DNA of 64,000 nt from Asterochloris sp. CNOR1. Taxonomy: Eukaryota; Chlorophyta; Trebouxiophyceae; Trebouxiales; Trebouxiaceae. Position numbers and translations under genes: made by a program. The notes below the pieces were generated by a model. It was not told where the DNA came from. It made no database searches and was given only the letters and a program-made list of their open reading frames with translations. Every line of letters begins with the position of its first letter. Positions within the stretch are counted from its first letter, which is position 1. Where the stretch lies: NCBI GenBank assembly GCA_963969365.1, contig OZ017762.1:1240001-1304000 (forward strand). Reading direction: 5' to 3'. Below are positions 1 through 64,000 of the stretch, one piece after another.

Positions 1-48
1 GCCCGCCACACTATGATGCGACTTGAGCCAGGGCCTCCCTCCAGTCTG

Positions 49-3012
49 TCAAGGCAATTCTGCTCTGCACCAGCATGGACCATACCTTGCATCGACCTCT
101 GCCAGCGCCTCTTGCAGCTGCACCCGCAGCTGGTCGGCCGCGCTGGCACCTGCTGCCTGCATGTGCTCCGCGCGCCTCAGCTGTGCCTCCAGCCTGCCTC
201 TGTCTACAAAGGACTCTTCCAGCTGCTGTGCCAGGCTGTGCAGCTGCTCCTGCAGCAAGGTGATGTCAAGCTTGATCTAGATCACATTGTGGTGTGAGGC
301 TCCCTGACAGGTTACCTCAACCCACGCTCATCTCATTGGTCTCAAGACTCTTGTGTATTGCGTAGTGAGCAAGGTGCAAAGCCATCTTTACACATTGTTG
401 AGCAGGTTGCCCTCTCCTGTGACACTCACTGCCCACAGCGTCACGCATTTGGCTGAGCATGCATAGACGAGCTGACATTGTAGACAGAGGGACCATAATG
501 TGCCCTACCGCCAGGCCAGGGTTGCATCAAAGTGAGTCTAATCTCATTGGGAAGGCTTGGACAAGGCTGCTGCGACCTGCTCGTCACCGATACCAGCAGG
601 CCTGGAGCCGCACCGTCAGGCTGGGCTTGAAGGTTGAAGGGCCTGTGAACTGTCTGCCATCAGGAGGGGGCTACCCCAGGTCTGCTCAGACAACTTGCTA
701 CAGGCAATCCCTTGAGCCATGTGCAGCATCACTGCCCTGCCACCTGGCAGGTCTGGTTCTGCCCCAGAGCCTCTGGCTGCTGTGTCACCCTCTCCAATGC
801 AGCTCCGCCTCGCAGGGCGGGACAGAACACCCTGCCACGCACTTCCAGGGACCTGGCCTTCAGCAGTCTGGGGCTGCAGCCTGGACCTAGCACCAGCGAA
901 CTATCCAAACCACCTCAATCCTGCCCAGGTAGGAAGCTGGACTGCCCCTAGAAGCCCTTGCTATGCATGCATGAGCCTAGAGGTGGCCGATGAGCAGATC
1001 ACAGACAGACCTGACGTGTGATGCCAAGCCTGGCTGGAAGCCCAGCTGCCCTGTCTGGGCCAGGGACGCCATGAGTGGGCCTGACAGTGGGGTAGAGATG
1101 ACCCAAAGGGTCCGGGATGGGGCACACCCGATTGCATGTAACCCTGCTGTACCCGCTCACTCAGCCCACCCAGTCCTACCACCTCTTCCTGTCTTACTTG
1201 ACCTCAGCCACCCGCATGTTGCCTGGTGCTCCACTTCCACCGACCCAGCCACTGCACCAACCTGCATCATTCCCTGCTGAGCTGCAGCCCCCTCATACTC
1301 CCGCACCCACGCCTCCAGCTGCTGTGCACGCTGCTGCAACCGCTGGTGGGCTGCTCCCTGATCTGACAGCCGCTCATGGGCTTGAAGCAGCTCCCGCTGC
1401 AGCAGAGCAATGGTTTGCTGGGCCAATAGCAACTTGTCGTCTTCTGGCTGCTGAGGACTATGGTCGGTAGCCATGACAATCACTGAGCCTGCAGGGCACA
1501 CCTGGCAGGTGTTGGTCAGAGGCAGAGGAGGACCCCCCCCTTGACAGCTGCTGTCATGGAGGCCAGAAGGCGTCCCGACTCCCCATTTGAGCGTTCCAGA
1601 GCCATGCACTGCTTGCGGGCCCGTTTCATGCATGCAATTGACTTGTCGAGTGGGCCGCCCACTGGCTGACACTGTTGTCCAGCCATTGCTGGCATTTCCA
1701 ACAATAGCTGGCTGGCACCACAGAAGAGCCATTCCTCTTGTCTGGCAGTGATGCACAGCTCACTGCACAGACGTTCACTGCGGACTAATGTGCACAACCC
1801 CACACACTTCAGAGACAGCCACCTGTGGGGATGACTGGGCCCCCATCGCTGGAGGAGTCGCTGTCAAACATTGCGTGGTGGCGCTCTCTCTGCCGGCGAG
1901 CCTCCGCCACCTGTGCAGCTGCAGCGCTGCCTGCAGCAGAGGCACCTGCAGGCAGAGACGTCAACCTGCGTGCTACCGGTCCTGCAGGTACAGCCCAGTC
2001 ATACGCAGGCCAACCTGCCTCCTCAGATTTCAGCTGCCTCTGCAAGCCACGTAGCTGTGCTGTGAGGCAGACAGGTCCCTCGCAGCTGCAAAGCCATCGC
2101 GCAAGCTTAACCCAGCAGACGCAATGACTTGATGGCTCTGCACATTCTGCAGCACTGGCACTGGCCACCTCAGGAGCACCTGCAGACAGAGCTGTGCTCC
2201 TCTGCCAGCGCACCTGATGCAGACCCAGTGCCCTGCTGCGGGCCGCTACAGACTTGCTGCTCCGCAGTGGCCCATCTGCTTGCGTCTGAGACTCCGCTGG
2301 TGGCCCCCTTCAGTACCCCACTGGGCTGCCGACTCAGATGCGCAGCAGCACTGTGCTCATCTGCTGCTCTGAATGGAGCGCTGCAGGCAGCATGCTGCTG
2401 GGGTTGCTGCAGGTCCCTCCTGCTGAAGCTGCTGCTGCGGCGCTGCTGCGCCTGAGCAGCGGTGCTGGCTGACCTGCTGGGTGCAGCAGAGCTCGGGCGC
2501 CTGATGTCTGCCTGGCCGCCAGCACCTGTGTGCTGCTCCTGCAGCCCTTGCTGCAGCACCATGCCCTTCGGCAGACCAGTGCTGAAGCGCTGCTTCTGCA
2601 GGCCTGGCTGTGACACCAGATCAGTGGGCAGGGCAGCCCTGGGGCCTGACAGGGGAGCACAGACCGCTGCGATGCCCCAATCTGCATCTGCTCCAGTGGC
2701 AGCAGCGTCTGCTGCCTGGCTGTCCCCAGCAGGGAGCGGCTGTTGAGCCCAGCTGTGTTTCTGGGCGGCAGCAAACAGGTCTGACATGACTCGCACAGGG
2801 GAGGTTCCAGCAGAGGCTGCTCTGCGACAGCTGCTGAGCTTGCTCGTGAGGCCCCACTGCTGTGGCATCTGCTGGGCTGCAGCTGCACGACCGGCCTGCT
2901 TGGCACCTGCATACCATTTGGCAGACAGTGAAAGCACAAAGGGACATTTCAGGCACCTGAAGAACGTGGGCTGCCTGCAGACACCAGTGCGGTCCCGGCA
3001 CCAGGCAGCCAC
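49..3012 (-). CDS. Coiled-coil protein, several candidate exons, probably continues off the left edge
   Basis: I do not recognise this protein. Two minus-strand segments have strong heptad-like composition. One runs about 1270-1492 and reads from MATDHSPQQPEDDK into a Gln/Leu/Glu-rich helix ending near VREYEGAAAQQGM. The other runs about 60-262 and contains LLQEQLHSLAQQLEES. Both end at GT donors and are preceded by TGCAG acceptors. Upstream open segments at 1809-2213 (ending in an acidic stretch around MFDSDSSSDGG) and 2170-3012 (Ser/Ala/Gln-rich, low complexity) may be earlier exons of the same gene. Exon phases were not closed across these pieces, so the assembly is uncertain. The family could be any structural coiled-coil protein. 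Confidence 0.35.
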
Positions 3013-3349
3013 ATGGACGAGCGACCTCCTTCTCAGGCTTAGCCTCTTGGGCGCCTGGACTTATCATTGCTCTGAATTGCATGCGATCTGTACCTGCCAT
3101 GCCTGGTGCTTAGGCTGAGCCTTTTGAGCGTCTAATTCACACGTGTAACAGGATGGTCAGGGCTGTCAATCACACGACATGTGCCTGCCATGCCGATCCT
3201 TAGTGAGCGCCTAGACCAGGTCTATGACACAGCGGTGAGGATCTTGGGGTCACACAACATGTAGCTGCCATGCTTTGTTCACTAGATTCTGGTGGTGTCT
3301 AAACCGCTGTGCATGACAGTCGCTGTGCCAGCATGCATGTTGGCTGTAC

Positions 3350-5232
3350 CTGTTGGGCTTCTGGAACTGAGCTTCTGGTTCAAAGCCTGCGCCAGGCGGC
3401 TGGCGTCCACAGCAGCCCGCCTGCTGCCTGCGTCACTCCAGGTGGCCGCAGCTGCATGGGCGGGTATGAAATGCGTCAGCTCGTGGTCAATGCAGGTCAG
3501 AGGCCACATGCAGATGCGGGGGTTGGCAGGCACTGCATCAGGAGGCACCGCATCACAAGCAGGCGTGAGGTGCGCCAGCTCGCAGTGCATGCAGGCCATG
3601 ATGAAAACAGATGCAAGTGCATGTGGGCTGCATCGCATCAAGGGAAGGCAAAAAGTGCAGCATCTTGCAGTGCATGCAGGCCGCAATGAAGGCATGTGCA
3701 GCTGCACGGCTAGGCAGGCACGGCAGACACAGCCAAGGAGCTACAGCTGGCAGGCTGCTGTGCGCAGCCCAACAAGCAGTGCGGCATGCCTAAGAGGCAT
3801 GTGAGGTGCACTGATGCATCGCCAGTCAATACACAGGGCACCCTGAGGATGGTCAGCATTGCTGCTGAGGTCTGCCGATACATCGCGGCCCGCCAGGGGC
3901 CAGCTGCGCCCGGGACGGTTGCTGGGCTGCCTCCATGCTGCTGCAGAGGCGCTGTCTGCCCAGGGCGGCGCGACCCCTTGCCTGGCACGCAGATACATCT
4001 CAGCCTTCACCCTGCAGCCCATCGCAGACTTTACATACAAAGGGGCAGCAGCCAGTGTGCAGCATGCTCGCCAGACATATGTCAGCCTTCACACTGCACA
4101 CCCTTCCAGTTAGCTGTTAGACCGAGGGGCAGGGCACAGAGCCTGATGCTCCACAATGACCCTTCAGCATCTTTTGGGCATGCCCATGACACACACACGA
4201 GAGACAAGACCCAGCTGCTCAAAGCCCTTCGCATCCCCAGGCTCACTCCCCAATCAGCAGCAGCAAGCAAGTAGTGGCCATCCCCACTCTGAAGAGTGCA
4301 GCTTGCCATTCCGGGCTTACAGAGAGATGGAGTGGCTGGCAGCTACCAAGCTACACGGCCAACCCACCAGCAAGCATGCTCCAGGGCTGCCTTGGCCTCC
4401 AGGCCAGCCTTTTCTGCCCTTAGCTGCTCCATCAGGGCTACCTGCACAGACAATCCATTCACCTAAATGCAGCCCATGTCAAGCATGCTGTGTGCCCGGC
4501 AGCAAGGATGCCACATAGCCGACATGGGGGGTCTGTGCCAGCGGCAGATCAGCAGTACACACCAGAAGTCAGGTCGCGTGAATAAGGGCAAGTGAGCTCC
4601 TGCTCTCACTGACGCATGGCACAGCAGGGTGGCCAACAGCCGCCTTGGAAAGCTGCCACAGCAGATGCCAGCCCAGGATCGATGAGACCTCGTTGCTGAG
4701 CGTGGTGTTGCAGGCAGATGCGCAAGCCTGCGGTGGGGCTTGCCTGGTCTAAGGGCAGGGGAGGCGGTTTATGATAGCTGTCACCCTGTGTCCATGGCTT
4801 TGCCAGCATGCGGCCCTGTTCCCCATAGCCAGGGTCAGTGCTGCGATTCCAGCGAGCAGCCCCCTGCAGATTGTCCAAGGCAGCGCTGGAGGGGACCTTG
4901 CGGGAGTAGGCTTGTAAGGGGCACAGTGGTCTGCGCAGAACATGCCTGACGTGGGGGCTGTGGTCGCTTCAGCGGAGAGAGATATGAGAGCAGTCATGCA
5001 ATGGGCATCAGTGTCAATTGGAGTGCCTCAGAGCATCAAGTGCTTGTCTAAGGCAGCCAAGCCTCATCATATTGACAGAGGGCTCAAACTTCATGAATAT
5101 GCTGAACTCAGAGACCTGAGCCGCAGGCCTTCCGCATTCCTTCTGGGGATCATGACGGCTGCCTCTCCTGCCCAGAGTGGTTCCCAGCATTGAGAGAAGC
5201 GCATCACGCTGCCTCAGGCTCTCCGTTGCCAT
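3350..5232 (-). CDS. Hypothetical gene, candidate first exon plus one exon inside a repeat array
   Basis: A good minus-strand start lies at 5230-5232 (MATESLRQRDALLSMLG, A/G-rich Kozak context). A coding-like exon ends at a GTACAG donor at 3350 and reads ...VDASRLAQALNQKLSSR. The upstream part of that exon lies in three imperfect copies, about 95 bp apart, of a segment encoding CMHCELAHLTPACD-like peptides (3452-3690). A further open segment, 4606-4878, could be an internal exon. The pieces were not joined in phase and may belong to the coiled-coil gene to the left. No family is recognised. Confidence 0.25.
3452..3690. repeat. Three decayed tandem copies, period about 95 bp
   Basis: Related segments begin near 3452, 3550 and 3640 on the plus strand. 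Each contains a version of a ...cagctcgcagtgcatgcagg... core followed by a diverged tail. The array overlaps the candidate exon ending at 3350, so it looks like reiteration of an exon edge rather than a satellite. Confidence 0.55.
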
Positions 5233-5889
5233 GCAGACCTGCTGGCTTTATGGGCAGTCACATCCACACTTGACCGGACCTCGCCCAATCTGCAAATTAG
5301 ATGAAGAAGGATCACAGGTTTTTCAATTCCCGGCAGCAGTTTGTATTCTTACTTTTTGACAGGCTCCTCTGCCCAAATTGGTTTGGCTACCAGTACTCGA
5401 GCAGAGATATGCAGACTTCCATGCTTTTTGCAACATATGCTGCACACACCTGCTGAGCTTGCTGCAACATAGCTTGCAGCACTTGTCCTTCTGATCACAT
5501 CAGTTATCATTATGACCTTGTCAAATTAGGGTCAATGTACACTTTGATCACACCTTCTGCTATGCATGACGTGTGCCCACTTGATTGCCTCATAGGCAAG
5601 TGAGCTTGTTATTGGGGAAGGGGGACGGGATTCCAAGAGATACGATATACAGCATTGTGTCACAGCTAACAGGAGGTGACAGACATATGGTGCAGGAGAC
5701 AAAGGGGCCAGAGCATCAAGCCACGCTGCACATGTGGGGGGGAGGGGTTAGCAGGGTGGGCTTTAGCAGGTCGAAAATAATGGATAAGAGGGTGAGGCAG
5801 CTGAAACACAATGGGGCCCCAAGCAGACCACGAGAGTGTTCGTTTCTTCTGCATCAAAGCAAGGGCTACATGGCAGGGCAGGCTGCAGA

Positions 5890-8850
5890 CTACACGCTGA
5901 GCTTGTCTTGGCTGACTGGCCGAAGCTTGTACTTGGGCTTGGGCATCTTCTTTGCCATCTGCTGCCTCCAGGCATTGCCAACCAGCCACACACACAGAGA
6001 GGGGCCAAAAATGGCTGCCCAGACCTGGCTCTGGGCGAATAAGGTTCTAGACTTGCCAGATGGGCAGTACCAGCCAACCTCGCCACACCAGGTGACCATG
6101 TTGATGCTCACAAGCACATGACACCCCATCCACACCCGATTGGGCATGATTTGGCGGCCCAAAACGAATTGCTGCCTTAGGAACAACCAGCCCAGGCCAT
6201 ACATGATGGCATTGTAGCCAGCCAGCATCTTCAGTCTGATGGGGTCCTCTGCAGCACAGAGGTTGCTCAAGCTGAAAAAAGGTACAGATGAGAGGCAGGG
6301 CACACCATAGAGACACTGCTGAGCACAGCAGAACCCAATGCATGCAGACCACCACACACCCCACTGCATAGCATAGCAAAGTCCACTGCATATAGCCCAC
6401 TGCATAGCTCAGCAACCCATCAGCACAAAAAGCAGCTAAAGCGTTCCTGGTGTACATATGTGTATGGCGCCCCATGACCTGTAAGCAGAGCACTGTGCAG
6501 TGCCGAGCCCCCCGTGACATATGATGCTGTCACATTCTGCCAGTTTTCAGGTCAGGTGCAGGCTGTGCCGGCCTGAGTTTGGGCGGCCAGTCACCTCAAC
6601 AAGTCATGTTCCTCAGGGCCTGCCATGCATGCCAGCAACAGGCTGACTTTGCTCGGCAGCAGCTGCACTGAAAGGCAGAACAGCAGTTTGCACACTCCCA
6701 GGTGCTACCAGCACACTGGGTTTTTCTGGCACCCAGCCACCCGCAGCACACCACCACAAATGCGGCTGCTCATTGCACCTTGACCCAGGTCAGATGCTCG
6801 ATACAGCAGCAAACGCCGACGCAAATCCACCTGGCAGGTGTCTCCCAGTCATCTCAAAAGCTCCGTAAAGCGCCATGGGCGCCATCATGGGGAGGGTGAG
6901 GCTGCCAGGCTGCTGAATGAGGCCCGAGTACAGCCAGGGGCCTGCAGTCGGCCAGCCATGGGTTTCAAAAGCAGCAGACATATGACGATGGCGAGGCCCA
7001 AAGGTAGCTCATTCACAGTGGCACCTATGCTCACATTGGATTAATTGCCTGACGACCAAGACTAATTGCCTGACGACCAATATCATTACCAACTGTCACC
7101 TGCGAGGTGGTGCTGCGTGCGAGCCATATCCCCATTGGTCCACATCACAAGTCCATCAGCCAGCAGCCAGGCGCCGTGCAGGGCCAGGATGCACAGCATC
7201 TGCAGGCCATGGAACTGGTCGTCAGCCAGCAGCAAGGTGTTTGGCAGGGCAAGAGCACAGCGCGTCTGGTCACAAGCATGCCACAGGTATGGACAAGCAG
7301 CGATGTCAGGCGTTGTGCTGTGGTAAACAGCAGAGCATCTGCAGGTTCAACATGGGGCAAAACGGTTGATCATTGAACATTGTGAGGGCTGGGTACTCTT
7401 AGGGAACTTACAGGAGCTGCAGCTGACGCATATGAGCATAAGCGAGACACACACAGGGATGAGAATGCTTTGCAAGGACCAAGATGGTCCCTTGCCTGCA
7501 TGATCAGAGGGTTGCGCCAGCTCCTGTGGCTCTTGGGCACAGGCCCAAAGCGGCGCAATATAAGTAGGCCCACTGTGCACACCATGGTGCTCAACAGGTA
7601 AGCGGTTGACTCTATCGTCAGGATCCTCTGCTTGTGTCTTCTCACGATGTCTGCCAGAAAAATTAACATGATGCCTCCACAATAATATTCAACGATTTGA
7701 GACCTACAAGTCCTTTGCTAGTAAGTAACCAACCATGGCCAATCAAGTTTCATTCATTCTGACAATGCATTGGCAATGGGACCATGTCCTTCTCAGCAAC
7801 TGGCCCTTCAAGCAGGGGTGGCTAATGAACGCCGCCGGCTGGCTAAGGGACCATTCCCCTTGCATCAGGCATTCCCCGTGAGTTGACGAGCCCCAGAGCC
7901 TGGGACTGGCCTGTAAAGCTCAGGCCTGAGCTTCCCACATTGCTTCGCTCATGGCTGCCTCTGCCAGGGTTTTGCAGTGCATTGACTTGTCCATATTGCC
8001 ATCGCAGCAGCTCCAGAAAGCATCAATGTGCCGCTTGCACCTGCACAGGGAAGAAGAGTCGTGCCAGGCTCAAGGAAGCTTGAGCACCATGTGCAGGTCT
8101 GGCATTGCGGGCAACACTCTGCCAGGCTGCCCTGTATGCACAAGCAAGTGAGCGCAGAAGGCGTCTAGCCAGCAGACTCGAAAACTGAAGGCTGGGTGCA
8201 CAGCAGCTGAGGCCAACACCAGGCAGCCGGCAAACACACAACTCCAGAGGGTCGTGCGTCCTGGATGCCATGAGACACTTGTGAAGCCTCGCCAGCTGCA
8301 GCCATCAAACAATCTTCTGTCAGATGGTCAGCGCAGCAGAATGCAAGGCTGTGCGGGTGCCACCACAGGCCAGCTTGTCAGGTAGCCATTTGCATCACAG
8401 CTGAGATTGGCACTTGTGTGCTGACAGCGCTGCACTGGCAAGCATGGTCAGCCCATGCATAGCCATCACAGGAGGACAGTCAGCGCATGGACTGCAGGTC
8501 CGCTGCCAGTCTCTTGTTGACGTCAGTATCTTGCACCGCAGCTGAAGGAGTGGCCTGCCAGGCAGCCAGCGCTGGGTGGGTGCAGGCATGTAGCAAGCAT
8601 AAGAGGCTTGTCAAACCACCAGCACAGCATGCACCATTGCTGCTTCTATCCTGAACCAACTTGCTTGTCATGCGGCCAGCTCTGCAGGGTGTGAGCTGGC
8701 GTGCGCATGCACACATCGTGACGCAATCAGAAGAGCAGCAAAGGTGCCATGCCTGGCACTGAGTGCAATTGTGCACACCTGGTGCAGGCAGGGGTCTTCA
8801 AGTATGATCTCTTCCTCCACCACCCCTTCAACAATTGGTTGATCTGCCAT
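5890..8850 (-). CDS. Multi-pass membrane protein, family not recognised
   Basis: The first coding exon is 8779-8850, exactly 24 codons from MADQPIVEGVVEEEIILEDP to a GTGTGC donor; it is acidic and begins the protein. The last exon is 5890-6271, entered from a TTTTTTCAG acceptor. It contains aromatic, hydrophobic helices (YNAIMYGLGWLFL, then SINMVTWCGEVGWY, then IFGPSLCVWLVGNAW) and a basic tail (KKMPKPKYKLRP). Internal coding-like exons include about 7110-7230 (LHGAWLLADGLVMWTNGD) and about 6825-6945 (PWLYSGLIQQPGSLTLPMM); 7.4-7.65 kb may hold another hydrophobic exon. The alternating hydrophobic segments suggest at least four to six membrane helices, and the lysine-rich end may face the cytosol. 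Internal exons 7.3-8.7 kb are not resolved. Its start lies 366 bp from the end of eIF3c, on the same strand. Confidence 0.6.
7042..7080. repeat. Short direct tandem repeat
   Basis: The 18-base word taattgcctgacgaccaa occurs twice, at 7042-7059 and 7063-7080, a 21-bp period. It lies in an intron of the membrane-protein gene. No function is evident. Confidence 0.9.
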
Positions 8851-9216
8851 CCTTCTGAATTTGTATGGAAGTGCAGCTATGACAAGTGCTACTTGTCCTT
8901 GGCTGCTGACAAGGACTGCGCGGTAGGCACGCCCCTACTTGGCTCCACAGGCTTCAGCTGCCTGTGTCGGTGGGAACACTACCACAGGACCTGATGGAAG
9001 GAGGCAGGACCAAGGGGCTTTAGCAGGCACTTCAAGCGCTTTCAAGTTTACACTATTGCCAACGATGTTGAAGTGGTGCGTCCGGTCTATCATGGTTCTC
9101 AAGGAATAGGTGACTTGCCCGCGCCGGCAAGGCACACCAAGCAGGGGCAGAGCAGGGTAGACTGGTCGCCTGAGTGCTCTGGTCAAGCAGCGAGCAGTCG
9201 AACGCTCCTGAGCAGG

Positions 9217-12200
9217 CTATCTTCTGTAGCTCCCCGTCTCAGAGGGGAACTGCTGCCCTAGCGATGTCATGTTCTGGTTGGGCTGTCCACGGTTGGCTCG
9301 CTGGAAGCGCTCTGGGAGGCTGCTGATGCTCAGGCCTGTGCCGGTCCCGCTGTACCTGCATTAACGAGGTGCACCAAGGCGTCAGTGTTGTGAGTCAGCG
9401 GACTGCAACAAGTCCTGCTGTCAAAAGGGGCCACCATACGATCTGGTCCCACTCTATCTGCAGCGTGATTGAAGGGTGCTGCAAGGCGAAAGTGCTGGAC
9501 CAGGGGGTCTAAGCTGCCGCGCTGGGCAGCACTGTGTTGCAAGGTGACAGAGGGCCCCAACTGATGCTGAGGCCTGTGCCTGCAGCACAGGAAGGAGGAG
9601 GCACAGTTGGTGAGTTGGCGGGCTGGTTGCTGAAAGCCACTTGCGCTGCAGCATAGATGCAAGGGCCTGAACCTCCCAAGAACACAGTGTGAAGTGCATC
9701 GCAGCGGCTGCCTATGCACTTGAGGGGCAATGCAGCAGTTTGCAGGAGAGCAGGCATCCCGACACATGCCGGGCAGCCATGTGGTTATCAGCCAGGTATC
9801 TGATGCACCACTTGCTGCAGCTGTGGCTGTCAGGCGGTGAACAGAAGCAGCACAAGGGCACCACTCCAAGCAAGGCACTGGGCCAGCCACAATCCTGCCC
9901 AGGTAACCCCCTCACCGGTCGCTGCGATCGTAGCGCGCCATATGGCTGTCCCGCCCGCCGTACCCACGGTTGTCGTAACCGCCGCCGCCACCACCACGGC
10001 CTCCCCTGTCGCCCCCGCGCCCGCCACGGCCCATGCCAGGGGGGAGTCCTGACCTCCCGCCGCGGCCGCCCCTGCATGGCAAGTAGAGAGTGACTCAACA
10101 TCAGAGCCAGCAGGTGCAGGCTGCCAGACCGCCAGGCATAGCCTATGCCCAGCAGGGGACATGACCTTAGCCGCCACTGCTCCTGCGCAGAACGCATGTG
10201 CAACAGGTCAGTGGCACAGCAGGGCAAAGCGTGGGCAACGGCCAGCAGGGGGGTTGGCCTGACCTCTGACCATGGCTGTCCCTGCAAGACCAATGCGTGG
10301 CAGGTCAGTGGTCAAGCAGGGTGAGGCGCAGACAGAGCTGGCAGATTAGAGACCTGACCTGCAGCCAGGGCCACCCCTGCAAGGCAGATGCGTGGCAGTT
10401 CGGTGGCAGAGCAGAGTGAGGCGCAGGCAGAGCCAGCAGGTGCAGTCATCTGCCGCCACAGCTGCCCCTTTAGGAGCATGTAGTGAAGGGGCCAGTGCCA
10501 GGGCTGGTTCAGGTCGCAGCCCATGCTGCCAGGGAGGAGGCCTGACCTGCCAACATGATTGCCCCTGCAGGGCTTAGTAGGCTGCTCCCAGTATGTCTGG
10601 CCACTGGGAGAGCAGCTGCAAGCTACGTCAGATACCCCAAACCCCTGAAAGCCAGCCCTACCCGGCACACCAAGCAGAGTCAACGAGCACAGCCTGTGAT
10701 GTTGCGTTGTGCACTTGAGGTGCAGCCCAGACACAATAACCTAGGGCTACATGAAGCCCTCCACGGCCCTGCCCTCCAGGGGCAGCAAGCTCAGCTTGGC
10801 AACACCATGCCAAAATGCAGCCCTGCGTCCCCTTTGGCAGCCAAATTTGTCCTGCATATGAAGTGCCTTCCTGCCCCTCATCTTTGGTTTGGCTCAGGTG
10901 CCCGCATGACAGCAGGATGCCCAGCCTTTCTTCCCTAGACCAGAGCCGTTGCCCACAGCTGCCAAAAGGTGTGCACCCCTCACTGAGCGATGTTGAACGT
11001 ACACACCTGCGGCTGCCAAAGTTGCCCTCCCCATAGTTTCCTCCGCGGCCCTCATCCTCTGTGTCCCTCATCCCCCCGGTGCGCATTACCAGCGCCCTCT
11101 CATTGAGATCGACCATCGTGGCAGCCTTCTCTGCAAACTGCAGCGCCAGGGACTGCAGGCGCCGTGGCTGCGCATTGTGCATCACGATGGTGGCTGTGGG
11201 CTGGTCCCAGGAGCCCTGCAGGGCGGCTTGAGGCTATCAGATGGGTGCAGATCTCAGCAGCAATGAGGGCACCAGCCTTAGTGAGTGTGAGCTGGTCCCT
11301 AGAGCCTTGCAGGGTGGGTGGTACACGGTGGACAACATGTTGCTCGTCTGCTGACCCCCAGCTGCTTGGATCGGGTCAACGATGGTGTAAGCTGCCTCCA
11401 GGAGCCCTGCTGGAGGCTGTTGAGATTTGCGCCACCAAGTTGACCATAAAAGTAAGTGCGCTTTGATGCTGAATTGTTGTTGGCAGGCAGGGAGGAAGCG
11501 GCAGGGAAACGCATCTGATGCCAGACTTGCTGTCAGGCAGATTGCACCAGGCTCCCACAGGGCCGGGAGCAGGCAGCTTCCCAGTAATGATCGCATCAAA
11601 TAATGCAGCATGTCAGATCTATCATTGGTTTACCTGCAGGTCCTCCTCCATCATGAGGCGGCTGACCAGCGAGTGCACCTGCAGGGGCAGGTTTGCGCGC
11701 GGTCAAGCAGGCTGTTCAATGCAGTGCTGATGTGAAATGGCCGACTGGGGGTTTCTTCTTCGGCAAGTGGTGCATGAAGTAGGGTTGAAGCACAGGTGGC
11801 TGCCGGCATGTGCTGGTCATACACGCTGCTTTGGCTGCTGCTGCAAGCTTGCTCACAGATGGGAGGCAGCAGTCCCACCCACAGCCCACCTTCTTCTGGG
11901 GCATGTCAAACATGGTGCTCAGCTGCTCCAGGCTCAGACTGCTGTAGTAGTTGCCATAGGTAAACAGGTAAGTCTTCAGAGCGCTCTCCTGCAGCACCAA
12001 CACAGAGCAGTGAGGAAGATGCCAGCAGGCTTGGCCTGTACAGCAAGAAGTTTCAGCACTCAGAATGATTTTGGTGGGATATCGGCTCCAGTCACAGCAT
12101 GACATAACAAAGCAGTGGAGAGCAGGCTGGAAGGCAGCGTGCCATGCATTCTGCACTGCTCAGCTCTGAGCGGCGGCAGCAGGAGGTGCAGCACTACGGC

Positions 12201-15200
12201 AGCAACCACCCGGCATCACATGGGGGCTCTGGTGGCATGCAGGGCGTGGCCCTGCAGCAAAACAGGCTGAGGCAGAAGTGATCGAGGGTCAGCCTTGTGC
12301 AGTTGCCTGGTGTGCAACCCAGTCCTGTTTGAGCATGGCGAGCATGCCATCTCGGCAGCACTCAAGCATTGCATGATGGCAAGCTGTGGCGGCAGGGGCC
12401 ACCAGGGGTACAGCAAGGGGCTGATGATGTGCAGTTCGGAACCTGACCTGCAGCTTGGTCCTGAGCATGGCCAGCACATCGTCCTTCCGCACGCCGCCAA
12501 TGAGGGGCCACACAGTCAGCGCTGCCAGGTACTCGTATGCCTGCCCCCACTGCCCCGACATAAGCGACTTGGTGGCCGCCATGACGTGGTCCCTCACATT
12601 CTCAGGGGGCCCTGCAAGACAGGAGGACAGCTTGCTTCAGGAATCACTGCCCGTCCCCTCAAGCCTTCTTGGGATGATGCCTTAGTATGCACAAGCTATG
12701 ACTTGTATGATTAGGCTATGACTCCAAGGTACCTCTGCAAACAGGAACAATGCCTGCTTGCATGCTTGGGGTTGCAGTGCACAGAAGGTCTCATTGACCT
12801 CAGATGTGAGGGCTATGAGGGCCAACAGGCAGACAACACACTATCATCCAGAGCAGTTGCACCTCAGCTCATGCTGCCACCTGGCATATAGTTTTTGCGC
12901 TGCCGCGCAGTGCCTCCCAGCCCTAAGAGGCTGGCAATGAGCGCAAGAGGATCCTTTGGATTGTAAATTAAAACCCTGCAGCTAATCAGATGTGAACAAC
13001 AAAGCCTGCAGCTTGTAGCTTGCTGCCGCAAATGATGGGGCTCCATCATGGCCAACGACCCCACTTGTGAAGATGCATTTGCCAGAAGGGCTTGCTGATA
13101 ACCCTGCAATGCCCTGCCAACCCAGGAGGCACCTCAGCAACATCTCAAGACCTGGAACCTGCTGACCCTGACAGTCAAGCTGCTAAGATCTGCAGGCCAG
13201 CCAGCAATGCACCTCCACTCCGCCCTGCGCTGCGAATGAGCCCCACCTGTGAAGGTCTGCCTCTCATAGTTGTCCAGCAGCCGCCGGAAGGGTTTGCTGA
13301 TGACCCTGCGCCGCGCAGTGCCCTCCTGGCCCACCAGGCTGGCAGCCGCCAGGTTGGGCACCTCCAGCAGGGCAGCGGCGATCAGGTGGGCTGACTCCAG
13401 CAGCTCCAGGTTGATGTGCATGTGGAAGGGCACCTGGCGCCGGCGCTCGAGCTTCTCCTGCTCGGGCGTCTTGTCCTGGTACCTGCAACAGCAGCGTTAT
13501 GTGGTGAGCAAGGCTCGGCCAGGTCAGAAGTGGGGTGTGACCAAGAGCCGAGGGAGGTGACTGCATGTGTTGCCTGGGTACCTGCAGGGGTGGGCAGGGC
13601 ACATCAGCTCACATGCTGAGTGGGCAACAGGCAGCCATATATTTGGGCGTCACGGCCAGGTATTTCTTGGGTGCCTTGTCCATGAACATGCAGGGGGCAG
13701 CCATAGCAGAATGTTAGGTTGCCTGTCGAGCTGCTCAGGCATCTTGTCCTGGGACCTGCAGAGGTGGGATGGGCAGATTTATTGACAGTCACTCGTCAAG
13801 CTTCCTTGGCTCACGTGTCAGTCCTGGTACCTGCAGGGTGACACAGGGCAAAGTATGTACTGATGCATTATGTTACAATGTATGCATTGGTTGACCTCCT
13901 ACTGCCTGCAAAGGATTGGAAGACCAAGGGCCACCTTTGGCTGCAGCAGGTAAGCCCTTACTGAAAGCTGACCCCACCTGCTCATGCTCATGCCCTGAGC
14001 CAACAGCTCCTTCACTCTGCCCGTCCCATACAATTCGCTGAGCGCAGACTGCGCCTCAGGGATGAGGCCCGCCCGGAAGGCACAGAGCCCGACCTGCAAC
14101 ATCATCAGTGACTCTTGAGAACACTCTTCAAGACTCTTGTATCTGCTAGAAGAATAGAACGCAGAGAGAAATAGAATAGAACATGCCTGCTGCTCAAGCA
14201 TGGCAGCACAGGTGGCCGCAAGACATGACCAAAGCCTCGCAGCTATGTCCCGCTGCCTGATCTTATCTATAGTCTTGCAGGCCAAAGAGCTGCAGTGCGC
14301 CTCGACATGGCCGCTGTAGCAGAGCAACTTGCTGCAGTTCATTTCAACAATTTCAGCAGCTGGAAATCGGCACACAACCTACCTGGGCCATGGTGCGGTT
14401 GTACAAGATCTGAGTGGAGATGTCCATGTGCTGCACCGCGTCTTGCAGGTGGGACATGAGCAGGCTGTCGCGAGCCTGCAGGGCAGGGGAAGTGGCTTGA
14501 CTTTGATGCTGCGATTGCACTGTTGAGGGGGTAGGTGGGCATCTAGCAGGCTAATGCAGGCCTGCAGCAGGGCCTGCAAAGAGGCATGACTTGCAGAGCA
14601 GGTGCATTTGCACAGCTGAGAGCAGGTGGGACCCTCCCAGGCTGTGGCAGACGCCTAACAGCCTGAAGCAGATAAACTTTTGACCACGCTGTCTGACATG
14701 CGCGCCGTCTACAATATACCAGATAGTAAGGTACGCGGGCCAGGCCCTTCATCCTGACCTTGTGGAAGTTGTCATGGATGGCCTCCAAGTAGATGCTGCA
14801 CAGCATGGCACGAGCCTTGGTGCGCTCGTCGCCATGCTTGTAGATGAAGCTGGTCAGCTCAGCCATCAGCCCAGGCAGGCTCTCAGCCATCACAAAGTCG
14901 GCGGGCATGCGGACCACAATCTTGTCGGCCTGCATCAGGCAGACACCATCTGTGTTGATCGTTTAGGTCAAGCCCAGCACAAAGGCCTGGCAGACTCCCC
15001 AGACTTGAGCAAGGGAAGTCCAGACCCGAGGTCTTCCAGAAACAGACCGAGAATGATCCAAAAACCTGAGGGCAATCTTGCACAGGAAAGCCCCATTCAG
15101 GCAACCCAGCTGACAGGCACCTGCTTGGCATCAGCCTCATCCTCATCCAGGTCGGGGTCCTCGTCCTCCTTGTCCCCCGACTGCTGCACCGCCGCATTCA

Positions 15201-18200
15201 GCTGCGCCGTCTCAGCCTGCTGCTCCAGAGCCAGTTTGCGCATGGCTCCGTACACCTGCATAGGGACAGGGACCGGCGTGAGGGTTGGACCTGAACCGCT
15301 TTGACAGCCTGCTTTTGGCTGTGTTGTTGTGTGTCTCATGATGGAGAGCCAGCTTGCATGCGACGTCAGTGCACAACAGCATTGTGACGGCAAATAATGA
15401 TATAGAGCTGATGCAGAGTCAGCTTGACACCCAGCGACAGCATGCATCTGACAGCATGCAATTGGGTCATGACAGCTGGCATGCATTGAAAACAGCGGGT
15501 GATGCAGGGCCAGCTTGTGCTGGGTGCCAGACACCTCCACCGGGGCATGGCTGCCATGTGCGTGAGGCCAGTGGTGCACTTCACTGGCCAATCCTCATGC
15601 ACAGAGGCATCTTGCTTCTGACAAATTAGGATGTGACCTGACGTGCTTCATGCAATTGCATCATCTCCAGCCAATCTAAGCTCTGTTGCTTTCAGGCTGG
15701 CAGTGCTTCCAGGGTGCCAGTGCTTCCAGGCTGGCAGTGCGGGAGTTGCAGTGCCAGCCATGCGGCTCAATAGGTGACAGATCCAACAAGCAAGTCCATG
15801 ACGCCTTCCCTCAACCACAATGGACTCTGGTCTTGGCCAAGCTCACCACATCGGTCTTGTAGTAGAAATGCTCCACACGACGCAATGCCACCTTGGCCTG
15901 GTTGCGCTCATCATTCTGACGCTCCAGGTAGTCGGTGACCTGCAGGGCAGATCAAAGATGACGCATGGGACGCACAGGCTGTGACCTGCCTCTTTACACA
16001 GCTGCTGCATTGCTGCTGCCCGGAGACCAACAACGCGAGGAACAGCAACATCTGGAATTGGTTTTGGGGGCTCCCCCAAATGCATGGAGCTGCACAGGAG
16101 CAGCGCCCAGCCCTGCATTGCTGCCGAGGCCACTACCCAGCAGCCTGCAGGCACAGGACTAGAGCAGTGCCTCACATGAGGCCGCATGATGAGTCAGCGA
16201 AACACCGTATCAGCACACCCTCAACACATGGCTGGCTACAGACCTTCTGCGCCAAGGCCAGGAAGAGGGGCTCATCCTTCATGCGCTCCAGGTAGGCATT
16301 GGTATGGGGGTCAATGACCTGGAGATGAGGTGATTGCTGTCAGTCAGTTTGTTTGGGACAGGCCACATGCTGCTGTGTTTTCAGTAGCTGTGCACAGGTG
16401 TGCAGCTCGGTGCGCTAACAATCTGCAGGTGGCAGCTGTTCTTTGTTTCATGATAGGCCTGTCATCACCCACGCCATGACCACGGCGATTGGCGACACAG
16501 TATTGGCTGCTGTCCACAAGGGGCAAGCCTGCTGACCTGCAGGCTCTTGAAGTGCTCGTCATCCAAGCGCTCCAGGAAGCCCACCAGGTTGCCCCATACC
16601 TGGAGGTGGGGGCACAGCAGCAGTGAGTCACATGCGCACGGGGCAGGTGAAGCGGTGGAAGTGGCAGTGCCTCAGGAGGGGCAGGTGAAGCAGTAGAATT
16701 GGCAGTGCCTCAAATGCAGAGCTGCATACAAACCATTTCTTCATGATGTACAGCAGCTCACTGCTGATGTATGCCAAGAGCGCCACCTCACAGCAAAACT
16801 AAAGGATAAACAACAGGTAGCCATGCCCAAACTGCTGAACATGCAGGGGAGCTGTTGACCTTGCTGCAAACTGCAGATCGGCAGAATCGTGCACATCCTG
16901 CCGACACCTGCCAGCTTGTGTTGGCAGGCTGCCTGGGAGGCTCATCCGCCCTGTCCTCTGTGGCTGGCTCATGGGACACAACATTTCCAACTTTTAGTCT
17001 GACTTAGCCCCACTTTGCAGGTTGCCCTGCAGGAGGGTCCTCCGCCCCGTCCTCTGTGGACAGGTCATGCAACACAAAGTGCCTGATCCTCCTGTCCAAG
17101 TTGCTCACCTTTGCAGGCTGCCCTGCAGGAGGGTCCTCCAGCCGGTCCTCTGCGGGGGGCTCATAGAACTCGTCCACCTGGATCCAGTGCTCGTCCTGTA
17201 GCAGCTGCAGGACCTCCAGCAGCGTGCCCACGCACCGCTTCCACAGGGGCACCGCCATGTGGGTGCTCATGCTGGGGTTGATGTCAAACAGCGCCGACAC
17301 CACCTGCAGGGCAGTGGCAATGCAGTGTGTTGCATTGAGGTCAAGGCAGCAATTCGGTATCCCATGCACTCTGGCCTGCAGAACACACACATACAAGCCA
17401 CATCACCAGCCTCACCTGGATGAGGACGTCCATCTTCTGCACTGGGCCCTTGGCCACAGTGGCCAGGTAGGTCAGCATGTCCACCTGCTCATTGCGGTCG
17501 ACGCCCTTCTTGCCGCGTGCCATCACAATCTCCTTCAGCTTCTTGGTCACCATGTCGTAGCTGATCTGCAGAGCAGCAGGGTGGACATTGTATGTTGCAC
17601 TGCAGAATGGGACGATCCACAGACCCAGCTGCTTGGCAACCATGCCCAGCTTGCCGCCCTGCTGTGACTTGACGCAGGGTGGCAGCAAGCCAGAACCCCC
17701 TCACAGCTTGCTCTACAGCCTTCTTGGCATTGCTGCTGCACAGGCGACTGGGTGGGCCTCATCTGAGCAGGGAGCGCAGGGTCCTGTGTCGGTGTGCTCC
17801 TCCATTTTGCTGCAGGGGCTTCCCCACCCTGGCATGCAGCCTGCTGTGCAGCCTGCCCTGCTGCTGCTCATGCCCCACAACACAGACTGCTTGCCATGTC
17901 ATGCGGCCTGCCACACAGCCTGCCACACAGCCTGCCAGCCATGCCATGCAGCCTGCCACACAGGCTGCCTGCATTGTCATGCAGCCTTTCCTGCTCAAGA
18001 CTCCGCATGTCACAAGAGACACTCTGAACACACCTGAGTGGGGTCCATGGACAGAATCTTGTCCTTCTTCTTCTCCGTCTTGCTGCGGATCTTCTCAAAG
18101 CCCTCATTGTCCTCCTCGCCCTCACCCTGCTCCCCCTCGTCGCTGCCATCACTGTCAAAGGAGTCAGACTCAGAGGCGTCTGAGGGCTCCTCGGCCGTGC

Positions 18201-20682
18201 TCTCAGGGTTGTCCCTGCAGCCAGGGCGCAGCTGTGTGTCAGAGAAGAGGGCTCAGAAGCATTTATGGGCCCTGAGCTATGGCCTCAGGCAATTTCTGCA
18301 GCCAGAAGGGGAAAGACTGCTGCCTGGGGTTGCGCTGTGTCTCAGACTCTTGCGGCCATGGATCCCCTTGGCTGTGCTGCTGGAGCCCAGGCATCACCAA
18401 TACAATTCAAGTTGCCAGATGGTTCAGCACTTGCCCCTTTCCCAAGACTTCGTAGCGATGTGACCTGCCGCACAGGCCTGCACTTAGTGACTGCTTCCCT
18501 TCTGTTCACTGCAGCGTGAGCTGCCAAAGGTTGGCCCCCACTTCACCAAGGGGCGACAGACAAACTCTTCAAGCCTGCACACCCCAGCGTGGGTTCAGCA
18601 AGACGGCAGGGGCACCTGAAAGCTTTGATCTGCTCCTGGTAGTTGATGTTGTGCTTCTTCAGGCGCTGGCGCATCGCGTTTAGAGCCCGTGCATTGGTGG
18701 GGCTCATTTTCTTCTTGGCCTCCTGCAGCACCAGATGATTGCTCAGTCTATTGCAGTACCCCCCGGAGAGTGTGGAAAGATTGCCTGAGGAGGAGGCGTC
18801 CAGTAGCAAATTGTTCACTGTCTCCTGTTGAGTACACAGGACAGATCTGCTGCCAAACAGTCACCACCGGGCTGAGGCTGAAAGGTCCCCAGCAAGACCC
18901 TCATCTTCAGTGCACATGCTCGCCCTGCCTCATGGTGACATAGTTCTGGGCGCATGTCAGCCAGGTTGGTGGCCAGGCATCCTCCAGCTCTACCAGCATG
19001 CCTGAACACACCAGTTCACACCCTGCACACGGCTCTTGTGAGCTGCAGACGCTGGCCCACCTTGTCGGCCAGAGTGGTGGCCAGACTGTCCTCCAGCTCG
19101 ACCAGGATGCGCACGTACTTGCGCGGCACCCCAAGCGACATGGTGACCTTCTGCGTCTTCTCCAGTTGCTTGTTCAGCTTGTCAAAGAGCGTCTGGATTG
19201 CGCTCCAGTCGTTGATCTTGATCTTGTTCTGCCGGCAGGCAAAATTGAACAGGTGAGTGCAAGGTACTGCTGCAGCAATCAGAGCCTGCAATCGGCTGCC
19301 TCTACGACTCGGCTGCATCTCCTGAAAGCTGCTGCTGACACGCTTGGGCAGCTCACCAGCATGTGCTTATCATATATGCCCCATCAGGCCAACAGCTCGA
19401 GTCTAGTTCTAGACCGCTGCTCCTGAAAGCGCCTGCATTGCCGCGACTAGGGCAAGTACACAGCTCTGCAGGTGTGGCCTTGCTCACCCTGATCTCGTCG
19501 CAAGTGGTCTGCAGCTCCTCAAAGCGCCGGTCCTTGGCACTCTTGGCCACCCGCTTCTCATCCTCATCGTCACTGTCACTGGACCCAATCATGAACCTGC
19601 ATGGCCACATAAGGGTGAAAATCAAACAGTGGTGTTTTGACTGGGAACGCACATGCACAACACATGAGCCTGCACACATCCGCATCCCATTGAGCAGGCC
19701 AAATGCAGTTGCATGCTATGTCACATCGTGTAGCCCAGCCTGAGTTGCAATCTGTAGCTCAGCCTGCCTCCGATGGCAAGGCAGATTGATGCCTGAGAGT
19801 GTGGGCCTGCACATACAGCTGCTGTTCACACAAGCTGGGCCGTGCCAGTGCAGAGGCCCTGACGCCTGCACGAGGATGCCCCATATGTGGACTCCTGCCT
19901 ACCGCACCAGCCCAGGTCAGCTGCAGGCAGCCCTGTGCGCACAGTATTCTGTCTGCCCACCGTGTGGTCGCCAGGTCTGCCCCCAATGCCCCACCCCGAT
20001 GGGTTGCCCTGCTTCTGGTGTGCTGCTGAGAGCAGGCTACCCATGCCAACCACCACAGGCAGCCACCACCTGTGCAGTCCTGCCTGCTGCACAGCTGTCC
20101 ATGAGGTTGCCACTCTGTGCACACACAGCTGGCTGCGCTTTTCCGCATGCTGGGCCCCTTGGAACCACTGCTTCTTGCACACAGGGGCAAATTATTTGGA
20201 GCAGGCACTAACCCGCAGGGCCAGCACTTAGCCTGCCACTGGTGCTGAGCGCCTGCAGCAATGCCCCACCTGCTGGGCCCCTTGGCCCCCCCTGCGTCTG
20301 AAGAGCTGCTGGAGGACCCAGACCCGTCCTCTGAGCTTGTCTCCTCCACAGAGGACTCACTCTCATCCTCACTGTCGCTGCCAGCTGCCCAGAAACGGGA
20401 CGCCTGCACATGCAGGTCCACTTCGGGCTGCCATGCCAGCAAGGTGTGTTGTTGGCACAGAAGACAGCAGCAGCAGGGGGATGCGCACTTAAGCCTTTTG
20501 TGCAGGCAATGTGCAGTGCCGCTGCAATCAGACAACAGCCATGCAGGCCCAGATGCCTGACAGCAAGCCTAAGAGCTCTGATCAAGTCCTCACAACTCAC
20601 GGGTTGGAAAGATACAATGGCTGTGGTCTGGAACAATGCACTGTGTGGCAAGCATAGTGATGCAGCACGCATGGCTTACCAT
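9217..20682 (-). CDS. EIF3C: Eukaryotic translation initiation factor 3 subunit C (eIF3c), complete, 22 exons
   Basis: Core scaffold subunit of eIF3, which binds the 40S ribosome and eIF1/eIF5 in the cytoplasm. All exon phases close: 9217-9355, 9916-10071, 11007-11215, 11634-11678, 11890-11988, 12448-12611, 13247-13482, 13978-14093, 14383-14475, 14759-14929, 15121-15255, 15847-15939, 16244-16318, 16537-16599, 17109-17303, 17416-17565, 18034-18214, 18616-18722, 19061-19228, 19488-19596, 20270-20403, 20680-20682. They give 2,841 nt, 946 aa, against about 900-913 in plants and human. Diagnostic stretches are N-terminal ASRFW plus an acidic Ser-rich run, [40 protein letters not shown], the PCI-region [20 protein letters not shown] and [17 protein letters not shown], and [17 protein letters not shown]. 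The C-terminus has an RGG-rich exon (9916-10071). The first coding exon is just ATG followed by a GTAAGC donor; ASRFW after the next acceptor matches the family N-terminus. Several introns contain copies of neighbouring exon edges. Confidence 0.97.
10195..10600. repeat. Decayed ~95-bp tandem array in eIF3c intron
   Basis: Units with a gcgtggcaggtcagtgg-type word start near 10195, 10293 and 10388, 95-98 bp apart. The related word gcctgacctSYS....gcccctgca recurs at about 10260, 10350 and 10530. These resemble the acceptor-side edge of the RGG exon (9916-10071), whose acceptor is at 10072. The array fills much of the intron upstream of that exon. Confidence 0.7.
13568..13850. repeat. Decayed copies of an eIF3c acceptor/exon edge
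   Basis: The true exon edge at 13470-13490 reads cttgtcctggtacctgca on the plus strand. Similar words recur at about 13571 (gcctgggtacctgcag), 13741 (atcttgtcctgggacctgca) and 13820 (cagtcctggtacctgcag). They lie in the intron upstream of exon 13247-13482, so each carries a potential AG acceptor. Confidence 0.65.
16920..17150. repeat. Three copies of an eIF3c exon 3' end, period about 95 bp
   Basis: The genuine exon end (17109-17160) encodes [17 protein letters not shown] and is followed by GTGAGC. Plus-strand words caggctgccctgcaggagg (near 17114), caggttgccctgcaggagg (near 17018) and caggctgcctgggaggctc (near 16925) are successive copies about 94-96 bp apart. The copy nearest the exon keeps a nearly intact reading ([10 protein letters not shown]) but has lost the GT donor. 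Confidence 0.8.
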
Positions 20683-21531
20683 GGTGGGCTTCTTGCTACT
20701 GGCTTACTGTCAGATCCTGGAGTGCAACAGTCTGCAGCACCCACGGGATGGGTTCAAGCCGGCAACTCAGGAACCCTACTTAGTAATCAGGTCGTGCAGG
20801 GGAGAGGCTTTGGGAGGCCCTGCTGGACCTCGAACCAGTCTTCTGAAACCCCGTGGAAGCAGAATGTCCCATGGCCTTGTTTAATATAGGGTCCCATCTT
20901 TCATTCGCCATTGTCCCCCAATTCCCCTGTAGACAGACACATGCCTGCGCTACCGCATACTATTGCGTTAAGCCATCAGGAAGGCTGCTCTTAGCCATAT
21001 GTCCCATGAACCCAGCATGTCAGCTTCTGATCAGACCAGGCCAGGGCTCAGCATCCAGCCAACTGCAAACAGGCGGGCATCAGATACCCAGAGCCCTGAA
21101 AGTGCTGGCCCAGGCCCCACAATAGGTGCGCATGCAATCATGCAAACCATCACATGACACGCAGTGTGCTACGTTCTCTGCTCAACCCAACAAGATGCTC
21201 CGCAGGAGTCAGATGCGATCTAAGAGGGTGGTGTTGATGCATGCCAGTGCAGCATATGATGTTGCAGATAGTAAGCATTGCCAGTTGTGACAACGATCAC
21301 AGCCAGTCCGTGCGCTGCAGGCTGCCTCCCAATTGTACCATCACAGAAGAATTGGCCCTTGTGCAGCATTATGCTCTGCGTTCCCGCTGCAAGCTGCCTC
21401 TCAGCAGGGTGCCTGCGTGGCAGCGCATGACCCTGTGCTCATGCAAATTCACAGTCTGCTCTGCAGGCTGCTGCTGTGGGATGCCTCCTTGTCTTTACAG
21501 AGCAGCCACACCTAGAATACTGATTGCATTG

Positions 21532-24500
21532 CAGGCTGCCTCCCGGCAGGATGCCTGCACGACGTCTTTGACCATCTGCCCCCTCAGGCGCTGTGCTGTG
21601 TGAGCTGTGTCTGCCGCAGCTGGAGGGACCTGAATCACGGCGCAGCAGCAGACCAGGCGTGGCGCGCCTTTTACGAGCGCAAGTGGCCAGCCCCGGCCTC
21701 TGCAGGTTGGGCCCACCTGGTCGCAAAGAGCTTGCCCTGCCAAGCTTGACAACAGGCTGTGCCGCCTCGAGGTCTAGTTACTCTTGCTTGAAAGAGGTCG
21801 CCTAACATCCTCCATCTGCTATTTCATTACAACAGAGGCAAGCTGGCAGAACAGCCTGATTTAAGTTGTGGCTGGTTGTGATATGATGTCGATGGCACAC
21901 TCTAGATGCCCGCAGACACATGTGTTGCAGCCAGCAGTGCAGGTGCAGCATGGAGCAGCTGACGGCCAACAGGGGAGTCAAGTCTTGTGCTTTGCCTTGC
22001 CTTGCCTTGCAGGGAGTGATGGTCTTCTCATGGTTAGCTTCTCCCCTGCAGGTGCCCTCAGAAGGAGCTGGCAGGCACTTCAAGTTGTGCTTGCACCTTC
22101 AGACACCCCTCGCGCACAAGCACCATCAGCAGGAGGTGGCAGGCACGCCACCATGCACCACAAATATGCAGCATGTGTCCAACAAAAACATCTCCTCCCT
22201 GCAGGCACCCTCCGCAGGAGCTGGCAGGCGCAGTATGGCTCCAAGATGTGGCAGGCACGGAGCTTTGGCGGGCGCTTTGACCAGGACACCCTGCACGGCC
22301 ACCAGGCAGCAGTGCGCAGCCTGGCCATGCTGCCTGGCAGCAACCTGCTGGCTACAGGTGTGCACCTGCCGCCTTGTCATGCAGTCTGGCTGTGACGCTG
22401 GCTCTGGCTGAGTACACGCTTGCCCCATGTGCTGCCTGGCTGTAAGTGCTGGCAGTACATATGGGCGGGGAGCCGGCTACATTCGTAGCCAGGCCATGCT
22501 GCCTAGCCATGCTGCCTGCAGCAATCTGCTGGCCACAGGTGAGAGGAGCAACCTGCTGGCCACAGGTGAGAGGATGCAATTGGGGTGTTGGTGCGCCTGC
22601 CACTTGAAGCCTGCACCATGCTGTCAGGCAGCAGATTGTCTGTGCCGCCTTGTAGCAGCCTGCTGGTCTTTGTGAGGGCCATGCCTGCCTGCTGCAGGCA
22701 CCATTGTTGTGCTGCAGAGCGCCTTGCTGGGCCAGCTGTGCAGCGGACGCTCAGTTTGCGGCACCTGCAGTCAGCATGCTGCCCTGCTTTGCCACCACTC
22801 AAAACCCCTCCTGTGGTGGTGCACCTGCCATGCCTGCAGTGCCCTCTGACCAGACCATGAAGCAGGGACCTCAGAGCAGGCTTGCTGCATGACACTCTTG
22901 CCCGCTGCCAGGCTTGCAGGGTTCACACACCGGACTAGGAAATGCTGCACCACCCCCACCGAGGTGTGTGATCTACCATGCCTGCAGGGTCCTGGAACCA
23001 GACTGTGTAGAGCTGCATCAACCCCACCGAGGCGTGTGATCTGCCATGCCTGCAGGGTCCTCCGACCGGACCGTGAAGCTTTGGGACCTCAGAGCAGGCA
23101 TGCCTGTGGCGACCAGCAAGCTGCATGGAGGCCCTGTGCGAGCAGTGGCCATGGAGGCAACCATGCTGGTCAGCAGTGGGTTCCATGACAGAACCCTCAG
23201 GGTCTGGGAGGCAGGCAACCAGCCTGGCACAGAGGCGGCAGGTGGGCAGCATAACTGCACTCATGCCGGAGCTCACGCAGTGCTGCATGCTTCGTTCCAG
23301 GCTGCAGGTGAGACTCAGTCTGACATACATCCAAGAGGTGGTCAGGGCAGCGCTTCTGCTGTGCGAGAAGAAGTGTCAGTGTCCTGGAGGCTGGCAGCTG
23401 CATGGCACTGCCTGCGCTCATGAGTGCCCTGAACCCGGCACGTGTCCTTCATGTTGCCTGTTGTCCCCTTGCCGCTTGCGTAGCACACTCTTGCATTGCT
23501 AGATATGTGCTGTCGCTGCATCCTCCTGCACCCCTTGCAGGGGGCTTTGACCTCTCCAACCCCACGCGCTTGCGAAATGCGCACATGGGGCCCATCCTGA
23601 CGCTGGCGCTGACCGACACGTGAGGCAGCCTTGCCTGCTCCTGCACACCAGCTGCTGCGAGCTGCAGAGCCCCAGTGCAGAGCAGACTGTTACTTCATGC
23701 CTTTGTTTGCAGCAGATCAGAACACTTGCTTGCAGCAGATCTCCTACAGTGTGAGAGTGCCCTATGCATGGCGGCTAAGATGATGGCAGGCTGCGTCCCC
23801 AAGCTGGCGTTGAACAGCCACTTGAAGAGCCGCTGTCGTGTCAATGGCAGCATGCATCTGCATGCTGCAGGGCCAGCCTTCTCATTTGCTATTTGTGGCT
23901 GCATGTTGCAGCGCCATGTATCTGGCCAGCTGCTGGTTCACCCCATGGATGCTCCTCCAGAGCATGGGCTGCCTTTCAGCATGACTAGCCATGCGTGGTG
24001 AAATTGGGTCAATGACTGCATGCAGCTGGTGCATATCTGTGGGCCCCCATGCTGCTGTTGCCCCTGGAGGCGCCATAGGCCTGCGTGCTTGGGTCTCTCC
24101 TTACCATGATTGTGCCCAATTGCCAATGACCCTGCCAGTGCCTGCCTGCAGGTGCCTGTTCAGTGGCGGGTGGGACTATGCAGTGCGCATCTGGGCCAGG
24201 CACGGCCTGGCCTGTGCAGGCACCCTGGCCTTTGATGACTGGGTCTGGTGCGTGGCCCCTCGGGGAGACAACCTGCTAGTCAGCGCGGGAGTCAAGGTTC
24301 ATGTGCACGACCTCGGCACCGGCAGGCAGCTGCGGCGGTACGAGAACCCCCACGGCGTCAATGTGAGTCTGCCTTGCATAGGGTCACGTGCATGGTCTGG
24401 GCGCTAGTAGGCAGCTGTGGCGTTACGACCAGCCCTGCAGCATTGGTTTGACTTGTCCTGCAGAGCTGCTGCTCACGTCATCCTGCAGTTTTGCTCCGCA

Positions 24501-27298
24501 TGAAGACACCAGACTGCATTCAGGATGGGACGGCATCATGCTTGGAGCTGCCCTAGTTCAGGCTTTCTAATGATGACTCCCTGCTGTGGCGCCAGCGCAT
24601 ATGTGAGCTGGGGCGGTGTGTCAACATTAGGGCTCATCTCTGCCACAGGCAGCTAAAGCTGGACATGTGGAATCACAGCACTTCGAGTAGTGATGTCCAC
24701 TGCCCAAGACTGATGCTGCCCTGCCTCATTCCCCTGCCTCATGCTCTTGCCTCACCATGCTGCTCTGCCTGCAGATGAATGCGGGCAGCGTGGTTCAGGT
24801 GGAGGGCAGCCGCGATGGTCGCCTGCTGTTCTCAGGGGCGACGGGAAACAGCAACCTCTCTCACGATCTCAGCATCCTGGCGCATGACCTCAGGTGCCGT
24901 ATGCTGCTGCTTTGCAGTAGCAACCTCGAGGCGTTGTCTCTCGACAGAGCTGATCTGCAAGGTGTTGCCCCTGCTCTGAGGCCTTGCAACAAGCTTTCTG
25001 TGTCATTGACTTTAGTGAGCCCCAATGCCCCGCCCTGAGATTCCAACTTTTCTGGTTTGGGAACTCAAGCAGGCTGCGTGCTGCGGCACATTGCAGCAAT
25101 GCTATGGTCGCACAGGCACCAGCCCAGCTGTTGTTTGGCCAAAGGCAACCAGAATGTCACTTGCATGCTGATGCCCAGAATGTCTGCATGTCATGGTCAT
25201 GGGCTGTCGGACTGTGCAGCAGGCTTTGACAGGCAGGGCGTATTTGCTGTGTTGCAGGCTGCCAGCCACAGCAGCGCCGGTGGCCACGCTGTGGCAGACA
25301 GGCGCAGGAGTGTGGGGCCTAAGTCACGAGGACCCCTGGCTGGGTGCAGCGCTGAATGATGGCACAGTGGTACTGCTCAATGCAGAGGCGGCCATGAGGC
25401 AGGGCAACAACCGCAGGGCGGTCGCTCAGGTGCAACCTGCTTTCATCAATATCTCTCCTTCAGGCTGCAGATTGCGATTGCAGTGGCAGTCATAGCCACA
25501 ACTGCAGGATCACAACCGCAGGGAGGCCATACCCCGCATTGACCCACACCTCATGTTGTCCTTCAAACTGCTCAATGCAGCAGCGTCCATCATGCAGGGC
25601 ATCAATAGATTTGCAGTGGTACAGGAGATCCACCTTCAGGTCTTCTGTCTTGCCACTTTACGTAGCCATCAGGTGGTGCAGCAGCAGCCTGCATACCTGA
25701 GCACCAGTCTTGAGCTCACCTTGGTCTGCAAGATGTCAGCACTTTCTGTAGTATGCTGTTTGTAGTTGGTGGTGCCGAGGTCACTATCCAGGTATGCTCA
25801 CAATCTACTTTGCAGGTTCCCTGTCTGCAGGATGGATGTGCTTGTGCCTTTCTCAAAAGCTGTGCTGGGCTGGCGCAGTAGCATACAAATATGTGCCTGC
25901 ACACTGAATCTGGGAGGCCACCATGCTGCAAAGCCGAAGACTTACATTGCTGGCCATGCATGTTCATTCTCTTCCAAAAACGTGGTAGTGTCACCAGCCC
26001 TGTTTGATGCTGCCATGCGTGTTCGCCGTGCTACAAGTGCGGTAAGGGGCCCCTGCCCTGCAGGCGTCAGCAAGCGGAGCTGCAGTGAGGCGGCAGCTAC
26101 AGTGCGGTGGCCGCCCTGCTCATTGCGTCAGCGTGGGAGACCAGTGGCTTGCTGCAGGATCAGGTGGGCACTGGGAACGGTGGTCCCTGGGCGTGCAGCT
26201 CCTAGCAGTGCAGGCACCTGCAGCTTCAGCAGGGGACCAGCAGACCTGTCCTCCACCAACTGTTAGCTTGGCTGCCAGTGGACTGCTGAGGGCTGTGCAG
26301 CAACATCCCCTATATGGAAAGCAGAGGGTGTTGGTGCCTCTCTGCTGGTGCCTTCCTGCTATGAAGCTTACAGCTCAGCGAAGTCGTCATCTGCTGGCCC
26401 CTGCCACAGACACCTGATGACGCCAGACTCAGAAGCATGTGATCCTTGCAACTTTACTATTCAGCTGATGCGTTGCTATGCGATTGGCGACAGAGATCGC
26501 AGCTGTTCTGTTGAACAGGGTGCAGGAACAGACAGGGGCTTCACTTTCGATTGTTGCACCAGCGTTCTTGGCCAAATCAGGAGCCTTCTTGCTGGGTTGC
26601 TGCCTGCAGGGGACGCTGCAGTGAGGACCTGGGACTTCAGCAGGGCACAGGAACGTGCAGAGGCCTCACGTGCTGCCAGGCAAGCGCGATCCAAGGCGCG
26701 GCAGCAGCGCGGCCTGAGAGCTGTATGGCAGCGCCAGACCAAGCCTGCAGAGGCTGCTAGCCAAGCAGACGCGTGCCCAGATGACGCCGTGCAGGAGTCG
26801 GCTGCGGAGGCTTGGCCCAGCGCCACAGCAGGAGGTGTAGCAGAGCCTGATGGCAGGCTAGGCAGCCACCTGCTGGCAACCAGTGCACAGCAGAGCGAGG
26901 CTGCGCCAAGCCAGGGGGGCTGCAGCCTTCTTGACTGTGATGCAGCAGACCAAGCGGTGCCGGGCGATGATGACGCTGGCTTGGACAGCATGCAGAGCGG
27001 CTCTCCTGCTATGCCATGTTCCCGGCAGACGCAGTCAGAAGCACTGACCGAGTGGCAGGAGGACAGTCTAGTCTCTGCCCAGCGCTACAGACCTGCTCCT
27101 GGCAGGCGACGCTTGCCGCGCCCGCAAGGCAGCAGTGTGCCTGGGCCTGTGGCTCCATGTGTGCAGGGCCTGGAAGCCCAGCATGTGCCAGGCATGCAGA
27201 CCTGGCAGATCGTGCGGCCGCGCCGAACCAGCTCATCTGGTGGTAGCACCATTCCTGGAGAGACCAGCTCTGGGATCACTGTCAAAGTCAAGGGCTAA
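21532..27298 (+). CDS. F-box and WD40-repeat protein (SCF-type substrate receptor candidate), first exon unresolved
   Basis: Likely substrate-recognition subunit of an SCF ubiquitin ligase (inferred from domain order). Exons in phase: 21532-21705, 22205-22357, 23056-23241, 23541-23619, 24152-24362, 24775-24893, 25258-25429, 26064-26163, 26610-27298 (about 627 codons). The F-box is in the first: LPAGCLHDVFDHLPPQALCC then VCRSWRDLN. WD40 blades follow: TLHGHQAAVRSLAMLPGSN, SSDRTVKLWDLRAG, SSGFHDRTLRVWEAG, LFSGGWDYAVRIWARHG, and a last GDAAVRTWDFS blade. The final exon adds about 200 residues of Ala/Gln/Arg-rich and low-complexity tail. The F-box exon has no in-frame ATG before an upstream stop, so at least one more 5' exon lies between 20.7 and 21.5 kb. 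The gene is divergent from eIF3c. Confidence 0.88.
22200..23110. repeat. Reiterated splice-edge copies in two F-box/WD40 introns
   Basis: After the true donor at 22358 (ctggctacag|gtgtgc) the intron has two more versions, ctggccacag|gtgagag, with GT at 22539 and 22566, 27 bp apart. Before the next exon (23056) the acceptor region is also copied. Versions of gtgatctgccatgcctgcag followed by ggtcctccgaccggac-like sequence lie near 22825, 22975 and 23035 (the last is the real one). The copy at about 22840-22890 extends well into the exon sequence. Confidence 0.85.
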
Positions 27299-27535
27299 GC
27301 CCTGAGCACAGCGCTACAGGGCACGGAACTGCCTCTGAAACCTAAACTCTGTTCGAACTGAAGAACATTCAGCACTGCATGTGTCCATTGCTTGGGATGA
27401 TGTTATGTGTGGGAGGACATCTTTCCTGCCGTTCTGCATTGCCACGCCATTGTTGTCACCAGATTACTACTACTTCCAGCAAAGGAAACCAGACCGTCCT
27501 TATCATCAATCACATTTGTTGCGGAGCAGTTCGCG

Positions 27536-28205
27536 ATGGTGAGAGGCGTGGGACCCCCAACAAGCGAGGGCACCGGCGGTAAACGTGATGCCTGCAAAGG
27601 AGAGGTGAGCAGCTCTCTTGCATGCTGACATGCAGTTTTGGCAGCAGCTAGACGCATGTGGCCATGTCTCTGCAGGCATGTGCAATCCAAACCTGCCTGG
27701 CCAATGAAGGCTACAACATGAGCAAGTGAGATGAGCACATATCTTCAGCTGCAGGACACAGCAGCACCACTCTGACAGAACTGCCTGCAGCACACCCTAT
27801 TCTGACCTGCTCAATCTTGCCTGACAGCAGCTTAGAGATTGAGGAAGCTGGAGAAGCACTTGCAGTCTCTGCCCTGCATGCAGGTGTCAGAAGCAGGTGG
27901 ATGTGCTGAAGAAGTGTTGTAAGGACCATCAGTTTGAAAGCACACATTGCGGCTTTGTGGCGCCTGGCGAGGATTCCGGTGAATCTGACAAGCCTGGCGA
28001 CACAGTAAGCTCTTGTGAAGTTGGGGCTATGTACAACCCATATTTGATGGGTTGAGGTCTTGCCAGCAAGGCACTTGCATGATGGGCGAGGCATGCAGCC
28101 TGTGGGACACTTTTGCAGCAGCACAGTCGCCATTGCTCAGCTGGCCTTTGTGACCTGCAGGTGTTCCGCTCAGGCAAAGGCACACCTGCAGGCGGCCGCA
28201 GCTGA
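27536..28205 (+). CDS. CMC4: CMC4/MTCP1-type twin Cx9C protein
   Basis: Small coiled-coil-helix-coiled-coil-helix protein of the mitochondrial intermembrane space, imported by Mia40 oxidative folding in this family. Four exons close in frame: 27536-27604 (23 codons), 27676-27725 (50 nt, phase 0 to 2), 27884-28004, 28161-28205; 94 aa. Cysteines are C20, C25, C30, C41, C51, C52 and C62, with DACKGEACAIQTCLANEG and CQKQVDVLKKCC. Spacing (5, 5, 11, 10, then 10 between C52 and C62) matches human CMC4 except for the last interval, which is one shorter. The Gly-rich N-terminus is longer than in human CMC4. Neighbours are the F-box/WD40 gene upstream and a convergent TMX2-like gene. See the two paralogues at 40.5-42.4 kb. 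Confidence 0.92.
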
Positions 28206-28396
28206 TCACGTTGCTGTTTGGCTAATCTGCCCGAACGCACCCATCACAGTTGTCTATCTAGCCAGCTTCCCATCCTTTTGCTAAACATTTCATTGCTGCC
28301 ATGGAGCTTGCTTGCAATGGCATGTTGCAAAGTGCAATGCGTGTTGAAGGTCAGTCCCCAAATCCATACTGTTGCCCAGGCAATCCTCTGAGTCAA

Positions 28397-29245
28397 TTAC
28401 AAATCGAAGGCTGAGGCAATCTTCCTAGGTCTGAAACTTGCCCGGTACACCACGCCAGATTCAGGGTTCAAGGCTGGCAGGCGCTTGATCTCAGCGCCCC
28501 TTTCAAAAAGCAGGAGGCTGGGCAGCTGCTCGCGTGCAGGGGACAGGGACACACTGTGCTGTTCAGCCAGGGCTGGCCAGGCAGATGCATCAACACGGAC
28601 AAACTTGACAGAGGGGCTGGTGAGCTTAAGGGACGCCTGGGCCAATTGAGGCTCCAGGTACAAGCACCGGCTGGAGGAGGGACTGTGAAACAGCACAATT
28701 AGCTTGTTGGTACCCTTCATTGACCTGATGGCGTCTTCAAGCTCAGCAGGTGACATGTCCTGGAAGCTCTGGGGGCCAGTGTAATGGGGCATGGTGAGGC
28801 AGAGCCAGCTGATGAGGCACAGCAGGCCATACCAGCTGCCGAGGCGCCAGTCCACCATCCATATCAGAGTCAGCACTGCTGCCTTTGCATACATGAACAA
28901 GTCAGCCACAAAGGCTCTGGCTATGAGCTCCCCACGAACAGTTTTCATGAAACTGATGAGTGCCACCATGCCAAAGAGCTGCATCTCCCACTTCAGCAGC
29001 TCTTCTAAGCTGTGGAGCCGGGTGTAGGCCATGCTGCTGCTGGCAGGCTCTGGGTCTTCATAGTCATCATCGTCGTGCTGCTGAGGAACCATGTTCAGCA
29101 GAAAGTGCACACGCACTGGGATGTAGGCTAATATCAGCAGGACATTAGTGAGATAGTAGCCTGAGAGGAGGGTAGCCCGCCAGCGGCTGAGCTTGCTGGG
29201 AGGCCTTGTGGTCCGACTGCTGCTGCGGATCACCTTGGGAGCCAT
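28397..29245 (-). CDS. TMX2: TMX2-like thioredoxin-related transmembrane protein
   Basis: Single exon of 282 aa (family about 296). ER membrane protein with a thioredoxin fold, active in redox homeostasis near ER-mitochondria contacts in animals. N-terminal hydrophobic segment YYLTNVLLILAYIPV, an acidic loop (DDDDYED), further membrane helices (LFGMVALISFMK; LLCLISWLCLTMPHY), then a thioredoxin-like domain with SVKFVRVDASAWPALAEQHS and LPSLLLFERGAEIKRLP. The usual active-site position reads HSPSSSRCLYLEP, so there is no CxxC; TMX2 proteins have a degenerate site (SNDC in human), and this one retains no Cys there except the one in RCLY. The chosen ATG (29243-29245) starts MAPKVIRSS. A TGCAG acceptor at about 29272-29276 suggests a 5' UTR intron. 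Confidence 0.86.
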   Translation of the reverse strand: MAPKVIRSSSRTTRPPSKLSRWRATLLSGYYLTNVLLILAYIPVRVHFLLNMVPQQHDDDDYEDPEPASSSMAYTRLHSLEELLKWEMQLFGMVALISFMKTVRGELIARAFVADLFMYAKAAVLTLIWMVDWRLGSWYGLLCLISWLCLTMPHYTGPQSFQDMSPAELEDAIRSMKGTNKLIVLFHSPSSSRCLYLEPQLAQASLKLTSPSVKFVRVDASAWPALAEQHSVSLSPAREQLPSLLLFERGAEIKRLPALNPESGVVYRASFRPRKIASAFDL

Positions 29246-30198
29246 TGGAGCTGGGGCTGCGCAAGTAGGCACCTGCAGAACAAAAGCTAGCTTTACAATG
29301 GGGGGTGAGGGGAGGCCCAGCAGTGCCTAGGCCGGAGTTTGTTCAGCTGTGCATGGCATCTGAAGCTGTGTGTTGGGCTTGCTGGGCCAAGTTGCCACCT
29401 GCAGGAAAGTGGCCTTTCTGAAGATCGATACAGAGACAGCAGTAGTGAACAAAGGAGGGTGCTGAGCAAGTCAGGCACCTGCAGACAAGCATTCATGTTT
29501 GAATGTGCAACAACGCGAGCTGGACAGCTTGCTTGCCAAAAAAGGCCCACCCCAGCAGTGCACAGTGACCCCTTCAGGGCCAAGCATCAACAGCCCACCT
29601 GTTCGATGAGTGTTGCTACTGCTTGTTGAGTCCCATGCAATGTGCCACTTCAGATGAAGTCTGCTAAAGTCAGCAAAGCCCACTCAACTGCCAGGAGCAG
29701 CTGCTCAGAATCATGCAATGGTCTGCAATTTCTGCCCAGCAGGCAATCATACCTTTCTGCAAGTTGTTGTTGTTGTTGGTGTTCACTTTGGCTTGTGCTG
29801 CTGCTTCAACAGAGAACAGCCCAACAGGGCAACATCCTGACACAGCAAAACACATCTGCTGTCCTGATGCTGCAGCTGCCCTGAAGGGCATGACTCACAG
29901 CAGCACAGAGAGTGTGACACAAGAAACAGACCATCGGCTTAGCCACTGCAGTCAACATTCACTGTCTCCTAAAGCAGCCCAGGAAATGCCAGAGCTCAGG
30001 CAAAGCACGGTCCGCTTAACTATCTGATACTGCTGCTGAAGGAGGGCCCCTGCCAAGGTCACCAACTCTGCGCTGCTGATTCATTGGCGTCTTTGTTACA
30101 GCCCAGCACATATTCTGGGCAGCAAAAGCCCAGGTACCTTGCCTTATGATGCTCCTGAAATGCGATGCATCACAGCCTACTGCTCACCTGATTGGCAC

Positions 30199-31063
30199 CT
30201 AGTGCTGCTGCTTGATGGGCACCTTCATGTCGTCCTCATCAAAGTCGTCCTTGAACTTGTTGAAGAAGTCCTGGTCCACCTGCACTGACAAAATTACTGA
30301 AGCACAAGCTCCATAGTTCTTTAAAGGTTGGTTCACCTGGAGGGTTAGGCCGCTTGCTGGTGCGCTGCAAGGCATGCCACGCTTTGTTGTGCTGTCCAGG
30401 TTGACTTGACCAGAACCCACATGGTAATGCTGCCACTCAACCCCAGCCTGGCCAAAGCTGACTCCTTTCGGGAGCATGGCTGCAGCCAACCATAGCGTGC
30501 AATAACACATTCAGGCTGGGAAACCCTGACAGTGCCTGCCCCAAGGGCCGTGTGCAGATGTGCATCCTAGCTGCGCTCTGCAATGACAACTGCCATTCAA
30601 TTTCATGCTGCCTGCAGACATACTGCAGGTCTAGCCCTGCATGGCCTGCCCCTGAGGCAATGCTGCGCTGCTGGATGGCCCAGCTGTCTCAATACAGCAG
30701 TGCAGCCACCTTGCGGGCTGCTTGGCTGTCCATGGCATCGAGCATTGGGGAGTCACCTGCACCAGCACAGCAGCTTATCAGGCCCAAAAGTATGCAGGAA
30801 TCTCTGCTGTCTGTACAGTACAGACATCCTCTGCATGCTTCAGCAAGAGCTCAGCATACACCAGCACACTGTGCATGAAGGTCTGATCTGGGACTACATC
30901 GGCCAGAAGCCCTTGCTGTAAACCCCTCACCGTCCAGATCGTGGAAGTTCATGTCATCATCAGCGGGCCTGCCCATCCCAAAATTTATCATCTCTGACAT
31001 CGCTCCCATGCTTCCCCTCTCCCTCCTGTCAGCCTTGGCCTTGCCGCGATCCTTGCCCCTCAT
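30199..31063 (-). CDS. SMAP/CSN9-like small acidic protein
   Basis: Two exons, 30931-31063 and 30199-30284, join in phase through a TGTCAG acceptor to give 72 aa. The C-terminal DQDFFNKFKDDFDEDD is the conserved Phe/Asp region of plant SMAP1/SMAP2 (DADFFNKFEDDFDDTD) and of COP9-signalosome subunit CSN9 (DFFNDFEDLFDDDD). SMAP1 acts in auxin/AXR1 responses in Arabidopsis and associates with the COP9 signalosome (established knowledge); the same role here is inference. The N-terminus is basic (MRGKDRGKAKADRRERG) with MSEMINFGMGRPADDDM following. The intron is 646 bp. An alternative reading with an extra small exon cannot be excluded. Confidence 0.75.
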
Positions 31064-31148
31064 GCTTGCTGCGTGAGAGCTTCTCCCAGAAGAAGAAGGA
31101 GTTCAACCCAGGTCAAATGGCCCGCCCAGAAGCCATCAGTCCTTGCAG
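31064..31148. promoter_or_regulatory. Candidate bidirectional promoter/5' leader between SMAP-like gene and PARL
   Basis: Only 85 bp separate the minus-strand ATG of the SMAP-like gene (31061-31063) from the plus-strand ATG of PARL (31149). Both leaders and at least part of both promoters must share this interval or extend into the neighbouring gene. No TATA-like box was recognised. An upstream non-coding exon for either gene remains possible. Confidence 0.45.
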
Positions 31149-34100
31149 ATGCGCAGAGCTGCACGCCTGCTGCAGGGTTCGCTGAAACAGCTTGATAGAA
31201 GCTGGCCAGAGATCGAGACCAAGCTTTCATTCCAGCACACACCAGTCAGGACTCAGTTGCAGACTCCTAGTCAACCCCGTTTAGTCCCCAAACCAGCACA
31301 GTTCAACCCAGGATCGGCCTCTGAGGCAGGGACATCTGGCCTCGGTCGCCAAGGAGGACTGGCGCTCCTCACCAAAAGCTTGCAGCAACCGCCCCGCAGT
31401 CCAGGTGCAGTGCTTGGCAATGCGATCACCACATGTCTGCCTCGGACGGCATTGGGGGCCACTCTCCCTTCAACTGCCTCCTCTGCTGGACATGCAGGGT
31501 ACAGAGGCATTGCCAGGCAGGCAATATTTGCGGCCGGTGTCTCAGCAGGAGCGTTTGTATGGGCAGCACACAGAGACCAGCAGCAGAGACTGCACCCCAA
31601 GCGGGTGGGAAAGCAACTGATGCTCAGTGTCTTGGGCGTTCTCGCTCCTGCCGGCCCATGGCTGCAGGCAGCCACATCTCAGATGCCTGGCTGCCTGTCT
31701 GTTCAGTTGCCTGTGCACCAGCTTTGTCTGCAATTGCAGGTGCAATTGGTCCTGTGTCCTTCAGCAGGCATGACTGTGCCCTAACTTGCTGCGACTCACA
31801 GCACTGCTTATACTTGCTGCAGCTGCCTTGTGTGTGCCCTGCCCGCCCTGCTTTGCACTGCGCGCTGACACATTTTCCGCCTGCTACCACTGCACTGCAC
31901 AGCTACCCCTGCCAACATCGACGCGTGTGCACCATGCTGCGCATGAGGGCAGCTATGCCCCTGCCTGCTGCCACACTCAGCTTGAAACCACTCATTTCTC
32001 ACAGCCGCCAGCTTTTCTTATTGCCCTGCAGACTTGGCGCTCACCTGGTGGCCTCACCTTAAAGGACCGGACAAGGCTGCAGGCTCTACCCAAGGGTTTC
32101 ATTCGTGACACAGCTCGTGGAGCCCTCACGTGGTGGAACGCTGTGGAGCCCAGCAAGCAGCCGGTGTACATTGTCACAGGCATCAGTCTGGCAGTCTGGG
32201 GCCTGTGGAACGTGCCCCGTCTCACAGGCTTCATGGTCCGCAACTTTGTGCAGGCGCTGCCGCCTGCAGCAGGCTCTCGGCGTGTGCTACCCATGCTGCT
32301 GGTGAGTATTGCGGCACAGTCGTAGGGTGGCAGTGCATGGAGGTGGCGCTGAGCAGGCTCTGCCACCTGCTGCCTTACGCCATGCCCTGCCTCATGCTGC
32401 TGGTGAGCGCGGCAAGGTAGTGCTGGTTGGCTGTGTCGACCCTGTGCAAATGCTGGCGGCTGCAGCTGCTGCCAGGAGGATGGTCACATCGCTGCTGGTG
32501 ATCGTGCCTATGCAGTCCCATCGTGGCATTGCATCAAGGCATAGTCAGGCAGGCGCTGCCGCCTGCAGTCGCCCCATTCGGACCAGCCCCGTGCTGCTGG
32601 TCAGCAGGGCAGGGCTGTACTGATGAGCTTGGAATTAAGTGTGCACAGCACCTGCAGCTGCCGCCTGGATGGTGTATGCACCCCATGCCGCTGCAGAGCT
32701 GGCCTGTGCAGTCCCAGGGTGGCATTGCATTGGGGCAGGGTCAGCAGGTGCTGCTACCTGCAGCTGCCAAGCAATACTGCCAGTGAGCTGAGGACACATG
32801 TGCCAGTCGGCACAACGCAGTATTTTGAGGCAAGCTTGTGCAGTTGCTGCTGCCTGCAAGCAAAGGCAACGGAGTGGCAGCCATTTGGGTTTGAGGTATA
32901 GCCAAATCTATGGGGCTTGCTGCTTCAAAAAGCCCTCATCTCCTAAGCAGCCTACCAAGGCCTCACCTGCGCATCATTGCCGCCCTGCAGGCCAACTACA
33001 GCCACTCCAGCATCTGGCACCTTGGGTTCAACTCCCTCGCACTCCTATCATTTGGTGAGAGCCGTGCGCATCCACTTCTGTAAGCTGCCAGGGACACGTG
33101 AGGACTGCTGCCCTGAGTGCATCTCGGCAGTCAGCGCTGGAGGCTGCGCCTGAGTACTATAATCTCACTGCAGGCACTGTCAACCTGCAGCATTTGCCCC
33201 CTCTAGTCTGCCATCCTGGCTCATCGCCAGGGTGTGCACTGACCTGCAGAGCCCTCCTGTGTGCATGTGTGCGGCCACCTCAATGTGCCACTGCAAACCT
33301 GCTGACAGCAACAGGGAGCACAGGCGCCGTCACGGTGTGCAGCCACGGTGCCCCTCAACTCCCAACCTTCTCTCTGCTGGCACAGATCTGCTGTCGACTG
33401 CTGCATGCAGGCCCCCTCCTGGTGCAAAACTACGGCGCCCCCCAGTTTCTTGCCTTCTTTGCCAGCGCCGGTGTGGCCAGCAGCCTGATGGCCCACGCCG
33501 GGCGCCTGAGGGCTGCTGTGCCCTCTGGCAGCCTGGGCATGAGCGGGGCAGTGTACGCTGTTGTGGTGGCAGTGGCCACCTTGTACCCCAAGCTCCAGGC
33601 CCAGTTCATATTCCTGCCGTTCATCCCCATAACCCTGGACGTCCTGGTGCCAGGTGAGCCTGCAAAGAAGTGGAGTATGAAGCATGCAACTGCTGTACAT
33701 AAATGCATTCAGACCCAACGCATCTTCCTGAAATTCATCCCCATCATTCCGGACATCCCAGTGCAGGTGAGGCTGCAGTGAAGCTGCCCGATGCTGGGGT
33801 CGAGTTGACATTATGGCCACGCATGCAGTCCTGGCACTTGCCTTCTAACTATTCACCGGGGACACATTGTTGCCAATCGAGAGCCTGCCCTCACAATGGG
33901 CCAGTGCTTGGCAAGCACTGTTGTCACACTGCATGACATGACTGTCAGCACTGACTTGTCCTCCAAGCAGCCTGGTCTCTCCAGGTGATGGCTTATGCCC
34001 ATATGCTTTATGCTGCACACGGCTGCCAGCACTTGATGTAAGCTTGTGAGCTCTTTGTTGTAGGCTCAAGGTTGCACTGCTTGCCTGCAGGCCTAGTGAT

Positions 34101-34546
34101 GCTGGACCTGGCTGGCGCTGTCCGGGGCTGGAGGTTCATGGACCATTTCGGCCACCTGGGAGGTGCCCTGGCTGGCTACTGGTGAGCAGCACTGCAGCTG
34201 GCTGGCAGTACCATGTCACCTTTCAGCGCCCAAGCCAAGTCAGTGGCACTGGCTGTTTTGCAGCAGCTGACCCTGTTACTATCTGGCAAATTCAGACACT
34301 GCACTCAGCTACCAGTGGCCTAACTTGCGTCCAGGCGCCAACACCTCCTGGGGTCGACACATAGCAGTTGCCGCCAAGAATGGAGCTTCACATGCTATGC
34401 GCCCGCATGTCTTTATTCAATCAGTACTACTGCCCTGCAGGTATGCCAATTGGGGCCGGCAGCTGATTTGGCAGCAGCGTGACAAATGGCTGCCCCCACC
34501 TGACCCAAAAGCAAAATCGGCCTTTTTCAGGCGAAGGCAGGCTTGA
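31149..34546 (+). CDS. PARL: PARL-type mitochondrial rhomboid intramembrane serine protease
   Basis: Intramembrane protease of the inner mitochondrial membrane in this family. Six exons close in phase: 31149-31604, 32032-32301, 32991-33054, 33411-33653, 34091-34181, 34441-34546; 409 aa. The N-terminal ~150 residues are Arg/Ser/Gln-rich with few acids (MRRAARLLQGSLKQLD), as expected for a presequence. QPVYIVTGISLAVWGLWNVP is the first helix of the rhomboid core. SSIWHLGFNSLALLSFG corresponds to the QSLWHM...LWSF region of human PARL. The catalytic serine is S308 in GSLGMSGAVYA, and the catalytic histidine is H366 in DHFGHLGGALAGYWYANWG, matching human DHAAHLGGALFGIWY. It looks intact and active. 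Intron 2 carries an array of exon-edge copies. Confidence 0.96.
32250..32770. repeat. Array of exon-2 3'-end/donor copies in PARL intron 2
   Basis: The true donor (GT at 32302, catgctgctg|gtgagt) is followed by decayed copies with GT at 32403 (catgctgctg|gtgagc), 32498 (cgctgctg|gtgatc) and 32600 (gtgctgctg|gtcagc): spacings 101, 95 and 102 bp. The preceding ggcgctgccgcctgcag word of the exon is also recognisable near 32553. A further, more degraded unit lies near 32650-32760. Confidence 0.85.
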
Positions 34547-35677
34547 ATCGCTGTTTTTGTCATGCATGCCAAGTGCTGCTGCCATGACCACTTCTTCTCA
34601 AGGCACAATTGCTTGTGGGCAGGGCATCTGAAAGCTGGTGTCCCCAGCAGATGGAGTAGCCATGTCATGCAGACCATTGCTTGCTCTGGGCTGCAATTTC
34701 ATTGCTCCAAGCGGCAACCAGCAGGCACAGACATACCGACCCCAAATCGCAGCAAGGCAGTTGCAGCTTTTCTTGGCGAGATGGTGGTAGGCGATCATCT
34801 GTGAGACTCATGAGCTCCTTTGCTTCTGTGGGCAGCTTGTCTATGCTGGGTCAGCCCATCCTGGGATGCCTGCTGGCACTGATGCATGCGTATACGGGAA
34901 GAAGTGCAGCCAAAGCTGGTCAGCAAGGCCTCATAAACGGTCATAAAGCCCAGGCTGACAACAGATGGCTGAGTCCCAGACACAGGTTCCTGGTTCTTCA
35001 TCAGGCTGCTGCCCAGGCTTACACGAACGCCTGTCACTTCACCAAGTGGAGAGCTTCCTCAAGTTTCTTTGCCTGAAGAGCTTTGAGACATACATCTCTG
35101 AGGCGAGACCGGTGCTGCCATGTTCACTGGTAGGCTGCCCTGCGGCATGTCCCACCTGGGAGGATCCAGAATCCAAATTGGGCTCAGGTGTGCCGCCCCT
35201 TGCAAGACAATCCAAGGTGCCTGCTGATGCTGCTGCTGCCATCAGCAATGCTAGGCTGCTGCAGTCGGCAGCCTCTCCTGGACATGTTACCTGCTGTCTC
35301 TCGTGCCCATAGCTTCCACACGAAAGCCATGTGCTGCAGGCTTTAGTTGTAGCAACAATCAGCAGCAGAGATAGTATCCGCCTGCATCCATTATGTGACT
35401 AAACATACATGTATCCTTTTCCCAGAAAGCCTGCAGTTGAAACCTCCCCAGCAGTCAGCTCTGGATAACCTCAGAGTCGTTGAAGAACATATCGGAGAGC
35501 GAGTTTATCTTACTGCTGTGAGCTTGAGGCATGACCGGCCCTTCCTAGAAATCTCGCTGGCTGCTGACCACTGATGCAGCTCCTGCCACAGCTTCTGGTG
35601 CCAGTCCTGGGCTTTGCTCTGAGCTGCTGCTCCAGCTGAGCTCTCCTCTTTGCAGTAGATGTGTTCGCGCTGCAGGC
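34547..35677. other. Gap with no supported gene
   Basis: Between the PARL stop and the next candidate start I see only short open frames without convincing splice-phase chains or family similarity, on either strand. The interval presumably holds the PARL 3' UTR and a promoter for the gene at 35678. Confidence 0.4.
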
Positions 35678-37452
35678 ATGGCCGCTTCAGGTCTCCTGGC
35701 TGGTATGAGCAGTGGCCCCATGCTCAGTGGGCAGGTGTTGGGTCCCAGCAGTCCTGGCCATCGCCAGCATCGCGGTCTTGGACTGGACCTGATGCTCCAG
35801 GTGGGGACGGGCCAGCTTTTAAGCAGCCTCCCTGTGCGTCAAGTTGCAATACCTTGCAGCTTTCACTGTGCCGTAGTTTGGCCTGCTGCCAGGGAAGAGC
35901 AGCCTGCACCCAGCTCTGCATGCATCAGCATCCCGCCCCTCACCTCCGCTCCTGAGCATATGCCACGTCTTACATGTTCCATGAGGTTGACACAGCTGAT
36001 TTGCTCTGTCAGTGGGCTTGCCACAGACGTGAAGCCATGTGAACATGCCGACACAAGCGAGAATGCCTTCCCCAGCAGCACTCAAAGGTGCTGATGTGCC
36101 CTGCAGAGCCTGGGCCTCCCCTATCAGACTCAGGTCCAGATGTGCCAGGTGAGCAGACCCCAGCCCCATGCTGCTGCACCAGCAACATTCTGCACATGCC
36201 CTCCCTGAGCAAAGGTGACCGCGGCACCTGCGGCGGCAGTTGCAGTCGCACATAGCTTGTCTGCTGCACATGCCATACTTGCCTGCAAGGCAGTAGTCTT
36301 GAGGCTCATGTCTGCCCACATGCAGTCCTGCTACCTGAGGGTTCGGCCACAACTCTGCGGGTCCTGTGACCTGGGAGCTACTCTCCGCGGCAACATCACG
36401 CCGGCTGAGGCTGTCCCCCTCAACAGTGCAACGTGAGGCCTGCCATGGCTGCAATACAAGCAGCAGAGCCCTCTGCTGACTTGCTTGCATGGCTCTCTGC
36501 TCATGCTGAGTCTCTGCTGAACGCTGCGTTTGAGAGTCCAGCACATCTTTGAGGCCCTGAGGGGACCCGTCCTGCTGACGCATGTCAGCAAAGATGTGCC
36601 TGGCTTGCAACCCCTGCCATCATGGCATCACACTGCGGCTGACCTGCAGCTATGAGGAGCTGTACGGCTGTAACTGGAACCTTGCCCCTGAGCAGCTGGG
36701 CTCAACCCAGGATGGGTTAGACTCAGAAGCAGCCCAGCCGCACTCACGGCATAAAGCAGGGAGGATGTGCAAGGTCTTAAGGGTTGCCGCCAAGGCTGCG
36801 CTTGGCGGCGTGGCAGTGTGTTTTAGCTCGCGCTTACTGCTGCATATGGCCCGCGCACACACAAGGATGAGCTGGTAAAGCATGCCTTTTGTAATCACCC
36901 ACATGCAAAGGCGGTGTACCTCATGGGCTGGCATGCTGAGCATAGGCAGTTACGCTCAAGTTGCTAATCAAAGGCTAAAGCTGGCCTATAGCAATTGACA
37001 GGCACTAATGCAGTCACAAATGCAGTGTTCCTGGCTGCAGAAATGTTGAATGTTTGCTGGGCCAGGAAAGTGATTTCAGCAGACCCTGCCTAAGTGGTAG
37101 GCTCTAAATATTCTGTGGACCCAATGGCTCACGCTCAGACACAGTCCATAGGTTGCCACGCGCTTCTGGGCCTCTTACCCCTTGAGATCGGCCCCATGAA
37201 ATCAGGTCACTGCCCTTGTGTCCATGCACGCTGGATCCTTGCCAACGTGATGGCTGATTGCGTAACAGGCCGAGATCGGCCTGTTTTGAGAGCAGCCATT
37301 AGGCAGAGGCGTACCACAATGCTGATGGCATCCTGTGCTGGGTGTCGGGCTGGAAGGTGGAGCTCAGCAACATGGTAACGGTGCAATGCAGCAAATCAGA
37401 AAGGACTGTACTCGCTGGGGCAAGATGTGGCAGAAGCCTGACGGGTCCCTGA
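35678..37452 (+). CDS. Orphan protein with candidate zinc ribbon (CxxC-x8-CxxC)
   Basis: Not recognised. Exons 35678-35800 (41 codons from MAASGLLAGMSSG), 36107-36148 and 36326-36432 join in phase; a fourth begins at 36650, continuing SATYEELYGCNWNLAPEQ. A last exon near 37309-37452 reads AYHNADGILCWVSGWKVEL and then reaches a stop. The second and third exons together give MCQSCYLRVRPQLCGSCDLG, so C54/C57 and C66/C69 form a textbook zinc-ribbon spacing. The junction after the fourth exon (GTCTTA donor near 36772) is uncertain, as is the 3' end: a donor-like GTAACG follows SNM. Protein length would be about 190 aa. Confidence 0.42.
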
Positions 37453-37945
37453 TAGGGCTGGACCAGGAGGACCAGTGGTCCGGTCCCACCCAGTGCGAGC
37501 AGCTTCAGGCGTGCCCTGCTATGCCTCCTACCCAGGCACCACCTCCGCGTCCCCCAGGGGACACCAGGCAGGGGCAAGCAGCTCATCCTAGCTCAGAGGT
37601 CTTGTGAGGCCAGCTGGCCGCCTCCAAGGCTGTCTCGGGACTGCCTGCCTGGGCAGTCAGCCTGCTGAGCGGTTGCCAGAGCTGCTGGCGCCCAGCAGCG
37701 GAAGCAAGGAGAGCTTTGGGCCTGTCAGACCTGCCTGATCGGCAGACAGCATGGGCTTTGACGAGCAGCAGCTGGTGGGGAGGATGCTGGCGACACCCAC
37801 CTGGCCGCAGGTGTGACCGCCATCAGAGGCCTGGCTGCACTGTCAGAACAGTGGCCGCAGAGTCGCGCATTGAGCCTGGTGGCATGCTGTCCCGCAGAGG
37901 GCCTCCCCACCAGCAGCCTGCTCCCTTAGGCAGCAGAGTGCTGCG

Positions 37946-38065
37946 CCTGTCACTGCTTGACGCTGCTTGCCTGTCACTGCTTGACGCTGCTTGCCTGTCA
38001 CTGCTTGACGCTGCTTGCCTGTCACTGCTTGACGCTGCTTGCCTGTCACTGCTTGACACTGCTTG
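37946..38065. repeat. 24-bp tandem repeat, five copies
   Basis: Five head-to-tail copies of a 24-bp unit (begins cctgtcactgcttgacgctg) at 37946, 37970, 37994, 38018 and 38042; only the fifth has a mismatch (gacactg for gacgctg). Because 24 is a multiple of 3, frames are open through it on both strands (CLSLLDAA plus-strand, SSSDRQAA minus-strand), which does not show that it is coding. The near identity indicates recent expansion. Confidence 0.97.
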
Positions 38066-40462
38066 CTGCGTGTTGCTACCCTGCACTGCAGAGGGCATGT
38101 CAACCAGGAGCATGAAGAGAGTCCCTCCCCTTTGTCTACTGTGGCCTCAGCTGTGCTCATTGCTGCACCACCAACGGTCAGGCCAGGGGCGTAGGGCATG
38201 CGGAGACTGCCCAGGCAGGGAGGCACTCCTTCAGAGAACGGTTTTGCGCAGAGCATGCCCATACAGCAGGCGGCTGCGATCATGGTCAGGGGAGCTGCCC
38301 GCTGCACTGTGTGCTGAGCATATAAACTGGGACAGGGCATGGATAGGTTGAGGTCTTGCGCAGCATATGCTCATGTCACATGGAGAGTTGGCAAGGCAGG
38401 GTGTTTGCTGCCTGTCGTGGCCTGTGCTGATGTCTTCAAAGAGGGCGGTCTTGTGATGCAGGCAACTATGAAGATTCTGGAGCGGCTGCTTGCTGTGCAG
38501 CTTGAGTGAAGCCTGCTTGTGCAGCAGCCACTGCCTGCTCTATCTGCTTGCTTGCAAGCGTGACCTGTGCACTAGCCACCCTGCAGGGTCTGCAACGCAG
38601 CTCTACATTGTCTCAATGTGCCTCTGCTGGCATGGGAGCACTTTGCATTTTGGGTGGTCGCTTCATGCAGCTGCCAACAGCTCTGCTGATGCAGCAGCTG
38701 CACCACACCTCTATGTCTTACAGCTGACAGGCATGACACCTGCACTCGATGAAACAGCATTCTGTGCAGGGAAGCCCTGCGCGGGTTTTACTCCCCTCTG
38801 CTGGCAGGGCAGCGCTTTGCTGCATCCAAGGACGACCAGGACGAGCAGCGCACAGGCATCGCTCCACCTCACCTGCGGGCAGCGCAGGTCAGCCCTGAAA
38901 CAACTGAGAGGTCAAGCCCTTTTTGCTTGCCTTCTCACAGCGCGTGGGGCCGGCCTGCTGCTGCTCTCAAGCATTGTCACACCCCATCTGCTGGCAGTGC
39001 TGGTCAGAGGTTGCCCACTCTGGTGTGGAGATGTAGGGTTGTGTGCCCCTCAGTTTGCATTTGCTGATGAAAGGTCCTGAAAGGTACCACATGAACCCGA
39101 CTGCTGCCATTGTAGGGCGTTTGGTGTGCCAGCTTCCTCACAGACTGGCATCATGCTGCTACATGCACTTCTGTGTTGATTGTTCGGCAAGAATCACAAT
39201 GGCCTGGTACCTGCAATGTTGCCCCATTTTACTTGAAAGCAATCTGTGCAAGTCCCTGCAGGAGGACGACGAGGATCCCAGGCAGGTTCTTTGTCAGCAG
39301 CGCGTCCCCTGCAGCCTCGCTGAAATGGAGGAAGATGCAGCAGCTCAATGCCATCCTGCGGCGCCTATGGAGAGTGTTCCCAATGTGGAGAGTCTTGTCA
39401 ATGAGCCACCTGCCAGGGAACATGGCTGTGCAGCACTCAAGGGTGCAAGCTTAGCATTTGCTGTCTGGCCAAACAGATAGCCTTGCACTGACTTGGAATG
39501 GGAGCCTAGGCGTGAGGAGTTTGTATAGCGAGGGCTGCACCTCACTGTCTGTTACATGCGGCTGTTGGGCTTGCGTGGTGTCATTGAGGGCTTCATCGGA
39601 AGCTTCTTGCACCCAAAGTTGTCTGCAGGACCGTGTGTGTGTGAGCACTTGAGCAACCAGCAACACCTTGCGCTCAGTATGTGACAACTTTGCAGGGTGA
39701 TTGTGATTAAAGCAGTGCATTCCTTTCTCCTGCAGAGGTGATGGACCCAATGAGTAGAGCATCCTGGACTCCCATCCGCAGCATTGTATTGCAGTGTCCA
39801 GAGCGCTTAACACATCATCAGCAGTCGCACAGGGTGCAGCGGCACATGACATAGCCATGAGCTAGCAACTCCCTCGCTGATTTCGCCAATGAGAGTGTGC
39901 CGCTGCTTTCACATAAGCATCCGTGTACCCAGCGCTCAGGAAACAAAGCATCAGGCACACCAATGTTGAGCAATCAGTGCTGCCTGAGTTGAAGCTGGGA
40001 CAATCAATCACAAGTAATCGCAAAACTTCCCTTCATAAATCCAGCATGAACATCTATAGTCTGGTGGGGGAGTTGTTGGTCTCAGAGGTGCAGACACAGC
40101 ATGTTCAGCGAGTGTTCTTGTCTCATGCAAGCATTTGTAATCTTAATTCGTGTTATCATCAAATGCCTCAAGGAGCTCCTTGCTCGAGCAGTCATCAGGA
40201 TTTGGCTGAGTGCCGCAGCATGGCACATGTACCGGTGGACTGCAGGCAGCTGGCCTCTTGCAATGCAATCACGGCACACTCCTCATCATTGGCGCACACT
40301 GTGTGGTGCTTTCATTGCAGGCAAGAGGCGCCCTGGCAGGTCTGTGGTCTGCTAGGAGCTCACGCCAACAGTCTGGGGCACAAAGCGCAGTGATGCTGGC
40401 AGCTTTAGGATTTCCTATGGGCAAGTGTGAAGTGCTGTATCCATGCACACTGACCTAAATGC
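38066..40462. other. Region with scattered coding-like fragments, no gene assembled
   Basis: Plus-strand fragments with good splice edges include 38808-38887 (GQRFAASKDDQDEQRTG, donor GTCAGC) and 38941-39009 (a hydrophobic GLLLLSSIVTPHLLAVLV segment). A Met/Glu-rich stretch lies at 39261-39478. Their phases did not join, and no domain is recognised. An unidentified plus-strand membrane-protein gene of 38.4-39.5 kb is possible. From 39.5 to 40.46 kb I see nothing supportable. Confidence 0.25.
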
Positions 40463-40528
40463 ATGGGCCTGATGCAGTCCCTGTCAGCATCAATCTATCT
40501 GATTGAGGCGCCCTTACTAAAGCACCCC

Positions 40529-41112
40529 ATGCCAGCCCCTGATGAAGCTGGTGAGGTGGCAGCTCAACTGTCTCCTGTTGTGGCTGACGACGACGCTCAC
40601 ATACCACCTGGTGACACACAGTCAGACCTCTGCCTGCCTCAGGTACGACTTGTTGAGGGCAACTGTTGTGCTGGCGGAAAGAAGCCATGCACACATTGCC
40701 ATGCAAAGCACTTGGAAGGCAGTGTAGCCCTGTGCTTGCTTGGCATACCCTTTGGAGGCAGTGCCGGAATAGCTTGGCTTTAGAGACGGCTTGCTCCAAC
40801 ACTGTCTTGCCATCAACTCCCAGCGGAGTCTCCACTACAGCGCCCTGGCCTCATGCAGGTAGCTCAGCTTCAGGGCTGCCTGGTCCGCCACGACTATGAG
40901 ATGCCAAGGTGTGCACACCCACTCAGACTTTGAGCATGTTGCATGTTGCAGGCTGTAGAGCTTTGCTGCTCTCACAAGGCTGTCTGTTGTGCAGATGCAA
41001 GCGGGACCTGCAGGCATTGACCTCCTGCTGCCTGGCTGACAAGGACCACCAGTCAGTGTACTGCTCTGGCTATCTGCGCAGAGTACAGCAGTGCATTGAA
41101 CAGGCAGACTGA
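40529..41112 (+). CDS. CMC4-like twin Cx9C paralogue A
   Basis: Three exons close in phase: 40529-40642, 40859-40908 (exactly 50 nt, phase 0 to 2), 40995-41112; 93 aa. Cysteines C35, C45, C56, C66, C67, C78 and C88 lie in QGCLVRHDYEMPRCKRDLQ, SCCLADKDHQS and CSGYLRRVQQC. The spacings 10-11-10 and 11 (C67-C78) match human CMC4, and the 50-nt exon and both intron phases match the canonical CMC4 gene at 27.5 kb. The second family cysteine is Ala40. C78 and C88 form a second Cx9C unit that CMC4 itself lacks. The N-terminus is acidic, and an ATG further up (40463) would add 22 residues. Mitochondrial intermembrane-space location is inferred from the family. Confidence 0.77.
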
Positions 41113-41552
41113 AGGTAGCTACAGCGTTTTTGAGATTCAAGTTTGTGCAGTCTCATGGACAGTGCCTGAGCGCTGTGGCAACTGCTGGAGCTGTTGCTTC
41201 CCTGTTGTTGGATGTAGAGGCAGACTAGAAAGAGACTGAGCCAAGCAGCTAAGCGGGAAGCTGAACTCAGGCATTGGCCATTGCTGCTCTGCTCTTGGAT
41301 CGACTATCCGCTTCAAGGGGGGCAACTGAATCTTTTGAATGTCTAGAGTCATGCAGTTGTGCAGGGCTGATGTAGTCGCTGCCTCTATCTGCCAAATATC
41401 AGCATTGCAAGCAGAACATAATCCAACATGCAAGGGCAGACTTTGGAATCTGGTGCTCATTTGATCAGCCAGTCTTGTGCCGGCCAGCCTGAGGGAGAGG
41501 TCAAACACCTGACAGGCCTTTCATGCGCTTTGTCATCACGGCCATGTGCATG

Positions 41553-42391
41553 ATGGCTTCCCCAGACGTGCCAGCTCTGCCAATGCCTGTCATCATTGGA
41601 GCCAAGAAGAGGGCAGACACCCTCTGCAAGGGGCCAGTGAGTAAAGCACATTGCAGGTCTAGTGTCAGCTGCTGTGTACATCCATTTGCTCAAGCTCTCC
41701 AGGATGTGAAAGGCACAGACTGCTCATGTCACACTGCTCTGCACAAGAAGGTATGAGCACAAGTTTGTTGTGCAGGCTGCAAACATCCAGGAATGCCTGA
41801 GGCACAACGACTTTATCATTGACAGGTGTGGCTGTAAGAGATCCCAAAGGACAAGCACAGGCTGAGGGGAGCCAGACTGTGCTTCTCAAAACCAACAACA
41901 TGGTGGACACCTGATATCAGGTCATGACATGTGTGTTGCAGTCTACAAATCAGTGCATTTGTGGGTGCAGGTGCCAAAAAGAGTTTGTCAAGCTGGAGCA
42001 ATGCTGCCAGGAGCTGGACAAGTACCATGATTCCAGGCACTGCAGCTCAAGGTGGGGTTATGTGTTGCTGCTGCATGGCAAGCGCTGGGTCTGTGCTGAT
42101 GCCTGTTTCAGTGAAGCCATCGGAGTGTGTGCACTGCCATGTTGATGCCCAAAATTGCTTGATAGATGGCTTATGCAGCTCCAAGTCAACAGTTGCATGG
42201 TTGAAAAAAGCAGCTCAAAGTGTGACTTGTGTACAGGGCGACGCCGAAAAATGAGCAGAGTAGTACATCATCGCAGAGTTGAGAAGTGCCCAAGTTATTG
42301 CATTGATGTCTTGATTAAACAGCAGCAGTTCTGCCTTCTTTGCAGTGGGATGCTTGATCTAGATCAAAATCCGAAAATGACCATCAGCTGA
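41553..42391 (+). CDS. CMC4-like twin Cx9C paralogue B
   Basis: Four exons fit in phase: 41553-41636, 41776-41825 (exactly 50 nt), 41971-42051, 42346-42391; 86 aa. The core reads KKRADTLCKGP | AANIQECLRHNDFIIDRCQK, with EQCCQELDKYHDSRHCSS following. Cysteines are C25, C35, C46, C56, C57 and C69; the second family cysteine is Ala30, as in paralogue A. In-frame ATGs upstream (41523, 41544, 41550) could lengthen the N-terminus by up to 10 residues. The last exon (DLDQNPKMTIS) is the least certain: without it, reading through 42052 reaches a stop at 42143-42145 after a Cys/Trp-rich tail. It lies 440 bp downstream of paralogue A on the same strand, so a tandem duplication is likely. Confidence 0.7.
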
Positions 42392-42725
42392 GTTTTGCTT
42401 GAAAAGCTGAGGGGTCCCTCCATGCTGAAACAGATTGCCAGGGGAGCATGTCTGCCATACAGTAGGCAATAATCCAACATCAAGAGTTCATTTGCTCTTG
42501 GAGGCCTGTCAGACGGCCTGTCTGAGACAGGCCAACAAGGCCTGTGCTTGGCAGGGGAGCATGGTAGTAACCCATCGCAAGTGCGACAACTCAGTAAGCT
42601 TACAAGAATGGCGTGCAATTGAATAGCTGCATAGGTGTGTGTTGACAGCTCTCCGGCAAGAGGGCTAGCACCCTTCCACAGGGCAGCCCCCGGGAAACGA
42701 AGGGCGACTTAGTGGTAGTAGCGTT

Positions 42726-45700
42726 TCATGCCTTGTGCGGAGTGATCTTCATTGGCATTCCCTGCACAGCAGCAAGAGTGCAGACAATCCAGGGAGGGTC
42801 AAGCCAGGGGGCAAAGCAGAGTGGAGCAGGCAATACTTTGCACAGCAAAGCAGATACTCGCCCAAGTTTGACAGTTGGGGAACAGCATAGCAGAGCAGTT
42901 TATGCATTGCAAATGTTTCCAAGCAGGCCATACGGTTCAGTGTTGCTGGAGCATTGTAGACAGGTAACTCACTGCAAAGGCCAACTTCAACACCAAGGAC
43001 CCTCACCTGAAGGGGCTTCCACAGAGGAAAGCTGGTCACAGGCTCATCCAAGTCCACCGTCCAGTCAATCTTCCTGGCCATCACAGCCAGCAGCACCTTC
43101 ATCTGCAGCGGCCAAGGCCAAGATGTCAAGCCAGACTGCGGGAATCGATAATGCCAATCTCACTAAAAATGGACTTGAAGGTCAGGTGATTGCCAGCCAC
43201 CATGTTTCTTTGAGGCAGTGCCTTTGCCACACAGACCTCCCCACTTTTGCTCACTACCCTGTGCCGTGGCAGTTGAAAAGACAGGCATGAGCCGCAGGCC
43301 AGCCCCCGCCCTGCAGACAAAGGCTCGTCTGCAGTTGTCATCAGGTTATGGTCGCTTTAGACTCAAGTACCAACAGCACGTGCAAACAGGTCCATGGAAT
43401 GGACCTGCAATATTGGCAAGCAGGGCCATGGGCACTGTCTTGGCCACACCAGCTCATGCTGACTGAGGTGGCTCTGGGTCCTGCACAGGGGCTGCAGCCT
43501 CAGGGCACCACTGGTCATGCAGCCAGCAGGATGCCTCCTGTTGATGCTTCCTGTTGAGGCAGCTAGCAGCAGGGAGCAGGTGCTGATTCACAGCTGGGAC
43601 TGAGCCATTCCATGTTCAAGGTGCGGCTGGTGGGACTGAGGATGTGAGGCGAGCTGGCAGCGAATGACAGGTAGAGCCAGGAGCCTACCCGCTCAGACCA
43701 CAGGCTGATGCATCCACCAGGAAGACTGAGCAGCCACCTGGCTCACCTCTTGGACAGCAAACACGCTTCCCAGGCAGCGGCGCGGCCCCGTGCCAAATGG
43801 AATCCAGTCACCATCCTTCCTGCCCTCCTCACTCAGCCACCTGCAGATGTAGGGTGTGCACATGGCACTGTGGGCACAGTCCTGCTGGCAGCATGGGAAG
43901 ACATACAGGTGAGATTGCGTTAAGTCACAGCCAGTCGCACGCACCAGCTGGACGCACTGTCTCCCAGGCAATGTCACCCAAATGCAGCTGCTAGCAGGCT
44001 CCTTCTGCTGCAGTTATCGGCAGCGGAACAAAGCATCCCACACATTGACCCAATTTCCTAAACATTGCGAAGGCGACTTGCTCAGTGCTGTCCCTCACTT
44101 CATGCAGTGGCTCACATATCTGTTGGACGTGGCAGCTGTCAAAAACGTCTCATCAGGAATAGCATGAAGAGCATCAAGCAGCCAGGCATTGCCTGTGGCC
44201 CACGGCGCCCACAACTCTCGCTGACCTGTCAGGGTAGAAGTTGTCAGGGCTCAGGGGACCCTCCTCCTGTGCCCAGCGAGGATCCTCTTTTACAGCCTTC
44301 CACAGGCTGAGCACGACCAGGCAGCCCTGCAGACAAGGCAGCACATGACGTGTGGGGAGCATGCATGCTGTAGATGCACGGCTCACTTTGGTCGCCCTAC
44401 CCTCGACATGCCTGCTGCCACGTCGTCTGTATTGCTAAGTCTTGATACAGTCACCAAGCAGCCCACGTCAGAGATGTGGTAGCTAATGACTACATCGCGA
44501 GTCCTTCCAAGCCAGTGCCTGACAGGGACAGATACGACAGCAATGCTGCCTTGGCCACTGTTGCCTGAGAGACCTGCCCGCCCTTGACAATCCTGCCCCT
44601 GACACTCCTGCTACATGGCCTTCACCCTTTTACACAGTCGGAAGCCACACAGTAGCCTGCCTTGGGAATGTGGTACCCTTTGACCTCAAAGTCCTTCAGC
44701 GCTTTGCGGATGAGGACGCCCACCACCGGCACCAGCCTCATGGTCTCGCGCACCTGCAGTGGCAGCCAAAGCCTCTGCCAAGACGACCACCACACTCAGT
44801 GCTTCTCTGTCAGCACCAGAATTAGCCTCATAATCTGTGCACCTGCAGTGGTCACCAATAGCACAGCGCAACCAGGAATCAGCCAACCGCACTGCTGCCA
44901 CTGTAAAGTCGTGCCCTTCAGGTCACTGCCAAGTGAAAGGGACAGTGCAAGCAGGCACACAGGGCACGCACAAGGTCAGAAGCATGCAGGCAGTGGCAAA
45001 AAGCAACCAACCAGGACACAGCCAAGCGCACCACTGCCTCTGTGTAGACCATGTCCTTCAGGACAGCGGCAGTGATCTGCTTGCCGTGGGTGGCCATGAC
45101 CTGCATTGCGACCAAAGCATCCGTTGAGGCACATCTGTAAGCCCTGATGCTACATTGGAGGGTGCAGTGGCTAGCAGGGATGTCAGGAGGAAGGCAGGGC
45201 ATACAGCGTCCAAAGAAACCCCCAGAGGTGATGTCCTGCCAAATGGGTGCAACAATGTGTGACCAAAGTCATCGGCCTGCTGGACCCCCCACCCCCATCC
45301 AATGGCAGCATGAAGTGTGACCATTTCAACCTTTACCCAGCACATGGGCCACTAGGACGCCACACCGCGCACGGCTCTGCGTGCAGCCTAGCCTGTTATG
45401 CACCTGTCTGCACTGGGACTGGCCTCTCTGTGCTCAGCCCACAGCCTCAGGACACTATCGCACAGCAACAGTGTGTGCACACCAGCACAGGAAGGTCTTG
45501 TGCTGCGGCAGGCTCCACATGCCAGCAGCTCAGGGGGCGCACATGCTTATTTCCCACAGCAGCACAAAAGCTACAAGGGCTGACAATGTATGCGTGAGGT
45601 CCACGATGCAGGCCTCCCAAATGCGTGTCTTGTTTTGCCCTGAGCCCAGCTCGGTCAGCCCCACTCATTTTGCTGTCTGCAAAGGAGTGAGGCACTTAGT

Positions 45701-48700
45701 TTTGGCATGCTACAGTAGGACCCAGATGTTACGGGTAACCACGGTCGTAATAGAAGGGTGAAGCTCACAGGTTCCTTTCCCCAGCACCACCCCATTTTCT
45801 GAGTCGCATAGTGTGTGCCAAACATGCGTTGTCTGCATGCCTGACCTTGTCCTGCTTGCCCTGCAGCTTCATCACTGCCTGTGGGTACTGCTTTACAGAG
45901 TCCATGGCTGCCCCTATCCTCAGCGCTGCTTGGTCTCACCAGAGGGAAAGGAGGTGTAGCCAGCATCATAATGTCAAGCCCATACACGAGCAGCCAGCCT
46001 GACCTTGGCCTGCTCTGTGCGCAGCTTGGTCAGTGCCTCTGGGTGCTGTTTCAGAAAGCGGGTGGCCACCATGAGGGTACTGGCGCTGGTGTCATGCCCG
46101 GCGAAGAGGAAGGTCAGCAGCGAACTCTGCAGGCTCAGCATGGGGCAAGCCAGTGGAAAAGTGTTGTTGAGCTCAAGTCAACAATGTAAAGAGGAGGTCA
46201 GCAGGGCTTTGTGCAGGCACAGAGTAGCAAACAGCAAGAGCTCAGCAAGATTGATAGTGTCCTGCAGGCACATGGATCAGTGATCATGCCAGCAATGTGC
46301 AAGGTAGCAAAATGGTGTATCAGCAGGCAACGCCCACCCCACTTCCCCACATGCCTGTTGAGTGCACAAGCTGGGCAGGTTGGCAGCGCACCATGCAGGC
46401 ACAGAGTATGAGACAGCCACTTCTCACTGCAATCAGCTGTAGTGTCAGCAGTTGAGATGAGGTCTGCATGGGTCTGGCACCTGCACATGATGCAGTCTGG
46501 AGCCCAGGTCCTGGTTCAGAGCTGGGCCAGTGATTGGCTTACAGCGCCTCAGGGAAAAGCACATGCTTGATCTTTGGGACACTGCATCTGCAGCAGGCCA
46601 GCGGCAAGCATGATGCTGCCGTGGGCTGACCTTTACTCCTTGCTTGCTCCAGCCTGGCACCTTGGCATTCAACATGACCTCCATTGTGTTTGCGTCATCC
46701 CTGCATGGCCACGCAATTACAGTGCAGGCACAACAGAACATCAGGCTGGAGAACATGTCGGTATACAGCCAAGCTTGTGTGCTTGTCCCTTTGCAATACA
46801 GGCTTTTGAAGGCATCGGTAAGCAAAGATAGTGAGCAGACCAGCAGGCGTCCACTAGGCAATGCTTGTCCCTGCACATCACACCTGGGCCTATGCATCCC
46901 ATGCAATTCATGGAGATGTTTTCAGGGAGGTCGATGTGAGAGTGGCCATCCGCATTCAGGTCAGCGGCCTTTGTGATAAGCAGGGAACTCGCCTCACGAG
47001 TGCAGGGCGTGCAGCTTACAACTTGCACAGAGCACTTGGGCAGGCAAGCTGATGGAACAGGACAAGCAGCATGCTGACTAACAGTGGCCAATGCTGGAAT
47101 AGTGCATGAGCGCATGCTGCAGGGGAAGCACTGCACAGCTTGCATGATGCTGAGACTTGCTTGACACCAACTGGTGTAGGAGGTGGATTGCATGCAACAG
47201 GTCACTGCAAAGCTGTACAAACCCGGTGGCATCAGTCAGGTCCTCCATGGCCTCATCCAGGAGCTTGAGCAGGCGGCGCCGGGCGTTCATGCCCCTCCCA
47301 AAAGCTGCATAGCACTTTTGAGGTGGTGTATGGTCTGCCATACATCACCAATTGGTTTCAAATGATGACAAATGCTTTTTCCAGGGCAACGCTGAGCAAA
47401 TTGGGCCGCAGGCAATGTCATGGTTGCCTACAGAAGGCTGTAGGGCGGCAACAAGATAGTGCTCAGTGGCTGCCAATATGTGGTAGCTGGTGAACTGTTG
47501 CTGCTCATGATGGCAGGGCAAGAAGAACATGTCAAAGGCACCATATCTCTCCCCAGAGCTCACAACAACACACCTTTGCTGCAGGAGCGCTGCAGGAAAG
47601 TAAGCAGGCTGCACCCCTTCCAGTGCAGCAGCAGCACCCCTGAGCAGGCCAGGCACAGGCGTGCTATAGCAGGTGCATGCAAGCGCAAATTGCATGCTGG
47701 GCCCACAAAGAAATGGCAGGGACCCAAGAAATGGGCAGTCCCACCTGTCCAGGACACATCCAAGGCAATGGGAGACGTGAACCCCTCCAGCCAGTCACCA
47801 AACAGGTCCCTCAGCTCCTCCAGGCGCTCAGGGTCTAGCCAGGCGCGGTCCAGGCCCATCACCAGCTCGATTGCAATCTGCAGGCATCACAGTGGCTCCA
47901 GCATCTGCCAGCATGGCAAGCCTGGGTGGAGCAGGACCCCAGGCGCATGGGGCGACCCCGTCACAGACTGCAGGCAGTGGATGCAGCCGTGCGGGGGTGA
48001 ATGGGGGGGGGGGGCTCTTTGCATTTTGGGCAGGGTCATGAAGCAGGCTCAGCTCAGCTCAGCCCCAGGGCGTTACAGGGCAGCTGGCACATCCATCTGG
48101 CAAACAACTGCATGCAGCAAGTGCAGTTCAGACCTCAATACATCACGCCAGGCTGCAGCAAGCCGGCAACTCTCACAACGCCCCCTTCTACATGATGAGC
48201 TCCCGAATTGCGCAATGGGTTGTGCAGGCCCATGCCACATCAAACTCCCAAGCATCTCCCAGATGCAGCATGCATTGCTAGAATCCCTACCTCAAATGTG
48301 TAGCGCTTCATGGCAATGACACCGGAGATCTGCCCCTTCTGCAGCCACTCGTCAGTCTGTGCTTCAGCCAGCTCGGCCATCCTCTCAGCGGTCCTGCCCA
48401 CATTTTGGGGGCCCAGGAAGCGGGGCGCCAGCAGCTTGCGCACGGCCGCATGGGTCTTGGGGTCCTTCAGGTTATTGATGGCTCCTTCGCCCGTCAGCTG
48501 GGCAATCGCTGGCTGATAGTGCACTGCAGCAGTGACACGAAGAGGGTAGGGGGGAATTGCTGGGGCCTGCATGGCTCTTAGAGGCTGATCACACGCTGAG
48601 TGTTGCCCAATGTGATGGACGTGCCCCATATGGGGTGCCCTAGGGCCTTGGCTGCAGCAGTACTGAACCTGTTTGATTGGGCCATTTGTCAGTTATGCCC

Positions 48701-50450
48701 CTGTTCTGAAAGCCTAGAACTTACTGCCCCAAGAATCTTGATCGCAAAAATTCATTATAACCGTTGAGCCCTGCAGTTTTCAAGAGAGGCACGGGCACGT
48801 AGGGTCATACCAGTGTAATAGAGGCTGCACTCTGTGTTCGACCAGGTCTGATTGTATTATGCCTCCGTGACAAGGCCCTGAAACAAATGCCCCCTACAGA
48901 GCAGGCCGTTGGGGTTAGGCCGAGCAGCAGCACATTTTCCCAGACCACAGCTTGAACAAAAACTCTGCCTGTGCAGCGTGCTGCTGTTGCTGCCGACAGA
49001 TATGGTGGCAGCCAGCCCGACAAAACCTCAGGCGACCTAAGACCTTTCATGAACCTGTGCTGCCTGATGACACTCTGTCCACCCACCTTGCTCTGACCAA
49101 ACTCTGACCCTCCGCCCAGTTCTTTGCAGACCTGATCATCTTCCAAGAAAGACAGCAGTCAGAGCTGACATGCAGAAACGTCAGCCCGCCGTGTCATCAG
49201 CCTGACTGCTGCAGCACCACACCATCAGAACTGAGCTCAATTACACCCAGTGCAGGGGCCTTGCTTTGCTCAGGTCTGCCCCCAGGGGGTGTTGTCCCTC
49301 ATGGGAACTTGAGGGCCTAAACTGGACTTTGTTGGGCGCTGAAAGTCACCTTTGGACTGGCAGCGCCTGCAGCAGGGGCCAAGCAGCAGCCTGTGCTTCA
49401 GCGCTGTGCCACAAGCACTCACTGACATAACCGACCATGAATGGTCCCCCACGCTGGCCAGAAGGCAGCTCACCTTCAACCCAGTCCTCCTCAGACATCA
49501 GGATTTTCTTGATAGAGTCCCCGTCCCCGACGCACACAACCTGGTTGAACCCCAGGTAGGCGCGGAAGAAGGCGCCCAGCTCCTTGTGACGGCGCTCGGT
49601 GTATCCCTTGGGGGCTTCCTGCAGCCATGGGCTTGGGAGCGTTTCCAGTTTCATAAATGATCCTGAAAATATTGGAAAGTACCTGTATAGGGACTAATGA
49701 TAACATTTCGCATCTGGTGGGAGGCACGACAGCAACTTTGTCTATGCTGAGCTGCGATGTCGTGAAAATGCAGTGCAGGACACAGATTTGCAGGATGCTG
49801 CCAGGCCAGCTTTGGCTTTGTAAGGTCCCCAAGGGCTGGCACGCTCCTTTGCTGCGACAAGCAGTCGCAGCAGCGCCATAAGAACCAGCATGCTTCAAGC
49901 TGCATAGTCTTTGACCAGAAGCTGGCAGGTGCACCACGCATTACCGAAGGAGGCCACGCAAACACTGGCCGCTGCAGTGTGATTGTGGCAGGCCCAAGGC
50001 ACACCTTGCCTGGCCAGCTGACCACTGAACGCTGCATGGGGAACGTGGACCATAGCTGGCCACCACATGAGGTGATCTCTCTCCATGGCATCAAGGCCAC
50101 ATATTGCCTCACCTTGCCCATAAAAGCAAAAAGATCACCGATGCCTGGGATCTGCCTGGGTGCCCATGGTGGCTGCCGCAGCTTCCTGCAGCAATATGCA
50201 GAATGACCTGGCGGACTGCAGGTGTGTACAACCCTGCTGCACTTCACATCTGCCTGGAACCCTCATACAGCATCTGCTCTCTTCAAGAACCTCAGTGAAA
50301 TGACCGCATGCAGCCTTGCTAGTTCTTCAGCCTATCGGCAGCAAAAAGCATGAGCCCTCACCTTGCCGGCCTGAATGCAAGGTAGGTCACAACGATGCCC
50401 AGGAAGGCCGCTGCGGTGACTGCAAAGGCTAGCAGGCTTTGATCGGCCAT
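42726..50450 (-). CDS. Cytochrome P450, CYP85-clan (CYP26/CYP120-like)
   Basis: Membrane-anchored haem monooxygenase; substrate unknown (the clan covers sterols, retinoids and carotenoid- or hormone-like molecules). Resolved exons: 50362-50450 (anchor LLAFAVTAAAFLGIVVTYLA), 50113-50185 (PGIGDLFAF), 49474-49618, 48291-48523 (THAAVRKLLAPRFLG), 47745-47877, about 47219-47304 (AFGRGMNARRRLLKLLDEAM), 46004-46126 (I-helix FAGHDTSAST), 45032-45100, 44661-44753 (K-helix ETMR, the ExxR motif), 44226-44326 (NFYPDR), 43747-43840 (haem loop FGTGPRRCLG), 43007-43102, 42726-42761 (GMPMKITPHKA, stop). AFGRG followed by a basic run is a CYP85-clan signature. A stretch between the AFGRG exon and the I-helix exon (46.13-47.2 kb) is unresolved. 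All catalytic motifs are present. The intron after 44661 uses a GC donor (AAG|GCAGGC), which joins HIPK to GCLVVL in phase. Confidence 0.92.
44807..45905. repeat. Copies of P450 exon edges inside its introns
   Basis: The K-helix exon acceptor edge (44721-44767) is repeated at 44807-44856 with the same ...gcacctgcagtgg core. The end of the I-helix exon (46004-46066, encoding FLKQHPEALTKLRTEQAK and a GTCAGG donor) has a decayed twin at 45842-45905. The twin reads VKQYPQAVMKLQGKQDK with the same GTCAGG donor. Both copies lie in introns next to the exon they resemble. Confidence 0.8.
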
Positions 50451-50621
50451 TGAGCTCTGTGTGAAGCGCCCCGTGCACTTTTCAGGTCTTCAGGAAACGT
50501 TGCTCGGCAGGTGCGACTGAGCTTCTTGGATGGCTGGCCAGCTGCTGATCGAAGTAAGCCCGGCAAGTACCTCCAGACGTGGCTCAGAATCTGGTCAACG
50601 TTTTCATCAGGCTAGAATAAG

Positions 50622-53600
50622 ATGAAACGCCCTAAAATTCGCTCAGGCTTGATCATGCAGAGCCACCAGAGGGCATGGCTCCTCATCAATGCCCTGCACA
50701 GAATGGGTCACCAGCTTCCGGCAACTGCTGTCCTGGCTGTCAGATCATTCAGTAAGGAAACCAAACCTGTGGCACCTCCAGCCCCTGGCACAGTCAACCC
50801 CTACACACAGCACATATTCATCAAGATGGCCCCCTTGCATAACGACTCTCAAGCGAAGGCCTTGGCACAGCAGCATGAGGGCATCTGGTGGCCAAGTGTG
50901 GTGGAGAGGTAATCATCTGCCTGGCTAGCTTGTTGAGAGGTGCACGAAGACTGCTTCACAGCTTGTGGCAAGCACAAACAGCCTGCACCAGTTATCACCC
51001 CAACCGTTCTGTTGGCCCAGCATGGGGGCCAGCTACTCAGCCCCAAGCTCTGATGTATTGGTGCCATGCCAACCTCTGTCTTTCTGTCCTGCCTGCAGGC
51101 ATCCCGCCATTTTGCAGGCGTTTGCTGCTGTTGCTAAGCTGAAGGCTTCCTTGGACGGTGTGGTCAAAGTGACAGCCTATGAGGACCTGCAAAGGCAGAC
51201 GCTTCAGGAGGCAGGCAGCGATGTGGCAGATCTCAAGCTGTTCCCGGCAGGTGAGCTCATTCTGTGATGAGACATGCCCTGGCAGGAATCAGAGGCTGAA
51301 AGGTGGACTGTACAGGGGGCAAAACCTCACATCAACAAACCAGGAACCACCTGCGTGTCTAGCGCCAAACTCTATCTGGCAGGTAAGGGCTGGCAGCCAG
51401 TCATGACGTCTTCGGTTGGGAATTCATTGCACTACACAAGCATGGGAGAACAGGCGCGGCAGGGCGCAGGGGTACAGTGAGCAGGCGACAGCTGGCAGGT
51501 GCTGCCTGTGCAAAGGACAGACCAGGAATGTGCCCCAGGAAGGGGCTGGTCAATCATGGCAGGCACACACAGCAGCTTAAAGTACTCGGCTCACATGGCG
51601 CCGAGACACTCTGCCGTGCCATCAGCTTTCCCTGCAGCTGCACCCGCTGAAGTCGAAGCACCATACCTGGCCAAGCTCTAGGGTCTGCAGCGGTGCACAC
51701 CAGGTATTTGTGTGGTGTACCTCCTTGCCTGGGGCATGCAGCAGCAGTGTGCTCTGTTTGTGGGTGCTGAAAACAGTGTTTGAAGCATGTCTCCAAGCCA
51801 TCAGCGAGAGCTGGAACAGCCCACAGCAAGCTGTGCTGCTCATGCATGCCACTGCCTGCAGCTGAGCACCACCTGCATGGAGCTGCTAGCACTGCTCTCT
51901 ACCCTGCTCATAGGGATGGGACAGACTCAGCCCCACGTCTGTACGACTTGCGTTGCACCATAGCTGGCATCGGACCTGCTGCACAACACACCGACCGCTC
52001 CCCTGGTCAGCTATAAGCCAAGCACAAGCATTGCTTCTGCTGCGCTGTCATGCAGTGGCCACCACGACCTCATTCTGCAGCTATGCAGTGAAGGGGCCAT
52101 GTCAAACCTGATGACCGTAGCATGCGCACTGACACCAAGTCCTGCAGCTGTGCAGTATGAGGGCATCCCAGTCCCACGTCTGGGTGAGATAGTCACAGCC
52201 CACCTGCAGCCGCAGCCACTATCTGAGATCCACGACGCCTCCACGCCACCGGTTAACTTGGTGAGTCACTGCATTCTTGAAGCTTTGTGCTGGGGAGAGC
52301 TTGCAATCGGCATGTATTTACCTATGTATATGCTGTACTCTGCTCATTCCCCAAAGTTGAGGTTGTTTTATCCTCTGTGGCTTACCATCACTGGTCTTGC
52401 TGGATTCGCTTCACTGTCCTCCCGCTGACCTCCTGACATCTGACTGTGAGCCTGCGCGTGTGGGAGTTTCACTCTCTTCCTGGCTGACACTCTGCTGAGT
52501 CCCCTGCTGCCGCTTAATGCTACTGCCATCTGCCAACCTGATGGTGTGGATGCCTCATGCCAGCCAGCCGCCCCTCCTTCTGAGCTGTGCTGGCCTGTGC
52601 TGCAGCAGCGGCCTGACCTGCTGAGATGCCAGAGGGACAGGGAAGGCATCTGTCTTGTCTTCCTGCTGCCATATCCCTTACCAACATGCAGTGGCTGAGG
52701 CCCCTGCATTCGCTGCTCCACCATGTGGTCTGGCGCTCACCACGCAGTCGCGTGCTACTGCAGCCGCTCGACCTGTGGGGACGCCTGAGAGACACTGGAA
52801 TGAGGACCTGTCATTGTGGCTGTCTGACATGCTGCCATGTGCTGCTGCAGCCGCCCGATCTGCTCCGGCGCCAGAGGGAGATTGAAGGTGTCGACCTGTT
52901 CGTGTGCTGCCACGGCGCTCGCGACCAGCGCTGCGGGACAAGGGGTCTGGCGCTAGCTCGTCGGCTGGGCACTCTGGTGGAGCAGCAGGGTCTGGGGGAG
53001 CATGTGCGGGTGCACAAGTGCTCCCACATTGGCGGCCACAAGGTGAGCGGTTCTGAGCCGGCAGGTCATGCGTGCATGATTGTTCCAGTCCGGCACTGGG
53101 GTGCAGCCCTGTTGCAGCAGCAGGGCCTGGGTCAGCTTACGCGCATGGCATAGAGCACCAGGTAGACGGTGCTCAGCAGCTGGATTGACGTGCATTGACT
53201 TACCAAAGCCAGGGCCCCCCCATTTGCAGCATTGCTGCATTTGCAGCAGCAGGGCTCTGGGGAGCGTGTGTGGTCCCACAGGAGCTCCCATGCAAGCGGT
53301 TGTGGGGTGGCGTCTGTGCTGGGGCCAGGTCTGGCTTCAACAAACCAACTGTACCCACTGTAGCTGTTGAGCACTGCCCACAATGGGTGCCATGTGGACG
53401 GTCGCAGGGCAGGGTTGGACATAGGTAGCAGCCCAAGAGCGCTGGGCTAGCTCAGATTGAGGTGTCCTGCATATCTGATCCCTTGCAGTGCTGGAGTGTG
53501 CTCAATGCTACAGTGGCGCTCTGGTGCAGCAGGGAGCCATCGGCAGGCATGTGCTGTTGTGAGTCAACGAGCACAAGGTGGACCTGGACAAAAGTCGGCA

Positions 53601-55116
53601 CACATCGAAGCCAGTGCATGGTGTTGGGGCCTGTCCCTGGCTTGCTGGCTATGTACGGGTGCAGCAACCAGGGTGCATGTGCAAACACAGCATGTGGTGC
53701 CTGAGATGAAGTCAGTGAGCTTTGTGCAGGCTTCTCAAAAGACATTTACAGGCTCCTGAGCTCAGATCCTTGCGGCTGCAGTATGCTGGCAATGTGCTGG
53801 TCTTCGGCGCCATGCACCCCTGCGATGGCGACTGGTTTGGGGGCGTCAATGCAGGCAACGCCAAGGAATTCCTGGAGGCCCTGAGGACTGCTGAGGTGAG
53901 TTGCTGAGCACCAGGAAAACGGATCCTGGGAGGGGCTGACCTGCATCATTTGCTTTGGGTGCCCCTGAGACTGCACAAAGGCAAACTTGATGCCAACTCC
54001 TGGCGTGGCCTGCACCTTGGAGACTTGGCAGCGCTGCCTCGATCCCAATTGGTAGCGGTTGTTGCCTGAGTAAGGCACTGCCAGCAAAGCTGTTGTCTGG
54101 CATCATCAATTTTGCATCTGCCAAAGGGCTACCTGTGTTACTCATCAGAAAAGCCAGCAGGGACACAGAGAGATTTCCTGTCTGTGGTTGGCTTCAGCAG
54201 CAACTCAACTTGCCTGCTGATGGGCTATCCTGGTGGCCAGTAACGAAGGTTTCAAGGGCGCTGGCACATGTGCTTCTTGCACTGCCTCCTTCAGTGTCAT
54301 TCAGCAAGGGCTGCTGTCTGCCTGCAGGTGGGCAGCCCGGGGGGCCCTGAGCTGGAACCCCTCAGGAGCTGGTGGCGGGGGCGCATGGGTCTGGACAAGG
54401 AAGCGCAGCTCAGTCTCTTTGCAGGTAGGCGCAAAGCGCAGATGGCCTGCTCCTGCCAACTTTCACCTGCTGAGTGGCTTTTGGTGCCCTGTGCTGCGCT
54501 TGATGCGTCAGCTGAGATGTATGCAGTTGTTGTCAGCTGTCACAGAGGGCTCCATTGTCGTGCACCTGAGTGTGTATCCTGCCCTGACCCCCCCATGTCT
54601 GCTGCAGACCCTGGCTGCCAGTACTGCCAGTCTGACGATACTGGCACTGAGTCCGAGGCTGATGTGGATCTCGATATGGCAGCAGCCAAAGCCAAACAGG
54701 AACGCGGTGAGGCAGCAGAGGCGACACCTCCATCAGCTTCAATTCAGGAGGAGCTGAAGTCTCAAGCCATGACAGCGGCAGATGAGCGCAAAGCGTGGCA
54801 AAAAGCAGAGCAGGAGCTGGTGGAGGGCAGCGAAGCCTATGAGGAGCAAGAGCAGGAGGCTCTGCAGGAGGGCAGCCTGGAGGCTGTTGATGTAGATGAT
54901 CTGGATGAGCAATTTGAGGGGCTAGCAACCCCTCAGGATGAAGTTGAGGCGGGGACGTCCCCATCTGCCATTCCTGGTCAAGCCCGGCAGTCTGACCCGC
55001 CTGTGTGCGATGAGGACCTGTCAGGCGCATCTTCTGAGAGTTGCAGTAGCAGCGACAGCAGCAGTGATTCATCTAGTGATGAGGAGGCAGAGCCGATAAA
55101 GCCCTGGAGTGAGTAG
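50622..55116 (+). CDS. Sucrase/ferredoxin-like (Apd1-type) bis-His [2Fe-2S] thioredoxin-like protein
   Basis: Seven exons close in phase: 50622-50908, 51099-51250, 52148-52260, 52851-53042, 53782-53895, 54328-54424, 54608-55116; 487 aa. The domain is the thioredoxin-like ferredoxin family of yeast Apd1 and Aim32, with non-Rieske bis-histidinyl [2Fe-2S] clusters. VDLFVCCHGARDQRCGTRG supplies candidate ligands C203 and C212 (Cx8C), and KCSHIGGHKYAGN supplies H243 and H247 (HxGGH); all four are present. The N-terminus contains NPYTQHIFIKMAP. The last exon adds about 170 residues that are acidic and Ser-rich, ending in Ser/Asp/Glu clusters before EPIKPWSE. The ATG at 50658 is an alternative start. 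Role in redox or metal stress tolerance is inferred from yeast Apd1. Confidence 0.93.
52600..53310. repeat. Copies of both edges of the Cx8C/HxGGH exon in the flanking introns
   Basis: The acceptor edge of exon 52851 (ctgcag|ccgcccgatctgctcc) has diverged twins with AG ending at 52763 (ctgcag|ccgctcgacctgtgg) and 52608 (cag|cggcctgacctgctga). The donor side (gcagcagggtctgggggagc..., 52979 onward) has twins at about 53114 (cagcagcagggcctgggtca) and 53240 (cagcagcagggctctgggga). One exon therefore has decayed copies of its edges on both sides. Confidence 0.85.
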
Positions 55117-55379
55117 AAGTCTGAAGTGCAACTCGGCTTGGACCACAGCTAAATCAGCTTACAGTCTGAGATGAACAATAAGCAGCCAGCTAGTCCATCA
55201 CAGGACGTTGTACACTCAGTGCTGAACTCTAAGCACGTGGGCAGGGAGCATCTGAATGGCAGATGTTCTGAAATAGTATTTATGAACCTAGCTGAGCCAG
55301 TTGTTGCAATTCGAGCCATCTCAGGCTGGTGTACGGTCTCGCAGCATGCATTTGGTGGTCTGGCAGCTGAAAGCAGTAA

Positions 55380-58300
55380 TCACCATGGCTCCACAACCTG
55401 CAGCAGGTCATTGGTCTCAATGTTCTGCAGTTGTGTAGAAATTGTCCCTTAGGCAACCTGCTTGGCCCCAAGCAGCCACGACATACCGCTGCTGCCAAAG
55501 TCAGCAGCTTGTACTGTAACATGTAGTAAGGCACAGGGGTACAGCGTGGCTAGCAGCAGTACCACAAGGGCCTGACCTGGGTTGAGATCCAGGCTCACTC
55601 ACCTGGTGGTTTCCCTTAGCAAATGGGTTCTCCTCGTTCACCCCCAGGCCGCTGAAGGTATGGTTCACAAAGGAGTGGCAGGCTTCATCTGCCCTCACGG
55701 CAAGGAGCAGCTCCCTCATGCCGGCGTCCTTGCCCAGCCGCCAGTACATCTTGGCAATGTCGGGGGCCTGCGGGGCAGAAAGGAGAAGTCCTGTGACTTG
55801 TGCCTAGGTCTCATGGTCTGGGGCCATGTCATGACACTTGTCCAACGTCAGCAGAGGTCACTAGTGCAGCCATCAGCACGGCTCTGCCATGATCAGAAGC
55901 CTGCAGCATTCCTGATCAGAAAGTTACGAAAGGCAGGGCGTCAGATCACTCGTACAGATGTCTGACTCCAGCCGCCAGTGCACTTCTGGCAAGGTCGGGA
56001 ATCTGCAGCACAAACGAGGAGGGATCGCAGCATCTGTTTAATCACAGACTACCCTGTGAGCCTAATTACAGACTCCCCCTAGTGCCTAAGGGGGGTCTGC
56101 AGACCAGCATAGTCTGCAGCTTAGCTGACAATGGACTGAACCATCTGAGCTGACACATGTGCTGCTGCTTGTGCTATACTTCAAGTCAGCAAGCCAAATA
56201 ACCTCAGCGGCACCAGGAATTGCTTCACATGGCAGGCACTGTACTGTACTCAACAGCAAGTGCGGCCAGCAGGCCTCCCACCTGGATGTGCGACCAGGTG
56301 GGCAGCTTGCCCACATCGTGGATGGCGTGGGTGTAGGTCTTGACAGCTTCCTCCTCCAGGTATCCCACAAATGCGTGGCAGGACTTGGGGGAGATCAGAT
56401 ATGCCTGCATAGGGGTACAGGGGTGAGTCCATGAGGCTGAGTCTATGAGGCATGTGGGGGTGCTGACTGCACGACTGCATTGTAGGGGGTGCAGGGAAAA
56501 TGGACACCAGGGACGGCAACTGGGGAGTTGGGGGAGATCAGGTACGTCAGGAGAGGCAGCTTTACAAGGTGGGATTAGCCGGGGCCAGCCACCGTAGCAG
56601 AAAGCACAAACAAGGCGACACTTGCACCACTGAGGGCAGGATGGCAGGGGAGGGTTGCGCAAGCGGAGCATAATGACAACAGCGTCATACAATGGCAGGG
56701 GAGTCAAGAGAGCAGCATGTTTGATGTTGGCTTACCAGCAGATACAGGTTGACAAAGACGCCCTACAGGCATCACAGCAGTATGTTTGTTGACATTGATG
56801 TCCCTTGACCCAGGGCGCGCGGAGCCAACAGGTGACGCAGAGGCAGCATGATCATAGCAGGATTCCTTTGTGGGCGTGCCTGTCTGAGGCACACTCAGGA
56901 TGTGCACCATTGAGCAAGGTGTCGCACCATTGAGCAGGGTCCTGCATCTTCAGGGAAGCTGACAGGCACGCAGGCACTCAGGTGCACACCTCTACTATAG
57001 TGTGACCTGCTCGAGTCTGCTGTGCACTGCTCTCTCCAGGTCAGGAAGCGAGCTCAGCAGATGCTGCTGGCACAGGCCGCTCACCTGCCCCAGCAGGACT
57101 ACCCCCCTGAACAACGGCCCTGGCTGCTTGAGCGCCAGGAAGGTCAGCAGGTGCATGCGCTCATTTTCAGCCTGCGACAACAAGACGTGTCCCCCTCAGC
57201 TTGTCGTGTGAGTGTTGACAAGGTGCTGTGGGCTCGTCAGCTGTGAGAGGCAACACAAGGGATGGTTGTATCAGCCTCGTTTGCATCAGTCAGGTGCATG
57301 TCCCTACTCTCAGCCAGTGCAGGCATCAGACATCAGCCAGGCTTGGCAGGTGTCTCTGAGGACAGCATGCAAAGCTCATCAGTGCTGGCACAGATGCCGC
57401 TGAGGCTGCTTGCAGACAGCGCACGGCTCACCTCCTCCAGCAGCGTGTGCACCCACCCATGGTCACGCCTGCACAGCACGGCCAGCCATGGTTGGAGCAG
57501 CAGGCTGCAGTTTGAGCATCAGGCTGCCGGTACTGGCCCTGCAGCTGCCTGCCAGGCTCAGCCAGGCAGAGAGGCGGTCACCAGTCAGCACTGTGCCTGC
57601 AATGCCAGTCACAGCCAGGCAGCGCCCAGCCAGTGGGCAGAGTGCAGCAGATGCAGCATGGCAACAGATGCAACACTCGCAGCTGATGAGACATGGAACC
57701 TGATGAAAACACAGGGCAACACTGCAGCCCATACGGCAGCCCATACGGCAGCAAGCAGAACAGTGTCAGCACCAGGCAGCATCAGGGGCAACCTTCACCT
57801 CATAAGCCTCAGAGACTGCAGGTGTCTCAGCATCGCTGCCACCATGCCAGGTACGCCTGCAGCAGCACACTATAGCTCTGACGTGCTGGAGAATGGAGGG
57901 CAGGCTAAGCACAATGCCCTGGACACATATCCACACAGTGCAGGTGCATCAGCGCGGATGACTGCATGTCAGCAGCACGTTTTATGCCAGTTTGTCCCAA
58001 GCACAGGCCTAGCACGATGCCAGCAGCAGCTGTTGCTGGGTGGCTTGATGCAAGCAGAGGCTGCACCTCTTCACAAGCTACCATCTACAAGACAACTGCC
58101 TTTGTCCCCTTTGTGCCTGCCCCAAGTGCATTGCGGCAGTCCAATTTGCCGCCTGCAACGGTCTTCAAGACCATGGCTCGGTGCAGCTAGCGCTCCTCGA
58201 CCGTCTGCTTGTGTGGCAAAGGCAGACATGCGTGCCTCAGTCTAAGTGAGTTTGCTGCAACTCCCCACAGGCCGCAGTCTCTGTGGACATGGCTGTCTGC

Positions 58301-60101
58301 CATCACCTGCTGCTGCTGCCAAGAGTCGGTGCCCTGGCCACAGCTGCACGCAGTGAGGCACTGTGCATGCAGCAGTGCTCCCCTCACCTGCAACAGCCTC
58401 CAGGGGCAGGCACCGCTGCACTGCTCACCTGCAACAGCATACAGGAACAGGACAGGCTGCACTGCTCACCTGCGACAGTCTCCAGGAACAGCATGCGCTG
58501 CAGCCAGCGCTCCTCGCTCATCTGCTTGGACGGCTTGTACCCTGTGAACAGGTCAAAGGTGCCCCTCATCAACTGCACCGTGTAGAATCCAATCTTCTCA
58601 TGCGCCTGCATACGCACATGATCTTTCACTGCTGCTTGCTGCAGCCTTGTCCTGTGCTTGAACATACGGGTCACAGCTGCGGCCGACTGGCTGATCAGCA
58701 TGAAGCTGAGATGTCTGGTGCGAAATACCAGGCAGCATGCTTGGCGGTCACTTGCATGCCTGTGACAAAGCAGGCTGCAAGGGGGACTTGAACATCTGAG
58801 CAGACAGGTCAGCAGCAGAGACAGCACTGACATACCGTCTTTGGGGGCTTGTGCTTAGGCACTACTGACTCCACATACTCCTTGCTGTAAACGGGCTGCA
58901 GCACAGAAGGCAGCTGTTCAAGCCTTGCACAGGGAGCTGCTTAGCCACTGACCATTTGCCATGGGGCTGCTCACAATGATCTGGAAGCCTGAGCAGGATG
59001 AGTATCAACCCCCTCACAAACTGCCACAGGCCTGCTCCCTGTGGTTCAAGACAGCTGCAGGGAAGTACTGACACCCTCACGACCTACCACAAGGCTGCCC
59101 ACATCCCAAAGTTTTGATCAGGGCGGCAGAGAGTGTGCCACTCCCATTCGTGAGGGAGAGGGGGCGCTCACGTGCACAACAGATGAATGGGCACTGCCAC
59201 CTCTTCTACTGACGCAGCCCGACCACTTCTCCCCTGACCCCTGTGCAAGGCTTCTGCCCAGGACTGTGCCAGAATCATTGTGCTGCATCAGCAGGCAGCA
59301 GCGTGCGACATCTCTGCTTCAGCAAGAAGCCCATGCATCACTCCAGACGACACCCAGGGCTTGCCACCATCGACAGGCTTTGTAGAGATTTTAAAGTCAG
59401 ACCTCCTCAGGACACCATAGATCAGGACATTACAGCTCAACACACCACAGCTTGTCTGCATCCGCCCTCTTCCAGTGCTCTGCTGCACCTGTGTTAGTCC
59501 AGCGCAGGCCAAATTGCGACCATACCTGCATGAGCAGGTAGGGGTGCGCTGCGTCCACCTCAGACGAGGCAGGGCCGCCGTGCTGCTGCAGCCCCGCATG
59601 GGGCGCAATGCTGCCAGTGTCGTAGGTCTTCTCAGGGTCCCTGCCTGCTGCGGGATCCACCTGGGCGCGGCTCTCCTCGGGGCGCCCAGGCGTCATCAGG
59701 GGCTCTGCGCTGTTTTCCAAAGTCGCAGCCTGCACGGGCAGCGGTGGGGTGAGGACAGGCATGGGGTGACACCCTGGCGCTGAGCTCCCTGGTGCAGCAG
59801 CCTCCAGGGACACAGGCAAACCCTCTCTCAGCTCAGTTGTTGCGAATTTTGTGAAGCCCACGTAGCAGCAGCCTGCAGAGGCAGCACAGGAACCCGGGCA
59901 GGCTGGGGGAGGGCAGGGAGATACACAGGAGTCTCCGCTTTGCTTTGTGGTGGTGGCTCCCTTCAGGGTCTGAGGATGGGTGTCAGTGAAGGTGGCCGCC
60001 TTCAGGGTCAAGCAGGGGTCGCGGCCAGCACAGAGGCAGGGTACAAGTGAAAGGCCAGCTGGGGTGCTCTTGAGGTGATTGGTGGTTTGGCCCTGCAGCA
60101 T
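55380..60101 (-). CDS. AOX: Mitochondrial alternative oxidase (AOX)
   Basis: Di-iron ubiquinol oxidase of the inner mitochondrial membrane, which bypasses complexes III and IV. Exons in phase: 59526-60101, 58836-58895 (PVYSKEYVESVVPKHKPP), 58470-58605, 57799-57856, 57432-57468, 57085-57171, 56736-56762 (only 27 nt), 56282-56404, 55603-55767, and a candidate last exon 55380-55424. Iron-ligand motifs are all present: LETVAGVPGMVAAMLRH, AENERMHLLTFL, VGYLEEEAVKTYTHAI and RADEACHSFVNH (ExxH kept). NERMH rather than NELHH separates it from plastid PTOX. The NPFA ending resembles fungal/protist AOX. The N-terminal exon is unusually long (192 codons) and may contain unrecognised introns; the stretch around YVGFTKFATTELREG could be presequence. 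Start and last exon are the weak points. Confidence 0.93.
58378..58502. repeat. Exact 41-bp-period triple donor in the AOX gene
   Basis: The exon ending ...CTGTCGCAG|GTGAGCAG has its GT at 58469/58468. Further copies of ...GCTGTTGCAG|GTGAG follow with GT at 58428/58427 and 58387/58386, exactly 41 and 41 bp away. Each copy contains diverged exon sequence (GTTCCTG...GTTGCAG) and a good donor. A more distant partial copy of the same exon (agcgctcctcgaccgtctgc) lies near 58190. Confidence 0.92.
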
Positions 60102-60653
60102 CAGCCTGCAGGGGTGGCTTCACAATGCACAACTTGCTTCAGCAGCACCAGAATGCTTGTTGCAGGCGGTGTGCACTGCCTGCAGAAAATTAAGCATGGG
60201 GCCATGTGTTGTGGCAGGCAGACTGTGCTGTTCAAGGTGAAGTGTGGGGATGTGACCCTCACGGTGAGCCAGCAGGCAAAGGCACACAACCGCACCATGT
60301 CGCCTAAAGTGCGGCACAGGCGCTTCTGGTGACCCTGACTGGCTTCGGTAAGAGCACGTTTGCCTCCCAGATAGATGCACCACGGCTGTCCTACTGCGCC
60401 TCACCTGTGCAGCTAAGCACAGGCAGTGCTGACATCCCGCCAGCCCCAACTTGTGCTGCCTCTGCAGATGCTGAGCTGTGCCTGGACGTCCTCAGCATGC
60501 CTAGCAGCTCATCATGGGACACATACACCACAATACACTGCACAGAGTGCCACATCACGTCACCTCAAGAACAATGGGATGGTGCTGCCGGCTCCACTGT
60601 AGCGGCGCAGGTCTCTAGGGCAACCTCTGCAGCTGTTGAGCTGTGCCTAGGCA

Positions 60654-61300
60654 TCAGAATCCACCAGTCTTATTGCTGAATCCATTGCCACAGCCATTCG
60701 CAACACGCCACCTCGCCTCACCTGTGCGGCAAAGGACTGACGCTGCTGGCTCCACAGCAGGGACGCAGTATTCGAGGTAGGTCTGCTCTTGCAGCTGCTG
60801 AGCTGTGCCTGAGTTGTGAGGGTCGCCAAGCTGCTGAGGTGTGCAGCCTGCGCTGTGGCACTGGCTGGCGACCACTTTGGCATCAAAATACTGAGGGCTG
60901 GCAGATAAGCCGCGTGCTGGTGCAACAGCATTGTGGCCTTGCTGCAGCTCATCAGGCGTTGAGCGGAGGTCTGCAGCATCCTGCAGGGGCAATGGTGGAC
61001 CTACAATGTAGGCGCCAGCTGCTTGACAGATCTCGAGCTTGAGTCGGGCCTTGCCAGAGTACAGCAGCAAGATCAGGGCACTGATGGTGCATCGCCATCT
61101 CCCTGGAACTGACCTGTCAGCTTGGTCAGACTAGCGCTTTGACGATTCCTGAGTTGCTGGTGCTTGGTGAGCTGCAATTGGTGACGCGATGCAACTTCCG
61201 GCACGACTTTGTGAAATCTTTCGATTCCGCCTTCTTCACGTACGTAAAAAGGGATTGTGTTTAAGGGGTCAGAGAGTGCCAGGCTGGCAAGCTCAGCCAT
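60654..61300 (-). CDS. Candidate exons of an unidentified gene upstream of AOX
   Basis: Minus-strand 61114-61300 starts with a well-placed ATG (MAELASLALSDPLN) and ends at a GTCAGT donor after SASLTKLTG. An open frame of about 139 codons follows at 60654-61070 (ICQAAGAYIVGPPLPLQDAA region). I could not join them in phase or relate them to a family. They could be 5' exons of AOX or another small gene. Confidence 0.15.
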
Positions 61301-62284
61301 TTCTCAATCAAATGGCTCACAGCACATTAACGGTGAGTAACTGGAGCAGCGGGCACCCTGCTGATGGCAGAGGGGTAGCACAAGGCAGAGAGCTCCAGCT
61401 GCCCCTGCACCCAGCCAACACAGGCGCTCCCTCAGATGCAAATGCAGGTGCAGGCAGACAGAACCCCTTATAGAGAGTGCCTGTAGAGGTGCATCAGCCT
61501 CAAAATTGAAGCACACAGCTGCAGTTGGGACATGCCTTGGGCACCTGCCAGGGGCACTCCACTGAAACACATAAGTTACAGCGGGGGCGTGTAGCTCCCT
61601 TACTGGGTTCCTCAAGCAGGCACAACATGCATTCATTCGGCAGCTGAAGCTCCCTTAAGAGCTTGAAGCTTGTTGCAAGCAGAGTTGCTCTAGAAGTGCA
61701 TGGAGTACTGCCTCAGGTTGGCTGGAATGTCTTCCTTGTGGTGAATGGTGGCTGCAGCCAGCAAGGTGGACGGCACTCAGCACTGGCGCGCTTGTGCTGA
61801 GCCAAGTAGGATACACAACAGATGAGCAGCTGGGCAGGGCGGGCAGAGGCAGCCGCACAGGGGTGTTGGGCTGCTGTGTAGAGGGACTAGAGCAAGTAGC
61901 ACCAGGTTTTGGCGTGAGCAGAGCAGGTGAAGGAGAGTGTGCATTTGGTTGGCCACAGTAAACAAGCAGCCCACCAGTGTAGCAGCCGTCTGCCGTCTTT
62001 TCTCCACCCACTGCAGGCAGCGCATCTTGGGTGCATCCGCAGCGCTTCGTATTAGACAGCTGTCTGGCAACTGGGGCTGTGACCTGGGCGACAGGCATGT
62101 GACGACAGCTGTGCATGAGCAACTAATAGTGTGCAGCTGCCAGCACCTCAGTAAGGCCAGGCAGTGTGTGAGGGGAGTCAGTGCAAAAAGCTGCCTGCGT
62201 ATTGCTGATACTGCCTTATGGGCAGGCAGTGCCTCACAGCAAGTAGCCAGACTGCACAAAGGTGCAGCACCTGCTTGATCTTAC

Positions 62285-63432
62285 CTACTGAGCCCACGTA
62301 TCTCCTTGCAGCCGGGTCAAGTTCCTCAAAGGACCTTCCAACTGCAGGGCAGCAGGGTAGTGTCAGCACACAAGGCACAACAGCAGCCGCCACCAGCACC
62401 CAGCTTCACCGTGCTACAATGAGTGGTGTGCAGAGCGATGAGCAGAGGCACATGTACGCTCTGGCAATGTGCACAGGCACATGGATGCTCTAGAGCAACA
62501 AGCTACCCATGCCCTTGAAAATGCAACGCATCAACAGCCTTGATGCCCGCCACCCTCAACAGATGCTGGCCTGGCCCTCAGTCCTGACTAGAATTGAAGG
62601 ATTGCGCATGCTCACACAGCTCATAGGAAACCTGCCTGCAGGGCAGACAGCAGCAGTGTGTCGTTGGACTGTCTTCCTTCTGCAAGGTGCAGGGTGTTCC
62701 TCAAAAGGGAAAGTAGCAGACCAGCTGCTGCCACAGGCGCATCAGAGGGGGACTCGTGTCAGTGTCCATACTTGGCACGGTGCTGCACACAAGACATGCA
62801 GCACAGCTTGCAAACAGATTGTGGCTGCAGGAGTGAGGAGCTTACTCAGTGCAGGCCTTGCCAGCAGGGCAGGCCGCAGTATGCTGTCTGTGCGGGTCAC
62901 ACAGAAGCAACACAGTGCTGAAAGCAGCAACTCAGCGCGGGAAAGCCGCACAGCCCATGCGCTTGCTGCTGGCAATTGTTGCAGTAATGGGCAATCAGGT
63001 CATGCACCGTGCCATGCATGTTGTACGCCCTGAAGTGTGTACCCCAAGAGGCTCTTGCACGGCGCACACAAGGACGGTAGCGCGCCCTCAGAAATGCCCA
63101 CAAAGCTCTTGCAGACCAACTGCTGTGGTTGCAGACTGTAGGTGCTCCCAACAATAGGCAAGTTGCAGCTTGTTTAACAGCAACCTGTCCAGAAGCAAAG
63201 GTGTCACCAAATCACATGCCACAAACAGGCCACTGCAGATTCTGGCAGGGGCTGCTCACTCTTCACGCTCCTCCTTGGAGCAGGTGGCGATGTCCTTCCC
63301 AGTGGCAGACATGGCTGTCCTAAGCAGTGGCCTCCTCCTGCTGGCTGCGCTGAGTTGCAGGCGTGTGGCTCTGCTGGTAGGGTAGCTCCTGAGCTGCACA
63401 ACAAGGCGGCGTGCACCAGACAGGGAGTGCAT
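62285..63432 (-). CDS. Small hypothetical protein with basic, presequence-like N-terminus
   Basis: First exon 63260-63432 starts at an ATG (MHSLSGARRLVVQLRSYP) and is Arg/Ser/Ala-rich without acids until MSATGKDIATCSKEERE, which looks like a transit peptide followed by the mature start. It ends at a GTGAGC donor in phase 2. A second coding-like exon, 62285-62341, between TGCAG and GTAAGA, reads GRSFEELDPAARRYVGSVG. The two do not join directly in phase, so one or more small exons lie between. The FEELDPxxRRxVG wording resembles short stress/LEA-type Gly-rich repeats, but this is only an impression. Confidence 0.33.
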
Positions 63433-64000
63433 TGCTGAGGTGACTAGGCTGGTCAACAGACGCCTACTGTGCAAGACTCTGGCTACTGTCAAGATGTGTT
63501 TGCTGGGTGCTGTCAGCTGCTCATGCTGCAGGTCAGTGCAGCAGAGAGGCCATACCATGCAACAGTATGCAGCACTGCATGCGCTTGCTTGGTGTGGCCT
63601 GTCATCCCTGCAAGAAACCCACGTGTGGTTGGAACCAAGGTTCTGTTATGTCCTTGAGGGCTTGTTGCAGTGCATGTGTCTGCCAAAGCTCTGCTGCAGC
63701 TGCAGGCTATTTGCTAGTACATGTAGGTTAGTCCTGTCACACTCAACCATAGGGCACTGGCAATCAGCTGATCTGCAGAGGTCCTCAGTCCACCCATCCA
63801 GCAGCAGTGGGTCATCCAGTTCTGCAGTGGACAGGCTTCCTCCTCAAAGGCCAACATTTCCTAGACATGCTGCTCACAAATCCAACTGCGACCATTCCTT
63901 TCCGCAGGGTACACCAATAACTGGAGCATCTGGTCCAGCATTGCCACCCAGGCCTGGCCACTCACGCTCAGGGACTTGTAAAGCAAGTCTCAGCCAGGCT
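63433..64000. other. Right-edge sequence with nothing supported
   Basis: Only short open frames in all six frames, and no recognisable domain. It may hold the promoter of the minus-strand gene starting at 63432. Confidence 0.4.

Follow-up and report, generated by a model that had tools for sequence, protein, structure and literature searches.

The window, the whole 64,000-nucleotide stretch of Asterochloris sp. CNOR1 DNA under study, carries genes whose predicted proteins gave Pfam matches to eIF-3c_N/PCI, WD40, Rhomboid, p450, Suc_Fer-like and AOX. No F-box family was found at E<=0.001 in the predicted proteins, that of the WD40 gene included. Genes were modelled with a self-trained gene finder over 304 kb (43 genes, 548 introns); all exon and splice borders given here are predictions of these models, which include some doubtful mini-exons. 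A preliminary description had reported decayed copies of exon edges within adjacent introns of at least six unrelated genes, and all six named genes exist and bear such copies. It placed them at 22200-58502, a span that leaves out eIF3c (9217-20682, minus strand).

Six introns of eIF3c bear copies, all on the minus strand. Acceptor edges 10271-10344, 11190-11226 and 15221-15271 recur at 10366-10439 (offset 95, 78% identity over 74 nt), 11281-11317 (offset 91, 81%) and 15500-15550 (offset 279, 69%), respectively. Donor edge 19089-19110 is copied at 18980-19001 (offset 109, 91% over 22 nt), and exon parts near another donor, 13283-13309 and 13310-13344, at 13081-13107 and 12902-12936 (offsets 202 and 408; 89% and 80%). 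The copy at 16936-16981 of donor edge 17032-17077 (offset 96, 80%) aligns a second time with 17128-17169, also within that exon (offset 192, 76%), and this exon itself holds a repeat, 17013-17073 against 17109-17169. On the same strand, gene 5890-7585, which has no Pfam family, carries two copies of acceptor edge 7156-7206, at 7222-7268 (offset 66, 70%) and 7307-7345 (offset 139, 72%), and a large gene of repetitive appearance that extends into the window has a copy at 4072-4109 of acceptor edge 3990-4027 (offset 82, 76%).

The WD40 gene lies on the plus strand and has four copy-bearing introns. Before the exon at 22205, acceptor edge 22197-22229 is repeated at 22044-22076 (88%) and 22117-22144 (86%). 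The region 22484-22573 contains a copy, 22484-22507, of an exon part near the donor, together with a 27-bp tandem pair at 22520-22573 in which the end of the exon recurs with GTGAG. One of the copies may have been predicted as a mini-exon (22539-22565). The intron before the exon at 23056 contains three copies of acceptor edge 23041-23079 within 22825-23040 (repeat families D2 and D8), starting at 22825, 22905 and 22973 with spacings of 80, 68 and 68 and offsets of 68, 136 and 216. Donor edge 24295-24350 is copied at 24380-24435 (offset 85, 73%). In the rhomboid/PARL-like gene (plus strand, three introns), donor edge 32247-32370 is copied within 32443-32568 at offsets 196 and 299 (63% over 124 nt and 20/20; families D6, D12 and D18), donor edge 33596-33650 at 33710-33764 (offset 114, 73%) and, weakly, acceptor edge 33408-33458 at 33321-33371 (offset 87, 67%, score 17).

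The remaining three genes have two copy-bearing introns each. In the P450 gene (minus strand), donor edge 45008-45043 is copied at 44869-44904 (offset 139, 83%) and acceptor edge 46108-46138 at 46374-46404 (offset 266, 77%, score 17); a paralogue on contig C11 has copies at the same borders with offsets of 128 and 264. The Suc_Fer-like (Apd1-type) gene (plus strand) carries two copies of acceptor edge 52828-52888, at 52588-52646 (78%) and 52741-52797 (70%; family D3), and three of donor edge 52968-53026, at 53109-53143, 53242-53290 and 53515-53559 (offsets 135, 264 and 547; 77, 76 and 69%; family D4). The AOX gene (minus strand, Pfam AOX 1.4e-90) contains a 41-bp tandem unit: in the intron after exon 58470-58605, the exon edge and donor at 58458-58502 are followed by intronic copies at 58417-58461 and 58376-58420, a tandem array spanning 58376-58502 (TRF period 41, 2.9 copies, 76% identity). 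The same intron holds a copy at 58152-58211 of exon edge 58469-58528 (offset 317, 75% over 60 nt), and acceptor edge 56381-56413 is copied at 56524-56556 (offset 143, 79%).

Across the 304 kb, an edge of the adjacent exon is copied in 112 of 548 introns, spread over 36 of 43 genes. The window alone contributes 21 of its 107 introns, and an independent 40 kb of contig C5 gave 18 of 73. The 121 intron-border combinations divide similarly between donors (54 introns) and acceptors (67 introns). We compared each edge with its own intron, taking length-matched introns from other genes as controls. The comparison covered introns of 80-1500 nt, edges of exons at least 30 nt long and queries for which 15 or more control introns were available. 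Matches at p<=0.02, expected in 2%, were found for 17.0% of 388 donor edges against the downstream intron and 21.0% of 405 acceptor edges against the upstream intron. Likewise, a local search for direct repeats (offset 15-1000, ungapped score >=18) in 264 kb around the window returned 357, whereas two Markov shuffles gave 4 and 6.

These results confirm that exon-edge copies in introns are real and far above chance. Low-complexity, GC-rich sequence combined with shared splice motifs could mimic copies, and the predicted models, with their doubtful mini-exons, leave some room for artefact. However, a score of at least 20 is reached by 10.8% of donor and 11.9% of acceptor edges but by only 0.01% of control introns with the same motifs and composition, swapped introns pass an anchored test in 1 of 328 cases, and the six genes are confirmed by Pfam. 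We regard chance or faulty gene models as a negligible explanation.

The copies are essentially confined to the adjacent intron and to direct orientation. Donor edges, for which this control was run, match non-adjacent introns of the same gene at near background, as do exon-edge queries against introns of other genes, and reverse-complemented donor edges reach a score of 20 in 0 of 388 cases. Repeats do occur in many introns, as would follow from the insertion of introner-like or other mobile elements next to exons, but the match to the adjacent exon, the near-background controls and the absence of reverse-complement hits for donor edges make such insertion very improbable. Introner elements share similar sequence across many unrelated introns, which our exon-edge queries did not find. 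Within exons, the copied source lies in roughly the outer 60-75 nt. Where exons measured 150 nt or more (144 edges each for donors and acceptors), the outer 60 nt is copied and slices 60-120 nt inside hardly are. Random placement of the repeats relative to exon borders is thereby refuted. On exons of this length, 74 of 75 pairs extend no more than 77 nt into the exon. Pure intron tandem repeats are also present (34).

More than one offset was found at 37 of the 121 copied borders, and in many cases the values fall close to multiples of a single spacing, a pattern like that of tandem arrays in decay. Series at single borders include 41/82/123/164/205, 68/136/216, 96/192 and 129/247, given here purely as description. 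At 4 of the 37 borders the offsets lie within 13 nt of each other, so that a single copy with an indel may be involved; at the other 33 they are clearly apart. The head-to-tail arrangement is seen through these multi-offset borders, many single copies being too decayed to show whether units touch. Both short periods noted earlier, 41 bp in AOX and 27 bp in WD40, were recovered by TRF. The spacing of 94-102 bp is not a fixed period: among 171 exon-edge rows the distribution is broad, with 64 offsets at 80-139 and 124 at 60-219, and a fixed 98-bp period was rejected. Among local repeats, a rise near offset 195 may correspond to second copies.

The most probable reading, to which we assign roughly three chances in four, is that the copies are remains of old, short tandem duplications that straddled splice borders. 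They seem to reflect a known process in widespread form rather than a new kind of element. Judging from the smallest offsets, the duplicated units would range from tens of bases up to roughly 200, sometimes repeated into arrays. When a donor-spanning unit is doubled, use of the upstream donor would leave the mRNA unchanged, as would use of the downstream acceptor after doubling of an acceptor-spanning unit; this choice of splice site is one that we infer. The spare copy would become part of the intron, lengthen it by one unit and decay at about the neutral rate. Such duplications are most likely tolerable because splicing removes the spare copy. At the DNA level, the cause may be slippage during replication, or break repair accompanied by fill-in.

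Simulated old border-crossing tandem duplications give an identity profile similar to the observed one. For donor-crossing events aged 0.3-0.5 substitutions per site, intron-side identity at +0-4, +5-11 and +12-25 was 0.56, 0.40 and 0.31 with an indel setting of 0.1, and 0.46, 0.34 and 0.27 with 0.2; the observed values are 0.55, 0.30 and 0.31 (23 pairs, exon identity 66-80%). Splice-precise copying, with a sharp end at the splice motif, was an early appearance and was rejected: a simulation with many young events disagreed with the profile, but simulated old events come close to it. When observed offsets were used as unit lengths, 29% of the simulated exonic reach lay beyond 75 nt, against 1 of 75 observed pairs beyond 77, so that the short reach fits tandem duplication only if second or third copies account for the large offsets.

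Duplications would presumably arise all along genes, with the apparent focus on borders partly a matter of survivorship: selection maintains the exonic member of a border pair, which keeps such pairs recognisable longer than intron-intron pairs (simulated detection 0.44 against 0.27 for ages 0-0.6), and much of the excess can be explained in this way. The observed ratio of border to intron-only copies is 121:55, or 2.20 (525 introns), whereas uniform duplication with neutral decay predicts 0.70-0.80 for ages 0-0.6, 1.03 for 0.1-0.6 and 1.94 for 0.2-0.6. The ratio thus exceeds the constant-rate expectation and counts against a uniform process; constant-rate simulations also predict more young copies than observed. 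A border-directed process that preferentially duplicates exon edges, for instance through transcription- or splicing-associated breaks or template switching, would account for this excess over models that include young events. It is also favoured by fairly young pairs leaning to borders (22:17 for identity >=0.85 with length >=25, p=0.0007 relative to a 0.30 share; 13:12 for >=0.88, p=0.026; 20:13 at >=0.90 and >=20 nt, p=0.0004) and by repeat-poor intergenic DNA (2.6% coverage in the 264 kb, against 8.2% in introns and 14.8% in exons). Nevertheless, the uniform model with old events only comes near the observed ratio, the lean disappears at >=0.90 and >=25 nt (8:10, p=0.2), larger deletions, which lie outside the simulations, remove intron-intron pairs faster, and pure intron tandem repeats exist too. 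We consider a border-directed process unlikely. Of the interpretation first proposed, the arrays straddling splice borders, the frequent inclusion of GT or AG and the decay are supported; the specificity for borders is weaker, given survivorship.

Copy-bearing introns are longer than others (median 449.5 versus 262.5), and also longer than copy-free introns with enough room for the array (379, sd 17); with the array subtracted, their length is 291. The claim that such duplication is a main source of intron growth is not supported, since the spans from border to farthest copy make up 11.7% of intron bases and none of 7 paralogue gaps of at least 25 nt is a duplication. In the P450 paralogues, two introns differ by gaps of 275 and 197 nt, and no duplication lies behind the difference. 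Copy identity, examined as a proposed measure of age, shows no correlation with intron length (rho -0.10, p 0.28). Both window P450 copies are common to the C11 paralogue, whose introns are 76-87% identical, and predate the paralogue split. Between paralogues, conservation of the copies (29/36 and 29/31 identical positions) does not differ clearly in either direction from that of the remaining intron sequence (193/226 and 403/465, respectively). Window AOX copies had no counterpart at the same offset, at the threshold used, in the AOX paralogue on contig C1, the introns of which, at 70-75% identity in permissive alignment, are too diverged for clear gap reading.

The spare splice sites decay, as had been suggested, but at a rate like their surroundings and with no special purging: GT is kept in 17 of 37 cases (0.58 expected from neighbouring bases) and AG in 36 of 54 (0.61 expected). 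Selection against spare sites, considered as a candidate, was accordingly not seen. The reading frame behaves differently. The best copies (117 pairs) contain only 2 in-frame stops in 1308 codons, one of them in the WD40 array at 22825-23040, against 21.2 (sd 4.3) expected by permutation and 18.3 (sd 3.9) by codon-position-matched permutation; off-frame stops (38 and 33) are near expectation (44.7 and 28.9). Near-stop codons turned into stops in 2 of 304 cases in frame and 41 of 723 off frame, with 4.7% in neutral simulation. When that simulation was bootstrapped, none of 5000 replicates was as low as 2/304, and a value of 8/428 or lower had a frequency of 0.0008. Neutral decay should have left more in-frame stops in the best copies than are seen, and the duplication model leaves this unexplained.

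Functional copies, translated as alternative or missed exons or used as alternative splice edges, would be expected to keep an open frame, and the retention of AG also agrees with them. Against this, amino-acid changes are about as radical as random ones (BLOSUM -0.564 versus -0.586, sd 0.053), synonymous changes number 204 against 222 expected, and the codon preference of changed codons is near random. In-phase alternative splice sites were rejected, offsets not being enriched for multiples of three (donor 15/54, acceptor 22/63). Moreover, GT is kept in fewer than half of the cases, rows beyond the best copies hold 7 stops in 488 codons (9 in 1796 over all rows), the stop contrast weakens when TGG is excluded (2/282 versus 27/617, p=0.0035), and the two shared P450 copies lack clearly raised conservation. 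Function is improbable. A combined scenario, in which duplication prefers borders and the duplicates are kept stop-free in the exon's frame while amino acids drift, as if routinely read, would make them a standing reservoir for replacing or extending exon boundaries; we hold it to be unlikely as well.

Intronic minisatellites are head-to-tail arrays, which the old tandem duplications favoured here resemble (e.g., the AOX array), but in our case each unit includes part of an exon along with a splice site, and most copies have diverged strongly. Direct copies of an exon edge, often with its splice site, in the adjacent intron place the 112 cases among border-spanning internal or tandem duplications. 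Internal gene duplications are known to alter exon-intron structure and activate latent splice sites (Gao and Lynch 2009, as cited in PMC3443670 and PMC4974935). There too the duplicated segment includes a splice site; as cited, that work stresses new introns, whereas here existing introns are lengthened and any use of the spare sites would be hypothetical. In a potato RdRp gene, an acceptor-spanning unit was tandemly duplicated and part of a former exon is now intronic (PMC4974935). The case as described there is one recent event making a new intron, in contrast to 121 old and often arrayed intron-border combinations. The AGGT tandem genomic duplication model of Rogers, with Drosophila cases, derives a second splice site from tandem duplication (PMC2891723). 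As presented in that source, a whole intron arises from exon sequence and donor and acceptor contexts are alike; here the contexts match at a score of at least 18 in 0 of 329 introns (0.2 expected), so that no whole intron created by this route was seen among them. Within the open-licence literature, we found no report tying tandem duplication at exon-intron junctions to intron length in algae.

Exon-edge copies alone do not explain long introns, and they call for caution in annotation, since they can be mistaken for small exons. They nonetheless form a record in which short tandem duplications within genes can be counted, and they are a source of spare splice sites. This one genome shows how splicing can shelter border-crossing duplications, leaving exon-derived DNA in about one in five introns of our sample.

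Introns of Asterochloris sp. CNOR1 carry diverged copies of the exon edges adjoining them, as the preliminary description had proposed from a handful of genes. Such copies were present in 112 of 548 introns (54 at donor and 67 at acceptor borders) and in 36 of 43 predicted genes, far above the level in control introns from other genes. The genome comprises 56.38 Mb in 21 contigs, and the window is intron-dense with 57% G+C. Genome size, G+C and intron density are like those of the lichen alga Asterochloris glomerata, for which PMC6652019 gives 56 Mb, 56-62% G+C across 98% of the genome and a mean of 9 introns per gene.

The sample joined the window, 100 kb on either side and 40 kb of a second contig, C5 (304 kb), on which a hidden-Markov model was trained unlabelled to predict genes. 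It yielded 43 predicted genes with at least 300 coding nt, 42 of them complete, with about 13 introns each (median 292 nt), CAG/GTGAG-like donors and strong TGCAG/G acceptors. The counts below rest on introns from all of these genes, whose models include doubtful mini-exons (e.g. 22539-22565), some resembling copies taken for exons. A Pfam search of nine predicted proteins matched eIF-3c_N with PCI, WD40, Rhomboid, p450, Suc_Fer-like and AOX domains in the window, and the predicted AOX protein is alignable with solved alternative oxidases. A large predicted minus-strand gene (1-5232 plus 9.7 kb upstream; 29 exons, 1934 aa, one internal stop in the model) has a product that looks coiled-coil by eye.

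In 264 kb we counted 357 local direct repeats; two shuffled versions gave 4 and 6. Other repeats of the window include a 24-bp minisatellite at 37945-38066, with 5.1 copies and 98% matches, which is one of eight entries in a list of young tandem repeats. At 17880-17987 an intron of the predicted eIF3c gene contains short tandem repeats, rich in CACACAGCCTGC, with periods of 12, 33 and 45 bp. When each exon edge was searched in its own adjoining intron, with length-matched introns from other genes as control, 17.0% of donor edges (n=388) and 21.0% of acceptor edges (n=405) matched at p<=0.02. Donor edges matched introns one to three places off at 0.4-3.1% and the reverse complement at 2.3%, and a slice from the intron's own middle matched at 5.5% (n=328). 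Of exon slices lying within 30 nt of the border, or between 30 and 60 nt from it, 14-24% were copied, against 0.7-4.2%, near background, for those at 60-90 and 90-120 nt (n=144). Copied exons had a median of 168 nt, against 96 for exons in general; in long exons, 74 of 75 pairs had a copied part reaching no further in than 77 nt. Under the call used for copy-bearing introns (an ungapped repeat scoring at least 17), these made up 94 of 475 on the window's contig, 18 of 73 on C5 and 21 of 107 in the window itself. More than one offset was found at 37 of 121 borders, commonly near multiples of a single spacing, which is what tandem arrays leave; in 4 of the 37 the offsets lie so near each other that a single copy carrying an indel is the probable source.

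Aligned outward from the border (37 donor and 41 acceptor pairs), identity is about 0.75 on the exon side and falls to near-random just past the splice motif. This sharp drop suggested splice-precise copying, a reading we rejected, as donor-crossing tandem duplications, simulated with the exon constrained and the intron decaying neutrally, come close to the same profile when given an old age of 0.3-0.5 substitutions per site, because on the far side of the motif both copies drift; at +5 to +11 simulated identity was 0.34-0.40, against 0.30 observed. Spare GT and AG dinucleotides within copies were retained at about the rate predicted from neighbouring bases.

Tolerated duplication placements were counted on the real gene models. 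Without decay, a uniform process would give a border-to-intron ratio of 0.56 if units are 100 nt long and of 1.06 if they are 200 nt long. The observed ratio was 121:55 (2.20), against 0.70-0.80, 1.03 or 1.94 expected with decay, depending on age range; with larger deletions added, the expected intron-only count would be lower still. Among young pairs, border counts exceeded a 0.30 share in 7 of 8 settings (p 0.0001 to 0.026); at identity >=0.90 and length >=25 they stood at 8:10 (p=0.2 against that share). In our view, much of the border pattern is due to geometry and survivorship; a residual excess, up to about threefold, is possible.

When translated in the frame of the exon, the best intronic copies, which come from 117 pairs, contain 2 stops in 1308 codons, against 21.2 (sd 4.3) expected from shuffled substitutions, 18.3 (sd 3.9) when matched by codon position and 16.6 when matched by triplet; across all copies, 9 were observed against 23.4 triplet-matched. 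Near-stop codons had turned into stops at 0.7% in frame against 4.7% in neutral simulation, and at 5.7% off frame against 5.8%; with TGG codons excluded, stops stood at 2/282 in frame against 27/617 off frame (p=0.0035). Introns overall have 2.9% stops in each frame. Amino-acid replacements in the copies were no more conservative than expected at random, and synonymous changes showed no excess. Some of these copies could be overlooked or alternative exons.

Earlier work documents tandem duplication across an intron-exon boundary in potato (PMC4974935) and tandemly duplicated proto-splice sites in Drosophila (PMC2891723), and reviews the general tandem genomic duplication model (PMC3443670). 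The present case differs in its density, its array form and the lengthening of existing introns. The Rogers-type outcome, in which an intron's donor and acceptor contexts are copies of each other, was found in 0 of 329 introns.

Two genes of the window have paralogues. The AOX gene (55380-60298) is paired with a locus at C1:160351-165055; several exons match (136, 27, 123 and 165 nt), and the introns are more diverged than those of the P450 pair. The P450 gene (42726-50676) and its paralogue (C11:2527464-2534733) keep most intron positions, with introns 76-87% identical and third codon positions differing by 11.7% (35/299). Two copies recur at the same borders in both P450 genes (offsets 266/264 and 139/128) and are therefore older than the gene duplication; their conservation does not clearly exceed that of the introns around them.

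Introns with a copy are longer than those lacking one (449.5 against 262.5 nt), also in comparison with copy-free introns having room for an array (379, sd 17). The stretch between the border and the most distant copy amounts to 11.7% of the total intron sequence. Comparison of ten P450 intron pairs gave seven gaps of 25 nt or more, among them ones of 275 and 197 nt, whose similarity to their flanks never exceeded the control maximum; a part of these gaps may reflect loss from the other paralogue. Duplication therefore lengthens introns, while its proposed role as a main source of intron growth goes beyond these data. The P450 paralogue pair is useful for dating intron changes.
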